Shown: positions 1-64,000 of the stretch, in pieces | How positions within the stretch are numbered: position 1 is the first letter of the stretch | How the letters are laid out: the number at the start of each line of letters is the position of its first letter | Assembly: GCA_018821985.1 (NCBI GenBank) | Contig: JAHJKP010000008.1 | Span: forward strand, 1-64,000 | Length of the DNA: 64,000 nucleotides | Direction: 5' to 3' | From: Pseudomonadota bacterium | Lineage (GTDB): Bacteria; Desulfobacterota; Desulfobulbia; Desulfobulbales; Desulfocapsaceae | Notes under the pieces: model-generated | The model's input: the letters and a program-made list of their open reading frames with translations, nothing else | What the model was told of the DNA's origin: nothing | Database searches by the model: none | Translations under genes and position numbers: made by a program

Positions 1-303
1 ACCTATGGTGCTGATCGTAAGATTACGACGATACTTGTCGTACAAATGAGCGATGACGTATTCATAGCCGGGAAGACTACTGCTCTCCAGTTTGTCTACA
101 GCCCGATTAAGAACACGCCGCCGTTTGCTGGGACGATAGACATACAACGCTCCAGCAGAGGGAAGGAACAACTTATCCATCAACCCGGCATTTTGCCTTG
201 CAGGGTGTTGGAGTGATAAAATGAGATGGGATTGAGGTGATTGGGTGGGGTCACTCCAATCGATGGGATAAAAACTCTCGAATATACTATGTTGTGCGGC
301 CAT
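1..303 (-). CDS. Truncated gene at window edge, possible tyrosine-recombinase N-terminus
   Basis: About 101 codons are visible, reading leftward and running off the window. The ATG is preceded by a strong AGGAGG-type ribosome binding site about 5 bases upstream, and a TATAAT-like -10 lies near 352-357. The sequence ends in a segment (HLYDKYRRNLTISTI) like the start of the helical N-terminal domain of XerC/XerD-type integrases, where an 'LYDKxRxxxTxxTI' pattern is common. The catalytic domain lies outside the window, so recombinase identity is an inference. Its position beside an integron-like cassette fits a mobile region. It could equally be an unrelated DNA-binding protein. Confidence 0.4.
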   Translation of the reverse strand, partial: MAAQHSIFESFYPIDWSDPTQSPQSHLILSLQHPARQNAGLMDKLFLPSAGALYVYRPSKRRRVLNRAVDKLESSSLPGYEYVIAHLYDKYRRNLTISTIG

Positions 304-351
304 GCTGTCCTCCTTCTTCTTTTATAGAAAAAACAGGATGTTGATGACCTT

Positions 352-357
352 ATTATA
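352..357 (-). promoter_or_regulatory. TATAAT -10 box for the gene at the left edge
   Basis: A perfect TATAAT on the minus strand sits about 50 bases upstream of the ATG at 303. No convincing -35 hexamer is seen at the expected spacing, so this is a partial promoter call. The leader between the box and the start carries no obvious structure. Confidence 0.35.
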
Positions 358-400
358 CCATAAACTCGATCGTTATTTTATTACGTATATGATGTGGCAA

Positions 401-471
401 TCTTAACGCCCAATTCACCGGCCCGAGCGAAGCGAGGGTGCTCGCGGGTCTGTTTGAACGATTTGTTCGCC
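401..471 (-). repeat. attC-like recombination site of an integron gene cassette
   Basis: Read on the minus strand, the site has R'' GGCGAAC (471-465) and L'' CGTTCAAACAGACC (460-447). A GC-rich loop containing CTCGCTTCGCTCG follows, then L' GGCCGGTGAATTG (423-411) and R' GTTAAGA (407-401), which fits GTTRRRY. The L'' and L' arms are only partly complementary, as expected for attC. R'' is the exact complement of GTTCGCC at 1499-1493, just upstream of the acyltransferase gene. That match is what a circular cassette would give. The gene's last codons and stop lie inside the site. Confidence 0.6.
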
Positions 472-1498
472 AGTCGATGTCTTGAATTTAATTCTTATTT
501 TTTCAATTGGTTGCTCTATAAACTGATTTATACCCAAGGATAAGATAATAGATGCAAAAAAAGTCCAGGCACATAAGATTATGCCTTTATTTGAGACACC
601 AAAAGGAGCAATAAAGGCTATTGCTGCACCGACATGCCAATGGCATAGAAAAATAGGATAGGCCAAATCGCCAAGTTTACTATCTGTCACTCTTAACCAA
701 GAAGGCATGTCGCTTCGTTTTAAATTTGCGAGGGATATTTGGAGATAAATACCGAGGATGAGAGAAATATAGAAGCCAAAATTACGAGGATTTGCCCATA
801 AGAAATTAGAGAAGCATGCATAAAGAAGAAAGAGAATAGTTGCTTTTGGTATATGTGTTTGCGGTGAGATGAATAATTCATTTTTAAAATAATACATCAT
901 CGAGCCGACACTGAATGGTAATGATGCGCCTATGATAGACCCATAACGTAAACTGAAATCTGCCCCCATTGTTAACATTAAAACGGTAGCAATCAGGCTA
1001 ACAAAAAACCATATGAAACATATAGTACTATTTCTAGCAAAAAAGACTCCCATTGAGCAATAAAAGAATAATTCAACATCCACAGACCATGCAGGAGGAA
1101 TAAGCCTGTGAGTGTCACCATTTAATCCAAAAATGAACAAATTATGAGTCCATTCAATAGGCTTTAGTGGCATTGATAATGCGGGATTAATGTGCTGAGC
1201 AATTTCAGGGATTAATCCCGCAACCATAATTGCGATAATAAAAATAAATAAATAAGGTGGATAAATCCTTAAAATCCGATTGACTGCATAGCGGCGTAAT
1301 CCTGTAATGTCAAACCCATAACGCTCATTCAAAATTAATGTCATTAAGTAACCGCTCAATAAATAAAAACAAAAAACGGCATAAACGCCCATCCAATTTA
1401 CAACTGGGCTAGCTAAATGTGCAACAAGTACCATTACTGTGAGGATAAAACGATAAATACCAAACATATATATTCTCTTGTTATTTTTTGTTGGCGAA
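407..1498 (-). mobile_element. Integron gene cassette carrying an acyltransferase
   Basis: The cassette boundaries are inferred from the recombination point between G and TT in the two GTTRRRY-like cores, at 1499/1498 on the upstream side and 407/406 on the downstream side. It contains a single gene with a short 5' gap, the usual cassette plan. No integron integrase and no second attC site was recognised nearby. It is therefore either a lone cassette, part of an integrase-less cassette cluster, or the edge of an array lying outside the window. The AT-rich gene content against the GC-richer surroundings supports transfer. Confidence 0.55.
415..1467 (-). CDS. Acyltransferase family 3 (OafA/NodX-like) membrane protein
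   Basis: The 350-residue product has about ten hydrophobic segments. It carries the acyltransferase-3 landmarks: a conserved His near residue 17 in the first membrane segment, and an RxxxRILRIYPPY stretch after the second. Proteins of this family transfer acetyl or other acyl groups to surface sugars at the inner membrane. The gene is markedly AT-rich compared with its neighbours. Its last roughly 18 codons are supplied by the attC site, giving an arginine/proline-rich tail typical of cassette genes that read into attC. A role in modifying O-antigen or capsule is inferred from the family only. Confidence 0.8.
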   Translation of the reverse strand: MFGIYRFILTVMVLVAHLASPVVNWMGVYAVFCFYLLSGYLMTLILNERYGFDITGLRRYAVNRILRIYPPYLFIFIIAIMVAGLIPEIAQHINPALSMPLKPIEWTHNLFIFGLNGDTHRLIPPAWSVDVELFFYCSMGVFFARNSTICFIWFFVSLIATVLMLTMGADFSLRYGSIIGASLPFSVGSMMYYFKNELFISPQTHIPKATILFLLYACFSNFLWANPRNFGFYISLILGIYLQISLANLKRSDMPSWLRVTDSKLGDLAYPIFLCHWHVGAAIAFIAPFGVSNKGIILCAWTFFASIILSLGINQFIEQPIEKIRIKFKTSTGEQIVQTDPRAPSLRSGR

Positions 1499-1506
1499 CA
1501 GTGTAT

Positions 1507-1549
1507 TAGACAGAATAGTCCAATATTGTGCTAGGCAGACTCTGTCTAG
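1507..1549. repeat. Nested inverted repeats upstream of the cassette boundary
   Basis: An outer 8-bp perfect inverted repeat pairs TAGACAGA (1507-1514) with TCTGTCTA (1541-1548). An inner near-palindrome pairs CTAGGCAGA (1531-1539) with TCTGTCTAG (1541-1549), with one mismatch. The structure lies 8 bases beyond the GTTCGCC core of the cassette. It could be a recombination-site remnant or a terminator-like element for a leftward transcript. Neither is proven. Confidence 0.4.
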
Positions 1550-1680
1550 TATTTTTCTTGAATCTTGAGCCGTCCGTTTTTTTTCAACATATTCAACGCT
1601 AACCTTAACCAGTTAATCAAAAACTGTCTTGTAGGTTTTTCCTGATTCCATGTGGATGCCCGAACAGCAGGAATCTCCAT
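1546..1680 (-). pseudogene. Short 44-codon fragment of unknown origin
   Basis: A reading frame from an ATG at 1680 to a TAG at 1546 encodes a basic, helix-prone peptide ending KKNGRLKIQEKY. The composition looks like the C-terminal end of a real protein, such as the tail of a transposase or regulator, rather than random sequence. No family could be named, and there is no clear ribosome binding site. It sits between the Fic gene and the cassette boundary, so it may be a relic cut by insertion. Low confidence. Confidence 0.2.
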
Positions 1681-1746
1681 TAACCATTAAGCTAAATTGC
1701 GGACACTATGCTTGCTCTAAACCATGGTCTGTCCCGATTACTTTTA

Positions 1747-2886
1747 TTACTTTCTTTTCACCCCATCACCAGATTGCTCCAGTTCTTCTGCCGTGATCAG
1801 GCGGTAACTTGTACTTCGTCCCCCGCCCGGATTTTGAATCAGAATGTTGCGGGCGACGAGTTCCCGCATATCCCTAAGTGCGGTGTCGGATGAGCATTTG
1901 GCACACTTAGCATATTTCGATGTGGTCATGTGTCCCTTAAAATTGTCGAGCATGCGATTAATAATGAGGCGCTGTCGTTCATTCACCGGATCAGGATTAA
2001 TCCGGTTCCACAGTTCCGCCTTAAAGAGAACCGAGGACAGTGTATCTTCAGCATTAACGACAGCGCGCGAAAAGCAATTTAAAAACCAGGACAGCCAAGA
2101 TGTAATATCGACACTGCCTCTTTGCTGTCTCTCAAGCTGTGTATAATATGCTTTGCGTTCCTGCTCAATTTGTCTGGACATAGAATAGAAGCGACTGGAT
2201 GTTTCATCTGCCCTTGCCAAAGCCATATCCGCAATTGCACGCGCAATCCGCCCATTGCCGTCTTCAAATGGGTGAATAGTGACAAACCATAGATGGGCAA
2301 TACCCGCTTTAAGCACAGGATCAAGCTTCAGGTCAGTTTCAAACCATGAGAGAAGCTTCGTCATTTCCGTATCAAGCCTGGATGCTTCTGGCGCCTCATA
2401 ATGCACCGTTTCATGCCCTATTGGACCAGACACAACCTGCATCGGGCCTGCTTCTGCTGGTCGCCAAGCACCAACGGTAATGCGGTGCATACCGCTTCGA
2501 CCTGTCGGAAACAAAGCTGCATGCCAGTCGAACAAGCGTTCCGCAGTCAAAGCCTGATCGAAGTTTTGTGTCGCATCCAGCATCATCTCAACAATGCCTT
2601 CAACATCGCGACCAACAGGCTTGTCGTTTTGTAGAGGAATACCTAATCTTCGAGCAATAGAAGATCGGACTTCATCAGTATCAAGTCTTTCGCCCTCTAT
2701 GGCCGACGAGTTCACAACATCAGTTGTGAGGATATTCAGGCTGGCCTCCTGCCGGATCGGGAAACCTAACGCCTCCATCTTACCCAGTAAGCGCCCCTGC
2801 CGGTGACGAGCCTCGGCGAGTAATGACGCAAGGGCTTTATCGTCCCAGGTGAAATTTGGCCAGTCTTTCTTTTCATAAATCCACAT
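1747..2886 (-). CDS. Fic-domain protein with N-terminal DUF4172 and C-terminal winged helix
   Basis: The 379-residue product begins with the tryptophan-rich segment typical of DUF4172. An SSAIEGE motif at residues 60-66 matches the inhibitory (S/T)xxxE(G/N) helix of class II Fic proteins. The catalytic HPFEDGNGR motif lies at about 205-213. The last 70 residues look like a winged helix (SSDTALRDMRELV). Fic enzymes usually transfer AMP to a hydroxyl group of a target protein; the target here is unknown. A GGAGA ribosome binding site precedes the ATG by 7 bases. The winged helix and the repeats over the promoter suggest that it represses itself. Confidence 0.9.
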   Translation of the reverse strand: MWIYEKKDWPNFTWDDKALASLLAEARHRQGRLLGKMEALGFPIRQEASLNILTTDVVNSSAIEGERLDTDEVRSSIARRLGIPLQNDKPVGRDVEGIVEMMLDATQNFDQALTAERLFDWHAALFPTGRSGMHRITVGAWRPAEAGPMQVVSGPIGHETVHYEAPEASRLDTEMTKLLSWFETDLKLDPVLKAGIAHLWFVTIHPFEDGNGRIARAIADMALARADETSSRFYSMSRQIEQERKAYYTQLERQQRGSVDITSWLSWFLNCFSRAVVNAEDTLSSVLFKAELWNRINPDPVNERQRLIINRMLDNFKGHMTTSKYAKCAKCSSDTALRDMRELVARNILIQNPGGGRSTSYRLITAEELEQSGDGVKRK

Positions 2887-2904
2887 GCATAATCTCCGTA
2901 TTAT

Positions 2905-2969
2905 ATGCGGTGATTATAGCGAGTATTTGCCGCAATGGCTATGGAAAACCGCATATCATGCGGTGAATA
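2905..2969. promoter_or_regulatory. Operator-like repeats over the Fic gene promoter
   Basis: ATGCGGTGATTA (2905-2916) and ATGCGGTGAATA (2958-2969) are direct repeats whose starts are 53 bp apart, about five helical turns. The second copy is also half of a perfect 7-bp inverted repeat, ACCGCAT-ATC-ATGCGGT (2948-2964). The first copy overlaps a TATAAT box on the minus strand (2913-2918), so a bound protein would block transcription of the Fic gene. The protein that binds is inferred to be the Fic protein's own winged helix. Confidence 0.5.
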
Positions 2970-3287
2970 GCAGCCTTAATCGCCGCAAATGCTCTCTATT
3001 CCGAAGAACAAGGGGACGTTTTTGAGTTTTTGCTAATTTCTTCTGATCGAGCGGGGAAACCTGTCTCGTTTACCATCCTCTGGCAGCGCTTTAAGGCGCA
3101 ATGGTTGATACCACACCATATAGTGTATCCGGAGACTGAAGGTTCGTGTTGCCAATGTTAAAGGGTAGACTAACTGGCCAAGTTAAAATTATTCCTGATT
3201 ATCAAATAAACAAGGTGTCAGATTAGCTCGGATCTTTCTCCAAAATCATGCCAGATTAAGTCTGACTTACTACAGCTTATCCAACCC
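2970..3287. other. Intergenic stretch with a possible decayed reading frame
   Basis: No intact gene was found between the Fic operator and the U32 gene. On the plus strand, about 3046-3160 holds a stop-free stretch of roughly 37 codons (DRAGKPVSFTILWQRFKAQW) with the flavour of a phage-integrase or DNA-binding segment. It has no start codon and ends at a TAA. It may be the remnant of a deleted mobile gene. The rest is unremarkable. Confidence 0.2.
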
Positions 3288-4481
3288 TCAGCTTTTCATA
3301 GTCAAAAAATCCTCGAGGAGTCCGCTGATATCCCTTGCCAACACCTCGGCCTCAGCACGGTCGAAACGGACTGCCCGTTTGGCGTAACCGTGACAGTAGC
3401 GGCACTCTTCGCACAAGGTCTCTGCGCAGCGGATCTTCTGAAATCCCTGCAGAAATCCCTCCAACTCCGCATTGTCGATAGAGATATCAAAATCCAGAAG
3501 TCGGCGGCGTAATTTAAGCATGCGGAGCATCAGCTGCCGTTCTTCCGTGCCATAATGCCGCATCCGCTCCCGAACCTGATCTTCTATATCAGTGTGGAAA
3601 CCAGCCGGATCACCAAGCATCTCGAGAGAGATGATGTCTAACAGGTTACCCTTGTACTGCCGATCCGCGTAAGCCTGTGTCACTCGTAACAACCATGCTG
3701 TGGAGCGTGACCGATCAATAATTTTAAATTCATCGTAGCCCATGGCCTCGTATACATGCAGATCCTCGGGGCGGATCCAACGGCTCATCAAAAAAAGTTC
3801 CGGCTGCAGCAGACGCCTGCGTGTACACTGCCAGAGATAACAATCGATGAAGGCATGTGCCGGTGGCATTCCTTTCTGCACCTGGGATGCATGACCCACG
3901 CTGCTGGCGTGTTCAGCCAGATAATGGCAGTTGTAGATACAGGAGACGTTGACAAAGAGCTGCATACCGCAGGAGAGTCCTGAACGGATCTTTGGCAACA
4001 TGGTAAAGTCACGATTGAATTCACTATAGGGGATGATCAGGGGATCAACGCCAAGGGATTCCTGGTACTTGAGTCGCGGAAGATTAGTGGGCCAGCTCAA
4101 GACACTGCCCCTAATTCGCAGATCAGGAAAGTGACGGCGCACAAGCGTTACTACGGCCAGATTGGCAATGGAAACACTGTCGACCTTTATGGCGACCAAC
4201 TGCTCAATGAAGGCCAGAATTTCTTTTTTGCCCTCTTTAGTCTGTTCCAGGTTCCCGAGACAGGGTGCATTGATGAGGTAGCAAAACGATAACCCTTGCT
4301 CATGAGCCACCCGAATGTAGGCTTCAGCAAAATCCCAGTCCACGGAAGGCACGACACTACCGGACCTGCCCCCACCCACTATGTCAAAGGGTAACTTTGC
4401 ATAAATCGAAGTCACCTCAGGGATTTTCTTCAACCCTTCCAGCAAGCCCAGGTCCCAATTTGCAGCAACGCTCAATTTCAT
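3288..4481 (-). CDS. U32-family (UbiU/YdcP-like) iron-sulfur protein
   Basis: The 397-residue product has the U32 fold pattern: an 'AANWD' start, and a cysteine region with C171, C181, C185, C214 and C219. In characterised U32 proteins this region holds a [4Fe-4S] cluster. Well-studied members (UbiU/UbiV, RlhA, TrhP) take part in oxygen-independent hydroxylations, although the family is usually annotated as peptidase. An extra C-terminal set, C352-x4-C357-x2-C360-x2-C363, is unusual and may bind a second cluster. It is downstream of a methyltransferase on the same strand, and both are divergent from the ketosynthase operon. Hydroxylation of the cluster's product is an inference. Confidence 0.75.
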   Translation of the reverse strand: MKLSVAANWDLGLLEGLKKIPEVTSIYAKLPFDIVGGGRSGSVVPSVDWDFAEAYIRVAHEQGLSFCYLINAPCLGNLEQTKEGKKEILAFIEQLVAIKVDSVSIANLAVVTLVRRHFPDLRIRGSVLSWPTNLPRLKYQESLGVDPLIIPYSEFNRDFTMLPKIRSGLSCGMQLFVNVSCIYNCHYLAEHASSVGHASQVQKGMPPAHAFIDCYLWQCTRRRLLQPELFLMSRWIRPEDLHVYEAMGYDEFKIIDRSRSTAWLLRVTQAYADRQYKGNLLDIISLEMLGDPAGFHTDIEDQVRERMRHYGTEERQLMLRMLKLRRRLLDFDISIDNAELEGFLQGFQKIRCAETLCEECRYCHGYAKRAVRFDRAEAEVLARDISGLLEDFLTMKS

Positions 4482-4651
4482 TCATCTTCCTCTTAAACTC
4501 AGTTCATTTCAGCCTGATTACAGGGAGTAACAGCCTGGACGACGCCCCCGTCTCTGACAAAGAAAGGCTGCCGTCTTCAAGGGATACCATTGAGGAATCT
4601 TTTTTTCAACCGCAACCTTCCAAGGTCAGCCGGGGGTCGAAAAACAGACCG

Positions 4652-5332
4652 TCACAGTTCTTTGTTCAGCTGCCCGTAAACGGCAAACTGGCAAGGACTT
4701 ACCATCTTCACACAGAGATTTTCAGCCAGACCAGCTTCGTCCAGCTGAGAAGTGACCTCGTCCAGGGTAAATCCAGCACACAGGGAAAGCATCATGTCGT
4801 CACGCAACTGAAGAGGTGCATCCGGCATATAGTTATCCACAACCACCCGGGCCTGTTCCTCGTTTGTTGGTCTGACCAGATCAACGATCAGGATGGCTGC
4901 CTTTGGTCGGCCATAGGCATGGAGCGCATTCCACAGAACCATGGGGTCAGCAAGATGGTGCAGGAAGCTATTTGAGATGATCATCTCATAACGGCTGCGT
5001 GGCAGAAGAAGCTTGTTGGGAAGAATACCATGAATAAGCTGCACCTGATGCTCCAAGCCTTCTCGCCGCACGGCTTGCCTGCCATGTGCCAGCATCGGTG
5101 GCGCACCATCGACACCGTGTATCTCACAGTTGGGGAAAAGTCGAGCCAGACGCAGAGGGATGGCAGCCGGACCACACCCCAGGTCAAGAATTGCGCCTTC
5201 CGGCACCAAGTCGGGAAAGAACTTCCGCAAACACTGGACGAATAACCAATAGGCACTGTCCAGATGAGGCCCTGCATACGCCTCAGCCTGCTCAGGCCCG
5301 ACCATTAGTTCTGGTTCAGGAACTCGTTTCAT
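4652..5332 (-). CDS. Class I SAM-dependent methyltransferase
   Basis: The 226-residue product has a Rossmann-type methyltransferase core. Motif I (LDLGCGP) is at residues 49-55, an acidic motif II follows (IHGVDGAPPML), and a post-motif ISNSFLHHL matches the small-molecule methyltransferase pattern. A gap of about 170 bases separates it from the U32 gene on the same strand, so the two are probably co-transcribed. Together they face the dehydratase-ACP-radical-SAM operon across a long divergent region. The substrate is unknown; methylation of the lipid or polyketide product of the neighbouring cluster is inferred. Confidence 0.75.
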   Translation of the reverse strand: MKRVPEPELMVGPEQAEAYAGPHLDSAYWLFVQCLRKFFPDLVPEGAILDLGCGPAAIPLRLARLFPNCEIHGVDGAPPMLAHGRQAVRREGLEHQVQLIHGILPNKLLLPRSRYEMIISNSFLHHLADPMVLWNALHAYGRPKAAILIVDLVRPTNEEQARVVVDNYMPDAPLQLRDDMMLSLCAGFTLDEVTSQLDEAGLAENLCVKMVSPCQFAVYGQLNKEL

Positions 5333-5968
5333 GCCTCATCTTTCCTCTCACGTATGCCCGCAATTTTCTCACCAGCTGAATTCAAATGATACCTATAATA
5401 CTCAAGACATTTTTCTTTGCGTATCGTCCCAAAGAAAATGCAACGTTGCCCAAAGATTTTCCCACTTTTTTCTCCAATCTCGATATAATATCGATCTGTA
5501 AGGTCCAGTTTTTTAGCCTGTGACTGATTTCCGCTGATAGTTTGTTGTAAGGCAGCGTTCAGTCCACCAGAGTCCTAAACCCCTTATTAAAATGTTTTAT
5601 TCTTTTTTGCATGGTCTTTCGTTTTATAAGCAGCAAGCGCAGATTCTAAAGATCCGTTCCGACAAAAACAGAGCAGCGCCTGAAGCAGCTTGACGGTTTT
5701 GAGGAAAACGATTCGGTAATCACAGTCAAGAGGAGGCACAGGACATGGAGATCAGCTTGAAATCTTTGTTTTGCTGATCTTCTCCTCTCGAGAGATAGAT
5801 GAAATAGGAGTAGAATATTTGAACTTTTTTACTTTTCCTGTTACAAGCAATTGAGAAATTTTACTGGAGGCTAGATCGATTGTGACCAGAGCCATAATAT
5901 GCCGCAACAGGTGGATCAATTCCCCGAGAAATCGTGCTTCTGCAAACGAAGCTATCGGTAGATGATCC
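5333..5968. other. Divergent regulatory region between the two arms of the biosynthetic cluster
   Basis: This 636-base region separates the methyltransferase/U32 unit from the dehydratase/ACP operon and must hold both promoters, though no clear -35/-10 pair was found. It includes a 10-codon reading frame with a perfect AGGAGG (described separately). A second short frame starts at GTG 5880 behind a GGAGG and stops at 5965, three bases before the dehydratase ATG. On the minus strand an ATG near 5971 opens a frame of about 72 codons with protein-like composition, but it has no good ribosome binding site and no recognisable family. Confidence 0.4.
5745..5777 (+). other. Possible 10-residue leader peptide within a hairpin
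   Basis: ATG at 5745 follows a perfect AGGAGG (5731-5736) by 8 bases and encodes MEISLKSLFC before a TGA. The coding stretch lies in an 8-bp perfect inverted repeat, AGATCAGC (5749-5756) with GCTGATCT (5773-5780). A strong ribosome binding site on so short a frame, 200 bases ahead of the operon's first gene, fits a translated leader that controls downstream expression. It may also be coincidental. Confidence 0.3.
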
Positions 5969-6334
5969 ATGTGGTATTCATATCTTTCAGCAGAGCTCGA
6001 TGACAACGATGCCGTGGTAGCACAGGTGACCACAGACCAGCAATCCTCCTGGTATTGCGGGCATTTCCCTGATGACCCCATATTGCCGGGTATTGCCCAA
6101 CTGCATATGGTAAGCGCGACGATTGCCAAAGTCCTGCAGAAGGACCTTATTTTACAAAACCTTACGAGAATTAAATTTAAAAAACTCATACGGCCGGGAG
6201 ATGTGTTAGACATCCTTGCTGTTGCCGATAAGAAAAAAAACCAATTTGCTTTCCGCATTACCAGTGATCAGGAAGCCGTCTGTTCCGGCACCCTGACCCT
6301 GGCCCCTAAAGAGGAGATTGAAAAAAATTCATGA
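5969..6334 (+). CDS. FabZ-like 3-hydroxyacyl-ACP dehydratase (hotdog) with altered active site
   Basis: The 121-residue product is a single hotdog domain with the signature HFPDDPILPG at residues 32-41. This corresponds to the catalytic His region of FabZ and of the small dehydratases in aryl-polyene clusters. The position of the FabZ catalytic Glu, five residues after the PG, holds His46 instead. Activity may therefore differ, or the protein may work on another substrate. The ATG is the only usable start, because an in-frame TGA lies at 5963-5965. It overlaps the ACP gene by 4 bases and is the first gene of the plus-strand operon. Confidence 0.75.
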   Translation: MWYSYLSAELDDNDAVVAQVTTDQQSSWYCGHFPDDPILPGIAQLHMVSATIAKVLQKDLILQNLTRIKFKKLIRPGDVLDILAVADKKKNQFAFRITSDQEAVCSGTLTLAPKEEIEKNS

Positions 6335-6597
6335 ACGTAGATATTAGTCAGACAATTATCCGTATTGCCGAAATTATCATTAACGAACTCAAACTCGAAG
6401 ATGTTACCCCCCAGACCTTCGACCCTGATCTCGATCTGGTTGACGAGGTCGGTGTTGACTCCATGGATCTGGCAACCATTGCCTTGGTCCTGCGAGATGA
6501 ATACGGGATCAGGATCGACGAAGATGACTACCCCAAGTTGACAACCGTGCGCATTATTGCCGAGTATATCAACACCAAATTAGCGGACGACGAATAA
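6331..6597 (+). CDS. Acyl carrier protein
   Basis: The 88-residue acidic product has the four-helix ACP pattern with the phosphopantetheine attachment motif GVDSMDL; Ser44 is the predicted carrier residue. The start overlaps the preceding dehydratase stop as ATGA, showing translational coupling. It would carry the growing acyl chain for the two ketosynthases encoded downstream and probably presents substrates to the radical-SAM enzymes. As a dedicated ACP in the cluster, it marks the pathway as distinct from housekeeping fatty acid synthesis. That distinction is an inference. Confidence 0.9.
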   Translation: MNVDISQTIIRIAEIIINELKLEDVTPQTFDPDLDLVDEVGVDSMDLATIALVLRDEYGIRIDEDDYPKLTTVRIIAEYINTKLADDE

Positions 6598-7659
6598 GTG
6601 GCAACACAAGGCGCAGAAAACAGAGAATACAAATTTTCGGAGATCATAGCCGACCCGGCCATCCGTGCGCGTTGGGAAAAGGTGCGCAAATATTTTTTCC
6701 TGCGTGAATCCACCTATGACATGAGCAATCGCTGCAACATCCGCTGCGAAGGCTGCTATTACTTCAATGGTGAAAAACAGTTTGCCGAAGAGAATCTTCA
6801 TGTTGCAGACTGGAAACAGCTCATGGAGACCGAAAAAGAACGGGGTATAACCTTTGTCGTCCTTGCCGGTGCCGAGCCATCCTTGGTGCCGCAGTTATGT
6901 CAAACCTGCTATGATGTTATCCCCTTAGGATGCATTGCCAGTAATGGCCTGAAGGTGTTACCTCGGGAAATTGATTACCGCATTCACATCTCGGTCTGGG
7001 GAAACGATCAAACCAGCTTTGAAATACGCAAGGCCAAAGATATGCTGGCGCGGCAGATAGAAAATTACCGCAATGATCCCAGGGCCGTCTGGGTCTACAC
7101 CTTCACCCCGGTCAATATTGACCAGGCCCGGGAAGTAACTGAGCTTCTTGCCGAAAACGGCCACCAGATCACCTTTAATATGTTCTCCGCTCCCGTTGGA
7201 TACAACGGCCATCTGCGGCACACACCACATACCCTGGCCTATACCCGTGCCACCATGAGCGCACTGCTGAACGAATTTCCACAGACCGTTCTCTTTTCTC
7301 CTTACAATATAGTGGCCCATACCCATGAACGGGGACTGCACGATTTATTTTCCTGCTCCTACCCGCGGATGAACCCTTCCACCGATATTGGTCTGGGCAG
7401 ATCCTTTCGCCAATATCGTACCGACCTGCAGTGGGATCGGGCGGCCGCCTGCTGCGTCCCCGATACCGATTGTGATGACTGCCGGCATTATGCCGCTGGC
7501 AGTGCCGTGGTCACCGCCAGGATGTATCGCCATGCAACCAATCCGCTCACCTTTTCCGCCTGGCTGGACTACGTCGACACCTATCTGGCGGTCTGGGTCA
7601 GGGGGTATGAAAAAAGTACGAACCTTTGCCAAGAGATGATCGAACCGCCAAAGATATAA
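6598..7659 (+). CDS. Radical SAM protein, first of a paralogous pair
   Basis: The 353-residue product starts with GTG directly after the ACP stop codon. The radical-SAM cluster motif CNIRCEGC (C46, C50, C53) is in the N-terminal part. Near the C-terminus a C285-C286-x5-C292-x2-C295 group, with C253 before it, may bind an auxiliary cluster. The sequence around the motif (STYDMSNRC..RC.GCYYF) closely matches the next gene, so the two arose by duplication. Radical-SAM enzymes form a 5'-deoxyadenosyl radical to start difficult reactions. The reaction here is unknown; modification of an ACP-bound chain is inferred from position. Confidence 0.85.
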   Translation: MATQGAENREYKFSEIIADPAIRARWEKVRKYFFLRESTYDMSNRCNIRCEGCYYFNGEKQFAEENLHVADWKQLMETEKERGITFVVLAGAEPSLVPQLCQTCYDVIPLGCIASNGLKVLPREIDYRIHISVWGNDQTSFEIRKAKDMLARQIENYRNDPRAVWVYTFTPVNIDQAREVTELLAENGHQITFNMFSAPVGYNGHLRHTPHTLAYTRATMSALLNEFPQTVLFSPYNIVAHTHERGLHDLFSCSYPRMNPSTDIGLGRSFRQYRTDLQWDRAAACCVPDTDCDDCRHYAAGSAVVTARMYRHATNPLTFSAWLDYVDTYLAVWVRGYEKSTNLCQEMIEPPKI

Positions 7660-7813
7660 ATCTTTTTTTCTGGTACGCGACGGGCATGGAAGCAAGAGTA
7701 TCACTCGCGCCAGTGCCGGAATCTTCGCTTAGCTGGAGAGAAAGGAACAATAAGACAGTAAGCCAAATCACAACCTACTCTTTAATTCTGGAACACTAAT
7801 CTTCTTTCCTGCC

Positions 7814-8812
7814 ATGAAAACAGTCAGCTCCCTTCTCGATGATCACTGGTATGAGCGTTATAAACAGATATCAAAGCTCAATATCCGTAGTTCCATATAT
7901 GACGTAACAGACCGCTGCAATCTCCGCTGCAAGGGCTGCTTCTTCTTCTCCTCCGGTGAGCATGAACGGGCCTCGGAAGAAAATGACGTAAACAAATGGC
8001 ATGCCTTCGTGGACAAGGAGATGGATCGGGGGGTGAATCTGGCAATCCTCATCGGCGGTGAGCCCACTTTATGCCTGGACCGCATTGAGGCCTTTTACAA
8101 ACGGTTACCGACCTTCTGTGCCACCAACGGTCTGATCAAAGTGCCCAGAGACCGTTTTCCCGACATGATGGTCGGCCTGTCCCTGTGGGGGGATGAAGAG
8201 GATGAGAAAGCCTTGCGGGGAAAAGACACCTTTAAGATCACCAGCGCCAATTATGCTGGAGATCCGCATGCCTATTACCTCTATACCATCACCCCGAAAC
8301 AACTGGGAAAGACCGGCAAGATCATTCAAAAAATTGAGGATATCGGCCTGAAGGTGCACATGCAGTTGCTCTCCAATGACGAGGATGTTGCCGGTTTTTC
8401 CTGGAAGCCGGAAGAGCTGATTGACGTACGGGCAGAGATGGATGCCATGCTGGATGCCTACCCGAAGACGGTTATCTCCTCCAAATATTACCACCAGATT
8501 ATCACCACCGGCCAGATGCTCGACCGAACCTTCGGCTGGATGGAGTGCCCCTCGGTCACGGAACTCATAGACAAACGTGAGCCCCGTCCCAAACGTCTCA
8601 CCAATTTTATCCGCTGGGCATCGGATCTGAAGACCGTGCACCGCTGCTGCACCTCAGAAACCCGCGATTGTTCGACCTGTAAAGATGGCGCGGCCCACAT
8701 GAGCTGGGTCATGGTCAACAAACGGGCCCACATGAGAAGCACAGAGGATCTGCAAAATTGGATTGAGGTCTACGAGATGTTTGCCAAACTCTATCAGTTT
8801 ATCCCCTGGTAG
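7814..8812 (+). CDS. Radical SAM protein, second of a paralogous pair
   Basis: The 332-residue product carries CNLRCKGC (C35, C39, C42). It repeats the C-terminal group of its neighbour as C278-C279-x6-C286-x2-C289, with C245 before it. It lies 154 bases after its paralogue, and that gap shows no gene. Its TAG stop overlaps the GTG start of the first ketosynthase by one base, so translation of the two is likely coupled. Both paralogues keep all putative cluster cysteines, so both are probably active. Whether they act on the same intermediate or work as a heterodimer cannot be told from sequence. Confidence 0.85.
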   Translation: MKTVSSLLDDHWYERYKQISKLNIRSSIYDVTDRCNLRCKGCFFFSSGEHERASEENDVNKWHAFVDKEMDRGVNLAILIGGEPTLCLDRIEAFYKRLPTFCATNGLIKVPRDRFPDMMVGLSLWGDEEDEKALRGKDTFKITSANYAGDPHAYYLYTITPKQLGKTGKIIQKIEDIGLKVHMQLLSNDEDVAGFSWKPEELIDVRAEMDAMLDAYPKTVISSKYYHQIITTGQMLDRTFGWMECPSVTELIDKREPRPKRLTNFIRWASDLKTVHRCCTSETRDCSTCKDGAAHMSWVMVNKRAHMRSTEDLQNWIEVYEMFAKLYQFIPW

Positions 8813-10071
8813 TGCCATCCATAGAGGACAATAAGCCGGTCATCATCGGCTATGACGCCATCTCGGCTCTGGGAAGTGATCTGGAGGATCAATGGCAGCG
8901 TGCTCTTCGGGGGGAAAGCGGTATCGGCCCACTGACCCGTTTTCCCCTCAGTCCTGATTTTCCAGTTCGCATTGCCGGTCAGCTCCCCGACATTGACGGA
9001 CTCCCCTATCCCTTTCTTTCTGCCAGACATCAGGCCAGCTGGAGTTCTCCGGTATTCAAATACGGTATGCTCTCTGTGGCCCGCGCCCTGGAACGGAGCG
9101 GACTTGAGATAAGTCCTGAACTCGCTCCCAGGGTGGCGGTCACCTACAGCTCAGCCATCGGCGGGCTGGATGCGGTCCTGCATGCCGACCGCCGCATGCA
9201 GTCAGAGAACAAACTCCCCGCCCCATACGCAAATCCCAACTCCTGTATCAACATGGTGGGCGGTAAGATCGCCATCCAGACAGGGGCTCAGGGTCCAATT
9301 GTCTCCACTATCACGGCCTGTGCCACCGGTCTCACTTCCATGCTTATCGGCGCCATGTTCCTGGCCCAGAACAGAGCCGATGTGGTTATCTGTGGGGCAG
9401 TTGATTTTGCTCTGGTGGAACCAATCGTCGCCGGTTTTTATACCATGAACGGCGTTTATAGCCCTAAAGAGGGGCAGGACGAAGGCCCCCCGCAATCCGC
9501 CAGCCGCCCATTTTCCCAAAATCGGCGAGGTTTTGTCCTCTCCGAGGGAGCAGGCGCCGTCATCCTGGCCAGCAGGAAATTTGCCCTAAGCCATGGCCTG
9601 CCTTTCACTACCGAACTGGCCGGGTGGGGCATGACCTCCGATGCGCACCATTTTGTGGCGCCTTATGGTAAAACCATCAAGAAGTGTATGCAGGATGCCA
9701 TACGTGATGCGGGAATTGCTCCTGAGGATATTGCCGCCGTCAATGGGCACGCCGCCTCAACCCGGGTGGGAGACAAGGTCGAATATGACGCCCTGCGGGA
9801 ACTTTTCGGTAGCAAGATGCCACCGGTATCGGCCAATAAATCTCTTATCGGGCATGCCATGGGTGCATCCAGCGTGCTTGAATCCATCTTTGCCATCCAG
9901 GGTATGCAGGAGGATGTACTCCTCCCCACCATCAACTACCAGGCTGACCCGGAAATCGACATCGACTGTGTGGCGGATACAAAAAGACAACTCCCTCAGG
10001 AGTATGTTTTGAAAAACTCGTTCGGCTTTGGCGGCTGTAACAGCTGCGCCGTATTTAAACGAGTAAATTGA
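8812..10071 (+). CDS. Beta-ketoacyl-ACP synthase, first of a pair
   Basis: The 419-residue product is a FabF/KS-II-type thiolase-fold enzyme. The nucleophile Cys170 lies in TACATG, with His313, Lys343 and His348 (NKSLIGHAMGAS) in the expected places. The usual NxHGTST loop reads NGHAAST, an odd replacement of Gly-Thr by Ala-Ala beside the catalytic His. The start is a GTG overlapping the preceding stop (TAGTG). It pairs with the next gene, as in type II polyketide and aryl-polyene systems where two ketosynthase-like subunits act together. It condenses malonyl-ACP with the growing chain; chain specificity is unknown. Confidence 0.88.
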   Translation: MPSIEDNKPVIIGYDAISALGSDLEDQWQRALRGESGIGPLTRFPLSPDFPVRIAGQLPDIDGLPYPFLSARHQASWSSPVFKYGMLSVARALERSGLEISPELAPRVAVTYSSAIGGLDAVLHADRRMQSENKLPAPYANPNSCINMVGGKIAIQTGAQGPIVSTITACATGLTSMLIGAMFLAQNRADVVICGAVDFALVEPIVAGFYTMNGVYSPKEGQDEGPPQSASRPFSQNRRGFVLSEGAGAVILASRKFALSHGLPFTTELAGWGMTSDAHHFVAPYGKTIKKCMQDAIRDAGIAPEDIAAVNGHAASTRVGDKVEYDALRELFGSKMPPVSANKSLIGHAMGASSVLESIFAIQGMQEDVLLPTINYQADPEIDIDCVADTKRQLPQEYVLKNSFGFGGCNSCAVFKRVN

Positions 10072-10097
10072 AAAGAAGGCCTCTGGGTTAAGGTTTT

Positions 10098-11363
10098 ATG
10101 AAAGCACCGCTCAACAGAAGAGTTTTCGTTGTCGGCTATGGCGCAGCCACTGCCCTTGGCAACACCTTCAGCAAGACCTGGCAGGCAGCTGCTGCCGGAC
10201 AGGCCGGATTCCGAAGGGTCAGCAGGTGCGAGACAAACAGCCGCAGCAATGTCGTGGGAGAGATTCCTGACTGGGATCCGTCGCAGTTCTCCTATGTGAC
10301 CAGAAAAGAGGCCTCTATCTGGGATGCATCCTATGTCTTTTTGACCATGGAGATGTGCCGCCAGGCACTTGCCCACGCCGGCCTGGAAATGGACAGTCAG
10401 ACAGGGCCACGAACCGCCTGTCTGATCGGTTCGGCCTTGAACGGTACGGACTCTTACCGGATTGCCATGGATCATTATGTCAACCTGGGTCCGTTAAAGG
10501 TCAGCCCCTATCTGCTGCCCAATGTCTGTGCCAATCTACCGGCCGGTAAAGCTGGGATGCTGCTGGGATTCACCGGGCCGATCTTTTCTCCCCAGGGAGC
10601 CTGCGCCTCGGCCAACCACGCCATTGCCATCGGCTCCCGCATGATTCGCGACGGCGACTGCGATTTCGCCCTGGTCGGAGGCGTCGAGACCTGCCTGGTA
10701 CCGGAAATAATTCAGGGATTTTCCAATATGCTGGCAACGATCAAAGTGGGTCCCAAGGATCGAGCCTATGACGATCCCAGCCAAGCCTCACGGCCCTTCA
10801 GCCTCGACCGGAAAGGTTTTGTCCTTTCCGAGGGAGCAGGAGTGCTGGTTCTGGCCGCAGAAGAGAAGATGAAGACATTAGGTCTGCAGCCAAAGGCGGA
10901 GATTGCAGGTATCGGCTGGACCTCTGATGCCAAGCATTTCACCCGGCCAAATGCGGAAACCATTATCCTGGCCATGCAGAACGCCATTGATGATGCAGAA
11001 TTGAGCCCGCAGGATATTGGCAATATCAATGCCCACGGCACCTCAACCCCAACCGGCGATGCAACGGAAGTGGAATGTCTGCGGGAGGTCTTCGGCAAGG
11101 GAATTGGACGCATCCCCATCACTGCCAATAAATCACAGCTAGGTCACAGCTTAGGCGCCTCCGCGGCCATCGAAGCAGCCCTGTCCATTGAGGCCATGTC
11201 CAGATCCCTGCTCCTGCCCACGGTGAACCACATTCCAGACCCGGCCTTTGATGACCTCGATCTTGTTCCTAACCAGACCCGCAAACATGGCTACGAACAT
11301 GTCCTGTCCAACTCCTTCGGTTTTGGCGGCACCAACTGCTGTATTGTCTTTAAAGGGGTATAA
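10098..11363 (+). CDS. Beta-ketoacyl-ACP synthase, second of a pair
   Basis: The 421-residue product has the complete KS catalytic set: Cys169 in GACASA, His313 in the canonical NAHGTST loop, Lys345, and His350 in NKSQLGHSLGAS. It begins 26 bases after the first ketosynthase. Both subunits keep the nucleophilic Cys, so neither is an obvious inactive chain-length factor. Two condensing enzymes suggest either a heterodimer or two phases of chain building. No ketoreductase lies in this cluster, so reduction probably uses the housekeeping enzyme or one encoded elsewhere. Confidence 0.9.
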   Translation: MKAPLNRRVFVVGYGAATALGNTFSKTWQAAAAGQAGFRRVSRCETNSRSNVVGEIPDWDPSQFSYVTRKEASIWDASYVFLTMEMCRQALAHAGLEMDSQTGPRTACLIGSALNGTDSYRIAMDHYVNLGPLKVSPYLLPNVCANLPAGKAGMLLGFTGPIFSPQGACASANHAIAIGSRMIRDGDCDFALVGGVETCLVPEIIQGFSNMLATIKVGPKDRAYDDPSQASRPFSLDRKGFVLSEGAGVLVLAAEEKMKTLGLQPKAEIAGIGWTSDAKHFTRPNAETIILAMQNAIDDAELSPQDIGNINAHGTSTPTGDATEVECLREVFGKGIGRIPITANKSQLGHSLGASAAIEAALSIEAMSRSLLLPTVNHIPDPAFDDLDLVPNQTRKHGYEHVLSNSFGFGGTNCCIVFKGV

Positions 11364-11410
11364 TCATGTACCTGAATATGGTTAACAGAACAAAACGATA
11401 AGAGAAGACG

Positions 11411-11893
11411 ATGCGACCAAAACGGTTTATCCCTGAGTTGCTCCCAGAGCACCCATCCCATGTCCGAGATAAAAATAGTAACAAAATATGGCATCGCTGC
11501 GAGATGCGAACCCTCTATGTTGACACGGATCGCTCCCAGGTAGTTTATCATGCCAATTATCTCAGGTATTTTGAATTCGGCAGGGCCTCACTCATGCGGG
11601 AGGCAAACTATCCGTACAAAAAGATAGAGGAAAGCGGCTACATCTATCCCATCATCAAGACCGAGCTCAATTATTACACTCCCCTCTACTATGATGATCT
11701 GATGCTCATTCACACCCGGCCGGCACAGCTGGAACTGGTGAAGCTGCAATTTGATTATTGCATCACCAGGGCCGAGGACGGGGAAATTATCTGCACCGGC
11801 TTTACCAAACATTGTGCGGTGAACAATGACGGCATTCCCGTGGAGATCGATGACAAGACAATCAAGCTTTGGCAGCAATTCCCCCGAGAATGA
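11411..11893 (+). CDS. YbgC/4HBT-family acyl-thioesterase
   Basis: The 160-residue product is a hotdog protein with the 4-hydroxybenzoyl-CoA thioesterase signature VDTDRSQVVYHANYL at about residues 37-51, including the catalytic Asp. Such enzymes release acyl chains from CoA or ACP. Similar thioesterases are regular members of aryl-polyene-type clusters. The coding region ends in an ATGA overlap with the dehydratase that follows. The first 25 or so residues precede the domain, and a later start is not excluded. Confidence 0.85.
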   Translation: MRPKRFIPELLPEHPSHVRDKNSNKIWHRCEMRTLYVDTDRSQVVYHANYLRYFEFGRASLMREANYPYKKIEESGYIYPIIKTELNYYTPLYYDDLMLIHTRPAQLELVKLQFDYCITRAEDGEIICTGFTKHCAVNNDGIPVEIDDKTIKLWQQFPRE

Positions 11894-12750
11894 TGGTCCA
11901 CCAACAGCCTGTTACGATAACTGTCCAGCCCTGGTTCAGGGACCATTGTTTTAATGGGAAAGTGATTCTGCCGGCAGTGGAGACAATGGAGATCATGGCC
12001 GCTGCTGTCAAAGAGAGCGGAACGGATGCTTTTCTCAGGGGAATGTACGATGCCAAATTTTCCAAATTTCTGGAGATCCCTGAAGGGGCAACAGAGTTGT
12101 CTGCCCTGGTGGAGTATGATGAAGGAGACGAGGGGGAGATAGGGGTCAAACTGCTCAGCCGCGCATGTTGCAAAAAGGTCACCAGGATCAAAGAACATGC
12201 CCGGATAACATTTTCGAATCGTCCGCAAAAGAGTGATAAGACGATGCCTATTAACCAGCTTTTATCCACCCAACCAACCGGCTCCGTGGCAGCAAAGCGC
12301 ATTTATGAGGAACTCGTCCCCTTTGGCCCATCTTACCACACCTTGACGGGGCATCTCCACCTCTCAAATCTCGCAGCCTGGGGCACCCTGCAGGCACCCA
12401 ATCTCCCGCAGGGACGAGATATGGTAAAAGAGCTTGGTTCACCCTTTCCCCTTGATGGAGCCATGCATGCCGCCTGCGTTTTTGGCCAGACTATTACCGA
12501 TTTCGTTCCCTTTCCGGTGGGTTTTGCCGAACGGATAATCCACAGGCCGACCAGAGCAGGAGCACAATACAGCACCACAGTGGTTCTTGTGAGCCAAGAC
12601 AGCGATGAACTTGTTTTTGACCTTTCTATTTTTGATGCAGCAGGAAAGCCCTGTGAAACAGTGAAAGGATTACAGATGCGGGATGTCAGCGGCGGTCAGA
12701 TCAAACCCCAGGACTGGATCAAAAGAGACCGAATCCTGGTCTCAGGATAA
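11890..12750 (+). CDS. PKS-type double-hotdog dehydratase
   Basis: The 286-residue product matches the dehydratase domain of polyketide synthases. The N-terminal hotdog has HxxxGxxxxP (HCFNGKVILP, His19 and onward), and the C-terminal hotdog has DxxxH (LDGAMHAA). These supply the His/Asp catalytic pair. It is a stand-alone protein rather than part of a modular synthase. The ATG at 11890 is chosen because it makes a 4-base overlap with the thioesterase stop; a TTG at 11869 would add seven residues. With the FabZ-like gene it gives the cluster two dehydratases, pointing to a product with several double bonds. The 3' end overlaps a convergent gene by 9 bases. Confidence 0.8.
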   Translation: MMVHQQPVTITVQPWFRDHCFNGKVILPAVETMEIMAAAVKESGTDAFLRGMYDAKFSKFLEIPEGATELSALVEYDEGDEGEIGVKLLSRACCKKVTRIKEHARITFSNRPQKSDKTMPINQLLSTQPTGSVAAKRIYEELVPFGPSYHTLTGHLHLSNLAAWGTLQAPNLPQGRDMVKELGSPFPLDGAMHAACVFGQTITDFVPFPVGFAERIIHRPTRAGAQYSTTVVLVSQDSDELVFDLSIFDAAGKPCETVKGLQMRDVSGGQIKPQDWIKRDRILVSG

Positions 12751-13125
12751 TTCGGGAGAAACCAGGGAAAGCAATTTTTCGACAGTGACTCTGCTGAACC
12801 AGCGCAAGAAAATTACCGAGTACTTGGCACCGGAAAAATACATCCCCAGAAGAAACACCAGATGCGAAAAGCCATAAACCAAAGGCCCCCCAATCACAGC
12901 AATCAAGGGTTCATTCAGTTTCGCAGCGGCAATGCCACATGCGGCAACCGCTGGCCAACCAAGGGGAAAGCTTATGCAGATTAAGAAAACTCCGGCAATG
13001 ATCTTCAAGGATGGCTTTTCCTTGAAATCCGACAAGTCTGCCTGTTCTTCGATGGCGGCACGGACAAAATCGGTACCGGCAATCGTTACCACAAGTTTTC
13101 TGAAAAAGGATATCATCTTATCCAT
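12742..13125 (-). CDS. Small membrane protein of unknown function
   Basis: From the ATG at 13125 the product is 127 residues. It has a charged N-terminal segment (residues 1-45) and then two to three hydrophobic stretches (IIAGVFLICISFPLGWPAVA, IAVIGGPLVYGFSHLVFLLG). No family was recognised. An in-frame ATG at 13266 would add 47 basic residues but reads against the start of the glycosyltransferase gene, so the shorter form is preferred. It is convergent with the dehydratase and lies inside the biosynthetic cluster on the opposite strand. A link to product export or membrane insertion is possible but unsupported. Confidence 0.55.
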   Translation of the reverse strand: MDKMISFFRKLVVTIAGTDFVRAAIEEQADLSDFKEKPSLKIIAGVFLICISFPLGWPAVAACGIAAAKLNEPLIAVIGGPLVYGFSHLVFLLGMYFSGAKYSVIFLRWFSRVTVEKLLSLVSPELS

Positions 13126-13228
13126 GGATCTCTTACATGACTTTCGTTTACCATCAACAGAGACTGTCTCCTGTTGTCTTTTTACACCACAAAGCTTTCC
13201 TCCGCCAACTCTTTTACACGGGTAAGAC

Positions 13229-13939
13229 ATGGCACCACTTGCTGATCCTTGGCTTTTTTTTGACAAAATCTATTGTATCTCAATAGACAAACGCCTGGAT
13301 AGACGAACGGAAGCAAAAAAGCAGTTTGCCGCTGTTGGTCTGCTGGAGCGGGTGGAGTTTGAGCTGGTCACAAAACATCCTGACAATCAGGAAAAAGGGA
13401 TCTTCCAATCCCATATGCATTGTCTGCACAAAGGCTTACAAGCCGGGGCACGCCATATCCTGATCTTTGAAGATGATATTTTTTTTCAAGATTTTAACGC
13501 CCAAGCCTTACAGCAGGCAAATATTTTCCTGCAAAATCTGCCTGCCTGGAATGGTTTTTTCCTGGGAGCTCTCAGCAGCAAGATGACCAGGACAGCTGAA
13601 CGAGTGGTGGTGAAAATAGAGTACCGCTGTCTGGCCCATGCCTATGCGCTCAACCGTCCCTTTGCGGAGGCGCTCGTTCAGGAGCCTTGGGATGGCATTC
13701 CATTTGATAACCTCCTGCGCAGCCACTGTCAGGATTTTTTTGCCCTCTATCCCATGATTGCTTTTCAAGGCCGGGCCAGCACCGATAACCAGACCATTGT
13801 TCTTGACAAGATGCGGAGATTTTTCGGCGGCCTGCCATTTATCCAGAAGACAAATGAAGCTTTTCAACGCCACAAACAACTGATTATCTCTCTTCACCTT
13901 CTTTTTTTCATGGCCCTGACGCTGTTCCTCATGATATGA
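13229..13939 (+). CDS. Glycosyltransferase, family 25-like, with C-terminal membrane anchor
   Basis: The 236-residue product opens with KIYCISIDKRLDRR, close to the 'YVINLDRRxDR' start of family 25 (LgtB/LpsA type) glycosyltransferases. An EDD metal or donor-binding motif lies at residues 81-83. The last 20 residues form a hydrophobic helix that would tether it to the inner membrane. Family 25 enzymes add galactose or glucose to lipooligosaccharide or protein. Its place before the MMPL exporter suggests that it glycosylates the cluster's lipid product. Confidence 0.7.
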   Translation: MAPLADPWLFFDKIYCISIDKRLDRRTEAKKQFAAVGLLERVEFELVTKHPDNQEKGIFQSHMHCLHKGLQAGARHILIFEDDIFFQDFNAQALQQANIFLQNLPAWNGFFLGALSSKMTRTAERVVVKIEYRCLAHAYALNRPFAEALVQEPWDGIPFDNLLRSHCQDFFALYPMIAFQGRASTDNQTIVLDKMRRFFGGLPFIQKTNEAFQRHKQLIISLHLLFFMALTLFLMI

Positions 13940-13964
13940 CGGGCAGGGCAACAGACCTGTAACC

Positions 13965-16900
13965 ATGCTTAAATCATTCAACTACCCTCTGATTGCCGTT
14001 GTTTTCATCCTGATCATCGGCACGGCTGCCATAGGTATCCTTCGCCTGGATATCGATACCGATGTCGTCCGCTCTCTGCCGTCTGATCAAAGTGTGATCA
14101 GCGATGCCCTGGAAATATTTACCAATCATCCCATTCACGACCAGATTGCAGTGGACATCACGCTCGACAGGGATGATCCAAACATTCTGATAGAATGTGG
14201 AGAGCTCGTTGAACAGAAGCTCCGGGCAAGCGGCCTCTTTGCAGAAGTGGGCATAAATGAAGTCAGTAAACTGCTCCCAGATCTTGCCCTCCATATTGTC
14301 ACCAACCTGCCGATCATGTTCTCCCAAGAGGAACTTGAGCAAGAGATCACCCCCCGGTTGGGAAAAGACTTCATCCAGCAGCGCCTGAATGAACTCCTGC
14401 TGAAGCTGAGCAGTCTTGAAGGCATTGGCCAGTCCACATTTATGGCAGCAGACCCCCTGGGTCTCATGGAACCGGTCATGGCCAAAATAGCCCTGCTGGC
14501 GCCCTCCACCGAATCAAGGATCTATAAAGGCCACCTTCTTTCGGCAGATAACCGCCACCTCCTGGTGACCGCACGGCCCAGAACTGCCGGCACGGACACG
14601 GCTTCAGCTCAACAGATCTCAGCATTACTTGCCACGATCACAGAAGATCTCGACCATAAATATACTCCCGGGGGGATCAACGTCACCCTCACGCCAGTGG
14701 GGGCCTATCGGGCCGCACTGGACAATGAACGCATCATCCGCCACGACGTCCAATTGGCCCTCCTGCTCTCAACCGCGGGCATTGGACTGCTTCTCTTTTT
14801 TGCCTTTCCCAGGCCCCTGCTCGGTCTCTTTTCCCTGCTGCCCGCCTTTGCCGGTACTGCGGCTGCCCTGTTTGTCTTTTCTCTGTTTCATCCTTCCATC
14901 TCCATCATGGTCCTAGGCTTTGGCGGCGCCATTATCTCCATCACCGTCGACCATGGTATCGCCTACCTGCTCTTTCTTGATCGTCCGCAAGAGACCAAGG
15001 GTAAAGAGGCATCACGGGAAGTCTATGCGGTGGGCATACTGACTGTCCTCACCACCATAGGTGCTTTTCTTATTCTTAGTTTCAGCGGCTTTCCCATTTT
15101 TGTTCAATTAGGCCAGTTCACGGCCCTGGGGGTCCTTTTTTCCTTTCTTTTTGTCCACTCCATCTTTCCCCGTCTCATTCCTTCCCTTCCCCCGGCCAAA
15201 GAACGGAGCCTCCCTCTGCAGGGATTGGTGGACAGGCTCTATCGTACTGGACCTATCGGGGCCGGATTCGCTGTTGCCCTGGCACTTGTCTTGCTCTTTT
15301 TCGCTCATCCCCAATTTAATGTCAGCCTGGAAAGTATGAATACGGTGAGCAGCGAGACCCTGGCAGCCGACCAGATGTTTGCAACCGTCTGGGGAAATAT
15401 GGGTAAGAGGATTTTCTTGATGGTTAAAGGGGGCTCAATAGATGAGATCCAACAGAAGTTGGATCTCATCCTCCAGAAAATCAATGCCGATAAAAAGGCG
15501 GATATTCTCCAATCCGCTTTTGTTCCATCAATGATATTTCCAGGCACCCTGAGGACCAGGGACAACCTGACTGCCTGGAAGCAGTTCTGGAACCGGGAAA
15601 AGATAGCGAAACTGCAAAAAGAGATGGAGACAAGCGGAGCTGCCCTGGGCTTTGCCCCGCATGCCTTTGATCAGTTTCTGGGGTTGTTGCAGGCACCATT
15701 ACAAGCCACCGCCTTTCTTATTCCTTCCCGTTATTATCAGTTGATGGGCATATCGGAAAAGGAGGGCAGTCTGGTCCAGTTTATCACTCTTTCTCCGGGG
15801 GCAAGATATAACAGCCAAAACTTTATTGATCGTTATGGTCAAGATGCCAAGATTTTTGACAGCCCCTTCTTTTCTGCACAGCTGGCAAATATTCTCTTTA
15901 CCACCTTTGCCACAATATTAGGGATCATTGCCGTAAGCATTGCGGTCTTGCTCTTTCTCTTTTTTCTGAGCTGGCAGCTGACACTCATTACCCTGCTCCC
16001 CCCTCTCTTTTCCTATATCTGCACCTTGGGAACCATGAAACTGATTGGCCATCCGCTGGACATCCCCAGTCTGATGCTCTCAATTATTATCCTGGGGATG
16101 GGCATCGACTACTCCATTTTCTTTGTCAAGGCCCACCAGCGATACCGAAATCCCGACCACCCTGCATTCCAACTGGTACGCATGGCAGTTTTTATGGCAG
16201 CAACATCCACTCTCATCGGCTTTGGCGTCCTCTGCCTTGCCGAACATTCCCTGTTGCGCAGTATTGGGATCACTTCCTTGCTGGGCATCGGTTATTCACT
16301 GCTCGGCGCCTTTCTCCTTCTGCCGCCCCTGTTGCAGGCCTTTTTTTCCGATAAAAAGCAACCAGCTACGGAACAATCCCTTTCCCAGCTCATTCTGGGC
16401 CGCTATCGTCTCATGGAGGCCTATCCAAAGATGTTTGCCCGTTTCAAGCTGAAATCCGACCCCATGTTTAACGATCTGGCAGCACTTCTGGCAGGATATA
16501 AAGCCGATATCAAGATGATCCTTGATATCGGCTGCGGCTACGGGGTTCCCGGCTGTTGGTGTCTGGAATATTTTCCACAGGCAAACATCATTGCTATGGA
16601 TCCCGATCCGGAACGAGTAAGAGTGGCAGCCATGGCCATGGGAGAGAGAGGAACAATCGTCGAGGATGGCGCGCCCAACCTGCCTGCTCTTGCCAGGCCA
16701 GCTGATCTTGTGCTGCTGCTGGACATGCTCCATTATCTGGATGACGAAACAATGACGACTCTTTTTACCAACTGCTTGCAGGCCCTTGCGCCAGGGGGCA
16801 TAGTGGTGATACGTTATGCCATTCAGCTGGAGGCTTCTCGGTCCAGATCCTGGCTGCTTGAAGATTACAGGGTCAAGTTTTCAGGAGGCAAGCCCTGGTA

Positions 16901-17036
16901 CCGTTCGCCGGAAAGGATGGCTGGACTCATGACCAATGCCGGTTTTCATATTGAAACGAACATGGTATCACCAAGAAATAGTGAACTGGTCTGGCTGATC
17001 GGTCGAGCTGGAAAAGATGAAACTACCGACAAATAG
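13965..17036 (+). CDS. MMPL/RND-type lipid exporter fused to a SAM methyltransferase
   Basis: The 1,023-residue product has two repeats, each with one membrane helix, a large periplasmic domain and a bundle of five helices. The bundles include GGAIISITVDHG in the first repeat and GMGIDYSIFF in the second; Asp residues there are expected for proton-driven MMPL transporters. From about residue 840 a cytoplasmic class I methyltransferase domain follows, with motif I LDIGCGYG at about 853-860. Exporter and methyltransferase are often separate proteins in related clusters, so the fusion is notable. It probably moves the finished or precursor lipid across the inner membrane. The last 20 bases overlap the deacetylase gene. 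Confidence 0.88.
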   Translation: MLKSFNYPLIAVVFILIIGTAAIGILRLDIDTDVVRSLPSDQSVISDALEIFTNHPIHDQIAVDITLDRDDPNILIECGELVEQKLRASGLFAEVGINEVSKLLPDLALHIVTNLPIMFSQEELEQEITPRLGKDFIQQRLNELLLKLSSLEGIGQSTFMAADPLGLMEPVMAKIALLAPSTESRIYKGHLLSADNRHLLVTARPRTAGTDTASAQQISALLATITEDLDHKYTPGGINVTLTPVGAYRAALDNERIIRHDVQLALLLSTAGIGLLLFFAFPRPLLGLFSLLPAFAGTAAALFVFSLFHPSISIMVLGFGGAIISITVDHGIAYLLFLDRPQETKGKEASREVYAVGILTVLTTIGAFLILSFSGFPIFVQLGQFTALGVLFSFLFVHSIFPRLIPSLPPAKERSLPLQGLVDRLYRTGPIGAGFAVALALVLLFFAHPQFNVSLESMNTVSSETLAADQMFATVWGNMGKRIFLMVKGGSIDEIQQKLDLILQKINADKKADILQSAFVPSMIFPGTLRTRDNLTAWKQFWNREKIAKLQKEMETSGAALGFAPHAFDQFLGLLQAPLQATAFLIPSRYYQLMGISEKEGSLVQFITLSPGARYNSQNFIDRYGQDAKIFDSPFFSAQLANILFTTFATILGIIAVSIAVLLFLFFLSWQLTLITLLPPLFSYICTLGTMKLIGHPLDIPSLMLSIIILGMGIDYSIFFVKAHQRYRNPDHPAFQLVRMAVFMAATSTLIGFGVLCLAEHSLLRSIGITSLLGIGYSLLGAFLLLPPLLQAFFSDKKQPATEQSLSQLILGRYRLMEAYPKMFARFKLKSDPMFNDLAALLAGYKADIKMILDIGCGYGVPGCWCLEYFPQANIIAMDPDPERVRVAAMAMGERGTIVEDGAPNLPALARPADLVLLLDMLHYLDDETMTTLFTNCLQALAPGGIVVIRYAIQLEASRSRSWLLEDYRVKFSGGKPWYRSPERMAGLMTNAGFHIETNMVSPRNSELVWLIGRAGKDETTDK

Positions 17037-17847
17037 AGAACAGAAAGGCTCTCTTTCGCCAGCAGAAAAAATCGGATTTACTGCCTTTCTGCTTGCCGCC
17101 CTGCTCTTTTTTTTCGATCCCTGGCTCGCCACGCTTCCCCTGTTCCTCTTTCTGATACTCTGCTTTGCAGCACCGTTTTTCCCGCAGATCGGCTTCTTCC
17201 TCCCCATAATCAGCCGAAGCGTCACCGGCAGCAAAGGAGTAGCCCTCACCTTTGATGACGGCCCCTCTCCCTCTTCCACACCAATAGTGCTCGAACTACT
17301 GGCCCGATATCAGCTCAAAGCCACCTTCTTTGTGGTCGGTGAGAAGGCAGCCCGACATCCAGATCTGATTGCCGACATTCTTGTCCAGGGGCACAGCATC
17401 GGCAATCATTCCTGGCAGCATGACAATCTGCTGATGCTGAGAAGCCGGAAGAGATTACAGCAGGATATTCATCAAACCCAGGAAGTTTTAAAACAATCAG
17501 GAATTCAAACCCTTGTTTTCCGCCCTCCGGCCGGGATAAGCAATTCACGCCTGAAACAGGTACTTCTCGATGAAAATCTGGTAACCGTCACCTTCAGCTG
17601 CCGGATTTTTGATCAGGGAAACAAGAAGATCACAAATCTGGCCCGGCGCGTCCTGCATAAACTCAAACCAGGAGACATCCTCCTCCTGCATGACATCGCT
17701 CCGGAAAAAGAAGCAATGACAACCTACTGGACAAATGAGCTGAACACCCTTTTTTCCTCTCTGCGCAAAGGCAGCTACGACATCCAGCCGCTGGAAAGAC
17801 TGATTGGCCAGCCGGCAATGATTTTCCTGAAAAACAAAGAGTTTTGA
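17017..17847 (+). CDS. Membrane-anchored polysaccharide deacetylase (NodB domain)
   Basis: The 276-residue product has two N-terminal hydrophobic helices (residues about 18-65) and then a NodB-type domain. Motif 1 is TFDDGP, the metal-binding HSWQHDN group follows, and motif 3 is RPPAG. The active-site Asp and His residues are present. Family members remove N- or O-acetyl groups from sugars with a divalent metal. It overlaps the exporter gene by 20 bases and is the last gene of the plus-strand operon. It may deacetylate a sugar added by the glycosyltransferase; that link is inferred. Confidence 0.85.
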   Translation: MKLPTNREQKGSLSPAEKIGFTAFLLAALLFFFDPWLATLPLFLFLILCFAAPFFPQIGFFLPIISRSVTGSKGVALTFDDGPSPSSTPIVLELLARYQLKATFFVVGEKAARHPDLIADILVQGHSIGNHSWQHDNLLMLRSRKRLQQDIHQTQEVLKQSGIQTLVFRPPAGISNSRLKQVLLDENLVTVTFSCRIFDQGNKKITNLARRVLHKLKPGDILLLHDIAPEKEAMTTYWTNELNTLFSSLRKGSYDIQPLERLIGQPAMIFLKNKEF

Positions 17848-17850
17848 GCG

Positions 17851-17901
17851 AATCTGCAGCCCTCTTTTACAAGGACGTAAGGGAAATGAGGGCTGCAGAT
17901 T
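17851..17901. terminator. Bidirectional terminator-like inverted repeat
   Basis: A perfect 14-bp inverted repeat pairs AATCTGCAGCCCTC (17851-17864) with GAGGGCTGCAGATT (17888-17901) across a 23-base loop. It lies between the convergent deacetylase and transglutaminase genes, where both operons should stop. There is no long T-tract on either side, so termination strength is uncertain. Confidence 0.6.
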
Positions 17902-17909
17902 ATTCTTGT

Positions 17910-18923
17910 TTACTGACGAAAAGTAAACGTATACTTAAAGGTTTTCGGATCAAGCCAGTCAAGGGTTTTGCTACCGACCTGGGCATAGGGATAACCGAAG
18001 GTATTCAACGGCGCTCCGTGCTGCGGCGGATTCAGGCGAAGATCGCGGCCCATGGCCAGCTTCACCCGGTATTGATCCCAACCACCCCAGAAATACTCCC
18101 GATAATGTTTGGTTTTCGCATCCCCAAGCTCCAGTTTTTCCACGAGCATCATCTTGCGCACGTCAGCAGGGTCCACCGGAACCCAGTCATATCCTGGCAG
18201 GTAGAATTCGGCCCAGCAATGCTGCCACGTGGTGATATCTTCTTCCGCCTTTTTTCCCTGGCGAATACCGAAAACTTCCCGGGCGGGAATACCGGCGGCC
18301 CTGCACAAGGAAACAAAAACGGAATGGATATCGGTACATTTTCCACCTGGTTTTTCCAGAAGTAAACATACATTACCGGGTCCACAGCCACGGGTATTTG
18401 GATCACGGTACATATTTTCACATGTCCAGTCATAAATCGCCTTGGCTTTTTCCAGTACGGTTGTTTTACCCTTGGTGATCTGATCGGCCAGCGCCTTCAC
18501 CTGACCATCGATCGGCCCGAGACTGGTCGGAGCAAGGTCCATGGCGTAATCAGCAGGCTCCCAGGCCGCCTCTTTGGCGGGAAAATCCCGGCGCATCACC
18601 TCCTGGCGCACGACATGAAACGACAGGGTCAGCTTGCGGCTTGCAGTTCCCTTGTCCCAACGTGCATAAAGGGCCGGGGTACTGTAGACCTGATCACTGT
18701 AAACGGCCGACTCGGCATAATCGCCGCTAACGCTCACTTTGCTGATAAGCTGGTCCCGGTCCGAGAGGGGATAAGGAATCCAGAGCTGCGCTTCTTCATT
18801 GCTATCATGCCCGGAAAGATCAAATTCCATGGTAATTGTTCCACTACTCTCATTGCCGGCCCAGACACATAACGGCAGCAGCAGAAAGGCAACCGTTACT
18901 ACAAGACTCCATAATTTTCTCAC
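17910..18923 (-). CDS. Secreted transglutaminase-like (cysteine protease-fold) protein
   Basis: The 337-residue product has a signal peptide (cleavage near Ala22) and a beta-rich N-terminal half. A transglutaminase-like core follows, with Cys196 in GGKCTDIH, His235 in TTWQHCW and Asp251, the usual triad. The start is a GTG preceded 7 bases upstream by GGAGG. Bacterial members act as proteases or cross-linkers outside the cytoplasm; the substrate is unknown. It is convergent with the biosynthetic cluster and separated from it by a strong hairpin, so it is probably not part of that pathway. Confidence 0.8.
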   Translation of the reverse strand: MRKLWSLVVTVAFLLLPLCVWAGNESSGTITMEFDLSGHDSNEEAQLWIPYPLSDRDQLISKVSVSGDYAESAVYSDQVYSTPALYARWDKGTASRKLTLSFHVVRQEVMRRDFPAKEAAWEPADYAMDLAPTSLGPIDGQVKALADQITKGKTTVLEKAKAIYDWTCENMYRDPNTRGCGPGNVCLLLEKPGGKCTDIHSVFVSLCRAAGIPAREVFGIRQGKKAEEDITTWQHCWAEFYLPGYDWVPVDPADVRKMMLVEKLELGDAKTKHYREYFWGGWDQYRVKLAMGRDLRLNPPQHGAPLNTFGYPYAQVGSKTLDWLDPKTFKYTFTFRQ

Positions 18924-18988
18924 TCACTTTCCTCCATTTGTTAATTTTGGATACTACGCTTCTTTGACGATTCTCGCCCAGCCATGAT

Positions 18989-19777
18989 TCATGCCTTGAC
19001 TTGCTGCCTGGCGGCCTCAATGGATGCGCCTATTGCACCGATGATACTGGGATTCTCAGGGACAATCACCCGTACATCCCCCAGGCTCCGGCGCACCATC
19101 TCGACAATGCAGGGGTTGTTGGCCACACCGCCGGAAAAGGCGATGGTGTCGCCATAACCGACCCGGTTGAGCATGGAGAGAATACGATCGGCAACCGAGG
19201 CATGCACCGCCCGGGCGATGTGTTGTCGGGGCACGCCCCGGTTTTTCATGGAGATGACCTCTGATTCGGCAAAGACGGTACACATGGAGTTGATCTGCAC
19301 CTCCTGATCTGACTCCAGGGATGCCGGGCCAAACTCACTCAGGGGATAGGCCAGGGAAGCGGCCATAATCTCCAGAAAGCGCCCGGTCCCAGCGGCACAC
19401 TTATCGTTCATCTGGAAATTAACCACCTGCCCCTTGGCATTGAGGGAGATCACCTTGGAATCCTGGCCGCCAATATCAACAACCGTCGTTGCTGCTGGCA
19501 GGAGGGTATGAACCCCAAGGGCATGGGCCTTGATCTCGGTAATCACCTCATAGGCAAAATACTCCTTCACCAGATGACGGCCATAGCCGGTTGCCATCAC
19601 CGTACAGGGATCATACTCCTGAATCATCTCCTGCACCTGCCGGTGTGGTTCAAAACCACTTTCCCTGATCTTGAAATCAACCAGCTTGCCCCCCTGCCAG
19701 GCGGCAACCTTGATGGCCCGCGACCCCAGATCAACTCCGACAAAGATCTTTTTCTCTGCTTCTTGGGTTTTAGCCAC
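18989..19777 (-). CDS. BadF/BadG/HgdC-type ATP-dependent activator of the double-cubane reductase
   Basis: From a GTG at 19777 the product is 262 residues. It has an ASKHA ATPase fold (GVDLGSRAIK near the start, DIGGQDSKV mid-protein) and the NDKCAAGTGRFLE cysteine motif that binds a bridging [4Fe-4S] cluster between two subunits. Such proteins use ATP to push a low-potential electron onto a dehydratase or reductase partner. The start overlaps the partner's stop by 8 bases; the longer upstream frame is antisense-like noise within the partner gene. The two genes form one unit. Confidence 0.9.
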   Translation of the reverse strand: MAKTQEAEKKIFVGVDLGSRAIKVAAWQGGKLVDFKIRESGFEPHRQVQEMIQEYDPCTVMATGYGRHLVKEYFAYEVITEIKAHALGVHTLLPAATTVVDIGGQDSKVISLNAKGQVVNFQMNDKCAAGTGRFLEIMAASLAYPLSEFGPASLESDQEVQINSMCTVFAESEVISMKNRGVPRQHIARAVHASVADRILSMLNRVGYGDTIAFSGGVANNPCIVEMVRRSLGDVRVIVPENPSIIGAIGASIEAARQQVKA

Positions 19778-21065
19778 GGATCTGCTCAAGAAAGGCCTCA
19801 ACCCGGGTCTGGATCTGCCCCACATCTTCAGGCGAGTAATCCGATTCGATAAACATATAAGGAATCCCTTCCCTGGCACAGGCCTCACGGATGCGGATCT
19901 CTTCCACATTATAGGTATGACAGAACTGCAGCGAATAGTGGATGATGCCATCGGCTTGAGATTCACGGAACTCCTTGAGCACCTGATCAATCCGTTCGTC
20001 ATTGGGGGTGAAGCAGGAGCAATCGATATTCATATACCTCCTGGTCAGATCAGTGAGAATGGCCTCCATGTCCTTACAATCCTCCGCCATCAGATCCTTG
20101 TAATACCGGGTGCCGATACAGCTCTCCTCATTGACGATAACCGCCCCGGCCCCTTCCACCAGATGATGCAGCTTCCAGTTGGGCAAGGCCATGGGTACCC
20201 CGGCCACCATGATCCTGACCGCATCTTTGCTCGGAACCGCCTCACCGGCCGCGATCCGCTTCTCCAGTTCATCGCATAACTCATTGACCCGGGAGGCAAA
20301 ACGCACCGGCTCGTCATAAAAGGCAATCTGCTCCACCAGCAGCACGTCCTTACCCGAAATCGGGGTCGGTTGAGTGTGACGCAGGGTATTAAGACGTTGG
20401 AGGGCCCGGCGCTTATTGTTCATCACCTTGACAGCCAGATTCAAACCCTCTACCGTCACCTCCTTGCCTGCAACCTCCTCCACCTTGGCCTTGAACTCCT
20501 TCACCTCGTGGAACCACATCTCCCGGTCAGACTGTTTTTTCATCTGCGGTATCTCCATGACATAGGTGGGAACCATGGTGTCAAGGATCTCCCAGGTCTT
20601 CTTCTTGGCATCACAGGTGGTCTCCCCATAGACAAAATCAACCGCCTGAAAATAGGGGCAGATTCGGCCGGCCTTGAAACCAAAGGCAGACTTGACCATG
20701 GGGCAGATGTTGCGGGGCAGGATCTTTTCGGCATCAGGGACTGAGCCTTGGGAGCCGCCGCATAACCCGACACAGACCCCGCCTGCCGCCAGAACAAGCT
20801 CTTCCGGGATATAGACACAAAAGGTGCCGATGACTGGACGTCCTTCCGCCTTGGCGGCAAGCAGTTCCTTGATCCGCCCGCCGTGAATCTCGGCGATCAT
20901 CCCGTCAAAATAGGCCATCCTGGCCGGACGGTTCTGCTGGGTCAGATAGGTCTTACGATAGATCTCGCCCAGCATCAGCCGCATCTTGTCAAAGCGCTCC
21001 ACATCCATCCCCAGATCATTCCACATCTCAGGATAGGCCTTTATCTCAAACGACTCCGCATTCAT
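19770..21065 (-). CDS. Double-cubane-cluster anaerobic reductase (2-hydroxyacyl-CoA dehydratase family)
   Basis: The 431-residue product belongs to the HgdB/BadE-like superfamily and matches the single-subunit branch described as double-cubane cluster proteins. Cysteines in GTFCVYIPEE, VCVGLCGGS, RNICPMVKS, RICPYF and ETTCDAKKK are placed as expected for the cluster ligands. These enzymes receive low-potential electrons from the ATP-driven activator, whose gene overlaps this one. The physiological substrate of this branch is not settled; reduction of small molecules has been reported for a relative. A good GAGGGG ribosome binding site precedes the ATG. It marks the host as an anaerobe. Confidence 0.85.
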   Translation of the reverse strand: MNAESFEIKAYPEMWNDLGMDVERFDKMRLMLGEIYRKTYLTQQNRPARMAYFDGMIAEIHGGRIKELLAAKAEGRPVIGTFCVYIPEELVLAAGGVCVGLCGGSQGSVPDAEKILPRNICPMVKSAFGFKAGRICPYFQAVDFVYGETTCDAKKKTWEILDTMVPTYVMEIPQMKKQSDREMWFHEVKEFKAKVEEVAGKEVTVEGLNLAVKVMNNKRRALQRLNTLRHTQPTPISGKDVLLVEQIAFYDEPVRFASRVNELCDELEKRIAAGEAVPSKDAVRIMVAGVPMALPNWKLHHLVEGAGAVIVNEESCIGTRYYKDLMAEDCKDMEAILTDLTRRYMNIDCSCFTPNDERIDQVLKEFRESQADGIIHYSLQFCHTYNVEEIRIREACAREGIPYMFIESDYSPEDVGQIQTRVEAFLEQIRG

Positions 21066-21244
21066 TGTTGTCCCCTCATCTCTATTTTTCTCAGAAAAAG
21101 CTCTTCAGAGAGCTTTTATTAAACTGCGAACAAGCAAGATCAAAGGACGAAATATTGCCGACAAGTAACTATTAGTCAAATAGGAAATTCCGATATGAGT
21201 TGGCAGAATTATGGGTTTTCCGAATATTCTGAAGACAATGTCAC

Positions 21245-21295
21245 AAAACAAAAAAGGCCTGATGTCCCACAATCAATACGAGATCATCAAGCCTT
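21245..21295 (-). terminator. Rho-independent terminator after msrAB
   Basis: On the minus strand AAGGCTTGATG (21295-21285) pairs with CATCAGGCCTT (21264-21254), with one G-U pair, and is followed by a T-rich run (21253-21245). It lies just downstream of the msrAB stop, in the orientation of that gene. Confidence 0.75.
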
Positions 21296-21317
21296 CTTAC
21301 CTTCGAACTGCTACATG

Positions 21318-22367
21318 CTACAAACTGTCGAGATATTCCCCATACCCCTCTTCTTCCATTTTTGCTTGCGGAACAAAACGCAGGGCGGCGGAATTCATAC
21401 AATAACGCAGGCCGGTGGGAGAAGGACCATCGTCAAAGACATGTCCCAGATGCGAGTCTCCATGGACACTGCGCACCTCGGTCCGGACCGTAAAAAACCC
21501 TCGATCCTTTTTCTCCGCCACATTTTTAGCCTCAAGGGGCCTGGTAAAACTGGGCCAGCCGGTTCCTGAATCAAACTTGTCCCTGGAGCTGAAAAGCGGC
21601 TCACCGGAGACCACATCCACATAGATTCCCTGCTCTTTATTATCCCAATATTCATTATGAAAGGCCGGCTCAGTGGCCTCCTTCCGGGTCACATCATACT
21701 GCAAGGGGGTGAGGCGGCGGTGCAGTTCTTCATCGGCTGGCTTCACATACTCTTTTTTCTGCGGCTGCCCTTTTTGGGGCCACGCCTTTTCAAGAAAGGC
21801 CTTTCTCCCTGAGCCCTCCTTATAGGCTGCATAATGGCTGTAATTCTTGCGATAATAATCCTGATGATGTTCCTCAGCCTCATAAAAATGGGCTGCCGGC
21901 AGGATCCGGGTGGCAATGGGGGCGGAGAAAAGACCTGAGGCCGCAAGATCTGCCTTGGATTTTTCAGCCAGCTCCCTCTGCCCCTCATTCTGATAAAAGA
22001 TGGCCGTTTTATACTGTGAACCACGATCAGCAAACTGGCCACCACCATCGGTAGGATCAATCTGATGCCAGAAAACCTCCAGCAACTGCGGATATGAGAT
22101 CTTCGCAGGATCATAAATCACCCTCACCGCCTCATAATGATCGGTCCGGCCGCTGCTTACCTGCTGATAATCTGCAGTCTCCTTGCTGCCGCCAGCATAG
22201 CCGGCCGTTACCTCGAAGACCCCTTCCAATTCCTCAAAAGGCGGCTCCATACACCAGAAACAACCACCACCAAAGATGGCAACTGCATTCTGTTCTTCTG
22301 CCACAACCGGCGTAACACAGCCCACACCTACCAACAACACAGCCAGGAAAGTAAAAATTAAAGACAT
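21318..22367 (-). CDS. msrAB: Exported methionine sulfoxide reductase MsrA-MsrB fusion
   Basis: The 349-residue product begins with a signal peptide (cleavage probably after VVA, residue 23). The MsrA domain has its catalytic motif GGCFWC (Cys36). The C-terminal MsrB domain has GTGWPSF and [11 protein letters not shown], the latter holding its catalytic Cys. MsrA and MsrB repair the S and R forms of methionine sulfoxide, so the fusion repairs both, here outside the cytoplasm. A Fur-type palindrome lies 25 bases upstream and a terminator follows, so it is a single-gene unit with likely iron-linked control. Confidence 0.92.
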
Positions 22368-22391
22368 GACATCCTCCAGGGAATCATTATT

Positions 22392-22406
22392 TGAGAATCA
22401 TTCTCA
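22392..22406. promoter_or_regulatory. Fur-box palindrome upstream of msrAB
   Basis: TGAGAATCATTCTCA is a perfect 7-1-7 palindrome, matching the Fur consensus core TGATAATNATTATCA at 13 of 15 positions. It starts 25 bases upstream of the msrAB ATG, between that gene and the divergent pyrG gene. A GAATCATTAT half-site lies beside it (22381-22390). Iron-dependent repression of msrAB is inferred; a PerR-like regulator could use a similar site. Confidence 0.65.
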
Positions 22407-22490
22407 ACAAAGGACAAGATAGTTACGGCAAGGCAGAAAAACAAGTAAAGAAATGTCTTCTCGTGTCCATCTTTTTTATTCCAAAAATAA

Positions 22491-25018
<2,528 letters not shown>

Positions 25019-25107
25019 GTCTTCAGTCCTCTGCTTTTTAATTCCCCAGCCGATTCTGCGGGAAAAATAGAACAAGGCAGGATCACAGAAAAACTGGAGA
25101 TTACGCC

Positions 25108-27165
25108 ATGAAGTTCTCGCCAACCTTCCTCCAAAAAATAAAGCAGAACGGTATGCAGCCTGCGATATTGGGCCTGTTGCTTTTAACAGCTTTCTTGTCA
25201 CCAATCGTATCGTCTGATGGTTATGCCTTCAGCAATACTCTTGCTGAGAAAAAAAATAGCCCTGAGAATAAAACACTTGCAGCAAAGGCTAACCAGGATG
25301 GATCTGTCAGGATTATTGTCAGGGTTAAAACAACGCAACCATTTCAGCCCATGGCAGATACCGTATCCTCTCCGGCACGTGCGCAGATGAGTCAAATCGC
25401 TTCTGCGCAAGAGTCTGTGCTAAGGGGTTTGGCAGGACATAAGATACTGAATAGTTACAAGTTTAGATATACGCCTTATCTCTCAATGACAGTTGACAGT
25501 GCAGCCTTGGATGCCCTCCTTGCATCTCCAGATGTTCAACAGGTTCAAGAGGATACCCTGAGCGCTCCAACTCTTGATCTGAGTGTTCCCCGCATAGGGG
25601 CTTCGACGTTACACTCTTCCAATATTAAAGGCACCGGGATCACCATCGCGGTGTTGGATACTGGCGTTGACAAAACCCATCCGTTCCTCTCCGGAAGTGT
25701 GGTTTCAGAGGCCTGCTATTCAACAAATTATTTGCCATATAGCAGTACAACAATCTGCCCTGCGGGCGTGACGGAATCCACCGCCGTTGACTCTGCTATG
25801 CCGTATGGTGGCACCTGCCCGACAGGGGAGTGCGATCACGGCACCCACGTGGCAGGCATTGCTGGAGGCAGGCAATCTATCAGCGGGTCTCCCGGCCCTG
25901 GAGTTGCTCCGGAGGCTGATATCATAGCAGTGCAGGTTTTTTCACGATTCGACAGCGAGGCTCTGTGTGGTGTTGGAAAATCACCATGTGCATTATCATA
26001 TACCACCGATCAGATGAAGGGACTGGAACGAATTTATGCATTAAGAGACACCTATACTATTGCATCTGTAAATATGAGTCTTGGCGGTGGTCAATATAGC
26101 AGTTCTTGTGACACGAACTCTCTGAAAGCAAGCATTGATAATCTACGAGCTGCAGGCATTGCCACCATTATTGCCTCAGGCAACAATGGTTATTGTGGCT
26201 ATATCAGTGCCCCTGCCTGTATATCGTCTGCAATCAGCGTAGGAGCCACTACCGATACTGATGCAGTTGCCTCATATTCAAACAGCGCGGCTTTTATAAG
26301 TCTTCTTGCCCCTGGCTCAACGATCAATTCCTCAATCCCTAGCAGCAGTTATGCTAGCTGGAATGGTACCTCTATGGCAACACCCCATGTGACTGGCGCA
26401 TGGGCGTTACTCAAGCAACAAAATCCTACAACTACCGTGACAGAAATTCTTAACAGCTTCCAGTCTACTGGCTTATCTGTTACGGACAGTAAGTGTACTT
26501 CGACAACAAAAAAGAGGATTAATGTATTAGAGGCTGCAAATTTCATGACTACACCATCCTACACCCTCAACGTAAACTCCTCTGGTGCATCCAGCGTTGC
26601 CATTACCGGCAATCCCGTACTCTACTCAGGAACGACTAATTACAGCGAAAGCGGTATTGCCCCAGACACAAGCATCACACTGACAGCACCATCTACCTCC
26701 GGCAGTGCAACCTTTAATAACTGGAGCGGGTGTGACTCCACAGCCAGCACAGATTGCACCGTTTCAATGACCACAAACAAAACGGTAAGTGCAAATTACA
26801 CACCAGATGCTATTGCATTACATAATGGTGTCACCGTAAGCAATCTCTCCGGCGCGCAAGATGACATGCTCGATTATTATATCACTGTCCCCACTGGTAT
26901 ACGCTCTCTAACAGTTCAAATATGGGGAGGCAGCGGAGATGCCGACCTCTATGTCCGCTACGATTCCAAGCCCACCCTAATCGACTGGGATTACAGGCCC
27001 TATCTTACTGGAAACAAAGAAAATGTCTTCATAAACACTCCGCAGGCGGGCAATTGGTATATCTCGATTAATGGCTATGCTGCCTTTTCTGGTGTCAGCC
27101 TTAAGGCAAAATTCGCCCCCTCCTGGAGCCTCTTTATTCCGGCGATCCTGAGCAAGCCACAATAA
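25108..27165 (+). CDS. Secreted subtilisin-like (S8) serine protease with PPC domain
   Basis: The 685-residue product has a signal peptide (about residues 17-40), an I9-like propeptide (about 60-150), and the S8 catalytic domain with Asp184 (VLDTG), His244 (DHGTHVAG) and Ser422 (GTSMATPH). A divergent InlB/B-repeat-like segment (about 490-570) and a C-terminal pre-peptidase PPC domain (about 580-675, GSGDADLYVRY) follow. It is probably released or displayed outside the cell. A GGAG ribosome binding site precedes the ATG. Its more AT-rich coding sequence and its place between kdsA and kdsC suggest later insertion into an older LPS operon. Confidence 0.92.
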   Translation: MKFSPTFLQKIKQNGMQPAILGLLLLTAFLSPIVSSDGYAFSNTLAEKKNSPENKTLAAKANQDGSVRIIVRVKTTQPFQPMADTVSSPARAQMSQIASAQESVLRGLAGHKILNSYKFRYTPYLSMTVDSAALDALLASPDVQQVQEDTLSAPTLDLSVPRIGASTLHSSNIKGTGITIAVLDTGVDKTHPFLSGSVVSEACYSTNYLPYSSTTICPAGVTESTAVDSAMPYGGTCPTGECDHGTHVAGIAGGRQSISGSPGPGVAPEADIIAVQVFSRFDSEALCGVGKSPCALSYTTDQMKGLERIYALRDTYTIASVNMSLGGGQYSSSCDTNSLKASIDNLRAAGIATIIASGNNGYCGYISAPACISSAISVGATTDTDAVASYSNSAAFISLLAPGSTINSSIPSSSYASWNGTSMATPHVTGAWALLKQQNPTTTVTEILNSFQSTGLSVTDSKCTSTTKKRINVLEAANFMTTPSYTLNVNSSGASSVAITGNPVLYSGTTNYSESGIAPDTSITLTAPSTSGSATFNNWSGCDSTASTDCTVSMTTNKTVSANYTPDAIALHNGVTVSNLSGAQDDMLDYYITVPTGIRSLTVQIWGGSGDADLYVRYDSKPTLIDWDYRPYLTGNKENVFINTPQAGNWYISINGYAAFSGVSLKAKFAPSWSLFIPAILSKPQ

Positions 27166-27302
27166 CTCCATACAATATCATTAGCTTAAAGAAGATAATT
27201 TTATCAATCAACCCCCTGAATCCCATGTGCCCTGACTCCTGCATCCCCACAAATCCCGGCCAGTACCCCTCAGACTGCGAGGTCCTCGAAGGCTACCGTG
27301 CC

Positions 27303-27872
27303 ATGGCCAGAAATCAACCAGCCAGCCCCATCCGCAGTGCGGCCTGGCAGGCAGCGCTTTCCAAGGCCAAACCCATCCGTATTCTGCTCCTCGATGTGGA
27401 CGGCGTGCTCACCGATGGCAGTCTCATCTATTCCCATGAGGGGCAGGAATCGAAGGCCTTCAATACCCAGGATGGTTTTGGCCTGCGCCTCCTGCAGGAG
27501 GCAGGCTTGGAGCTGGGTGTAATTACGGCCCGCAGCTCCGAGGCCGTGGCCAAGCGTTGCGCCAACCTGAAGATGCACTATGTCTATCAGGGGGTCGGTA
27601 ACAAAGTGGAGGCCTACAAAGAAATCCTTAAACAATCAGGCTGCAAGCCCTTTGAAATTGCCTATATGGGCGACGACTGGCTGGATCTTGTTCTCCTCAC
27701 CCGGGCAGGATTCAGCGCTGCCCCTGCCAATGCTGTACCAGAAATCCAGGAAGCCGTACACTATACCACCGAACAATCTGGCGGCCATGGCGCAGTCCGG
27801 GAGATCTGCAATCTGATTCTTGAGGCCAAAGGTCAGTATCGGCAACTTCTGCAAAGCTATATGAGTCGATGA
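27303..27872 (+). CDS. kdsC: Kdo-8-phosphate phosphatase
   Basis: The product, 189 residues from ATG 27303, is a HAD-family phosphatase of the KdsC type. Motif I is LLLDVDGVLTDG, a tetramer-type short cap follows (DGFGLRLLQEAGLELGVITARSS), then GNKVEAY and the MGDDWLDL motif. It removes phosphate from Kdo-8-phosphate. An upstream ATG at 27225 would add 26 residues with no conserved features. The 3' end overlaps lptC by 4 bases, so the two are coupled. Confidence 0.92.
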   Translation: MARNQPASPIRSAAWQAALSKAKPIRILLLDVDGVLTDGSLIYSHEGQESKAFNTQDGFGLRLLQEAGLELGVITARSSEAVAKRCANLKMHYVYQGVGNKVEAYKEILKQSGCKPFEIAYMGDDWLDLVLLTRAGFSAAPANAVPEIQEAVHYTTEQSGGHGAVREICNLILEAKGQYRQLLQSYMSR

Positions 27873-28456
27873 GTATGAACATTAACAGCAGAAACTTTAT
27901 CTGGCTGGTTCCCCTTGCCCTGCTGCTCACCTTCCCTTTGTGGCGGATACCACTGACCGCCTTTCTCGCTCCCCGTGGCGGCTACGACCCGGCCTTGGTC
28001 CAGAATCGGCAAAATGCCCATGACTTTACCATGAATACCGTTCATATCATCCAGAGCCACAATGGACTGACAACCCTTGACATCGTTGCCAAACGGGCCA
28101 TGACAGGCAAGACAACCGATGAATTCAAGATGGAGGCTATCAACGCCACCGTCACCAGCGAGCAGGGAGAACAAACTCACATCACCGCCCGACAGGGTGT
28201 CTTTGACAAGACATCCAGCCTGCTCACTCTCATTGACCATGTGGTCATCAAAAAGCCCAAGGACAAATACGAGATCTACACCGAGCTCCTCCACTATAAC
28301 GACAAGAGCAAAATAGCCAAGTGCCCCGGACCCACCAGACTCATCGGCAAGGACGTATCCATTAAAGGCGGCAGCCTCGAGTACAACATGCTCACCAAGA
28401 GCTACGACATTGGCGGTAGGGTCTACTGCAAACTCAATGAATTTGTCCGCCCGTAA
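27869..28456 (+). CDS. lptC: LPS export protein LptC
   Basis: The 195-residue product has one N-terminal membrane helix (residues about 10-27) and a periplasmic beta-jellyroll segment typical of LptC (DUF1239). Conserved points include LDIVAKRA, EGEQTHITARQGVFD-like spacing and TRLIGKDVSIKGG. LptC links the LptBFG ATPase to LptA and helps carry LPS across the periplasm. It is coupled to kdsC by an ATGA overlap. The usual lptA gene does not follow here; the next gene is convergent. Confidence 0.85.
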   Translation: MSMNINSRNFIWLVPLALLLTFPLWRIPLTAFLAPRGGYDPALVQNRQNAHDFTMNTVHIIQSHNGLTTLDIVAKRAMTGKTTDEFKMEAINATVTSEQGEQTHITARQGVFDKTSSLLTLIDHVVIKKPKDKYEIYTELLHYNDKSKIAKCPGPTRLIGKDVSIKGGSLEYNMLTKSYDIGGRVYCKLNEFVRP

Positions 28457-28477
28457 GGGTTCTTTCCTTTCCCTCTC

Positions 28478-29191
28478 TCATTTTTCCGTGATCATCAGCA
28501 CCAGAAAACGCTCCCCCATGGCCTGCCAGCGTACATTCACATCCCAGAGAGCCATCCCGTATTCGCGCATCTGCCGGCGCTGACTTGCCGGCCGGGGATC
28601 CTGCTCCAGGGTCTCACTGATCAAGGATCTGAGGCGGCGGCCTGTACGCTGTTCATAGTCGCTGCAAAATCTCGCTGCCTCCTCGGAAAAGACAACATCC
28701 CGTTCCACTGATTCAGGAGGCGGAATGAAGCCGCCACTGGCACCAACAATGCTGTCACTGTAGGGAACATACGGCTTGATATCAACAACAGGCGTCTGAT
28801 CGAGCAGATCGAGCTCCGCAATCTCTAGAAATAACCCTTGCTTATCTTGACATATCCCCGTGAGCCGGACCACCGAAAGCCCCAGATAATTCGGGCGATG
28901 GGGACTGCGGCTGGCAAAAACCCCTACCCGCTTTTGTCCCCCCAGCCAGGGAGGCCGAACCGTCGGACGCCAGCCGTCCACCACCGCCTCATGGAACAGA
29001 AACTGGATCCAGATATGCGAAAAGGCCTTCAGCCCCTTGACCATCTCTTCGCGGTTACAAGGCGGCAACAACTCAAGACGACCGCTGCTGCTTTTGACCA
29101 GACCCGGCTGCCGTGGGATACCGAATTTTTCCGGATAACAGGAATGAATGATGCCAATAGGAGATATACTGTGTGAAGGGAATTCAATCAT
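28478..29191 (-). CDS. trmO: tRNA (N6-threonylcarbamoyladenosine37-N6)-methyltransferase TrmO
   Basis: The 237-residue product has the TrmO/TsaA beta-barrel domain. It starts with ISPIGIIHSCYPEKFGIPRQPG and contains LKAFSHIWIQFLFH and the SPHRPNYLGLSVVRL motif of this family. A C-terminal extension of about 90 residues (DVVFSEEAARFC..) is also found in gammaproteobacterial forms. It methylates t6A at position 37 of certain tRNAs using SAM. It stands alone, convergent with lptC and divergent from the enoyl reductase. Confidence 0.9.
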   Translation of the reverse strand: MIEFPSHSISPIGIIHSCYPEKFGIPRQPGLVKSSSGRLELLPPCNREEMVKGLKAFSHIWIQFLFHEAVVDGWRPTVRPPWLGGQKRVGVFASRSPHRPNYLGLSVVRLTGICQDKQGLFLEIAELDLLDQTPVVDIKPYVPYSDSIVGASGGFIPPPESVERDVVFSEEAARFCSDYEQRTGRRLRSLISETLEQDPRPASQRRQMREYGMALWDVNVRWQAMGERFLVLMITEK

Positions 29192-29293
29192 TGAAACAAC
29201 GATGTAAAAAAGGGTATTCTGGTTAAGGAGCTTTCAAGCAAGAGACCATCTTTCATGGTCTCGCAAAAATAACCGCTTCCACAGGACTTGACC

Positions 29294-30106
29294 ATGGATT
29301 TTCTTAATCTCACTGATAAAACTTTTATTCTTTTCGGGCTGGCCAATAAAAAGTCCATTGCCTGTACCATTGGCAAGACCCTGATTGCCCAAGGAGCACG
29401 GGTGATCCATGTGGTCCGCTCCCAGGCCCGTCAGGAAACAGCGGCCAGCCTCTTTCCCGGATGCCCGGTTTTTATCTGCGACGTTGAAGATGAGGCCAAT
29501 ATTGCCCGGGTCCGCGATGAGATTGCCGTGGAGATTCAGGCGGAGAGCGGCGGACGCATTCACGGCCTGGTTCACTCCATTGCCTTTGCCAATTACTCTG
29601 AGGGCCTGCAGCCCTTTCATGCCACCTTGAAAAAGGATTTTCTCCAGGCCATGGACATCTCCTGTTTTTCCCTGATTTCCATCTGCAACCATTTTCAGGG
29701 ACTGCTGGATAGCAATGGGTCAGTGGTCACCATCTCCATCTCAACCACCAGGATGGCGGCAGAAAACTATGGCTATATGGCACCGATCAAGGCAGCCCTG
29801 GACTCATCCATCTGCTTTCTGGCCAAAAGCTTCTCCGCCTTTTCCAACGTCCGCTTCAACGCCATTGCCCCGGGTCTGCTGAAGACCTCAGCCTCCGCTG
29901 GGATTCCCGGCTATGTGGACAGTTATCTCTATGCGGAAAAAGCAACTCTGAGAAAAAAAGCGCTGACCACCCAAGAGGCTGCAGATACCGCTGTCTTTCT
30001 TCTCTCGGAACGCTCCTCCGGCATTACCGCCCAGACCCTGGTGGTCGATGCCGGCATGGCAATAAACTATTTTGACCGGGACATTGTCACAAGAGCAATC
30101 AGCTGA
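29294..30106 (+). CDS. FabI-like enoyl-ACP reductase (short-chain dehydrogenase family)
   Basis: The product, 270 residues from ATG 29294, matches FabI better than FabG. It starts [17 protein letters not shown], has the HSIAFAN loop, and carries the Y-x6-K catalytic pair in [12 protein letters not shown] with [10 protein letters not shown] after it. FabI uses NADH or NADPH to reduce the 2,3 double bond of enoyl-ACP. It is about 11 kb from the ketosynthase cluster, so it may be the cell's main reductase or a partner of that cluster. A TTG two codons upstream is a possible alternative start. Confidence 0.8.
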
Positions 30107-30145
30107 AACAGCTGTTTAAAGAAAAACCCAAGAGGAGGTACCAAT

Positions 30146-31252
30146 ATGGGAAAGCATCTGGTTCTGGCAGGCGGCGGACATGCCCACATGGTTACTTTGG
30201 CCAATATCAAACTGTTGAGAGATCTCGGACACACAGTAACCGTCATCGGCCCTTCAGATTATCATTACTATTCCGGCATGGGCCCCGGTATGCTGGGCGC
30301 GACCTACGAACCCGACGATATTCGCTTTGCCACCAGGCAGACCGTGGAAGAACAGGGCGGCACCTTTATCCGCGATTCCATAACAGCTGTTGATCCTGTC
30401 GCCCGGCGGCTGCATCTGGCATCCGGCCGCATCGTCGACTACGACGTGGTCTCCTTCAATACCGGCAGCAGCATCGATCTCCCGGATATCATTGGCAATA
30501 CCTCCACCATCTATACCGTAAAGCCCATCGAACGCCTGTATGAGGCCCGCCAGCAGATCCAGGAAAAAGCAATGCGGCAATCCGTGGCTATTGCCGTTAT
30601 TGGGGGCGGTCCAGCCGGAGCAGAGGTCGCGGGAAATGTCCGCCAGCTTGTCAACGCCAGCGGACACAAAGTAAAGGTCTCCCTTTTTGCCGGTCGCAGT
30701 TTCATGACCAGGTTTCCGGAAAATGTTCGCCGTAGAAGTCAAGAGCTGCTGGAGAAGAATGGGGTCATCATCCATGAATATGGCTATCTGAAGACCATCA
30801 AAGACAACACCCTCATCTTTGCTTGCGGAATCAACGAGCATGCCGATTTTATTATCCTGGCAACCGGGGTTCACCCCTCTTCCTTTTTTCGTCAGGCAGG
30901 GATCACCACCGGCCCGGACGGCGGCCTGCTGGTGAATCACTACCTGCAAAACCCTGAGCATCCCGAGATATTCGGCGGCGGCGACTGCATATCCTTTGAG
31001 CCGCAACCCCTGGCCAAGGTGGGCGTCTATGCGGTAAGGGAAAATCCCATCCTCTTTCATAACCTCAAGGCCTATCTCCAAGGTGAGGAGCTCGTCCCCT
31101 TTGATCCCGGCAAGGACTATCTTCTGATCTTCAATCTAGGGAATGGACAAGGGGTATTACGTAAAAAATGGCTGATCTTTGCAGGGACCCTGGCCTTTTG
31201 GATCAAGGACTGGATTGATAAAAAATTTATGACAAAATTTAAGAAGAAATAA
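30146..31252 (+). CDS. FAD-dependent pyridine nucleotide-disulfide-type oxidoreductase
   Basis: The 368-residue product has an N-terminal FAD-binding motif, variant GGGHAHMV in place of GxGxxG, and a second NAD(P)-type motif near residue 150 (VIGGGPAGAEVAGN). A typical FGGGDC FAD-contact segment follows. The GGGHAH start is shared with oxidoreductases found beside or fused to selenophosphate synthase, and the overall plan resembles NDH-2/sulfide:quinone reductases. No selD gene is nearby. A GGAGG ribosome binding site precedes the ATG. The substrate is unknown. Confidence 0.75.
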   Translation: MGKHLVLAGGGHAHMVTLANIKLLRDLGHTVTVIGPSDYHYYSGMGPGMLGATYEPDDIRFATRQTVEEQGGTFIRDSITAVDPVARRLHLASGRIVDYDVVSFNTGSSIDLPDIIGNTSTIYTVKPIERLYEARQQIQEKAMRQSVAIAVIGGGPAGAEVAGNVRQLVNASGHKVKVSLFAGRSFMTRFPENVRRRSQELLEKNGVIIHEYGYLKTIKDNTLIFACGINEHADFIILATGVHPSSFFRQAGITTGPDGGLLVNHYLQNPEHPEIFGGGDCISFEPQPLAKVGVYAVRENPILFHNLKAYLQGEELVPFDPGKDYLLIFNLGNGQGVLRKKWLIFAGTLAFWIKDWIDKKFMTKFKKK

Positions 31253-31302
31253 TCATTATTTTTTCGAACATTCTACTGGAATTTTCACCAAAATAATGAT
31301 TA
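31250..31302. terminator. Inverted repeat after the FAD oxidoreductase
   Basis: A perfect 13-bp inverted repeat, TAATCATTATTTT (31250-31262) with AAAATAATGATTA (31290-31302), brackets a 27-base loop and begins at the oxidoreductase stop codon. It is AT-rich and lacks the GC stem of a classical terminator. It could end transcription or mark the left edge of the exopolysaccharide locus. Confidence 0.4.
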
Positions 31303-31375
31303 CTCAAGTTTCCTTTAAAGGTATTAAAAGCCATCTACTTCAGCTTGAAACTCTAAACGTTAATAACTAAGAAAA

Positions 31376-32926
31376 ATGATAAGCAAATTCTTTTCTACAC
31401 TTTTACTTTCGACGTGTTATCTGGTGATTTCTTCCCCCGTACTAGCTGTTGATAAGGTTGTGGTTATTCCCTTGTTTTCAGGAATGGCAATTGGCCGCTC
31501 GATTACCTCAGCAACAGCGGGATCAATTCTTTTTACTGGCACCTCTGGAGTTCTGGCTCAAGATAATAATAATCTCTTTTGGAATGACACGAATAACAGG
31601 TTGGGGATTGGAACGGCAACACCCACTAACCCTTTAACAGTTGATAAATATTCTCCTCCCGATGGGCTCTTAGATGCCCCAATTAAGGGATATTATGAAA
31701 TTGATCCCGGCGACAGTGATATCGCGACAGGGATTTTGGCTTATATCAAAAATATTGGTTCAACTTCAGGGTCTTCCGGTCATATTGTCGGCTCATTTGG
31801 TTTGGCAGAAGATACTGAAAGTGGAAAACATGACATGTATGGCGCTGAAGGAAGAGTAAATGGCTTAGGGAGTGCAGGGAATATATATGGAGTTTTAGGA
31901 CTCGCTACCTGGCAAGGATCCAGTTTTGTTGATTCTCGCCAAGCGTATGGTGTTGTAGGACGGGTAGAGATTACCACAGATGGAGAAACTCCTCTTGAGG
32001 AGGGCATCGTTTCTGCTTTTTATGCTCCAGAAATCATAGGCGGAAAGTCAGATGTAAAGTATTCATTTTTGGGAAAGGATCCAATGAGAGTAGATAGTGC
32101 CATCTCTTCCTATGATTCAGCCACTAATTCTAAGAACATTTCTCTCTCGAATGACGGCACAACTTCTTATCTTACAGCCAACGAAACCCCATTAGCCATT
32201 ACAACTTTTTCGGATAATTCGATATCCCTCAGTCCCAATAATACTCCAGCGATGACAATTGTCATTGGGGACACTGAAGACATGGTCAACATCGCCAAGG
32301 TCGGCATCGGCACCGACTCTCCCGCTTACCAACTCCAGCTTTCCACAAACTCAGCTGCAAAACCAGGTGATGGTAACTGGACTGTTGCGTCGGATAGAAG
32401 GTTAAAAACAGATATTAATAGTTTTACAGATGGTCTTGATGTTATTATGGATATTAAGCCAATAACATTTAAATACAATGGAAAGGCAGGTTTCACAGAC
32501 ACAAAAACAACGAACATCGGCATTATCGCTCAAGACATTATATCGATTGCCCCTTACACGGTAGGAACTTTCAAGGCGAAGCTTAATGCAAACGATACAA
32601 CCGAGACAGAACTCTATAATTTTAATTCTGGGGCACTGACATTTGTGACCATTAATGCCATCAAAGAACAACAAACGGAGATTTCAAAGCTAAGTCAAAA
32701 AACAGATTCTAATATTACGAAATATCAACAACTGCAAACCGCCATCAACGCCCAGCAAGAGGGAGTGCAAACAAGTCTCACAGAGTTAACCACACGTGAC
32801 ATGGAGCAAGAGGAAAAAATAGCTAATCTAGTGGCCCTAACGACCACCCTCCAACAACAAATCCAAGTACTGCAAGACATACTGATCAAGAACTCAATAT
32901 TGCCCAAAGAGATCAAAAAACCTTAG
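31376..32926 (+). CDS. Secreted protein with C-terminal S74 endosialidase-type chaperone domain
   Basis: The 516-residue product has a signal peptide (cleavage near residue 24) and a repetitive beta-rich body with GIGT-type repeats (RLGIGTATPTNPL, KVGIGTDSPAYQL). An S74 intramolecular chaperone domain starts near residue 338 with SDRRLKTDI; S74 domains self-cleave before the Ser. A coiled-coil C-terminus follows (EQQTEISKLSQK, TTLQQQIQVLQD). S74 domains trimerise phage tail fibres and related surface adhesins. The gene is AT-rich, stands before the GH9 gene, and probably makes a trimeric extracellular fibre. There is no other phage gene here. Confidence 0.8.
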   Translation: MISKFFSTLLLSTCYLVISSPVLAVDKVVVIPLFSGMAIGRSITSATAGSILFTGTSGVLAQDNNNLFWNDTNNRLGIGTATPTNPLTVDKYSPPDGLLDAPIKGYYEIDPGDSDIATGILAYIKNIGSTSGSSGHIVGSFGLAEDTESGKHDMYGAEGRVNGLGSAGNIYGVLGLATWQGSSFVDSRQAYGVVGRVEITTDGETPLEEGIVSAFYAPEIIGGKSDVKYSFLGKDPMRVDSAISSYDSATNSKNISLSNDGTTSYLTANETPLAITTFSDNSISLSPNNTPAMTIVIGDTEDMVNIAKVGIGTDSPAYQLQLSTNSAAKPGDGNWTVASDRRLKTDINSFTDGLDVIMDIKPITFKYNGKAGFTDTKTTNIGIIAQDIISIAPYTVGTFKAKLNANDTTETELYNFNSGALTFVTINAIKEQQTEISKLSQKTDSNITKYQQLQTAINAQQEGVQTSLTELTTRDMEQEEKIANLVALTTTLQQQIQVLQDILIKNSILPKEIKKP

Positions 32927-32949
32927 CTATTAATACTCTCACTGTCATC

Positions 32950-35367
32950 ATGTCAACGTTCAGTAATACTGTCGTTTTTTCGAGTTCTCTCCGTATCTTT
33001 TTCTGCATCCTGCTGCTTGTCGCCATAATCCCGCAAGCAGCATGGTCCGCCGTTACCACCCTGACCCCAAGCGGAATCTTCCCGGTTACCAGTTCCCTGA
33101 TTTCAATTTCTTTCACCTCTCCACCTCTTCCCTATGGGACACTGACCTCCTACACTAAACAAGCGACGGACCACATCAACACCGATAAAAACGGCAACAG
33201 CTGGCTCTCCCGTAACGGGAGGAGAACAGGAGCCATCGTCGGTCCCCGCCAGGAAAATCTCTTTCGCTTTAGCGGGACATCTTTCACACTCCCCAAGCCA
33301 ACAATCTTTGACAAGGCCGGATCCTATACCATCTCTTCGGAAGAGGATCAAACATATCGCCAACCAGTTCCAGTCAAAGACATCGGCAGAAAAAGCCTTC
33401 CTACAGACTCGGTCTGGGACAGTACGGGACTGCAGGTGCAGGTTGAGCACACAATCTACCTGAAGCTCACAGCCCCCTTGCAAGCGGGTGCGACCTACCA
33501 CCTTACGCTGCCTCCCGCACTTGATCATGCCCCCATCACCTTTACCTATGACCCTGAGCTGCAAATAAGCAAGGCAATCCACGTTAATCAGATCGGCTTT
33601 CGGTCGGACTCCCCAGCAAAACATGCGTTCCTTTCCCTCTGGGCAGGCAGTCTCGGCCCCATTGATTTTGCGCCGGAGAGCTCTTTTTCTCTCATTGAAG
33701 AGACCAGCGGGGAAAAAGTCTATTCGGCAACAATTGTCCAGAAAAAGAGCCTGTCAGACCAACACGAGGATGCCTATGGCAAAAATTATAACGGCACCGA
33801 CATCTATTTGCTCAATTTCAATTCTTTTACCACCCCCGGCACCTATCACATCTTCGTCGACGGTGTTGGACGGTCTCCGTCATTCAAGATCAATAGCCGA
33901 ATCTGGCGAAATCCCCTATATTTAGCTCTCAGGGCTTTTTATCATCAACGGAGTGGAATTGCCCTTACTCCCCCTTACGCCACCCTGCAAAGACCGCGCT
34001 CTCTCCATCCCGACGACGGTCAAGAGATCATGACCTCTGACGCCCGCCTGATGGACACAGGTAACGGTTTTATCGAAGGACTGGATAATTTCTCAGAACT
34101 GAAGCGACAGGCCACCAGCACCCCATTGAAAAACGGCTGGGGCGGCTACCACGATGCCGGTGACTGGGACCGCCGTATCCAGCATCTTCTCGTTACCCGC
34201 AATCTACTGGATCTTTACACCCTGTTCCCAGAGTTCTTTTCCACCATGAGTCTTAACATTCCCGAGTCCACCAATACCCTACCGGACACTCTTGACGAAG
34301 CCCTCTGGCCTCTTGATTTCTTCTGCCGCCTGCAGGAGGCTGACGGCAGTGTCCGCGGTGGCATCGAAGCCACGGGCCATCCATATTTCGGAGAGCCCAG
34401 CTGGCTTGAGAGGCACCAGCTTCTGGCCTACCGTCCCGGTATCTGGTCGACTTACCTCTTTGCAGCAACAGCAGCCCAGGCCGCCCGAACCCTTTCTCAG
34501 TCAACCCCGGAACGAGCGGAAGACTATCGCCGACGGGCCATTCTGGCCATGCAAAAGGCTGAAGAGCTCCTTGCTCAAGATTCGCATCAACCCTTTCAGA
34601 TCAACGACGCCCGCAACCTTGCCGCAATCGAACTCTTCAAATTGACCAATGATCCTGTCTGGCACCAGATTTTCCTGAAGACCACAGTTCTGACGCAACC
34701 CGGCGTGCCCCTTTTTCGTGACGAACAACATGATCAAGCCGAAGCTGCCTGGTCTTACCTCCTGGCAGCAAATGAGCATACCAACCCAGAAATCAGGGCC
34801 AACTGCCGCAGTGCCGTGCTCTCTTCGGCTGACTCCTTGCTTGCCGCCCAGGAAAAGGCTGGTTTCAGCTGGTTAAAGGATCCCAGTCGACCACCCTTTG
34901 CAGGGGCCTTTACCATCCCGTTTACCAGAGATGTTATCCGGGCCTGGATTCTGACCGGAAACCCCCGTTATTCGGCTGCTGTGGAATTATCCATGCAGTC
35001 CGTTCTCGGGGCAAACGCACTCAACCTGAGCTATACTACAGGTCTGGGAAGTACACCAGTTCATCATCCATGTTACCCTGATGCCCGGATCAGTGGTCAG
35101 GAGGCACCGGCCGGCATCACCGTCCTGGGTCCGCTCGACCTCTCTTTTATTAGAGACAATAAAGACAATCTGCTGCACTCATACGGTTCTTTCTGTTATC
35201 CGGATATCCGCCAGTGGCCTGTTATGGAGACTTTTCTCGATCTCTTCTGGTTTCCCCTTATGACCGAATTTTCTATTGAGACAATGGCCAAGCAAGTGTA
35301 TACATGGGGCTTTCTTGCAGCATATCCAACCAGGAAAATTTCCCACGCAGCAAACACAACCCCATGA
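32950..35367 (+). CDS. Secreted glycoside hydrolase family 9 (endoglucanase-like)
   Basis: The 805-residue product has a signal peptide (residues about 12-34) and N-terminal Ig-like domains with the IHVNQIGFRSDSPAKHA motif of the cellulase N-terminal domain. A GH9 (alpha/alpha)6 catalytic domain follows. It contains GGYHDAGDWDRR, holding the catalytic base Asp pair, and TLPDTLDEALWPLDFF. The usual C-terminal NE motif with the acid Glu is replaced by a looser MTEFSIET segment, so activity is not certain. The gene overlaps the DUF1972 glycosyltransferase gene (ATGA), tying it to exopolysaccharide synthesis. It may trim the polymer during export. Confidence 0.8.
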   Translation: MSTFSNTVVFSSSLRIFFCILLLVAIIPQAAWSAVTTLTPSGIFPVTSSLISISFTSPPLPYGTLTSYTKQATDHINTDKNGNSWLSRNGRRTGAIVGPRQENLFRFSGTSFTLPKPTIFDKAGSYTISSEEDQTYRQPVPVKDIGRKSLPTDSVWDSTGLQVQVEHTIYLKLTAPLQAGATYHLTLPPALDHAPITFTYDPELQISKAIHVNQIGFRSDSPAKHAFLSLWAGSLGPIDFAPESSFSLIEETSGEKVYSATIVQKKSLSDQHEDAYGKNYNGTDIYLLNFNSFTTPGTYHIFVDGVGRSPSFKINSRIWRNPLYLALRAFYHQRSGIALTPPYATLQRPRSLHPDDGQEIMTSDARLMDTGNGFIEGLDNFSELKRQATSTPLKNGWGGYHDAGDWDRRIQHLLVTRNLLDLYTLFPEFFSTMSLNIPESTNTLPDTLDEALWPLDFFCRLQEADGSVRGGIEATGHPYFGEPSWLERHQLLAYRPGIWSTYLFAATAAQAARTLSQSTPERAEDYRRRAILAMQKAEELLAQDSHQPFQINDARNLAAIELFKLTNDPVWHQIFLKTTVLTQPGVPLFRDEQHDQAEAAWSYLLAANEHTNPEIRANCRSAVLSSADSLLAAQEKAGFSWLKDPSRPPFAGAFTIPFTRDVIRAWILTGNPRYSAAVELSMQSVLGANALNLSYTTGLGSTPVHHPCYPDARISGQEAPAGITVLGPLDLSFIRDNKDNLLHSYGSFCYPDIRQWPVMETFLDLFWFPLMTEFSIETMAKQVYTWGFLAAYPTRKISHAANTTP

Positions 35368-36491
35368 AAAAAACAAAAAGACATCTGAGAATCCTCGGGA
35401 CTCGCGGCATACCGGCCCAACACGGTGGTTTCGAGACCTTTGCTCAGGAGTGTGCCCTCTATATGGTAAAACGGGGGTGGAAAGTCACCGTCTACTGCCA
35501 GGATACAGGTGGCGGTCCTATCACTGAAGACAGCTGGCACGGCATCAGACGAATCATTATCCCGGTAAACCGAAGCGGTCCCCTCTCCACCATAACCTTC
35601 GACTGGCGCGCCACCTGTCATGCCAGTAAGGAAGAGGGAATAGTGCTCTGTCTTGGATACAATACCTCTCTATTCAATATACGTCTGCGTCTCAAGGGCA
35701 TCCCCACCATTATGAATATGGATGGTATTGAATGGAAGCGGGATAAATGGAGCACACCGGCAAAGATCTGGCTCTATCTGAACGAAAAGGCAGGTCTGTA
35801 TATCTCGGATCATCTTATTGCCGACAATCCTGGTATTGCCGAACACCTACAGAGTTGCTTACATCATACCCCCCTGACCACTATTCCCTATGGAGCGCCG
35901 TTTCTGCAAGCGATCTCACCAGACCCTCTGGTTCAGTTTGGTCTTAGCCAAAATGACTATCTGCTGCTCATAGCCCGGCCCGAACCGGAAAATTCCATTC
36001 TAGAAATTGTGCAGGCCTTTACGGCCCGGCCCCGCCAGCACCGACTCGTTATTCTTGGAAACTATTCCAAAAACCATCCCTACCAGAAAAGCATACTGGA
36101 TGCAGCCAATGATCATGTCATTTTCTGCGGTGCCATCTACGATCAAGAGGTGGTCGCGGCCCTGCGATATCACTGTCTTTTTTATGTACATGGCCATACA
36201 GTCGGCGGTACCAATCCCTCACTGGTGGAGGCCATGGGGGCAGGAAACGCCATTCTGGCTCATGGTAACAAGTTTAATCGCTGGGTAACCGGCCCTGATG
36301 CCGCCCGATTCTTTCAGGACGAACCCGAGTGTCTGGCCAAGATGGATGAACTGCTCACTTCTCCTACAACCATTGTCAGCATGAAAGAGGCCAGCCGGAA
36401 AAGATTCCTTGAGGCCTTCACCTGGGAGAAGGTCATGAGGGCCTATGAAACCTGTTTTAACCGCTATCTGAATGAAAACGATCAGACCTGA
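35364..36491 (+). CDS. DUF1972/GT4-type glycosyltransferase
   Basis: The product, 375 residues from ATG 35364, begins with LRILGTRGIPAQHGGFETFA, the hallmark of the DUF1972 group of rhamnosyl- and glucosyl-transferases. A GT-B C-terminal half follows with GGTNPSLVEAMGAGNAILA for donor binding. It adds a sugar to the lipid-linked repeat unit in the cytoplasm. The start overlaps the GH9 stop, and the 3' end overlaps the phosphoglycosyltransferase gene by 20 bases. A longer upstream frame reads within GH9 and is rejected. Confidence 0.88.
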   Translation: MKKTKRHLRILGTRGIPAQHGGFETFAQECALYMVKRGWKVTVYCQDTGGGPITEDSWHGIRRIIIPVNRSGPLSTITFDWRATCHASKEEGIVLCLGYNTSLFNIRLRLKGIPTIMNMDGIEWKRDKWSTPAKIWLYLNEKAGLYISDHLIADNPGIAEHLQSCLHHTPLTTIPYGAPFLQAISPDPLVQFGLSQNDYLLLIARPEPENSILEIVQAFTARPRQHRLVILGNYSKNHPYQKSILDAANDHVIFCGAIYDQEVVAALRYHCLFYVHGHTVGGTNPSLVEAMGAGNAILAHGNKFNRWVTGPDAARFFQDEPECLAKMDELLTSPTTIVSMKEASRKRFLEAFTWEKVMRAYETCFNRYLNENDQT

Positions 36492-37938
36492 ACATAATTA
36501 CGATGTTGGCAATTATCAGATCAACATGCCTCTTATCGTCCCCATCATTGATGGTCTGATAATTCTCTGTTCCCTGTTTGTTATCGGTCTTTGTTACTGG
36601 CAGACAAAAGAGGGAGCCCTTCTCTACAGGACTAAATGGTGGCTGAACGTTTGGCTTGCCGGTTACATAAACATCACGGTCACCTCTATATCACTTTTTT
36701 TCCTGTTCTCAATTTTCCTGAAGGTTTACCGGGGCAGTCTCTGCGACAAGCTGTCCTCCTGCATCTCGCCCGTCCTGATCTCCTGGATGCTGACGATCTT
36801 CACCCTGCTCATTGTGGGCAGCGGAGCCCAGGTAACCTTGGACTATTCCCGTGTTGTCCTCGGCATCTGGTTTATAACAGTGCCTACGATGCTGTCTATC
36901 TGGCGCATTATCTTTGTCTATCTGTTTGCTGAATCGTATGAGAAAGAGGCCAGGAAGACGCGCACCGTCATTATCGGCCTTGAAGACAACGCCCGCCACC
37001 TTGCAATCTTTCTGAACGATACCCCGCATCTAAGCATCCATCTCATCGGTTACTATGATGATCGGCCACCCGAGTCAGAGCGACACCTCTCCATAAATGC
37101 TCCATACCTGGGTACTCTTAATCAATGCGTGGAAGATGCCCGGAACGATGTCTTCGATCTTGCCTATTTGTGCATGCCCATACATATTCAAAACCGCATC
37201 CACAGCTTAATCCAGAGACTCTCGGATACTACTGTTTCTGTGTTTTACCTGCTCCCGCAGGACCTCTTCTTCAACACCCTGAAACCGACATGGCACAGCG
37301 TTGCCGGTTATTCGGCAATTAGTGTCTTTGAAAGTCCGCATATCGGTTTCGATAGTCAACTCAAGCGAGCAGAAGACATTTTTCTCTTAGGCATCATTCT
37401 GCCGCTCATCGTCATTCCCCTGCTGCTGATCGCTCTGGCCATCAAGGTGAGTTCACCGGGACCGGTACTTTTCAAACAAAGACGTTACGGTCTCTCCGGA
37501 CGAGAATTCCATATGTTCAAATTCCGTTCCATGACCACTGCCGATGACGGTACTATCATCAGACAGGCAACAGTCAATGACTCACGCGTCACCCCTCTTG
37601 GCAAATATCTGCGTAAATATTCCCTCGACGAACTCCCGCAGTTCATTAATGTCCTCCAGGGAGATATGTCTATTGTCGGTCCTCGCCCCCACGCCATCGC
37701 CCATAACGAAGAGTACCGGCCGCTGATCCCCGGCTACATGCTGCGCCACAAAGTCAAACCAGGGATTACCGGCCTGGCCCAGATCAGTGGTTGTCGAGGA
37801 GAGACGGAAACCCAGGGAAAGATGGAAGATCGGGTACGCTATGATCTTGATTATATCCAGAACTGGTCCCTCGGTCTGGATATGAAAATCATTCTGCGCA
37901 CCATTTTTCAGGTCTTTAGCGGCAAGAATGTCTACTGA
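36472..37938 (+). CDS. Undecaprenyl-phosphate phosphoglycosyltransferase (WcaJ/WbaP-like)
   Basis: The 488-residue product has five membrane helices: four in the N-terminal part and one re-entrant helix at about 308-330. A soluble CoA-binding-like domain lies between. The C-terminal catalytic domain of polyprenyl phosphoglycosyltransferases is clear from VLFKQRRYGLSGREFHMFKF, SLDELPQFINVLQGDMSIVGPRP and RHKVKPGITGLAQ. It starts repeat-unit synthesis by moving sugar-1-phosphate onto undecaprenyl phosphate. It overlaps both neighbours, so the plus-strand arm of the locus is one coupled operon. Confidence 0.93.
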   Translation: MKTIRPEHNYDVGNYQINMPLIVPIIDGLIILCSLFVIGLCYWQTKEGALLYRTKWWLNVWLAGYINITVTSISLFFLFSIFLKVYRGSLCDKLSSCISPVLISWMLTIFTLLIVGSGAQVTLDYSRVVLGIWFITVPTMLSIWRIIFVYLFAESYEKEARKTRTVIIGLEDNARHLAIFLNDTPHLSIHLIGYYDDRPPESERHLSINAPYLGTLNQCVEDARNDVFDLAYLCMPIHIQNRIHSLIQRLSDTTVSVFYLLPQDLFFNTLKPTWHSVAGYSAISVFESPHIGFDSQLKRAEDIFLLGIILPLIVIPLLLIALAIKVSSPGPVLFKQRRYGLSGREFHMFKFRSMTTADDGTIIRQATVNDSRVTPLGKYLRKYSLDELPQFINVLQGDMSIVGPRPHAIAHNEEYRPLIPGYMLRHKVKPGITGLAQISGCRGETETQGKMEDRVRYDLDYIQNWSLGLDMKIILRTIFQVFSGKNVY

Positions 37939-38932
37939 ATCCCCGCCAGATACAGGGTACATACGCGAGATGCAGATCGCCAGAGGTATCGGCATACTAC
38001 TGGTAACTCTCGGCCATAGCGAACCGGTAGCCCAGGCTTTCCCTGTCTTTTGGGATATCATCTACAGCTTTCACATGCCGCTCTTCTTTTTCCTGTCGGG
38101 CTTTTTTTCACTTCGACTGGTCAGCAGGCCCTGGCTTCAAGAAATTCTTCCACGAACCACACGTCTCTACCTACCTTACTTTGTCATCAGCCTGTCCTAC
38201 GGTCTGATCAAATTCTTTATACCAGCCCTGAAACGGCCGGTTATTCCCCAAGAACTTCTCAGTCAGATCGTTTTCTATCCATTTGAGAACCCGGCATTGT
38301 TTCTCTGGTTTCTCTATATCCTGTTGCTCATGAAAATGCTCTCCCCGCTCTTTCGCGGCCGGGGTCCTCTCCTGTTTTTACCGATATTCACCATTACTGC
38401 CTGCTGGTACGGCTCAATAGAGTTGTTTGGCATCTCGTCCCTGCTGAAACATCTGCTGTATTATAACTGTGGCCTGTTGCTTGCCGGACGACATACTGTT
38501 TTCTTCAGATGGCTTCGCAACAGAAACCTGGGGCTTGCCGTCATCTTTCTTTTCCCGCTCTTATATTCCTTCAGCACAAAAAGCCATAACGGCCCATTAC
38601 CAGTGGCAACAGCCCTGGCAGGAATCTGGTTAGTCCTGTCGTTTTCTTTTCTTGGAATTCCGGAGCGAATCAGTGGCTGGCTGGAATATTGCGGCAAACT
38701 ATCATTGGAAATCTATCTATTGCAGTACTATTTCATTTTCCCGGTACTGGTTGCGCTCACCCATATTGGCATCGAGCCCCGAGTCATCGTCCTCTTCACT
38801 TTCACAGCAGGGATCTGCGGACCTATTCTTACCAGCCGTCTGCTACTGGAGAAAAGCAAGGTGCTGGCACTGGTGTTGAGCGGCAGAACGAAAAAACCGG
38901 CACGATCGACAAGGAATGAAACAGCCTTATAA
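37928..38932 (+). CDS. Acyltransferase family 3 membrane protein of the exopolysaccharide locus
   Basis: The 334-residue product has about ten membrane helices. It carries the family signatures: an early REMQIARGIGILLVTLGH with its His, and FHMPLFFFLSGFF. It would add acetyl or succinyl groups to sugars. It overlaps the phosphoglycosyltransferase gene by 11 bases and ends 13 bases from a convergent glycosyltransferase gene. Its GC content fits its neighbours, unlike the cassette-borne acyltransferase near the left end. Confidence 0.85.
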   Translation: MSTESPPDTGYIREMQIARGIGILLVTLGHSEPVAQAFPVFWDIIYSFHMPLFFFLSGFFSLRLVSRPWLQEILPRTTRLYLPYFVISLSYGLIKFFIPALKRPVIPQELLSQIVFYPFENPALFLWFLYILLLMKMLSPLFRGRGPLLFLPIFTITACWYGSIELFGISSLLKHLLYYNCGLLLAGRHTVFFRWLRNRNLGLAVIFLFPLLYSFSTKSHNGPLPVATALAGIWLVLSFSFLGIPERISGWLEYCGKLSLEIYLLQYYFIFPVLVALTHIGIEPRVIVLFTFTAGICGPILTSRLLLEKSKVLALVLSGRTKKPARSTRNETAL

Positions 38933-38945
38933 AGAGCCGTCAGGA

Positions 38946-40088
38946 TTAAATAACAGCTTTGATAGCCCCTGAGACCGCCGTCATATAGCGGTCTTCATGG
39001 TAGTATTGCTCGTAACGCTTCCTGCCTTCAATGCCATGAGCGATCACAAGATCAGGTCGTTCAAGATAGGTACGAATAGCCGCCGCCAGAGCCTCAGGGT
39101 CACCTGGACTAAAACGAAATCCTGTTTTTCCGTCCACGACAATATCCACCAGACCGCCATGATCTGCGGCAATGACCGGACGCCCGTGTCCCATGGCCTC
39201 AATGGCCACCAGCCCAAAGGGCTCTGGAAGTAGTGAGGGCACCACGACAACAGAGGACCAGTGATAGAGATCCGTTGGATCTTCCACAAATTCACGAAAC
39301 TCAATACATTCCTCCAGCCCCGATTCTTTGGTCTGCCGAATGACGTCGTCTCTGAAATGATTCTGATCCCAATAGACGCCGCCGACCATGACCACCCGAA
39401 TTTGTTTTTGCAATGACACCTCCATCCGGCTAAGCGCAGTTACCAGCAATCCTTGCCCTTTCCAGCTGTTAAAACGCCCAATCAGCAAAATCCGCAGGGT
39501 ATCATCCACCCGAAGAGGCTCATAATCCCGAATAAGCGTTCCATTGGCAATAACCAGATGGCGGGAATCTTCCAGCACACCAAAGGACTTTCTGGTCGCC
39601 TGGGAATTAAAGATCACCGTGGCGCCGGAAAGCCTTACAATGATCCGCAACACTATTCTGGCAAATCCAACGGGAAGCTCCCGGACATGAAGAATGGCAG
39701 GGATTCTCTTCAGCCTGCAGGCAATGATATAATCTAAAATCACCGTTGTATTAATATAAACCGCATCATAATTGCCTACTACCGTCATCGCCTTTCTGAT
39801 CGCCCCCAGCTGTGCCGGGATATTAAACAGTGCTCCATTTTTGAGAAGCTGTTTACGCAATACGAAAAGTGGGGCGATGATAATCTCATCGATATGGGGC
39901 TTCAGAAGTTCTACCAGCGGACCATGTGTTGCCAACAGTACTGTGATATGACTCTCCGGTACCGACCGGCGGAAACCACGTACCGACCTCTCAAATGATC
40001 TATCGGATCCATAGAGCTCTGCACCTTGATGCACGAACAACACCCGAATACACTTCGAGCTGAAGTCTGTATTCCTATAGGTGCTCAT
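38946..40088 (-). CDS. Glycosyltransferase, GT4 family
   Basis: The 380-residue product is a GT-B enzyme with LLIGRFNSWKGQGLL in the linker and EPFGLVAIEAMGHGRPVIA as the retaining donor-binding motif in the C-terminal half. The start overlaps the stop of the upstream secreted-protein gene by 4 bases. It is the last gene of the long minus-strand arm of the exopolysaccharide locus and is probably transferred in the same transcript. Sugar and acceptor are not predictable. Confidence 0.88.
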   Translation of the reverse strand: MSTYRNTDFSSKCIRVLFVHQGAELYGSDRSFERSVRGFRRSVPESHITVLLATHGPLVELLKPHIDEIIIAPLFVLRKQLLKNGALFNIPAQLGAIRKAMTVVGNYDAVYINTTVILDYIIACRLKRIPAILHVRELPVGFARIVLRIIVRLSGATVIFNSQATRKSFGVLEDSRHLVIANGTLIRDYEPLRVDDTLRILLIGRFNSWKGQGLLVTALSRMEVSLQKQIRVVMVGGVYWDQNHFRDDVIRQTKESGLEECIEFREFVEDPTDLYHWSSVVVVPSLLPEPFGLVAIEAMGHGRPVIAADHGGLVDIVVDGKTGFRFSPGDPEALAAAIRTYLERPDLVIAHGIEGRKRYEQYYHEDRYMTAVSGAIKAVI

Positions 40089-40648
40089 TCATTATCCTTT
40101 GGCATATCCATCACCTTTGGCATGTCCATCACACTTATAGGTTCAAGTTCACTGCCGGGTTCATCGCATTGAATAAGTGGCACGGCCATCCAGAAGCAAT
40201 GACTTTCATTGAGCGGTCGGACCGGCACCCACGTGCTTGTCACCCCCGCGCAATTAAACGGCGGTAGTTCGTATCCCAGGATACGAGAAGGTCCACGCTG
40301 ATTGCTCGATTGTTGGAAGTCACGAGCAATGGTCAGTAGATCATAATCACAAGAAAAAATCGGCGTTCCTTTCTTCAGAGAAATCAGCTTACGATCAATA
40401 ACCATGCGGTAAAACTCTGATTGCAGAGGATCCGGATGCAAATCCTCTGTATGGGTATTTAAAAATTCACCCTGATTCACCAGATCCACATTAGCACCAT
40501 GATGAAAAAGAAAACACCCTCTGGTCACCATATATGGTTGTGCGACGGCAAAGCACTGTTTAGCCGTATAACAGGTTTCAGCCAAGCTATGAGCTGACAA
40601 CAACAGACTGACAAGAAAACAAAGAAAGAATGATATAAAAAAATGCTT
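40085..40648 (-). CDS. Secreted protein of unknown function in the exopolysaccharide operon
   Basis: From ATG 40648 the product is 187 residues: a signal peptide (cleavage near SLA-ET), then a cysteine-containing domain (TCYTAKQCF, RGCFLFHH, FNCAG, SHCFW, IQCDEPG). No family was recognised. Even numbers of cysteines in an exported protein suggest disulfides. The C-terminus contains a short tandem duplication (VMDMPK twice) encoded by an 18-bp direct repeat. An ATG at 40663 would add five residues. It lies between two glycosyltransferase genes, and the downstream one overlaps it by 4 bases. Confidence 0.65.
   Translation of the reverse strand, partial: KHFFISFFLCFLVSLLLSAHSLAETCYTAKQCFAVAQPYMVTRGCFLFHHGANVDLVNQGEFLNTHTEDLHPDPLQSEFYRMVIDRKLISLKKGTPIFSCDYDLLTIARDFQQSSNQRGPSRILGYELPPFNCAGVTSTWVPVRPLNESHCFWMAVPLIQCDEPGSELEPISVMDMPKVMDMPKDNE
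40097..40132. repeat. 18-bp tandem repeat at the 3' end of the secreted-protein gene
   Basis: Two adjacent 18-base units (40097-40114 and 40115-40132) differ at one base. Being a multiple of three, the duplication adds six residues without a frameshift. It could vary in copy number by slippage. Confidence 0.7.
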
Positions 40649-40681
40649 CATTGTGGTCATCACGGAAAAGTAGCGGTGTAT

Positions 40682-41662
40682 TTAATTCGAAAAATACCCT
40701 TTCAGGAACAGATACTTGTACATTTTTTGATACAAGAACACACTAAGCCGTTCATTGCGGCTTTCAAAAAATCTGCCCGTCCAGCGAATCAAGGGAAAAC
40801 TCAGGTCATTGACCACGAACCGGCGGAAACATTCCTTAATATTTGCCATGGAAAAGGGACGGTCACGATCCAAGAGAAAATTCATGCGCCGATTCAACTC
40901 CCTGGCTTCTTCTGGATCGCAGAGACTGGTCCATACAGCAAATCGTTTACCGTAATCAAGAACTTTGTTGATATATTCATCAGGGCTACGGAAATGATAA
41001 TGAAAGGCACGAATCGCGGGATTATGCACCAGTTTCATCCCCTTTTTTGCCAACCGCTGTGCCAATTCAGTATCTTCAAAACCGGCCAGCTCGGCATCCT
41101 CATCCTGCTGACGCCTGAAACTGCCGTCGTCAAAACGAATCTTGTCTATAAAACGCCGTTTCAGAGATACATTGAGGGTGCTGAAATGGAGCCAGTCATA
41201 AGGATCGTCATTAACACATTGAGTGGCACTCATGGATTGCACGACATTCCCCAGATACATCAGCGGTGTTATCTCCAAGTCTTCAGGCATAGCTGCCGCG
41301 CCCAGGACCACGTAATAATCTTCCGCATAACGTTCATGGCTTTCCAGATGTCCGCACAGGTAGTTATCACAAGGAATGGTATCCCCATCGGAAAAAATAA
41401 CAATTTCACCGCAGGCGCGATCCAGTCCGCGGTTCCTGGTCAAGGCGCGACCGCTGTTCACTGGATTCTGCAGGAAAATAACCTGCGGAGCCCCAGCCTC
41501 CTTGCTGATTTCTGCCGCCGTATTGTCGGTGGAGCAGTCATCGATGATGATAATCTCATAGTCCTCGACCGGAACCGCTTGTTTACAAAAAGCCCGCAGG
41601 GTGCGGCCGATTGTCTTTCCTGTATTATAGCAGGGTATGATAATAGAAGCTTTTTTGGTCAT
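40682..41662 (-). CDS. Glycosyltransferase, GT2 family
   Basis: From ATG 41662, which overlaps the flippase stop as ATGA, the product is 326 residues. It has a GT-A fold: ASIIIPCYNTGKTI start, IIDDCSTDNT, the SDGDT metal-binding segment and a downstream ED motif (FEDTELAQRL). It uses a nucleotide sugar to extend the lipid-linked repeat unit. An upstream ATG at 41680 would add six residues. A 19-base gap separates its stop from the region upstream of the secreted unknown protein gene. Confidence 0.88.
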   Translation of the reverse strand: MTKKASIIIPCYNTGKTIGRTLRAFCKQAVPVEDYEIIIIDDCSTDNTAAEISKEAGAPQVIFLQNPVNSGRALTRNRGLDRACGEIVIFSDGDTIPCDNYLCGHLESHERYAEDYYVVLGAAAMPEDLEITPLMYLGNVVQSMSATQCVNDDPYDWLHFSTLNVSLKRRFIDKIRFDDGSFRRQQDEDAELAGFEDTELAQRLAKKGMKLVHNPAIRAFHYHFRSPDEYINKVLDYGKRFAVWTSLCDPEEARELNRRMNFLLDRDRPFSMANIKECFRRFVVNDLSFPLIRWTGRFFESRNERLSVFLYQKMYKYLFLKGYFSN

Positions 41663-43050
41663 CGGGATAGTGTTTTCCAAAACGGGACCTTAAAGAGCAT
41701 CAGCGATCCAGGCCAGGCAACAACCGCCAGCGTCAGGCGCCAAGGGAGAGTCAAGCTCGCTGAAACATGAACAACAACAAAGATCAGCAGGCAGGCCGCC
41801 CCTATACGCCACCATATCTGTAAACTGAATATATTTCCAATAGATTTAATAATATACAAGAATGAAACCAGGACGAATATACACTCAACCAGAAGCGTCG
41901 TCCAGGCAGAACCGTAAAAGCTGAAGATGGGAATAAAAAAGTAATTGAGAACCACATTCAATATGGCAGTAGCAGCACCAAGCCACATCTGAAAATTGAC
42001 CACTCTGATCGCCACCAGCACCACAAAGTTAAAGAGTGAATAAAATGACAGGACTCCAATCCAGGCCATGATATTAAGTAAGGGTGCCACTTCCCAATAT
42101 GCATGTCCAAAAAGAAGATCGACAAATAGACCGGAAACAAGAGGAACCAGCAGGGCACCAGGAACAATAACGCTGGTCAGCAGTTCCAGAATCCGGCCAT
42201 AACTCCGTCGTAATCCATCCCTTTCACCCTGCGCCAGTTTTGATAAAATCGGCAGCATGGGGGAGGAGAGCATAACGGCAACAATGACCGCCATATCCAG
42301 AAATCGATAGGCACTATTATAGGTTCCGACGGCATAGTCTCCCTTCATCGCTGCCAGCATAAAGGTATCGGCTCTGGTGTGCACAAGGGTAAGGATACCT
42401 GAAATCCCAACGGGAACGGCAATCGATAAAATCTGTTTCTGTATCGTCCACCGCCACCGGAACGACGGTCGCAAAAGAGACAGACTCAGCCAGCCGGCGA
42501 AAAGAGTATAGATGATATTAGCCAGGACATAAATGACGATCAGGTCGAAAAGTGGTCGTTGTAAGAAAAGGATGACAACGGAAAAAAGTGCAAAGACCAC
42601 AGCATATAAAGCCGATCCCCAAAAAGAATACCATGGTCGTCCATAGACCTGAAAAAGCGCGTCAAAAAATCGAGAACCCAAGAAAAAAAGCCCAAGCAAT
42701 CCGACAAGCAGACTGGAGAACAGGTCGGGGCGTACCAGCCAGGCAATTGGAATGGCAGCTACAATCACGATCAGGGTAATCAACAGGCGCAGGATCAAAA
42801 AGTTACCCCAATAGACAGGGGCTTCCTCGACGATCCGGCCGATATCCGCAGCCAGGACACTGGTAGTTCCAAATTCAGCCACCAGGATTGCCAATCCGAG
42901 AAAAACAGTGATATAGGAATACTGGCCGAAGAGTTCAGTTCCAAGCAGGCGCGCCGCCAGGATAAAGACGACAAAGTTTGCCCCCATGGTACAGACCCTT
43001 CCCAAACTTTGGGCCGAGGCATTGGAGATATATTTTTTTTTCAGATCCAT
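41659..43050 (-). CDS. Wzx-type polysaccharide flippase (MOP superfamily)
   Basis: From ATG 43050 the product is 463 residues with 12-14 hydrophobic helices. It starts with the MDLKKKYISNASAQSLGRV pattern and LAARLLGTELFGQYSYITVFLGLA, typical of polysaccharide flippases. It moves the undecaprenyl-linked repeat unit to the periplasmic face for polymerisation. A longer frame running back to 43212 lies inside the neighbouring glycosyltransferase and shows no protein-like features, so it is rejected. Confidence 0.9.
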   Translation of the reverse strand: MDLKKKYISNASAQSLGRVCTMGANFVVFILAARLLGTELFGQYSYITVFLGLAILVAEFGTTSVLAADIGRIVEEAPVYWGNFLILRLLITLIVIVAAIPIAWLVRPDLFSSLLVGLLGLFFLGSRFFDALFQVYGRPWYSFWGSALYAVVFALFSVVILFLQRPLFDLIVIYVLANIIYTLFAGWLSLSLLRPSFRWRWTIQKQILSIAVPVGISGILTLVHTRADTFMLAAMKGDYAVGTYNSAYRFLDMAVIVAVMLSSPMLPILSKLAQGERDGLRRSYGRILELLTSVIVPGALLVPLVSGLFVDLLFGHAYWEVAPLLNIMAWIGVLSFYSLFNFVVLVAIRVVNFQMWLGAATAILNVVLNYFFIPIFSFYGSAWTTLLVECIFVLVSFLYIIKSIGNIFSLQIWWRIGAACLLIFVVVHVSASLTLPWRLTLAVVAWPGSLMLFKVPFWKTLSR

Positions 43051-43060
43051 TGTCACTCGT

Positions 43061-44248
43061 TTATTTGGGTCCAACCAAAGCCTTACCACCGCCTGTAAGT
43101 GTTCGTTCATATACGGCCAGGGTCTGGGCTGCTGTCTGTTGCAGCGAGAAGTGGTGCACCACTCGGGCACGTCCTTGCTCCCGCAGGTAATGGCACATGT
43201 TCCGGTCCACACAGAGTCGACGCAGATGAGCTATCAGGGCCGCTTCATCTCCGACGGAAAACAACAGTCCCGTTTCTCCTTCAGGACTGATTATTTCCGG
43301 AATCCCCCCAACCTTAGTGGCAATCACGGCACATCCCGAGGCCATAGCCTCCAGAATGGTCAAGCCAAAGGCCTCAAACCGGGATGGCAGAACAAAACAG
43401 TCCAAAAACCGGTAAAATTCAGGAATCAATCTTTGAGAAATCGGACCGAGCAAATGAATGTTAGGAGCATCCGCCATTCTTGCAAGTTCCTCGGAAAATC
43501 CGGTATCGGCAGGCCCTGCTAGAAAAAACTCAACCTCTCCTCTCAGTTCACCGGCAATCCGGCAGAGAAGATCGGTACCTTTATTGCGGCTGAGCCTGGC
43601 CACCGTTCCCACCTTCAAACAACCGGCATCATAGGCACATTCCGGGTCAAAGCTGCTGGTCCCTGGAGAGAATCTACCGACATCGACGCCATTGTAAACG
43701 ACATCAATAGCAGTACCCGGCATGACCTTCAAAAGTTCATCCCGGGCAAAGGAAGAGCAGGCAATACAGCAATCTGTATGCCGGAGTATATATTTCCAGC
43801 ATTTTCTGAACAGCGGCGGTGGCCAAGCCCCATGAAAATGCAGGATCTTTTTCATTTCCTCGGGGAGCCATGGAAAGAGTAGACCATCGAGAGGATAATG
43901 GGCCTCCAACAGTTGGACGCCCTCAGCAAACTTTGTAATCTTCCGACAAGAGACGAGTGCGGAGAAGCTTTCAAGATCCATCGGACAAATTTTCCTTCCT
44001 AGCGGGCTCCGGCCCAGCAACCTCCCAAGCTGTGAATGCCGATCCAGCATTGGAAAGTGACAGGCGTCAATAACCCCACTTTGTAACAATTCTCGGAAGT
44101 CTGAGGTAAAATGTTCGGCTGGTCCACCTGTAATCAACCGCAGGTCTGCAACCTTCCCCTTAAGCTGGTTTGCCAGTGTCTGAACATAGGTCTCTGTACC
44201 CCCGTACTGGCAACCCATGCTGGCGGAAAAAAGGGCTAGGGATTTCAT
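43061..44248 (-). CDS. Glycosyltransferase, GT4 family
   Basis: The 395-residue product is a GT-B enzyme. It has an N-terminal YGGTETYVQTLANQL acceptor-side motif, KVGTVARLSRNKGTDLL in the linker, and FEAFGLTILEAMASGCAVIATKVGGIPEII as a strong donor-binding signature (given here in pieces: EAFGLTILEAMASGC and VGGIPEII). It sits between the deacetylase-like protein gene and wzx on the minus strand, with 3- and 10-base gaps. It contributes one sugar linkage to the repeat unit. Confidence 0.9.
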   Translation of the reverse strand: MKSLALFSASMGCQYGGTETYVQTLANQLKGKVADLRLITGGPAEHFTSDFRELLQSGVIDACHFPMLDRHSQLGRLLGRSPLGRKICPMDLESFSALVSCRKITKFAEGVQLLEAHYPLDGLLFPWLPEEMKKILHFHGAWPPPLFRKCWKYILRHTDCCIACSSFARDELLKVMPGTAIDVVYNGVDVGRFSPGTSSFDPECAYDAGCLKVGTVARLSRNKGTDLLCRIAGELRGEVEFFLAGPADTGFSEELARMADAPNIHLLGPISQRLIPEFYRFLDCFVLPSRFEAFGLTILEAMASGCAVIATKVGGIPEIISPEGETGLLFSVGDEAALIAHLRRLCVDRNMCHYLREQGRARVVHHFSLQQTAAQTLAVYERTLTGGGKALVGPK

Positions 44249-44251
44249 TAG

Positions 44252-45118
44252 TTAGGAGTAAAGATGGTTATACAGACTGGAAAAACTGACGATTTCGACA
44301 TCGGGGCGGTCAAGCAGATACGCTACGATATCATGCCATGCGGAGAGGAATTCCTGATTCGGTTCATCCCAGTCCCAGAAATATTCCCAATAGTGACTGA
44401 CTAAAACCAAAACATCGTGGGTTGCAAGAAAATCCACAATCTGCGTCTTCATCATACCGAAATCATTAAACATAGAAAGTATCGGACCGGGATACTCCAG
44501 AAGAAGGAAATCTCCGTCCCGTAAATAGGGCGTACGATTCTGATCATTAAGAAACCTCCTGGCCACGGCCTTGGCTTTACGCGGCCAAGAGACATGACGC
44601 TTGCCAAGACGATGCAGAGAGATTCCTTTAAAATAACATCTCAGAATCCTGAGAGTTTCGGCAGAAAGATCATCCCAAGGTACTACAAAAAAATCACTGG
44701 TCTGACCGAAACACTCTTTCAGGATGGTCCGGCTTGTTTCAATTTTTTCAGTAATCAGTTGCGTCTCTTTAAGCATTCCCTCACGAACACCGTTTATAGT
44801 AATGTGATTATAACCATGCTGTACAATTTCATATCCTGGCCTGCTTCGCAAATAGCGGACGATTTCACAATCAGGAGTCAAGGGGAAAATTTGTGCTTCT
44901 GCCCGCCGATGAGGTGGAAGACAGGGCGAATAATCGAGCCGGAATTGTTCCCAAAATGGCCCATTCAAAACCCCGGCAGGTTGACCGCCACCAATAGCCG
45001 GAACTACACTTAAGCCCACAGATTTTCCGGCTTCCAGCAGTGGTTGATAGAGGAGCTCCAACATCTCAGGTTTGGTAAAAAGGCAGGTATCATCATCTCG
45101 AATCACTACATATTTCAT
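44252..45118 (-). CDS. DUF2334/polysaccharide deacetylase-like protein
   Basis: The 288-residue product starts with YVVIRDDDTCLF, the Asp-rich metal motif of NodB-like deacetylases. It has a HGYNHIT motif mid-protein, matching the His-containing second motif, and FFVVPWDD later. It lacks a signal peptide and membrane helices, so it may act on cytoplasmic lipid-linked or nucleotide sugars. It overlaps the upstream glycosyltransferase by 4 bases. N-deacetylation of an amino sugar in the repeat unit is the likely role, but the enzyme's true substrate is unknown. Confidence 0.75.
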   Translation of the reverse strand: MKYVVIRDDDTCLFTKPEMLELLYQPLLEAGKSVGLSVVPAIGGGQPAGVLNGPFWEQFRLDYSPCLPPHRRAEAQIFPLTPDCEIVRYLRSRPGYEIVQHGYNHITINGVREGMLKETQLITEKIETSRTILKECFGQTSDFFVVPWDDLSAETLRILRCYFKGISLHRLGKRHVSWPRKAKAVARRFLNDQNRTPYLRDGDFLLLEYPGPILSMFNDFGMMKTQIVDFLATHDVLVLVSHYWEYFWDWDEPNQEFLSAWHDIVAYLLDRPDVEIVSFSSLYNHLYS

Positions 45119-46128
45119 CGTTTACCGTCTCCAGTAGAACGGTCGAAGAGACTCCGGATGTTACCAGACAGCAGTCGTCCTGCAGCACGCAGATAAAATC
45201 CGGCCTTAGTTTTTACCGACAAATCATGACTCATCGTACCTGACAGTAAATAGAGCACGGCACGCACAAGAAAAACCAGGGACAAACCCGCACAGGTCAG
45301 ATTACGGATCAGACTTCCGTACCGTTTTTTAAGAAGAAGCCGGTAAGAATCACACGTTGTGAAGAGGGCATGGCCACTCATCCCCTTTTTCCCTCCCCCT
45401 TCGAAATGACAGGTATCACCGACAGCAACATAGGCAACTTTTTGGCCTCGCTCCCGTACCCGCCGACAGAGATCTGAATCTTCACAATACATAAAAATAT
45501 CCCGGTCAAACCCTGAGAGCTCCTTCCATATCCTTCTCCGGATACATAAAAAAGCTCCTGAGACCCAGTCAACCTCCTGGTGAGTCTGCTCGTAAAATTC
45601 CGGCCGTTTTTCATGGATCTGCCAGCCGCTAAACCAAGCGCAGCTACGTGGCAACATCCAGGACAACAAAATGCGGTACGGTGTATGCTCATAACCGACA
45701 GAGGACTGTACTGAGCCATCTGGATTGCGGAGCCGACCACCAACAACAGCAGTATCCGGGTGCGTATCAAGGTAATCAAGAAGTGGCTGAAACGGCTCAA
45801 GCATCTTGGTGTCATTATTCAACAGCAACAGAAACCGGCCACGGGCCTGCTCGGCACCGTAGTTATTTCCTCGGGCAAAACCAAGATTGTCCGGACTGCA
45901 GATTAATTGTACGCCGGGCCACGTTTTCGACAAATAATCCTGACTGCCGTCATCAGAATTGTTATCAACAACAATAATTTCATACCTGCAGGATAGATTC
46001 TGGGACAAGGCACGTAGACACGTTTCCAGAAATGGCTGGCCGTTATAGTTGACGATGATGACAGAGAGCGTTATTTCATCAACCTCACCCTTTATTTTTA
46101 TGGCTGGGGGCCCGCTTACAATTGTCAT
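45115..46128 (-). CDS. Glycosyltransferase, GT2 family (rhamnosyltransferase-like)
   Basis: The 337-residue product has the GT-A core LSVIIVNYNGQPFLETCLRA, VDNNSDDGS, and LLLNNDTKML with the DxD-like NDT. EEVDWVSGAFLCIRR-type spacing and the late MYCEDSDLCRRVRERG motif are as in dTDP-rhamnosyltransferases. Hydrophobic residues near 265-285 suggest membrane association. The start follows the Wzy gene's stop by 5 bases. The sugar assignment is by similarity only. Confidence 0.88.
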   Translation of the reverse strand: MTIVSGPPAIKIKGEVDEITLSVIIVNYNGQPFLETCLRALSQNLSCRYEIIVVDNNSDDGSQDYLSKTWPGVQLICSPDNLGFARGNNYGAEQARGRFLLLLNNDTKMLEPFQPLLDYLDTHPDTAVVGGRLRNPDGSVQSSVGYEHTPYRILLSWMLPRSCAWFSGWQIHEKRPEFYEQTHQEVDWVSGAFLCIRRRIWKELSGFDRDIFMYCEDSDLCRRVRERGQKVAYVAVGDTCHFEGGGKKGMSGHALFTTCDSYRLLLKKRYGSLIRNLTCAGLSLVFLVRAVLYLLSGTMSHDLSVKTKAGFYLRAAGRLLSGNIRSLFDRSTGDGKR

Positions 46129-46133
46129 CTCAT

Positions 46134-47627
46134 CTAGACAGGTGACTTCTGCACAATTCCAGCCGCATTTTCGTTGCGATAAATGATTGAAATAGCCCCG
46201 ATCAGACCTATAAAGGTGTAAAACAACATGGACATATTCATCATGGTTTTAAAACCAGGATCGACCATGGCGTGCACCGCCTGAGCCATAATCCCTGCGG
46301 CTCCACCGGCAAGAATCCCCCGATCCCAGTAATGCACGCGATAAAGGTGGTAAAATGCTGTATACAATACAATTATCAGCATCGACATAAAAGCAATTAT
46401 CCCTACGGTCCCGACTTCGGACCAGATCTGCAGATACATGTTATGCACTACATGGTTTTTACCGACAAACATCCGAGAATAGCCGGTTGTATCAAGTTTT
46501 TTAAAAACACTTGCCATGTTATTCAGTCCGACACCAAACACCGGGAATTGGCGAATAACCGAAAATGCCGCTTCATTAAGCGGTTTCCTGGTATCTGCGG
46601 AGCCATAATCATCATGGGTAAAACGACTGTAAATTACCGGGAAGCTTACAGCAATGATGGCACTGAAGACCAAGAGCGCACACCAGACCCAAATAAAAGT
46701 CGAAAGACGCAGAAAGCGACCACGGAACATGACAAAGAATACCAGTGTAAATGATAGAGGTATAGTCATCCAAGCCCCGCGCGACAGGGTGGTATAAATC
46801 CCGGCACAGCCCATCGTGACAGCAAAAAGATACCAGCATTTGACCAAGAATCGACGTTCAGCAATAAACATGGCAAACATTAGCGGAATAAGCATCTCAA
46901 AAAAGTAGCCGAAGATATTAGGATCTCCGATCGTCCCCGAAGACCGCTTAGCCACAAAGCCGATATCCTGCATCAGAACTTCCTTTTCCCCAAAGACCTG
47001 TAAACCCAGCATATGTCCGGTCTTGAACTGGTAAAGGCCAATACAGGATTCCAGTACCAAATCTATCGACAAGCACAGAAGCAGCACATCGATATACTTT
47101 CGATCCTGAAGGTTCGTGATCACGAACAACAGAAAGAGCAGAGACAAGAGACGGGTAATCTCCAGCAGCGAAAGATCAAGATACTCGGCATCAACTAAAC
47201 TCAGAAACCCGGCAGCAATATAGAGCAGAAAGGCGATGAGAATCTTGCGGTTCATTTGAAAATGATACGTCCCACCATCGCGGAGCTTGGCATCATAGAC
47301 AAAAAAACAGAAAAGGACGAGGAGTGACAAAAGACTGACCGAGATATCTACACTGGTAACCCCGACGTAATCCCGGTAGAAGAAATTATAATCAAGATTA
47401 AAGGCGATACCAAAAGTAAAGGTTGCCACGAACAGACAGATCAGCCGGGTTTTGGTCTGCGTTGAGATGATCAGATAGATATAGGCCGCCGGAGCCAAAA
47501 ATAAAATAGCTCCTATAATACCAAGATAATACTTGGTCGGCAGGGCACTTACCTTGAGTGCAACCACACCCAAAAAGAGGCCAGAGAGTAGATAACGGAT
47601 ATAGCGAAGGAGAATACGTTCATTCAA
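46134..47627 (-). CDS. Wzy-type O-antigen/exopolysaccharide polymerase
   Basis: The product, 497 residues from a TTG at 47627 behind an AAGGAAGGG site, has about 12 membrane helices and a large periplasmic loop. That loop includes GSADTRKPLNEAAFSVIRQFPVFGVGLNN, typical of the O-antigen ligase/polymerase domain (key piece: FPVFGVGLNN). A GTG at 47666 would add 13 residues encoded partly by a run of ten T bases, which makes it less likely. The protein joins repeat units in the periplasm. It is co-transcribed with CpsD-, Wzz- and Wza-like genes. Confidence 0.88.
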   Translation of the reverse strand: MNERILLRYIRYLLSGLFLGVVALKVSALPTKYYLGIIGAILFLAPAAYIYLIISTQTKTRLICLFVATFTFGIAFNLDYNFFYRDYVGVTSVDISVSLLSLLVLFCFFVYDAKLRDGGTYHFQMNRKILIAFLLYIAAGFLSLVDAEYLDLSLLEITRLLSLLFLLFVITNLQDRKYIDVLLLCLSIDLVLESCIGLYQFKTGHMLGLQVFGEKEVLMQDIGFVAKRSSGTIGDPNIFGYFFEMLIPLMFAMFIAERRFLVKCWYLFAVTMGCAGIYTTLSRGAWMTIPLSFTLVFFVMFRGRFLRLSTFIWVWCALLVFSAIIAVSFPVIYSRFTHDDYGSADTRKPLNEAAFSVIRQFPVFGVGLNNMASVFKKLDTTGYSRMFVGKNHVVHNMYLQIWSEVGTVGIIAFMSMLIIVLYTAFYHLYRVHYWDRGILAGGAAGIMAQAVHAMVDPGFKTMMNMSMLFYTFIGLIGAISIIYRNENAAGIVQKSPV

Positions 47628-47690
47628 AGGATTGTCCCTTCCTTTAAAAAAAAAACAGTTTGCCACAACACCCTTTCTGCCGTACTCGTA

Positions 47691-48380
47691 TCAATCGGCC
47701 AGCAGGAGACGGTAGACCAGTCGCGGAATAAACATCTTTTTCTTGTTAAGAATGGCGCCAGTAAAACACACCCCGGCATCGGCAAGTTGCTGTTTATGAT
47801 ATGTAGCGACCTCCCATCGTGTTTTTTCGGCCTCAATGACCATAATGAGACCGTCAAGCTTGCGGGCCAGAACACTTGTTTCAGGACCTGTCATCAAATC
47901 TACGGAATCAAAGATAATAATATCAAACTGAGCCCTTGCCTGGGCGAGAAAGTTGTCGAACGCTTTACTATCAAAGAGAACGATAGGGTTTTCTGTTTTC
48001 CTGCCTGCCGCAATAAATGAAAATACACTACTCTCATCTCTCTTGAGGACTTCTTCGAAACGGGCCTTCCCTTCCAGCACATCTACAAGTCCTGGTATCT
48101 CCGGAGCAATCTTCAACCAGGAATGGAGTATCGGCGACCGGATATTACCATCGACCAAGAGAATGCGCCTGTCAATACTCTTCAGGGACAGAGCTATGGC
48201 CATATTGAAGCTGACGGTGGAAGCTCCTTCTCCCTGACGGCATGAGGATACACACAGTGACAGGCTGGACTCATGTCCTGGATTGAGTTTTTCCAGCACG
48301 AGACTCAAAAATTGGTCATGGAGTTTTTCTAGAAGCAGTACACCCCGGTGTTTCTCTTGACGCTTAGGGATCACTGACAT
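47691..48380 (-). CDS. CpsD/CapB-like polysaccharide-locus ATPase, probably not a canonical tyrosine kinase
   Basis: The 229-residue product has the BY-kinase fold: SSCRQGEGASTVSFNMA for Walker A, LLVDGNIRSP for Walker A', and FDIIIFDSVD for Walker B. The Walker A Lys is Ala in GEGAST, and the Walker A' Asp-Ala/Asp pattern is Gly-Asn. There is no tyrosine cluster at the C-terminus (ends RLVYRLLLAD). It may regulate chain length by nucleotide binding, or it may be a pseudo-kinase. It sits just downstream of the GumC/Wzz-like gene, the usual partner. Confidence 0.8.
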   Translation of the reverse strand: MSVIPKRQEKHRGVLLLEKLHDQFLSLVLEKLNPGHESSLSLCVSSCRQGEGASTVSFNMAIALSLKSIDRRILLVDGNIRSPILHSWLKIAPEIPGLVDVLEGKARFEEVLKRDESSVFSFIAAGRKTENPIVLFDSKAFDNFLAQARAQFDIIIFDSVDLMTGPETSVLARKLDGLIMVIEAEKTRWEVATYHKQQLADAGVCFTGAILNKKKMFIPRLVYRLLLAD

Positions 48381-48417
48381 AACGAGAATCTCCTTTTCAC
48401 AAATCTTCTTTCAATCA

Positions 48418-50064
48418 TCACAATCTCTCCTGGTGACCAATAGACATCAAAAGTGGCACCTTCAAGATACTTTCAACATCCTGACCATCCCTGAACACAT
48501 GGGTAAAAAATTCTTTGACAGCCGAAAGGCCAAAACTGAGAAAAATTCCAAAAAAAGTGGCTGTCAAAAGGATAAGACCTTTTTGGGGGAAATATGACTT
48601 CAGCGGCGCTATGGCTGTATTGATTGTAGTCAGACTGGTAATCTTACTTTTATCAAGATCATCGTAGATTCTCAGATCTTCAGCTTTTTTGGTATAATTT
48701 AAAAGGGCTTCGATGGCGACATCCTTTTTCAATTTCATTTGCTGAAGGGTAAAATGGGCCTGAATCAATTCTTCGATACGTCTGTTTTTCTTTTCAAGTT
48801 CCGGCGTAAGCCTATGAATCACAGGTTCAATGGTGCTACGGTTTAATTCCAGAATATTAATCAGACTCAGATATTTTTGCTTTCGGAGTTGAGCAATAGT
48901 AGAATCAAGCTGCTGAATCTCCCGTGACTTTTCAGTAAACTGACCGATCAGGCGTGATCGTTCCAGTTTAAGAGTAAAATACTGCCGGTCAATATCCTGC
49001 AAGTATGCCTGCCGATCAACCATTTCATTTTCACTCATTTTTGGTGTTTCGATCCAATCTCCCGGAGAATCATACATTTCCTTGATACCGCGTAAAAGCG
49101 CACGATTCCGGTCATAGTCCTGTTGTGCATTGAGAAGTTCAACTTCAATTTTTTCCCTGTTCAAGAGAAGAAGTTCCTGTTGTTTGTCGATCTCAGAAAT
49201 ATTCCATTTCCCTGCAAAGATCTTTTCCTCCTCTAGAAGGGCATCAGCTTTTTTCTGATACAAGGAAATCTGGTCGATATAAAAAATGTGTGATTTTTTA
49301 ATTTCATAAATCTTGGTGCGCAGCTTGATAAAGGCATTGGCATATGCATTGGCGGCTAGCGCAGCAAATTCGGGATCAGGATCACTGAATGACAACTTAA
49401 GGATATCAGTCTCCGCCAGAAATTCCACCTTCAACGATTCCTTAAGGGAAAGGACTATCTTATCTTCACGGGTAAGCTTGGAACTGGTCAGATGCGCCTT
49501 CAGGCTGGAAAGAAAAATCCGTAGCCCACTGCGGGTTTGCTCTTCCCGGTCGAAATGTCCTTTTAGATCCTGATACACCATATGGGACAATTCATCGCCC
49601 TTAAAAATTTCCAACTCGTTGTTTACATTCTGGTTCCGTTCCTGATACAGAAAACTGACATTGTTGCTCTGTTCAGTGAGATTGGGCATTTTTTCTCGAC
49701 CAAGCCTGATCATAAGCTTAGTGTCGGCCTTATACAGAGGTGTTACTGAAAAAGAATAGAGAGCGGAGGTAAAAAAACAGACAGCGGTAATAATGGTGAT
49801 CGACTGTAAATGTTTAAAGAATATATACAAAAGATCCCGAAGGGTCAGAATCTTGCGTTCCCTGATCCGCTCCCCTGTATAACCAGGTATAATGGCTTCA
49901 TGGCGAGAACGTTCAGGCTCGCTATGACCTGTTCCGTTGGTATTCTGCTGTTTGTCACTCTGTCCATTAACTTCCGGACCTTTTCCTGCAGAGCGAGTCT
50001 CAAATGAGGGCTGCGACTCATCTCCGGCGCTAAAGATATCGCTATATGATTGTTTTTCAGACAT
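48418..50064 (-). CDS. GumC/Wzz-like chain-length determinant protein
   Basis: The 548-residue product has a long charged N-terminus and a membrane helix near 95-115. A periplasmic Wzz domain and extended coiled coils follow (about 260-460, e.g. DALLEEEKIFAGKW), then a second membrane helix (GLILLTATFFGIFLSFGLS) near the C-terminus. A PLKSYFPQKG proline-rich motif precedes that helix. It controls polymer length together with the CpsD-like protein and connects to the outer-membrane channel encoded next to it. Confidence 0.9.
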   Translation of the reverse strand: MSEKQSYSDIFSAGDESQPSFETRSAGKGPEVNGQSDKQQNTNGTGHSEPERSRHEAIIPGYTGERIRERKILTLRDLLYIFFKHLQSITIITAVCFFTSALYSFSVTPLYKADTKLMIRLGREKMPNLTEQSNNVSFLYQERNQNVNNELEIFKGDELSHMVYQDLKGHFDREEQTRSGLRIFLSSLKAHLTSSKLTREDKIVLSLKESLKVEFLAETDILKLSFSDPDPEFAALAANAYANAFIKLRTKIYEIKKSHIFYIDQISLYQKKADALLEEEKIFAGKWNISEIDKQQELLLLNREKIEVELLNAQQDYDRNRALLRGIKEMYDSPGDWIETPKMSENEMVDRQAYLQDIDRQYFTLKLERSRLIGQFTEKSREIQQLDSTIAQLRKQKYLSLINILELNRSTIEPVIHRLTPELEKKNRRIEELIQAHFTLQQMKLKKDVAIEALLNYTKKAEDLRIYDDLDKSKITSLTTINTAIAPLKSYFPQKGLILLTATFFGIFLSFGLSAVKEFFTHVFRDGQDVESILKVPLLMSIGHQERL

Positions 50065-50128
50065 ATTTCCTATAAATCCTTTGTCATTTCCGGTTCATTC
50101 CCCATACCCGTTACAATGGCCAGCACGG

Positions 50129-51193
50129 TTATTGATTATTAGGAATCTGGTAGTCTATATTGAATTGTTCACCATTCCACATCAGGATCCGACGGATATA
50201 GTCATCCACCCATTGTCCAACCTTAGCAACATCGGTCTTGGGCACATAGACAATACTGTTGTCGGGCAACAGTACATCCTCTTCAAGGTGCCCTTCCTCC
50301 ATCACCCTTTTCACGTTGACCGTCCGCATAACCGGCTTATTATCCTGGGAAATCAAGAGGACTTTGACATGCTCATTAGTCCCTTCATTCGTGATACCAC
50401 CGGCCTGAGCAATTGCCTGGGCTACAGTGAGAGGATGTTCCTCTTTCAATTTTCCTGGATTTCTTACCTGTCCAAAGACAAAAATCTGCCGCCCAGCTAT
50501 GGATTCAAGCAGGAGCGACACCTCAAGATTCTTGAAGTCCTTATCGTAACGCGCCTGAATCTCTTTTTCCACATCATCGATAGCCTTACCTGCGGCCCTA
50601 ATTCCATCCAGCAGAGGCAGATAGATATTACCATCGGGGCTGACCAGAATCTGCTTAGCCTGTCCCCGTGGTGAATTGGTGATTGCCTTCTGCAGGGCAA
50701 AGATCTTCGAGGAGAACTTGTTGACCGCTACCGAGACAACAGGATCCCGGATAATGTCTGAATATCCCTTAGCAATAATTTCTGCGCTTCGCCTAGGGGT
50801 CTCCCCGCCAATTTCAAAATCGCCCTTAATCGGCAACGTTACCATACCATCGGGACGGACCACAACGGTGCGGTTCAATCCTGGATGATACTGGAACTCG
50901 ATATTAACCTCATCTTGGACTCCAATCAGATATGGAGTCTTCAGCTTGACAAGATCAATATGATACATGACCTCGAGGGAATCTCCTGCGTTCAGGGTGT
51001 AATGGGCTACCCCCTGCTTTAATCCGTCAATAATTTCCAGACGCATAGCCTCCTTTTTCCCCTCACTGAGGTCTTCAACCACTACTTTTTCCTGACCAAG
51101 TTCCTGGATGGTTGATTTCGTCGATGTCCCACAGGAAATCAGCAACAACATGGCCCACAGTCCCACAGTTATCAAAACAATCCGACTACCCAT
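50129..51193 (-). CDS. Wza-like outer-membrane polysaccharide export lipoprotein
   Basis: From ATG 51193 the product is 354 residues. It has a lipoprotein signal (LLISC, with Cys at the modification site), then the Poly_export domain (LNAGDSLEVMYHIDLVKLKTPYLIG region) and SLBB domains (ESIAGRQIFVFGQVRNPGK; FEIGG). It forms or contributes to the outer-membrane pore for the polymer. A longer frame from 51277 lacks a signal sequence and is not used. The GGGAAAAGAA before the ATG is the likely ribosome binding site. Confidence 0.9.
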   Translation of the reverse strand: MGSRIVLITVGLWAMLLLISCGTSTKSTIQELGQEKVVVEDLSEGKKEAMRLEIIDGLKQGVAHYTLNAGDSLEVMYHIDLVKLKTPYLIGVQDEVNIEFQYHPGLNRTVVVRPDGMVTLPIKGDFEIGGETPRRSAEIIAKGYSDIIRDPVVSVAVNKFSSKIFALQKAITNSPRGQAKQILVSPDGNIYLPLLDGIRAAGKAIDDVEKEIQARYDKDFKNLEVSLLLESIAGRQIFVFGQVRNPGKLKEEHPLTVAQAIAQAGGITNEGTNEHVKVLLISQDNKPVMRTVNVKRVMEEGHLEEDVLLPDNSIVYVPKTDVAKVGQWVDDYIRRILMWNGEQFNIDYQIPNNQ

Positions 51194-51405
51194 TTCTTTT
51201 CCCAGTAGATTAATTTTATGACTCCTGAATGATATTAACAGGGGGATTTTTATTTTTGGTAAACAACTACTTACCATTAGGTGCTCTTTTGTTCATCAGA
51301 GCGGGCTCTTCTAAAGTATTCACACTCCAGACATCACAATCTTGTCACCAAACAACAAACATTGAATAAGGAGAAGATAAAACCAGGAAAGCTATCCCCT
51401 GTTTT

Positions 51406-53301
51406 TTATCTCCTGACCACAACAGCTGCTATTCCTTCCTGCTGCAACTCGCGCATCAAAGACAGTGCCTCCTTTCTTGAGGAATATGCCCCAAGAAGAA
51501 GACGATGCTGCCCATTTTCCAAACGTTCCAACCAAGGACTGTAGCCATCAGCCTCCAGGATCTTTTGCAACCCTTCAATACCCCCAGTCTTTTCCGGAGT
51601 AACAAGCAACAGGGAATAGGGAAGACGCCGGACAGTAGCCTCAGGCACACTGACAAGCCATGGACTTTTTCGAGCATCCTCCTCTGAGAGAAAGTTGCCC
51701 AGATAGATATTCCAGCGGGGAGCCAGATGGTCGGTAGCAACCTCGGAAATAAATAAAGGATTCATCCCCTTATCCTGCAACCTTTTAAATTCCGTCTGCG
51801 TCACAGAAGGTGTGGAACCACTGAAGAGCTCCAAGGTGTATGGTTTTTCACCAGGTTGAGTTGATGAATCTGCCGTGATGACAGATTCATCAACTGCTTT
51901 CATTTGATGAATCTTAATGGACGAACCAATAGTATCTTTTTCACTGGAAGTTCCCTTGCCCTGGTATCCAATGCCATTCTCAGAGGTTCTTCCCCCATTA
52001 TCTTGTTTTATCGTATTGATACCGGAAACAAGATCTGCATTTAACTCCCCGTCACCCTGAGAATAAAGGGGAAGTTGGTCATTATTTGCCGCAGGAATTG
52101 TCGACTGCGTACTAAAAACAGAATCCGTAACTTCATTTCCTTTGCTCCGAGAAGGAAGGGTAGCCTGGTCACCATTTGCAGGTGAAACGTTCTCCATTTT
52201 CAAAGAGAGTACCCACAGGAACATGAAACCTATTATCAGTACGGCAACTCCAAACAGAATAGCAGTCAACCACAAACGTCGTCCCAAGGGAGCAGAGACA
52301 ACTGACGATGCAATCTCATCCCTTGTCTCCACTATGGTGGTCGTGTCCTGTACAATCATATTCAGGTCAATACAGTTACCCGTTTTCTTTGTGGTCCTCC
52401 CATTGTTTTTTTCTTCCCCACCAGAAATTCTGGGCAACTGGATATGGATATTTTCTTTGTCTTGCCCCATCTGAGGAGTGTCTTCGTCTTGCGCCATATG
52501 ACAGACATCTCTGACCATTTCTAAATCTATACGATCAGTCCCAAGCTCAGAGGCCCTCAACAACACCCGGTCGCAGAGATTATTAATCAATCGTGGAATT
52601 CTTTTACTCGCATCAGCTAGAAAGCGAAGAGCCTCATGATCAAACAGAGGCCGGCCTTTTGCACCCGATTGCAACAGTAGAAAGTAAATGTACTCCTTTA
52701 ATTCATCTTCCTGAAGGGGCTTTATGTACAATCGGCGGCGAAATCGCTGTATGAAAGGGATATATTTCGGATTTTTCTCAAGTTCCTCAATAAAACCAGA
52801 ATGGGCAAAACAGACAAGGCGAAAGGGATAAAAATCCTTGACATGGAAGTTGGCTAGATACCTAAAATTATCCAGCATCTGCTGTTCATAATCCTGAATA
52901 TCATCAATGATGATATATATAGATTTTCGAAGTTTTCCAGGCATGTACAGATTGAACAACACCTCAATAAGCTGAGATGCGGTTCTACAGGAATTGGCAG
53001 CCTCAGTCTCCTCGAGCTGCAAGACAATTGATTTAAGCAACATAGCAAACGGGGAGCTTGGAGAAGAAACCGTGACTGCCAAGAGATCGGTTTCTTCCTC
53101 CAAAAAACGGCAGAGCTTGAGAAGCAGAAGGGTCTTTCCCACTCCGTATTCACCTGAGACCAGGATATATGGCTCTCCTTGTCTCACGCTTTCCGTGAGC
53201 AGGTGAAGCGCCTGCTCGTGGGATCTGGACCTAAAATAGTTATCCAGTACTGGATGCATGGCAAAAGGATCCTTTGCCATGCGGTAAAAATCTCTGTACA
53301 C
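51406..53301 (-). CDS. ExeA-like AAA ATPase with membrane helix and C-terminal SPOR domain
   Basis: The 631-residue product starts with the MYRDFYRMAKDPFAMHP pattern of ExeA/GspA-type ATPases and the PEP-CTERM-locus secretion ATPases. Walker A is GEYGVGKT at residues 50-57, and Walker B (YIIIDDIQD) follows. A single membrane helix lies at about 348-370. A long polar linker (about 375-510) leads to a C-terminal SPOR domain (about 560-631), which binds denuded peptidoglycan glycans. The protein thus spans from cytoplasmic ATPase to cell-wall binding. It is the first gene of the minus-strand exopolysaccharide arm, and probably positions or energises the export machine. Confidence 0.85.
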   Translation of the reverse strand: MYRDFYRMAKDPFAMHPVLDNYFRSRSHEQALHLLTESVRQGEPYILVSGEYGVGKTLLLLKLCRFLEEETDLLAVTVSSPSSPFAMLLKSIVLQLEETEAANSCRTASQLIEVLFNLYMPGKLRKSIYIIIDDIQDYEQQMLDNFRYLANFHVKDFYPFRLVCFAHSGFIEELEKNPKYIPFIQRFRRRLYIKPLQEDELKEYIYFLLLQSGAKGRPLFDHEALRFLADASKRIPRLINNLCDRVLLRASELGTDRIDLEMVRDVCHMAQDEDTPQMGQDKENIHIQLPRISGGEEKNNGRTTKKTGNCIDLNMIVQDTTTIVETRDEIASSVVSAPLGRRLWLTAILFGVAVLIIGFMFLWVLSLKMENVSPANGDQATLPSRSKGNEVTDSVFSTQSTIPAANNDQLPLYSQGDGELNADLVSGINTIKQDNGGRTSENGIGYQGKGTSSEKDTIGSSIKIHQMKAVDESVITADSSTQPGEKPYTLELFSGSTPSVTQTEFKRLQDKGMNPLFISEVATDHLAPRWNIYLGNFLSEEDARKSPWLVSVPEATVRRLPYSLLLVTPEKTGGIEGLQKILEADGYSPWLERLENGQHRLLLGAYSSRKEALSLMRELQQEGIAAVVVRR

Positions 53302-53586
53302 ATTCCCCCTTCGTTCAGAAAAATCTCAATCCTTCTGCAACTCCCCTTTGCCTCATATAATAAAACTACTATATAATTTTTATAGTGGCCAATGTCATAT
53401 GGTTGAGATCACCCTGTTCGTAAACTCGGTAATATTTTTTGTAAAATGTATTTTCATTCTTGATTGATGTTTTACAATAAAGGGGCTGGCATAACAAGCC
53501 CGGATTCAAAATTTAAGCACTAATTTATAGGGTTTTAAGAAGTGAGTTTGGGTAGATAGCATCAAAGGACTCGTTAAAAAAAACAA
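53302..53586. other. Intergenic region upstream of the exopolysaccharide minus-strand arm
   Basis: This 285-base AT-rich stretch lies between galE and the AAA-SPOR gene and must hold the arm's promoter; no clear -35/-10 pair was found. It contains a small palindrome, ACTATATAATTTTTATAGT (6-bp arms around 53368-53386), that could be a protein-binding site. No gene was recognised here. Confidence 0.4.
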
Positions 53587-54561
53587 TTACCAACTCTGCA
53601 CCTGATGCCATTTCCACGCTGTCGCTAGAATCTCCTCAACTTCCGTGTAGTCAGCCTGCCAGCCAAACTCTTTATGGATCAGAGTACTGTCCGCAACCAA
53701 GCTGGCTGGATCTCCTGGGCGTCTCTCCTCGTAATCAAAAGGGATCTCACAGCCCACCACCTTTTTGGCTGCCTCGATAATCTCCAGGATGGAAAATCCC
53801 TTGCCGTTTCCTAAATTAAAGCCATGGGCCCCTTTTTTTGTACCCATATAATCAAGAGCTTGGAGATGTGCTGTGCACAAATCATTGATATGGATATAAT
53901 CCCGGACGCAGGTTCCATCTGCGGTGGCATAATCCTTACCAAAGACCTTGAGCCTCTTCCCGCCTTTGAGCACAGCCTTCAGGACATTGGGGATGAGATG
54001 GGTCTCCGGGTTGTGTGCTTCTCCGATTTCTGCCTCAGGATCTGCGCCGGCCGCGTTAAAGTAGCGGAGGCTCACAGAATTAAGGCCATATGGCTGCGCA
54101 TAGTCCTTTAAAATCCGTTCCACCATCAGCTTTGTCTGGCCGTAGGGGTTGATAGGATTCTGGGGGTGTGTCTCGTCAATGAAATCTTTGATCGGATTAC
54201 CAAAGGTTGAGGCGGAAGAAGAAAAAACGAATTTCTTTACTTCATATTTGTTCATGGTATCGAGAAGATTCAGGGTGCCGATCACATTATTTCGGTAATA
54301 TAACGCAGGGTTTTCCATTGATTCGCCCACCAGGGATTTGGCGGAAAAATGCATGACCGCATCAAAACTTTGCTTATTGAAAAGCTGATCAAGGGCGTTC
54401 TGGTCAAGAAGATCCCCTTCTGCAAGCTCCCCCCACTTAACCGCCTGGCGATATCCGGTGGAAAAGTTGTCAAAGACAGTAATTTTATGATCGTGGGAGG
54501 AAAGCATCTTTGCCATGTGGGAGCCGATATATCCCGCCCCGCCGCAGATGAGTATGTTCAT
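53587..54561 (-). CDS. galE: UDP-glucose 4-epimerase
   Basis: The 324-residue product has the NAD-binding GGAGYIGSHM at its start, the extended-SDR catalytic Ser and YGQTK (Tyr-x3-Lys), and NPYGQTKLMVERIL. RYFNAAGADPEAEIGEAH follows, characteristic of GalE. It interconverts UDP-glucose and UDP-galactose, supplying galactose for LPS core or the exopolysaccharide. It is next to the exopolysaccharide locus but separated from it by 285 bases. The ORF is full length. Confidence 0.96.
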   Translation of the reverse strand: MNILICGGAGYIGSHMAKMLSSHDHKITVFDNFSTGYRQAVKWGELAEGDLLDQNALDQLFNKQSFDAVMHFSAKSLVGESMENPALYYRNNVIGTLNLLDTMNKYEVKKFVFSSSASTFGNPIKDFIDETHPQNPINPYGQTKLMVERILKDYAQPYGLNSVSLRYFNAAGADPEAEIGEAHNPETHLIPNVLKAVLKGGKRLKVFGKDYATADGTCVRDYIHINDLCTAHLQALDYMGTKKGAHGFNLGNGKGFSILEIIEAAKKVVGCEIPFDYEERRPGDPASLVADSTLIHKEFGWQADYTEVEEILATAWKWHQVQSW

Positions 54562-54691
54562 AGTTTTAAAGTAAGTTTATAGTTTAAAGACTCAGAAAGG
54601 AGAAAGATGATCAAAAATACTCTCTTTCACAGAGGACGGGATTAACAAAAATTTTATGAAAAAATTTCACAAGGGATAAAACATTGAATGA

Positions 54692-54735
54692 ATCACGGAC
54701 CGCACAAACCCTGATTGTTTCATGCAGTTCGTGAT
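54692..54735 (-). terminator. Hairpin after the pst-phoU operon
   Basis: ATCACGGACCGCA (54692-54704) pairs with TGCAGTTCGTGAT (54723-54735) over 13 bases with two G-U pairs. It lies 17 bases past the phoU stop in operon orientation. The T-rich stretch that follows on the minus strand is interrupted, so this is a probable rather than certain terminator. Confidence 0.5.
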
Positions 54736-54751
54736 CCGGAAAAGCGTCTGC

Positions 54752-55420
54752 TTAATCCTCAAAGACCTCCGGTGAATGGCGGATAATCTCTGCGTTCACC
54801 AGATAAATGATATCTTCGGCAATATTGGTGGCATGGTCGGCAATCCGTTCCAGGTGACGGCTGATTGACAGATTATGCAACAGGATATTGATATGCTCTG
54901 GATGTTTTGCCAGCTCCTCTTTCACCAGGGCATACATATCCCGGTTCATGGCATCAACCCGATCATCCTCGGCACGTACCCGATGTGCCTTCTGTACATC
55001 CAGATTGACCAGGGCCTCAATACTGCGGGTAAGCATACTTTCCACAGTGCGCATCATGGCGCTCATATCAAAAGAGATCGTAACTCCCGGCTGATCAATG
55101 AGATAACTGCTGCGTTCCGCGATGCCAACGGCCAGATCACCCACACGCTCCAGATCGCTGTTGATCTTCAAGACGGCAATGATAAAACGGAGATCGGTGG
55201 CCACCGGCTGATAAAGGGCAAGGATCTTCAAGCAATCCTCTTCTATATTAACCTCCAACTGATCAATTTCATGATCCCCGGAAAGCACTGCCTGCGCCAT
55301 CTGCTGATTCCTATTGATGAGTGCAACCGTGGCCCGGTAGACCCGATCTTCCACCTCGGTCCCCATATAGATGATTTTTTCCTTGAGCGCATCGATTTCT
55401 TTCTGTAAGTGCTGTGACAT
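54752..55420 (-). CDS. phoU: Phosphate-transport regulator PhoU
   Basis: The 222-residue product is all-helical with two PhoU repeats. EVNIEEDCLKILALYQPVATDLRF in the first repeat and HLERIADHATNIAEDI in the second carry the acidic metal-binding patterns. PhoU represses the Pho response and limits Pst uptake when phosphate is plentiful. It follows pstB with a 10-base gap and closes the operon, the usual position. Confidence 0.96.
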   Translation of the reverse strand: MSQHLQKEIDALKEKIIYMGTEVEDRVYRATVALINRNQQMAQAVLSGDHEIDQLEVNIEEDCLKILALYQPVATDLRFIIAVLKINSDLERVGDLAVGIAERSSYLIDQPGVTISFDMSAMMRTVESMLTRSIEALVNLDVQKAHRVRAEDDRVDAMNRDMYALVKEELAKHPEHINILLHNLSISRHLERIADHATNIAEDIIYLVNAEIIRHSPEVFED

Positions 55421-55430
55421 GATCTCCCCT

Positions 55431-56216
55431 TCAACCGAAACGGCCGGTTATATAATCTTCCGTCTGTTTTTCCCGTGGTTTGGTAAATATCTTCTTGGTG
55501 GCATTAAATTCCACCAGGTGCCCTTCATAAAAAAAAGCGGTATAATCTGAGATACGAGCGGCCTGCTGCATATTATGGGTTACGATCACGATCGTATACT
55601 CATTGCGCAACTCGCCAATCAGATCTTCGATGCGAATTGTTGATTTCGGATCAAGGGCGGATGCCGGTTCATCCATGAGCAGGATATCAGGTCCTACGGC
55701 CAGGGCTCTGGCAATACAGAGACGTTGCTGCTGACCACCTGACAGCCCCAGGGCATTGGTCTCAAGCCGATCCTTAACCTCATCCCACAGGGCGGAACGG
55801 ATCAGACTTTTCTCGACAATTTCGGCCAGTTGCTGCCGGTCATGGGTGCCATGGATACGAGGGCCATAGGCCACGTTGTCAAAAATGGACTTGGGGAAGG
55901 GGTTGGATTTCTGAAAGACCATCCCCACCTTTCTGCGCAGCCGCACAACATTACTGCCATTTTCATAGATATCCTCACCGTTGATACGAACATCTCCCTC
56001 AAGGCGGGTTCCGCTAATGGTATCATTCATCCGGTTGAATATACGTAGAAATGTCGACTTTCCACAGCCGGAAGGCCCAATAAAGGCGGTGACCCGGCGG
56101 CCGGGGATATCCATAGTGATATCAAACAGGGCCTGGGTAGCCCCGTAAAAAAAATTCACTTTACTGGTCGTGATAACATGCTCGGTATCTGCGGGAAAAG
56201 GAGAAGTCTCTACCAT
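55431..56216 (-). CDS. pstB: Phosphate ABC transporter ATP-binding protein PstB
   Basis: The 261-residue product has Walker [10 protein letters not shown], the ABC signature [15 protein letters not shown], Walker [14 protein letters not shown] and the PstB-type N-terminal segment [14 protein letters not shown]. It powers high-affinity phosphate import with PstS, PstC and PstA. The start overlaps pstA by 7 bases. Confidence 0.97.
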
Positions 56217-57061
56217 CGATATTTTTTCCTGAAATGAATGCGGATAATGATGGCCCCCAGACTGAGACCGAGAACCAGAAGCAGTAGGACAAGGGCCGTG
56301 GCATACTGCAGCGGTAGAACCTTGTCAGCTTCCGGGTGCTGGGTGGCCAGGATATATAAGTGGTATGGCAGGGCCATAACCTGATCAAAGATTGAGTTGG
56401 GCAGACGCGGCAGATAAAAAGCGGCCACGGTCAGCAGAATGGGTGCCGTTTCTCCAGCTGCCCTCCCGATTCCCAGTATGGATCCGGTGATAATACCGGA
56501 CAGGGAGTAGGGCAGGACATTGGTGCGGATGGTCTCCCACTTGGTGGCACCCAAGGCCAGACTCGCATCCCTGTAACCGTGAGGCACAGCCCGCAAGGCC
56601 TCTTCGCTGGAGACAATAATGGTGGGCAGGACCATACAGGCCAGGGTCAGACTGCCGGCCAGAATGGAGGTGCCGAAATTGAGAAAGAGGACAAAAAGAC
56701 CCAGGCCAAAAAGACCATAGACAATGGATGGCACCCCGGCCAGGGTGATAATGGCCAGACGGATCATAGCGGTAAACCGGTTCTGCTCCGCATACTCAGA
56801 GAGATAGATGGCACTGCATATGCCAAGGGGCAGGGCCACTAGAATGGTTCCGGCCAGCAGCGACAAGGTGCCGACAATCGCCGGCAGAATCCCGCCCTCG
56901 GAGCCGCTCTTCCGGGGATACTCGGTAAGAAAGGCCCAATTCAGGGCCGGCAGTCCATGCCGGACAATATCAAAGAGGATATAGCCGATCACCAGGACGA
57001 TGAAATACATGACCAGCCTGATCAGGAAATAGGTTATCTGCTCTGAGCGTCGTCTACTCAT
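56210..57061 (-). CDS. pstA: Phosphate ABC transporter permease PstA
   Basis: The 283-residue product has six membrane helices and the binding-protein-dependent EAA-type loop ([18 protein letters not shown]). [23 protein letters not shown] near the start is typical of PstA. With PstC it forms the membrane channel of the Pst transporter. It overlaps pstC by 4 bases and pstB by 7. Confidence 0.95.
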
Positions 57062-57924
57062 TTCATCATCCCATATCGAACCAGAACCCGTTGGGCAATG
57101 ACATTGAGAATAAAGGTCACCGCCAGCAGCACCAAGCCAATCCAGAACAGGGCCTGATAATGCAGACTGCCAAAAGAGACCTCACCCATTTCCGCGGCAA
57201 TGGTCGCGGTCATAGTCCGCACCGGGGCCAGCGGCGACCAGGTCATGATCGCAGAGTTTCCGGTAACCATAAGCACGGCCATGGTCTCACCGATCACCCG
57301 GCCCACACCGAGCATGATCGCAGCGATAATTCCAGGCAAAGCGGCAGGAATAATTACCTGAAAGATGGTCTGCAGGTCACTGGCGCCCAAGGCCTGAGAG
57401 GCATCCTTATAGGCGCGCGGCACACTCATGATAGCATCTTCGGACAGGGTGATCACCGTGGGAATGGCCATCAGAGTCAGCAGCATGGCTCCGGTCAAGG
57501 CACTCAACCCGGTGCCGAGCCCAAAAAGATTTTTGATCAACGGCGCCAGAACCACCAGACCGAAAAAGCCCAGGACCACCGACGGGATACTGGCCAGCAA
57601 CTCAATAAAGGGTTTCAGGATCTCCCGTTCCACGGGACTGGCAATCTCGGCAATATAGATAGCGCCCAGAACGGACAGGGGAATGGTGAAGAGCATGGAC
57701 AGCCCGGTCACCAGGGCAGAGCCGGTCACCAGGGACAGGATACCAAAATGTTCCTGGACAAAGGAGACAGGAATCCATTGACGATCAATCAGCGCACCAA
57801 GCCCAGGCTTCAGGGCAAAGGGGGCGGACTCCTTCATCAGAAAGATAAAGATGAGCGCAACAAGAAAAATACTGGTTGAGGCCGCGCTCAGCATCAAAAG
57901 ACGCATGGCCTTGTCTTTCCACAT
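57058..57924 (-). CDS. pstC: Phosphate ABC transporter permease PstC
   Basis: The 288-residue product has six membrane helices and the permease loop DASQALGASDLQTIFQVIIPAALPG (key piece: QALGASDLQTIFQV). LASIPSVVLGFFGLVVLAP matches PstC. It pairs with PstA. It starts 5 bases after the pstS stop, so expression is tightly linked to the binding protein gene. Confidence 0.95.
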   Translation of the reverse strand: MWKDKAMRLLMLSAASTSIFLVALIFIFLMKESAPFALKPGLGALIDRQWIPVSFVQEHFGILSLVTGSALVTGLSMLFTIPLSVLGAIYIAEIASPVEREILKPFIELLASIPSVVLGFFGLVVLAPLIKNLFGLGTGLSALTGAMLLTLMAIPTVITLSEDAIMSVPRAYKDASQALGASDLQTIFQVIIPAALPGIIAAIMLGVGRVIGETMAVLMVTGNSAIMTWSPLAPVRTMTATIAAEMGEVSFGSLHYQALFWIGLVLLAVTFILNVIAQRVLVRYGMMK

Positions 57925-57929
57925 AGACG

Positions 57930-58826
57930 TTATTTTACGGAGATATAACCGGTTTCCGTCACAATCTTCTGACCGGCAGCACTGAGTGAGAAATCGATAA
58001 AGGCCTGCACCTCTGGAGAGGCACTGCCATTGGTGTACAGATAGAGAGGCCGGGCCACCGGATAGTGACCAGCACGCACCGTTTCATCACTCGGCAAAAC
58101 GGCCGCAGCATCATCTGCAGATTTGACCGCCACTATTTTTACCTTGGTTTTCGCATCAAGGGCATAAGCCAGACCAACATAGGCGATAGCTCCCTGATCT
58201 GCTTGCACCGACTGCACCAGAGCAGAGGTCCCTGCCAGGAGCCTGGCCTTGGGCGTATAATCCGCCTTCTTGAGTACATGCTCCTGAAAAAAGACAAAGG
58301 TACCGGAGCTTGATTCTCTGGAGAGCACAATAATGGGCAGATCAGAACCACCCACATCCTTCCAGTTAGCATATTCGCCGATAAAAATCTTGCGAAGCTG
58401 CTCCATGGAAAGATCGGCGACCGAGTTTGCCGGATTGACAATAATTGCCAAGCCGTCACGGGCCACAGTATGCTCCACAAGATCAATTTTTTTCTGAACA
58501 GCAAGTTCTTTTTCCTTGCCTTGAATCTCACGGGAAGAGGCGCAGATATCTGTAGTTCCATTGAGCAGGGCGGCAATGCCCGTACCTGATCCGCCGCCAG
58601 TGACCGATATCTGGCTGTCAGGATGCTGGGCCATGAACTGCTCCGCCCAGGAGCTGGTGAGATGCACCATGGTATCAGAGCCCTTCACGCTGATCATCTT
58701 CTGTGAGCTGGTCCCGCTCGCCGACTCTCCCTTCGCTGGTTCTTTCTTACCGGAATCACAAGACGCCTGCAACAGCAGAAGAAGAACGGCAATCCCAGTA
58801 AGTATTCTCTTGATGCCCATAATCAT
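57930..58826 (-). CDS. pstS: Phosphate-binding lipoprotein PstS
   Basis: From ATG 58826 the product is 298 residues. It has a lipoprotein signal (LLLQASC, Cys near 25) and a periplasmic binding domain. The SVKGSDTMVHL, GGGSGTGIAALLNGTTDIC and RESSSGTFVFF loops contact phosphate through Ser, Thr and Arg. A GGGGTG ribosome binding site precedes the start; an upstream ATG at 58877 is less likely. It captures phosphate for the PstCAB permease and is the first gene of the operon, behind a consensus promoter. Confidence 0.93.
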   Translation of the reverse strand: MIMGIKRILTGIAVLLLLLQASCDSGKKEPAKGESASGTSSQKMISVKGSDTMVHLTSSWAEQFMAQHPDSQISVTGGGSGTGIAALLNGTTDICASSREIQGKEKELAVQKKIDLVEHTVARDGLAIIVNPANSVADLSMEQLRKIFIGEYANWKDVGGSDLPIIVLSRESSSGTFVFFQEHVLKKADYTPKARLLAGTSALVQSVQADQGAIAYVGLAYALDAKTKVKIVAVKSADDAAAVLPSDETVRAGHYPVARPLYLYTNGSASPEVQAFIDFSLSAAGQKIVTETGYISVK

Positions 58827-59182
58827 TTCACCCCTTTTATACATTCTTTCCGGTTCCATGGCTAAACCCTTCAGCACTCAGCCGAGAGCTTAGCTCTCTC
58901 ATCAGAGTTGTCCGAAACATTTTTTTAATTAAAAACTAACATTGGTATTATACTCAACAGCTGTCACCCCTGTCAATGTCAACCCTTTTACCCGGTTCGT
59001 TTCTTTTTACAAGCTCTTACAACAGCTTTGACAAACGAACTTCTGTTTTTTCTTACCCCTTGCGTCAGGATAGCCAGAGACGGCAGCAGAGTGCCGCTCA
59101 ATCCAAGGATCGCCCCGAGGGAAAGTGCGCCCCATATGCCGTACGCTTATCCCGGTAACAATATGATTGTACGACCAGCGAC
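58827..59182. other. Region between pstS and corA
   Basis: This 356-base stretch contains the pst promoter and its 5' leader, which includes a small hairpin (AGAGCTTAGCTCT, about 58889-58901). The remaining part, about 59000-59180, lies downstream of corA. It contains only short frames without family resemblance or ribosome binding sites. No gene was recognised. Confidence 0.5.
58947..58976 (-). promoter_or_regulatory. Consensus promoter of the pst operon
   Basis: On the minus strand TTGACA (58976-58971) and TATAAT (58952-58947) are perfect hexamers 18 bp apart, about 120 bases upstream of pstS. Three TGTCA units (58962-58966, 58971-58975, 58977-58981 on the plus strand) overlap and flank the -35. 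They resemble parts of a Pho box, but the spacing is irregular (9 and 6 bp instead of 11). PhoB-type control is therefore likely but unproven. Confidence 0.6.
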
Positions 59183-60247
59183 TTACAACCACCCCCGTCT
59201 CTTGAAAAATCTGATCATCACCACAGCCACCAGCAGCAGGACTGCCCAGAAGACAAAATAACTGTATTTATAATGAAGCTCAGGAAGATACTCAAAATTT
59301 GTCCCATAGATCCCGGCAATGAAAGTCAAAGGAATGAAGATTGCCGAAAAGATGGTCAAGACCTTCATGATCTCATTTAACTTGTTACTCACTCCGGTAT
59401 TGTAGATATTCAGATAATCAAAAAGCATCTCACGATAGGTGTCAACAATCTCAACCGACTGCAAGGCCAAGCCCTGCATATCCTTGAGAAAAGGATCCGT
59501 CTTATCGCTTATCAGCTCCGAATCCAGAAAGCTCAACTGCTGAGTGAGCTCCCTGAACGGCCTGACAGCCTTGCGGATATAGCTCATCTCCCTTTTATAG
59601 CGGATGATCTTTTCCAGTACCGCCTGACCGGGACCGAACAGGACCTCTTCCTCAAGCTCCTCCACCTGCTCCCCCAATCGTTCGATGATAAAGATATAGT
59701 TGTCAACGACGGTATCGAGCAGGGCATAAGCAAGATAATCAATCCCTTCCCCCCTGATCCGCCCTTTCTGCCTGCGGATTCTCTCCCGCACCGGTTCAAA
59801 GGTATCACCCGGCTGCTCCTGAAAGGTCAGAAGAAAATTCGGCCCCAGCACCATGCTCAACTGTTCACCCACAACCTGCTCCTGATCCTGGTCAAAATGC
59901 AGCATCTTGACCACCAGGAAGATACAGTCATCATATTCCTCCACCTTGGGCCGTTGTCCGGTATGGACAATATCCTCCAGAATCAGGGGATGGAGCTCAA
60001 AGCTCCTGCCGATCTCCATGATCAGATCCGTGTCATGCACGCCGTCAACATTGATCCAGGTGGCAGTATCTGTTTTCTTGAAACTCGCCCCCTCCGCCAG
60101 ATCTTGCAGTTCCAGTTCCCGCAGATTGCCATGATCATAATCCATAACCGTGACCCTGGCCTGCTCCATCTTCTGACTGCCAACAAAAACAACAGAACCC
60201 GGCGAGCGATGCAGGCTTGCCTCATTTTTTTTCAGAAATCGCGCCAT
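59183..60247 (-). CDS. corA: CorA-family divalent metal transporter
   Basis: The 354-residue product has the large N-terminal cytoplasmic domain, a long stalk helix (about 200-290) and two C-terminal membrane helices. The signature that normally reads YGMNF at the end of the first helix is YGTNF, so the Met of the GMN selectivity motif is Thr. The PEL tail (EYLPELHYKYSY) is otherwise normal. An AAGGAGAG ribosome binding site precedes the ATG by about 7 bases. It probably transports magnesium or cobalt, but the altered motif makes the ion uncertain. Confidence 0.9.
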   Translation of the reverse strand: MARFLKKNEASLHRSPGSVVFVGSQKMEQARVTVMDYDHGNLRELELQDLAEGASFKKTDTATWINVDGVHDTDLIMEIGRSFELHPLILEDIVHTGQRPKVEEYDDCIFLVVKMLHFDQDQEQVVGEQLSMVLGPNFLLTFQEQPGDTFEPVRERIRRQKGRIRGEGIDYLAYALLDTVVDNYIFIIERLGEQVEELEEEVLFGPGQAVLEKIIRYKREMSYIRKAVRPFRELTQQLSFLDSELISDKTDPFLKDMQGLALQSVEIVDTYREMLFDYLNIYNTGVSNKLNEIMKVLTIFSAIFIPLTFIAGIYGTNFEYLPELHYKYSYFVFWAVLLLVAVVMIRFFKRRGWL

Positions 60248-60637
60248 ACGTCTCTCTCCTTAAGGGCCGTTAATAAATAACTTGCTCTTTTATAACTATT
60301 TCGTTGTGCAGGCCATGAATGGCCTCGTATCGATTGCTCCATGGACAGATAAAAAAGCTCTGTCGGTATTCAAATACTATCGCCAGATGCAGAAAAGAAC
60401 AAGCGGATCTCTCCTCTCCAGCTCGGTAGAATACGTTGACAGCACGCAAACAACAGAAACGCCTGACAGAAATTGCCGACAACATCCGCAGCAGCCACTT
60501 TTGACCAAAGACGCCTCCAACACTCCTTTTTTGTCACAGAATTATTGCAATCGCATCAAAGATGTGGCACAAGTTCTATTCTTTAAAGAGAGCGCCGCTG
60601 AGAAGCGGTTTCATCGAAGATGACAAGGAGCACTTAC
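60248..60637. other. Divergent region between corA and the Na/Pi transporter
   Basis: This 390-base stretch lies between two divergent transporter genes and should hold both promoters. The longest reading frames in it (about 113 codons plus, 71 codons minus) overlap each other, have low-complexity composition and match no family, so they are not called. No clear promoter pair was seen. Confidence 0.4.
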
Positions 60638-62323
60638 ATGGCAGTAGCGAATATAATAATCACGGTGCTGGGCGGGCTGGCACTGTTTTTGTTCGGCATG
60701 AAAACCATGAGCGATGGTCTGCAGAAAGTGGCAGGGCCAACCATGCGAACCATTCTCTCCAAAATGACGGGAAACCGTTTTTCGGGCGTTTTCACGGGCA
60801 CGCTGATCACCTCTATGGTTCAGTCTTCGAGTGCCACCACGGTGATGCTTATCAGTTTTGTAAGCGCTGAGCTGCTGACGCTGCCCCAGGCCGTCGGGGT
60901 CGTCATGGGCGCCAACATCGGCACCACCATGACCGGCTGGATTGTGGCACTTTTCGGATTCAAATTTAAAATAATTCTGCTCTCTTTTCCCGCTATTTTC
61001 CTGGGATTTCTACCCCGATTGCTCGGCATGCACAAGCTGGTGGACTGGGGCGAGGTGCTGCTGGGTTTCGGCGTGCTCTTTCTGGGGCTCGACTTCATGA
61101 AGGAATCTGCTGAAAGCCTCAAGGATTCCGCAGCCATCCTCGCCTTTGTCCAATCGGTAGATGCCTCCACCTTGCTTCACCGGTTGGGGGCAGTGGCCGT
61201 CGGAGCGATCATAACCATGATTATTCAATCCTCTTCGGCCACCATGACCATCACTATGACCCTGGCCGCGCAGGGCATCATTGATGTGCCTTCGGCCTGT
61301 GCACTGGTTCTCGGGGAAAACATCGGCACCACGATCACTGCCAACCTTGCCGCTCTGGGGGCCTCCCGCGAGGCCAAGCAGACGGCAATTTCTCACTCCA
61401 TTTTCAACCTGTTCGGGGCCCTCTGGGCCATACTACTATTTAATCCTTATCTTCAGCTCATCGATACTATTGTTCCCGGAGAATTGATGGATTCGTCCAC
61501 CGGCACGGCGATTTCTATGGTAGCCCTGGCAGCCCATGTAGCCATGTTTCACACCCTATTTAACGTCATCAACACCGGCCTATGCCTTCCATTTGTCAAG
61601 CAGATCGCCTGGGCTGCCAGCAAGATCATTCCCTCTGACCCCCTCAAACATCGCCCTATTCTTCAGTACCTGGACCCCCATGTGGTCAGTTCACCGCCCA
61701 TGGCACTGCACGCCGTGCGTCTGGAAGTACGCAACATGACCAAGGAGGTCAATTCCATGCTCGACAAGGTGCTTCAGCTTATCGAATCACCCGTTGCCAA
61801 AATGGGACTCGTAGCCGATGCCATCAGTCAATCGGAAAACAAGGTAGATTATCTTGAAAAAGAGATCGTCCAATATCTGGTGATCATCACCCAGGGCGAA
61901 ACGTCACGCAGCGAAGCCCGTGAGATCACCGGCCTGATCGGTGCAGTCCACTACATTGAGCGCATCGGCGATCGCTGTGAGGCCTTGCACAAACTGCTGG
62001 CCCGGCGCTATGATCAGAAAATTGAGCAATCTGAAGAAGCGACAAAACAGCTTCTGGAGATCGGCAACACCACTCGACAGTTCATGCGGCTCATCGCCGA
62101 CAATCTGGAACATCCCTCCCCGGAAATCATGGTCACCGCCCATGGGCTGGAAAAGGCCATTGATGAAATGCGCACTCGTATGCGCGACAGCCATATTTCC
62201 CGTCTCAACGAGCAGTGCTGTTCCGTTGCCAGTGGCCTGATGTTCATAGACATGCTCAGCTCTTTTGAAAAAATCGGCGATCACGCCTACAGCGTGGCCC
62301 AAATACTGGGCGGCGAGCATTGA
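60638..62323 (+). CDS. Na/Pi cotransporter family protein with PhoU-like C-terminal domain
   Basis: From ATG 60638, which follows AAGGAG by 7 bases, the product is 561 residues. It has two inverted Na/Pi-cotransporter repeats with the duplicated QSSSATTVMLISFV and QSSSATMTITMTLA motifs and GENIGTTITANLAALGAS. A helical PhoU-like domain (about 360-560, HYIERIGDRCEAL, EKIGDHAYSVAQ) follows. It probably moves phosphate with sodium, or exports it. Its location beside the pst operon suggests shared phosphate control. A start 18 bases upstream lacks the ribosome binding site spacing. Confidence 0.9.
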   Translation: MAVANIIITVLGGLALFLFGMKTMSDGLQKVAGPTMRTILSKMTGNRFSGVFTGTLITSMVQSSSATTVMLISFVSAELLTLPQAVGVVMGANIGTTMTGWIVALFGFKFKIILLSFPAIFLGFLPRLLGMHKLVDWGEVLLGFGVLFLGLDFMKESAESLKDSAAILAFVQSVDASTLLHRLGAVAVGAIITMIIQSSSATMTITMTLAAQGIIDVPSACALVLGENIGTTITANLAALGASREAKQTAISHSIFNLFGALWAILLFNPYLQLIDTIVPGELMDSSTGTAISMVALAAHVAMFHTLFNVINTGLCLPFVKQIAWAASKIIPSDPLKHRPILQYLDPHVVSSPPMALHAVRLEVRNMTKEVNSMLDKVLQLIESPVAKMGLVADAISQSENKVDYLEKEIVQYLVIITQGETSRSEAREITGLIGAVHYIERIGDRCEALHKLLARRYDQKIEQSEEATKQLLEIGNTTRQFMRLIADNLEHPSPEIMVTAHGLEKAIDEMRTRMRDSHISRLNEQCCSVASGLMFIDMLSSFEKIGDHAYSVAQILGGEH

Positions 62324-62399
62324 GCTGCCGCTTGCAGTTGGGGTTACCGCAGATTTCCCTGCATAGTCATGCTCCAGGCTCCTGACTGCCGACAAACAC

Positions 62400-62765
62400 T
62401 CACGTCCCCATGATCCTGGAGCGAAACAGAAAAAAGACCGCGCCCAGCAGACAAATCCCGGCCCACAGATAATCCAGAGACAATTTCTCTTTCACGTAAA
62501 AGAGAGAAAAGGGGATAAAGACCGACAGGGTCACCACCTCCTGGAGGATTTTCAACTGGCCCACATTCATGACCTGATGGCCGATGCGGTTGGCGGGAAC
62601 CTGAAGCAGATATTCGAACAGGGCTATCCCCCAACTCGCCAAGGCCGCAAAAATCCATGTCCGGTGAGCCATATTCGTCAAATGACCATACCAGGCAAAG
62701 GTCATGAACACATTGCTGCAACAGAGTAAAATCAAGGTGACAATATAAGGGTTCATTTTGTCCAT
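62400..62765 (-). CDS. Small DMT-family (DUF486) membrane protein
   Basis: The 121-residue product has four membrane helices and the pattern of DUF486 proteins (NVFMTFAWYGHL, YLLQVPANRIGHQ, GQLKILQEVVTLSVF). These are single-domain relatives of drug/metabolite transporters, probably working as dimers. No substrate is known. It is a single-gene unit convergent with the Na/Pi transporter and divergent from nhaA. Confidence 0.85.
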   Translation of the reverse strand: MDKMNPYIVTLILLCCSNVFMTFAWYGHLTNMAHRTWIFAALASWGIALFEYLLQVPANRIGHQVMNVGQLKILQEVVTLSVFIPFSLFYVKEKLSLDYLWAGICLLGAVFFLFRSRIMGT

Positions 62766-62991
62766 ACACCTTATTTATCCTTCAACAATCAACACGAACA
62801 ATTCAAGCCAGCGGTTTCCTATTAAAACATCTGACCTGGGGTGTCAATCAACGAGAATGGGCAGCCATTAAGAAGATGGCTATTACGATAGACATCTTGA
62901 TAGAACCTGATAAGATTCTTTTATTAGAAATCATCTTCCTGAATAAGCCGGTCAAGGCTCATTTTCTTCTTTGGCGACAGAGGCGTCTTCC

Positions 62992-64000
62992 ATGACACTG
63001 AGAAATGATAGCGATTGCGGCCAGAACCTCTCGCAACTGGAACTGACCTTTCAACGGATCAAGACACCTCTTGATAAATTTATCCATTATGATGCCGCCT
63101 CGGGCCTCCTGCTCATGGGATGTACCATCCTGGCCCTGATCCTGGCCAACACCTCCCTGGCTGGCTCTTATGAGCATATCCGCCATACCGTCATCACCCT
63201 GCAACTTGGTTCATTTAGTTTAAGCCATAGCCTCCACCATTGGATCAATGACGGCCTGATGGCCCTCTTCTTTTTTCTGGTGGGACTGGAGATTAAACGG
63301 GAGATCCTAGTGGGCGAACTCGCCAGTCTGCGCCAGGCCCTCCTGCCCATTGGCGCAGCCCTGGGCGGCATGATCATCCCTGCCCTGTTCTATGCCGCCA
63401 TCAATAAAGACGGAATTGGCGCGGGAGGCTGGGCTGTCCCCATGGCCACCGATATCGCCTTTGCCGTAGGCACCCTTGTACTCCTTGGCAAACGGGTACC
63501 AAAAGCATTATTTGGCTTTCTTCTGGCCTTGGCCATTGTTGATGACCTTGGCGCCATCCTGGTCATTGCCTTCTTTTATACCAAGACCATTGACCAGCAT
63601 ATGCTCCTTTGGGCAGCCTTTATTTTTTCCCTGCTCATCGGCTGTAATCGTGTGGGAATTCGGAAACCACTCCCCTACTTTCTTCTGGGTGGTCTCCTCT
63701 GGCTTGCCCTGCTCAATTCGGGAATCCATGCCACCCTGGCTGGGGTTCTCACCGCCTTGACCGTACCTGCAAGCCCCAGGTGTCATCCGTCAAAATCCAT
63801 TGAGATAATGTCCAACTTGCTCAAACGATTTGACAAGGTTCACGAACCAGGCAGGACCATAGTCGGTAACACCAAGGCCCAGGGCGTCCTGCAGAATCTG
63901 GAAGACTCCATCCACAATATGGCATCTCCACTCCAGCGCCTGGAGCTTCATCTCCACCCATGGAGCGCTTTTCTGATTATTCCACTTTTTGCCCTGGCCA
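62992..64000 (+). CDS. nhaA: Na+/H+ antiporter NhaA, truncated by window end
   Basis: About 336 residues are visible before the window ends. The NhaA signature is clear: DGLMALFFFLVGLEIKRE, PMATDIAFAVG with the transport Asp, and AIVDDLGAILVIA with the paired Asp residues that bind Na+. NhaA exchanges internal Na+ for external H+ and supports growth in salty or alkaline settings. The ATG at 62992 has an AGAGG site about 9 bases upstream. The C-terminal helices lie outside the window. Confidence 0.95.
   Translation, partial: MTLRNDSDCGQNLSQLELTFQRIKTPLDKFIHYDAASGLLLMGCTILALILANTSLAGSYEHIRHTVITLQLGSFSLSHSLHHWINDGLMALFFFLVGLEIKREILVGELASLRQALLPIGAALGGMIIPALFYAAINKDGIGAGGWAVPMATDIAFAVGTLVLLGKRVPKALFGFLLALAIVDDLGAILVIAFFYTKTIDQHMLLWAAFIFSLLIGCNRVGIRKPLPYFLLGGLLWLALLNSGIHATLAGVLTALTVPASPRCHPSKSIEIMSNLLKRFDKVHEPGRTIVGNTKAQGVLQNLEDSIHNMASPLQRLELHLHPWSAFLIIPLFALA

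Follow-up and report, generated by a model that had tools for sequence, protein, structure and literature searches.

Among the closest described counterparts of this locus are two groups of gene clusters. Rattray 2009 reported similar clusters in Kuenenia and Desulfotalea that combine type II fatty acid synthesis (FASII) genes with genes for SAM enzymes and phytoene dehydrogenases, those of Desulfotalea being syntenic with Kuenenia (PMC2649909). Because these clusters were published in 2009, the cluster analyzed here is of an already known sort; among open-licence PMC papers, none was found that joins radical SAM, acyl carrier protein, ketosynthase and Desulfobacter. In the available excerpts of PMC2649909 and PMC4790861, the K. 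stuttgartiensis and D. psychrophila clusters have in common with this locus two SAM radical enzymes, FabZ, an acyl carrier protein (ACP), FabF copies, FabG, an acyl-CoA ligase, a membrane lipid transporter, a deacetylase-like protein, a phytoene desaturase and a B12 SAM radical enzyme, the likeness to kuste3342/3343 and DP1853/DP1855 being judged by gene class. The second group is the aryl-polyene (Ape) clusters, represented by apeA-R of Escherichia coli CFT073 (c1186-c1204), with which the locus shares a LolA, DUF3261-like and MMPL transport set. Compared to apeA-R, KS and CLF are fused here, ApeJ finds its counterparts in distinct GT2 and LpxL-type proteins, and two radical-SAM proteins (rSAM1, rSAM2), a ketosynthase pair (KS1, KS2), a PKS-type dehydratase, B12-radical-SAM proteins and a phytoene-desaturase-like protein are additional.

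The stretch of DNA analyzed (64,000 nucleotides; hereafter, the window) starts at base 1 with the end of contig C57 of its genome (G000). Judged by gene content and by comparison with relatives, the window very likely holds one half, the one with the radical-SAM genes, of a single ~44-kb lipid gene cluster found in Desulfobacterota, with the other half on contig C53. The ACP, ketosynthase pair, dehydratases, thioesterase, radical-SAM pair, U32 protein, exporter and other genes listed in the original prediction are all intact open reading frames close to where it had placed them, with matching Pfam domains. The forward strand encodes an ApeI/FabZ-like hotdog dehydratase (DH; 5969..6334; Pfam, Ape comparison and the motif HFPDDPILPG), a dedicated ACP (6331..6597; Pfam), rSAM1 (6598..7659; CxxxCxxC and a C-terminal CCx5CxxC), rSAM2 (7814..8812; CxxxCxxC, a C-terminal CCx6CxxC and a SPASM/twitch-like fold), KS1 (8812..10071) and KS2 (10098..11363), both recognized by Pfam, tree position and active-site residues, a YbgC/ApeK-like 4HBT thioesterase (TE; 11411..11893; Pfam and Ape comparison) and a PKS-type double-hotdog dehydratase (PKS-DH; 11869..12750; Pfam, HxxxGxxxxP and DxxxH). 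Farther along the same strand are a GT25-like glycosyltransferase (13229..13939; Pfam), an MMPL exporter resembling ApeM/HpnN that carries a fused methyltransferase domain (13965..17036; Pfam, NCBIfam and Ape comparison) and a polysaccharide deacetylase (17017..17847; Pfam). Two things had been overlooked, the contig end at base 1 and one gene: a membrane protein, so assigned by sequence, on the reverse strand (12742..13266), which lacks a Pfam match and is conserved in position, occurring in 39 of the 80 named loci (the best 80 of 314 relatives).

Contig C53 carries a ketoreductase (KR), an AMP-ligase, a KS-CLF fusion, a further ketosynthase (KS4), LolA, acyltransferases, further radical-SAM enzymes and the phytoene-desaturase-like protein (C53:21594-23087), which is also found in the cluster of a relative, G376; the DUF3261-like protein of the C53 half was scored against Pfam in relatives only, just below the cut-off. 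The first 3 kb of C57 and of C53 have no common stretch of at least 14 bases, so that the case for joining the two in G000 comes from relatives alone. In G376, the core genes of the two halves form one uninterrupted cluster (C1:148098-192173, 44 kb), with a B12-radical-SAM gene where the window genome has a U32 and a methyltransferase gene, and in the sister genome G002 the KS-CLF and window-type genes lie on one contig. rSAM2, KS-CLF and KS4 are present together in the same 30 of 54 good family genomes and absent from the same 24 (presence lists taken from tables by eye; the Fisher tests of this analysis ignore genome relatedness). The two halves are very likely one system. The ketoreductase and AMP-ligase that had not been seen are both on C53 and contiguous with the window half in G376, and a true lack of these two genes was therefore rejected. 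No ammonia lyase was seen among the cluster genes, which leaves the aryl head putative.

To compare the locus with aryl-polyene clusters, the 18 E. coli Ape proteins were searched with phmmer (E<=1e-3) against a 42-protein set from G000. Homologues were found for 13 of the 18 (ApeC, D, E, F, H, I, J, K, L, M, O, Q, R), with weak matches for ApeL (18.7 bits), ApeF (21.8 bits) and ApeI (23.5 bits), whereas ApeA, ApeB (methyltransferase), ApeG, ApeN and ApeP had no match in this set at that threshold. No ApeP was identified in G000, and ApeP-like proteins were scored by Pfam in relatives only. The best match of ApeR was KS4 (301 bits; 241 for a FabF-like C26 protein) and that of ApeO was the KS-CLF fusion (181 vs 163 bits), which was also the best match of ApeC (30 bits); a KS-CLF pair of the ApeO/ApeC type is thus present on C53, outside the window. 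The ApeR-type KS4, KR, AMP-ligase and LolA are matched on C53, and the ApeI dehydratase, TE and MMPL protein in the window, where these matches bear out the aryl-polyene-like character proposed for the exporter, dehydratase and thioesterase. With so much of the Ape set matched, the cluster could be an ordinary aryl-polyene pigment cluster whose radical-SAM module just supplies or decorates the aromatic starter, adding hydroxyl or methyl groups to the head under anoxia. The best NCBIfam match of the AMP-ligase, 4-coumarate-CoA ligase, agrees with this reading but is far below its cut-off (114.6 vs 334.7 bits). No source of an aromatic starter is seen in the cluster, and this reading leaves unexplained why two extra ketosynthases, an ACP and a PKS-type dehydratase should be tied to the radical-SAM pair; we regard this alternative as possible but on the doubtful side. 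The explanation that we prefer is likely to be correct: the cluster would make an aryl-polyene-type lipid of the outer membrane anaerobically, with the radical tailoring taking place on an acyl-ACP.

The ketosynthases differ in their affinities. KS1 and KS2 share the Cys-His-Lys-His residues found in E. coli FabF and group with each other (100/100) next to FabF and apart from ApeO and ApeR. In the same tree, for which the reference Ape ketosynthases were two only, both from E. coli, KS4 groups with ApeR (100/100) and KSn (the KS-CLF fusion) with ApeO (99/93), the latter among the possible false long-branch joins flagged by the program. KS1 and KS2 as Ape or housekeeping ketosynthases were rejected, since they appear to form clades apart from ApeO, ApeR and FabF. 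The original prediction had named, as a combined outcome that would speak against it, a ketosynthase pair inside a known aryl-polyene clade with the missing genes nearby outside the window: KR and AMP-ligase do lie on C53, contiguous in a relative, and KS1/KS2 fall outside the ApeO and ApeR groups.

The genes DH-ACP-rSAM1-rSAM2-KS1-KS2-TE-PKS-DH are a conserved module added to the Ape-like core. All eight were seen in 72 of 100 loci (four of which are repeats of a contig), in identical order in 72 of 72 and on one strand in 71, the order count omitting loci that miss a gene; this order is far beyond chance. In L127, which misses a gene and is outside the count, KS1 lies between the two radical-SAM genes. 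Among the 80 named loci (the best 80 of 314 relatives, with records titled Desulfo-, deltaproteobacterial or plain Proteobacteria/bacterium), and where the flank suffices, rSAM1 was found in 72/75, ACP in 71/73, DH in 64/66, KS1 in 68/69, KS2 in 62/62, TE in 58/60 and PKS-DH in 53/55. rSAM2 stands without an adjoining rSAM1 in L055, L117 (a 3-kb contig), L120 and L128. Carriers among these best 80 include Desulfofustis glycolicus DSM 9705, Desulfogranum japonicum DSM 18378, Desulfosarcina widdelii PP31 and Desulfobulbus rhabdoformis DSM 8777, all of which are strains in pure culture. Distant homologues in Burkholderia, Alteromonas and Methylomagnum (one copy per plasmid) adjoin a thioesterase gene, a MaoC dehydratase gene or genes for an ACP and an NRPS, pointing to a thioester link of the radical-SAM module. 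Viral contigs gave 42 pattern matches and no relative.

rSAM1 and rSAM2 (28% identical) scored 23.4 and 26 bits with Pfam Radical_SAM, below the 29.5 cut-off, but the CxxxCxxC motif, joined in rSAM2 by the modelled fold, supports their assignment as radical-SAM proteins. This motif is invariant in the 54 alignment rows of rSAM2, as are C278, C279, C286 and C289, which might bind an auxiliary Fe-S cluster and lie in a region (residues 241-290) with a model pLDDT of 62-79. The rSAM2 model (pLDDT 89; just 46 when built on 13 close rows) was matched to the radical-SAM fold by both Foldseek and VIA. SkfB (6efn: Z 18.5, 239 aligned, rmsd 3.7) and BlsE (7vob: Z 18.0, 259 aligned, rmsd 3.6) tie as the structures most similar to the predicted fold, followed by SuiB (Z 17.4) and anSME (Z 17.0), and Foldseek ranked anSME and a sactipeptide maturase at the top. 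rSAM2 is only 15-16% identical to SkfB and BlsE, and a PDB sequence search gave no match at E<=0.01; for rSAM1, SkfB was the only relative in that search. The fold matches of rSAM2 are chiefly RiPP maturases and viperins, and none of the 50 VIA-align rows is an acyl-ACP enzyme, which excludes nothing. Unlike the genes of the SPASM/twitch enzymes, rSAM1 and rSAM2 neighbor acyl-thioester genes and no recognized precursor peptides. Radical action on an acyl-ACP is the somewhat favored reading, and ring closure as the radical reaction is rather unlikely. More specifically, the pair might form a two-enzyme acyl-ACP radical cyclase on an ACP-held polyene, with KS1/KS2 finishing the chain and the same family carrying out the ladderane ring-forming step, a proposal that we consider distinctly unlikely.

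The radical-SAM pair stands as part of the ketosynthase unit in co-occurrence and fixed order, whereas the U32 protein, which had been assigned to the same unit, does not. This U32-family Fe-S protein (3288..4481, reverse strand; Pfam) meets PF01136 over residues 87-151 only (31.2 vs 22.4 bits) and has ten cysteines invariant in 8 orthologues, including a C-terminal CX4CX2CX2C; it gave no PDB sequence match at E<=0.01. It occurs in 8 of the 80 named loci (best 80 of 314 relatives) and, in the family draw, in 12/49 cluster-bearing vs 0/44 other genomes, and was rejected as a core part. Its partner, a SAM methyltransferase (MT; 4652..5332, reverse strand; Pfam), adjoins it in 11 of 11 U32-showing loci (9 distinct contigs, L025=L042 and L070=L139). 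Of the 40 family genomes whose status could be read, 11 have U32 only, 25 B12-radical-SAM only, one both and three neither: U32+MT is an optional part, in most genomes replaced by a B12-radical-SAM protein of the rSAM_ladder_B12 family. The available part of PMC6747719 describes the U32 proteins UbiU and UbiV as involved in O2-independent hydroxylation in ubiquinone synthesis. The protein here resembles them in its U32 domain and invariant cysteines and has a co-encoded methyltransferase with many weak family matches (UbiE, UbiG and MenG among them), which favors a head-group decoration in an ordinary aryl-polyene cluster; it is a single gene, and its CX9CX3CX33C and C-terminal CX4CX2CX2C differ from the UbiU or UbiV spacing given there.

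The ladderane lead of the original prediction proved real, in that the 2009 clusters exist (PMC2649909) and the B12-radical-SAM protein of L028 passes NCBIfam TIGR04072 (rSAM_ladder_B12; 370.6 vs 360 bits). That match, and gene classes resembling kuste3335-3352 and kuste2802-2805 (as excerpted from PMC4790861 Table 2), would suit a true ladderane pathway like the one assumed to operate in anammox bacteria. However, D. psychrophila was found to be without ladderanes (PMC2649909), the TIGR04072 cut-off is exceeded in 66/296 phylum genomes of which 50 are without this module, and the window genome has U32+MT where the Kuenenia/Desulfotalea-type clusters have the TIGR04072 enzyme. No orthologue of that enzyme was found in the window genome (no TIGR04072 match at E<=1e-30 among the 5 of 17 candidates scored; no B12rSa match at E<=1e-60, 13 of 13 scored), although 16 of 23 rSAM2-bearing phylum genomes are above the cut-off. 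A true ladderane pathway is consequently highly improbable. For D. psychrophila (C31:8 and C31:9 hydrocarbons), Rattray 2009 proposed an anaerobic route to polyunsaturated fatty acids or hydrocarbons. Such a route would fit the phytoene dehydrogenases of those clusters (PMC2649909) and the dehydrogenase-like protein on C53, but not the Ape-type export and attachment genes; a 2019 paper on marine gammaproteobacteria ties hydrocarbons of this kind to Pfa synthase and probably also to OleA (PMC6463001), another possible source, and we hold this pathway to be quite improbable.

For the preferred outer-membrane lipid, homology to aryl-polyene synthesis suggests that the AMP-ligase would load an acid on an ACP, and that the ApeR-like KS4, the KS-CLF fusion, KR and the ApeI-type (in relatives also ApeP-type) dehydratase would build a conjugated polyene. 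rSAM1 and rSAM2, which occur as a unit, may jointly act on the acyl chain that the dedicated ACP carries, where H-abstraction could lead to desaturation or C-C ring closure, and the altered chain would be extended and dehydrated by KS1/KS2 and PKS-DH and released by TE. The B12-radical-SAM protein or, here, the U32+MT pair that takes its place may add oxygen and/or a methyl group. By analogy with Ape proteins, two acyltransferases and GT2 would link the chain with a lipid head, and transport of the lipid to the outer membrane would fall to MMPL, LolA and DUF3261.

The scattered 2009 lead thus becomes a defined system, an aryl-polyene core with a fixed radical-SAM/ketosynthase module that is kept or lost as a single unit in sulfate reducers, and for anaerobic hydroxylation or methylation the exchange of U32+MT for B12-radical-SAM provides a natural experiment. 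Sulfate reducers probably use the cluster for an unusual polyene-type membrane lipid made without oxygen. Because several carriers bear strain or collection names, ladderane-associated radical enzymes are testable outside the slow-growing anammox bacteria, and if the cyclase reading of rSAM1/rSAM2 is true, the unsolved anammox ladderane pathway could be approached in a tractable form in cultured sulfate reducers.

All genes named in the original prediction at 3288–17847 were present, intact and tightly packed, with several overlaps and with the expected domains. The Cys-His-Lys-His residues of both ketosynthases (KS1 and KS2) align with those of E. coli FabF; HxxxGxxxxP and DxxxH are retained in the PKS-type dehydratase. 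A conserved gene absent from that prediction lies on the minus strand (12742–13266); its product looks like a membrane protein, without a Pfam match, and it was present in 39 of 80 loci (the best 80 of 314 relatives of rSAM2, the second enzyme of the radical-SAM pair). It overlaps the start of the opposite-strand glycosyltransferase gene, a position kept in many related loci. Towards the contig end, the cluster is flanked at 415–2886 by genes for a Fic protein (DUF4172 plus Fic) and an acyltransferase-3; at this site the sister genome G012 instead encodes ABC/HlyD/OEP efflux proteins.

The window is bases 1–64,000 of contig C57 (127,602 bases), and further ketosynthase genes of this genome (G000, 99.85% complete) are located on contig C53. 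The C53 genes, some of them assigned by scoring close G012 and G008 orthologues with Pfam, begin with a ketosynthase-CLF fusion (KS-CLF; 263–2398) and an ACP (2404–2661), both on the minus strand, followed by a FabG-like ketoreductase (7091–7828), LolA (7822–8430), a DUF3261-like protein (8523–9245; G012 orthologue 20.8 bits, below the 22.3 cut-off), a B12-radical-SAM enzyme (9242–10507), an AMP-ligase (11719–13134), and a DegV/FakA-like protein (13131–14843). A GT2, an LpxL-type acyltransferase and an ACP are listed between the latter and a further ketosynthase (KS4; 16808–18055), and a PlsC-type acyltransferase between KS4 and a second B12-radical-SAM enzyme (from 18860); a SPASM radical-SAM enzyme (20544–21590), a phytoene-desaturase-like protein (21594–23087) and a PEMT-like protein (23059–23646) complete the set. 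No ApeP-like dehydratase was identified in G000. The ketoreductase and AMP-ligase, originally described as not seen, thus sit on another contig of the same genome.

Because the ends of C57 and C53 have no common sequence, we infer their junction in G000. Linkage of the halves was observed in relatives: on a single contig of the two-contig genome G376 (148098–192173), counterparts of the C53 set lie together with those of the window's dehydratase-to-deacetylase segment, and the sister genome G002 has window-type genes and KS-CLF on one contig. In G376, a B12-radical-SAM enzyme occupies the position of the U32 protein and its paired methyltransferase, the second B12 enzyme was matched weakly (by a query not specific to it), and GT25, MMPL and deacetylase are spaced a few kb apart. 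Both halves are therefore one cluster, and the window half appeared novel in part because the contig ends there. Elsewhere in G000, a 3316-codon open frame follows soon after the C53 half (locus L122, 4380–14330), and contig C36 (262185–267857; L023 8185–13857) encodes another KS-ACP group, accompanied by a ketoreductase, a FabA-like protein and a pair of phytoene-desaturase-like proteins and reminiscent of the DP2405/DP2406 pair named in the available part of Rattray 2009 (PMC2649909).

The proposed co-occurrence of radical-SAM genes with ketosynthases held: among 38 genomes (G000 included), strong matches to rSAM1 and KS2 were found in 16 each and together in 15, the genomes with only one being G001 (76% complete) and G022 (87% complete). 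At the best 80 of 314 rSAM2 relatives, from a scan of genome contigs, loci with sufficient flank contained rSAM1 (72/75), ACP (71/73), dehydratase (64/66), KS1 (68/69), KS2 (62/62), thioesterase (58/60) and PKS-type dehydratase (53/55); deacetylase (24/80), GT25 (34/80) and MMPL (31/80) were rarer among these best 80, where contig ends may hide copies. Each core partner was also found in 18–19 of 20 phylum-draw loci, four of which are on contigs already within the 80. Across these 100 loci (the 80 being the best of 314), all eight core genes were present in 72, in identical order every time. rSAM2 lacked an adjoining rSAM1 at L055, L117, L120 and L128 (the source genome of L128, G079, has a second copy with both), and at L127 KS1 sits between the pair. 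The rSAM2 profile (E ≤ 1e-30) matched 24 of 296 phylum genomes, G000 included, with G051 matching at only 1.9e-35.

Co-inheritance of the two halves was evident in a family draw of 93 genomes, of which 49 matched the rSAM2 profile (E ≤ 1e-15), 46 KS-CLF (1e-120) and 49 KS4 (1e-150); rSAM2 proper was present in 48 of the 49 profile-matched genomes, G382 having only an rSAM1-range match. In 54 good genomes (≥90% complete, ≤5% contaminated), presence lists compared by eye placed all three genes in the same 30 and none in the same 24. Beyond these, KS4 occurred without rSAM2 in G013, G368, G374, G381 and G401, rSAM2 without KS-CLF in G356, G371, G406 and G422, and rSAM2 without KS4 in G356, G366, G383, G391 and G422; these twelve discordant genomes are 59–89% complete.

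Using phmmer (E ≤ 1e-3), we compared 18 aryl-polyene (Ape) proteins of E. coli CFT073 (gene roles from the available part of PMC8253772) to a 42-protein G000 set from C57, C53, C36 and C26. Thirteen matched, all with their best match on C57 or C53: ApeR to KS4 (301 bits; FabF-like C26 protein, 241), ApeO to KS-CLF (181; C26, 163), ApeC to KS-CLF (30 bits), ApeQ to the ketoreductase, ApeH to the AMP-ligase, ApeD to PlsC, ApeL to LolA (18.7 bits), ApeJ to GT2 and LpxL, ApeE and ApeF to ACPs and, within the window, ApeM to the MMPL protein, ApeK to the thioesterase and ApeI to the FabZ-like dehydratase (23.5 bits). ApeA, B, G, N and P had no match in this set at that threshold. Four of the eight housekeeping proteins of E. 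coli used as controls (FabH, FabD, MnmC and Tmk) found no match in the set; of the others, FabF and FabB best matched the C26 protein, FabG the C36 ketoreductase (206; C53, 193), and AcpP the window ACP. Relatives contain ApeP-like and DUF3261-like proteins by Pfam (the latter below cut-off in G012). In a 75-row ketosynthase tree, with E. coli ApeO, ApeR, FabF and FabB as the only outside references, KS4 grouped with ApeR (100/100) and the ketosynthase part of KS-CLF with ApeO (99/93), whereas KS1 and KS2 formed two sister clades (100/100) adjoining FabF; the program flagged meeting long branches, including the KS half with ApeO and KS1 with KS4. KS1 and KS2 thus group separately from ApeO and ApeR. 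By this placement, the Ape-type ketosynthases are present without counting KS1 and KS2, which belong to the radical module.

The U32 protein, assigned to the system from the outset, proved to be a variable component, carried by only 12 of 49 cluster-bearing family genomes (0 of 44 others). Between KS-CLF and rSAM1, U32 plus methyltransferase occurred in four loci (three contigs), a B12-radical-SAM enzyme (B12rSa) in 54, and neither in two, in a partly redundant set; one of the two, L084, has U32 elsewhere in its genome. Among 32 genomes partly chosen by context, U32 orthologues (≥77% identity) were found in 11 and B12rSa orthologues (≥52%) in 21, with both in G341 and neither in G152. For the 40 of 49 cluster-bearing genomes with visible status, 11 had U32 only, 25 B12rSa only, one both (G404, the same as G341) and three neither (G409, G410, G423), giving a Fisher p of about 2e-6, relatedness ignored. 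U32 was sought genome-wide and B12rSa mostly beside radical-SAM or KS-CLF genes, genome-wide in nine of twelve U32 carriers; for G001 (0.9 kb), G002 and G006 its status comes from that neighbourhood alone. Both types occur within the window's own genus. The B12rSa of L028 scored 370.6 bits against NCBIfam TIGR04072 (rSAM_ladder_B12; cut-off 360), and a search of G000 found no B12rSa or TIGR04072 match (up to five candidates scored for the latter). With at most five candidates scored per genome, TIGR04072 exceeded its cut-off in 66 of 296 phylum genomes, including 16 of 23 with rSAM2, and is broader than this cluster. In the phylum draw, G323, G266 and others reached up to 698 bits without an rSAM2 match, and probably represent another lineage of ladderane-family B12-radical-SAM enzymes.

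rSAM1 and rSAM2 are paralogues (28% identity). Over 54 aligned rows, CxxxCxxC and four C-terminal cysteines are invariant. An rSAM2 model from this alignment reached pLDDT 89 (against 46 for one built on 13 close rows), and its nearest structures (VIA) were SkfB (Z 18.5) and BlsE (Z 18.0), followed by other SPASM enzymes and viperins, with the archaeal tetraether synthase at Z 13.5. Fifteen plasmid records contain homologues with 28–33% identity over 94–100% of rSAM2, and all four that were aligned have the same cysteines. In the three annotated contexts viewed, the homologue lies beside a thioesterase (Burkholderia stagnalis, where the ACP and adenylation genes lie kilobases away), a MaoC dehydratase (Alteromonas macleodii Te101), or ACP and NRPS genes (Methylomagnum); the Tistrella record is without annotation. 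Each of the four plasmids (L152–L155: Burkholderia, Alteromonas, Methylomagnum, Tistrella) carries one homologue, and in Burkholderia and Alteromonas the gene it adjoins bears the annotation phenylacetic acid catabolic protein. Based on these neighbours, the rSAM1/2 relatives may be read as an acyl-thioester family. For the cluster as a whole, its gene content, its linkage in relatives, the joint inheritance of its halves, the placement of its ketosynthases and the U32/B12 exchange are observations, while we infer the substrate, order of steps, radical reaction and product.

The suggested link to ladderane clusters, with a relative in a marine sulfate reducer, matches the available part of Rattray 2009 (PMC2649909), which describes clusters that are syntenic between Kuenenia and Desulfotalea psychrophila and reports C31:8 and C31:9 hydrocarbons instead of ladderanes in D. 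psychrophila; the review printed with it names kuste3342/DP1853 and kuste3343/DP1855 as related SAM radical enzymes. Javidpour 2016 (PMC4790861, available part) lists the Kuenenia genes, with unsuccessful pathway elucidation in E. coli, and the available part of the Cariaco paper (PMC9902471) gives ladderane-type cluster calls of unknown function in Desulfobacterota. Because these studies describe such clusters, the kind is already known; this analysis adds the full composition, the fixed radical/ketosynthase module, the recognition of the other half as Ape-type, and the exchange between U32 and B12 enzymes, none of which we met in the available parts of the cited literature. The cluster is real and widespread, and most likely it is an anaerobic lipid cluster of the aryl-polyene type that carries an additional radical-SAM/ketosynthase module.
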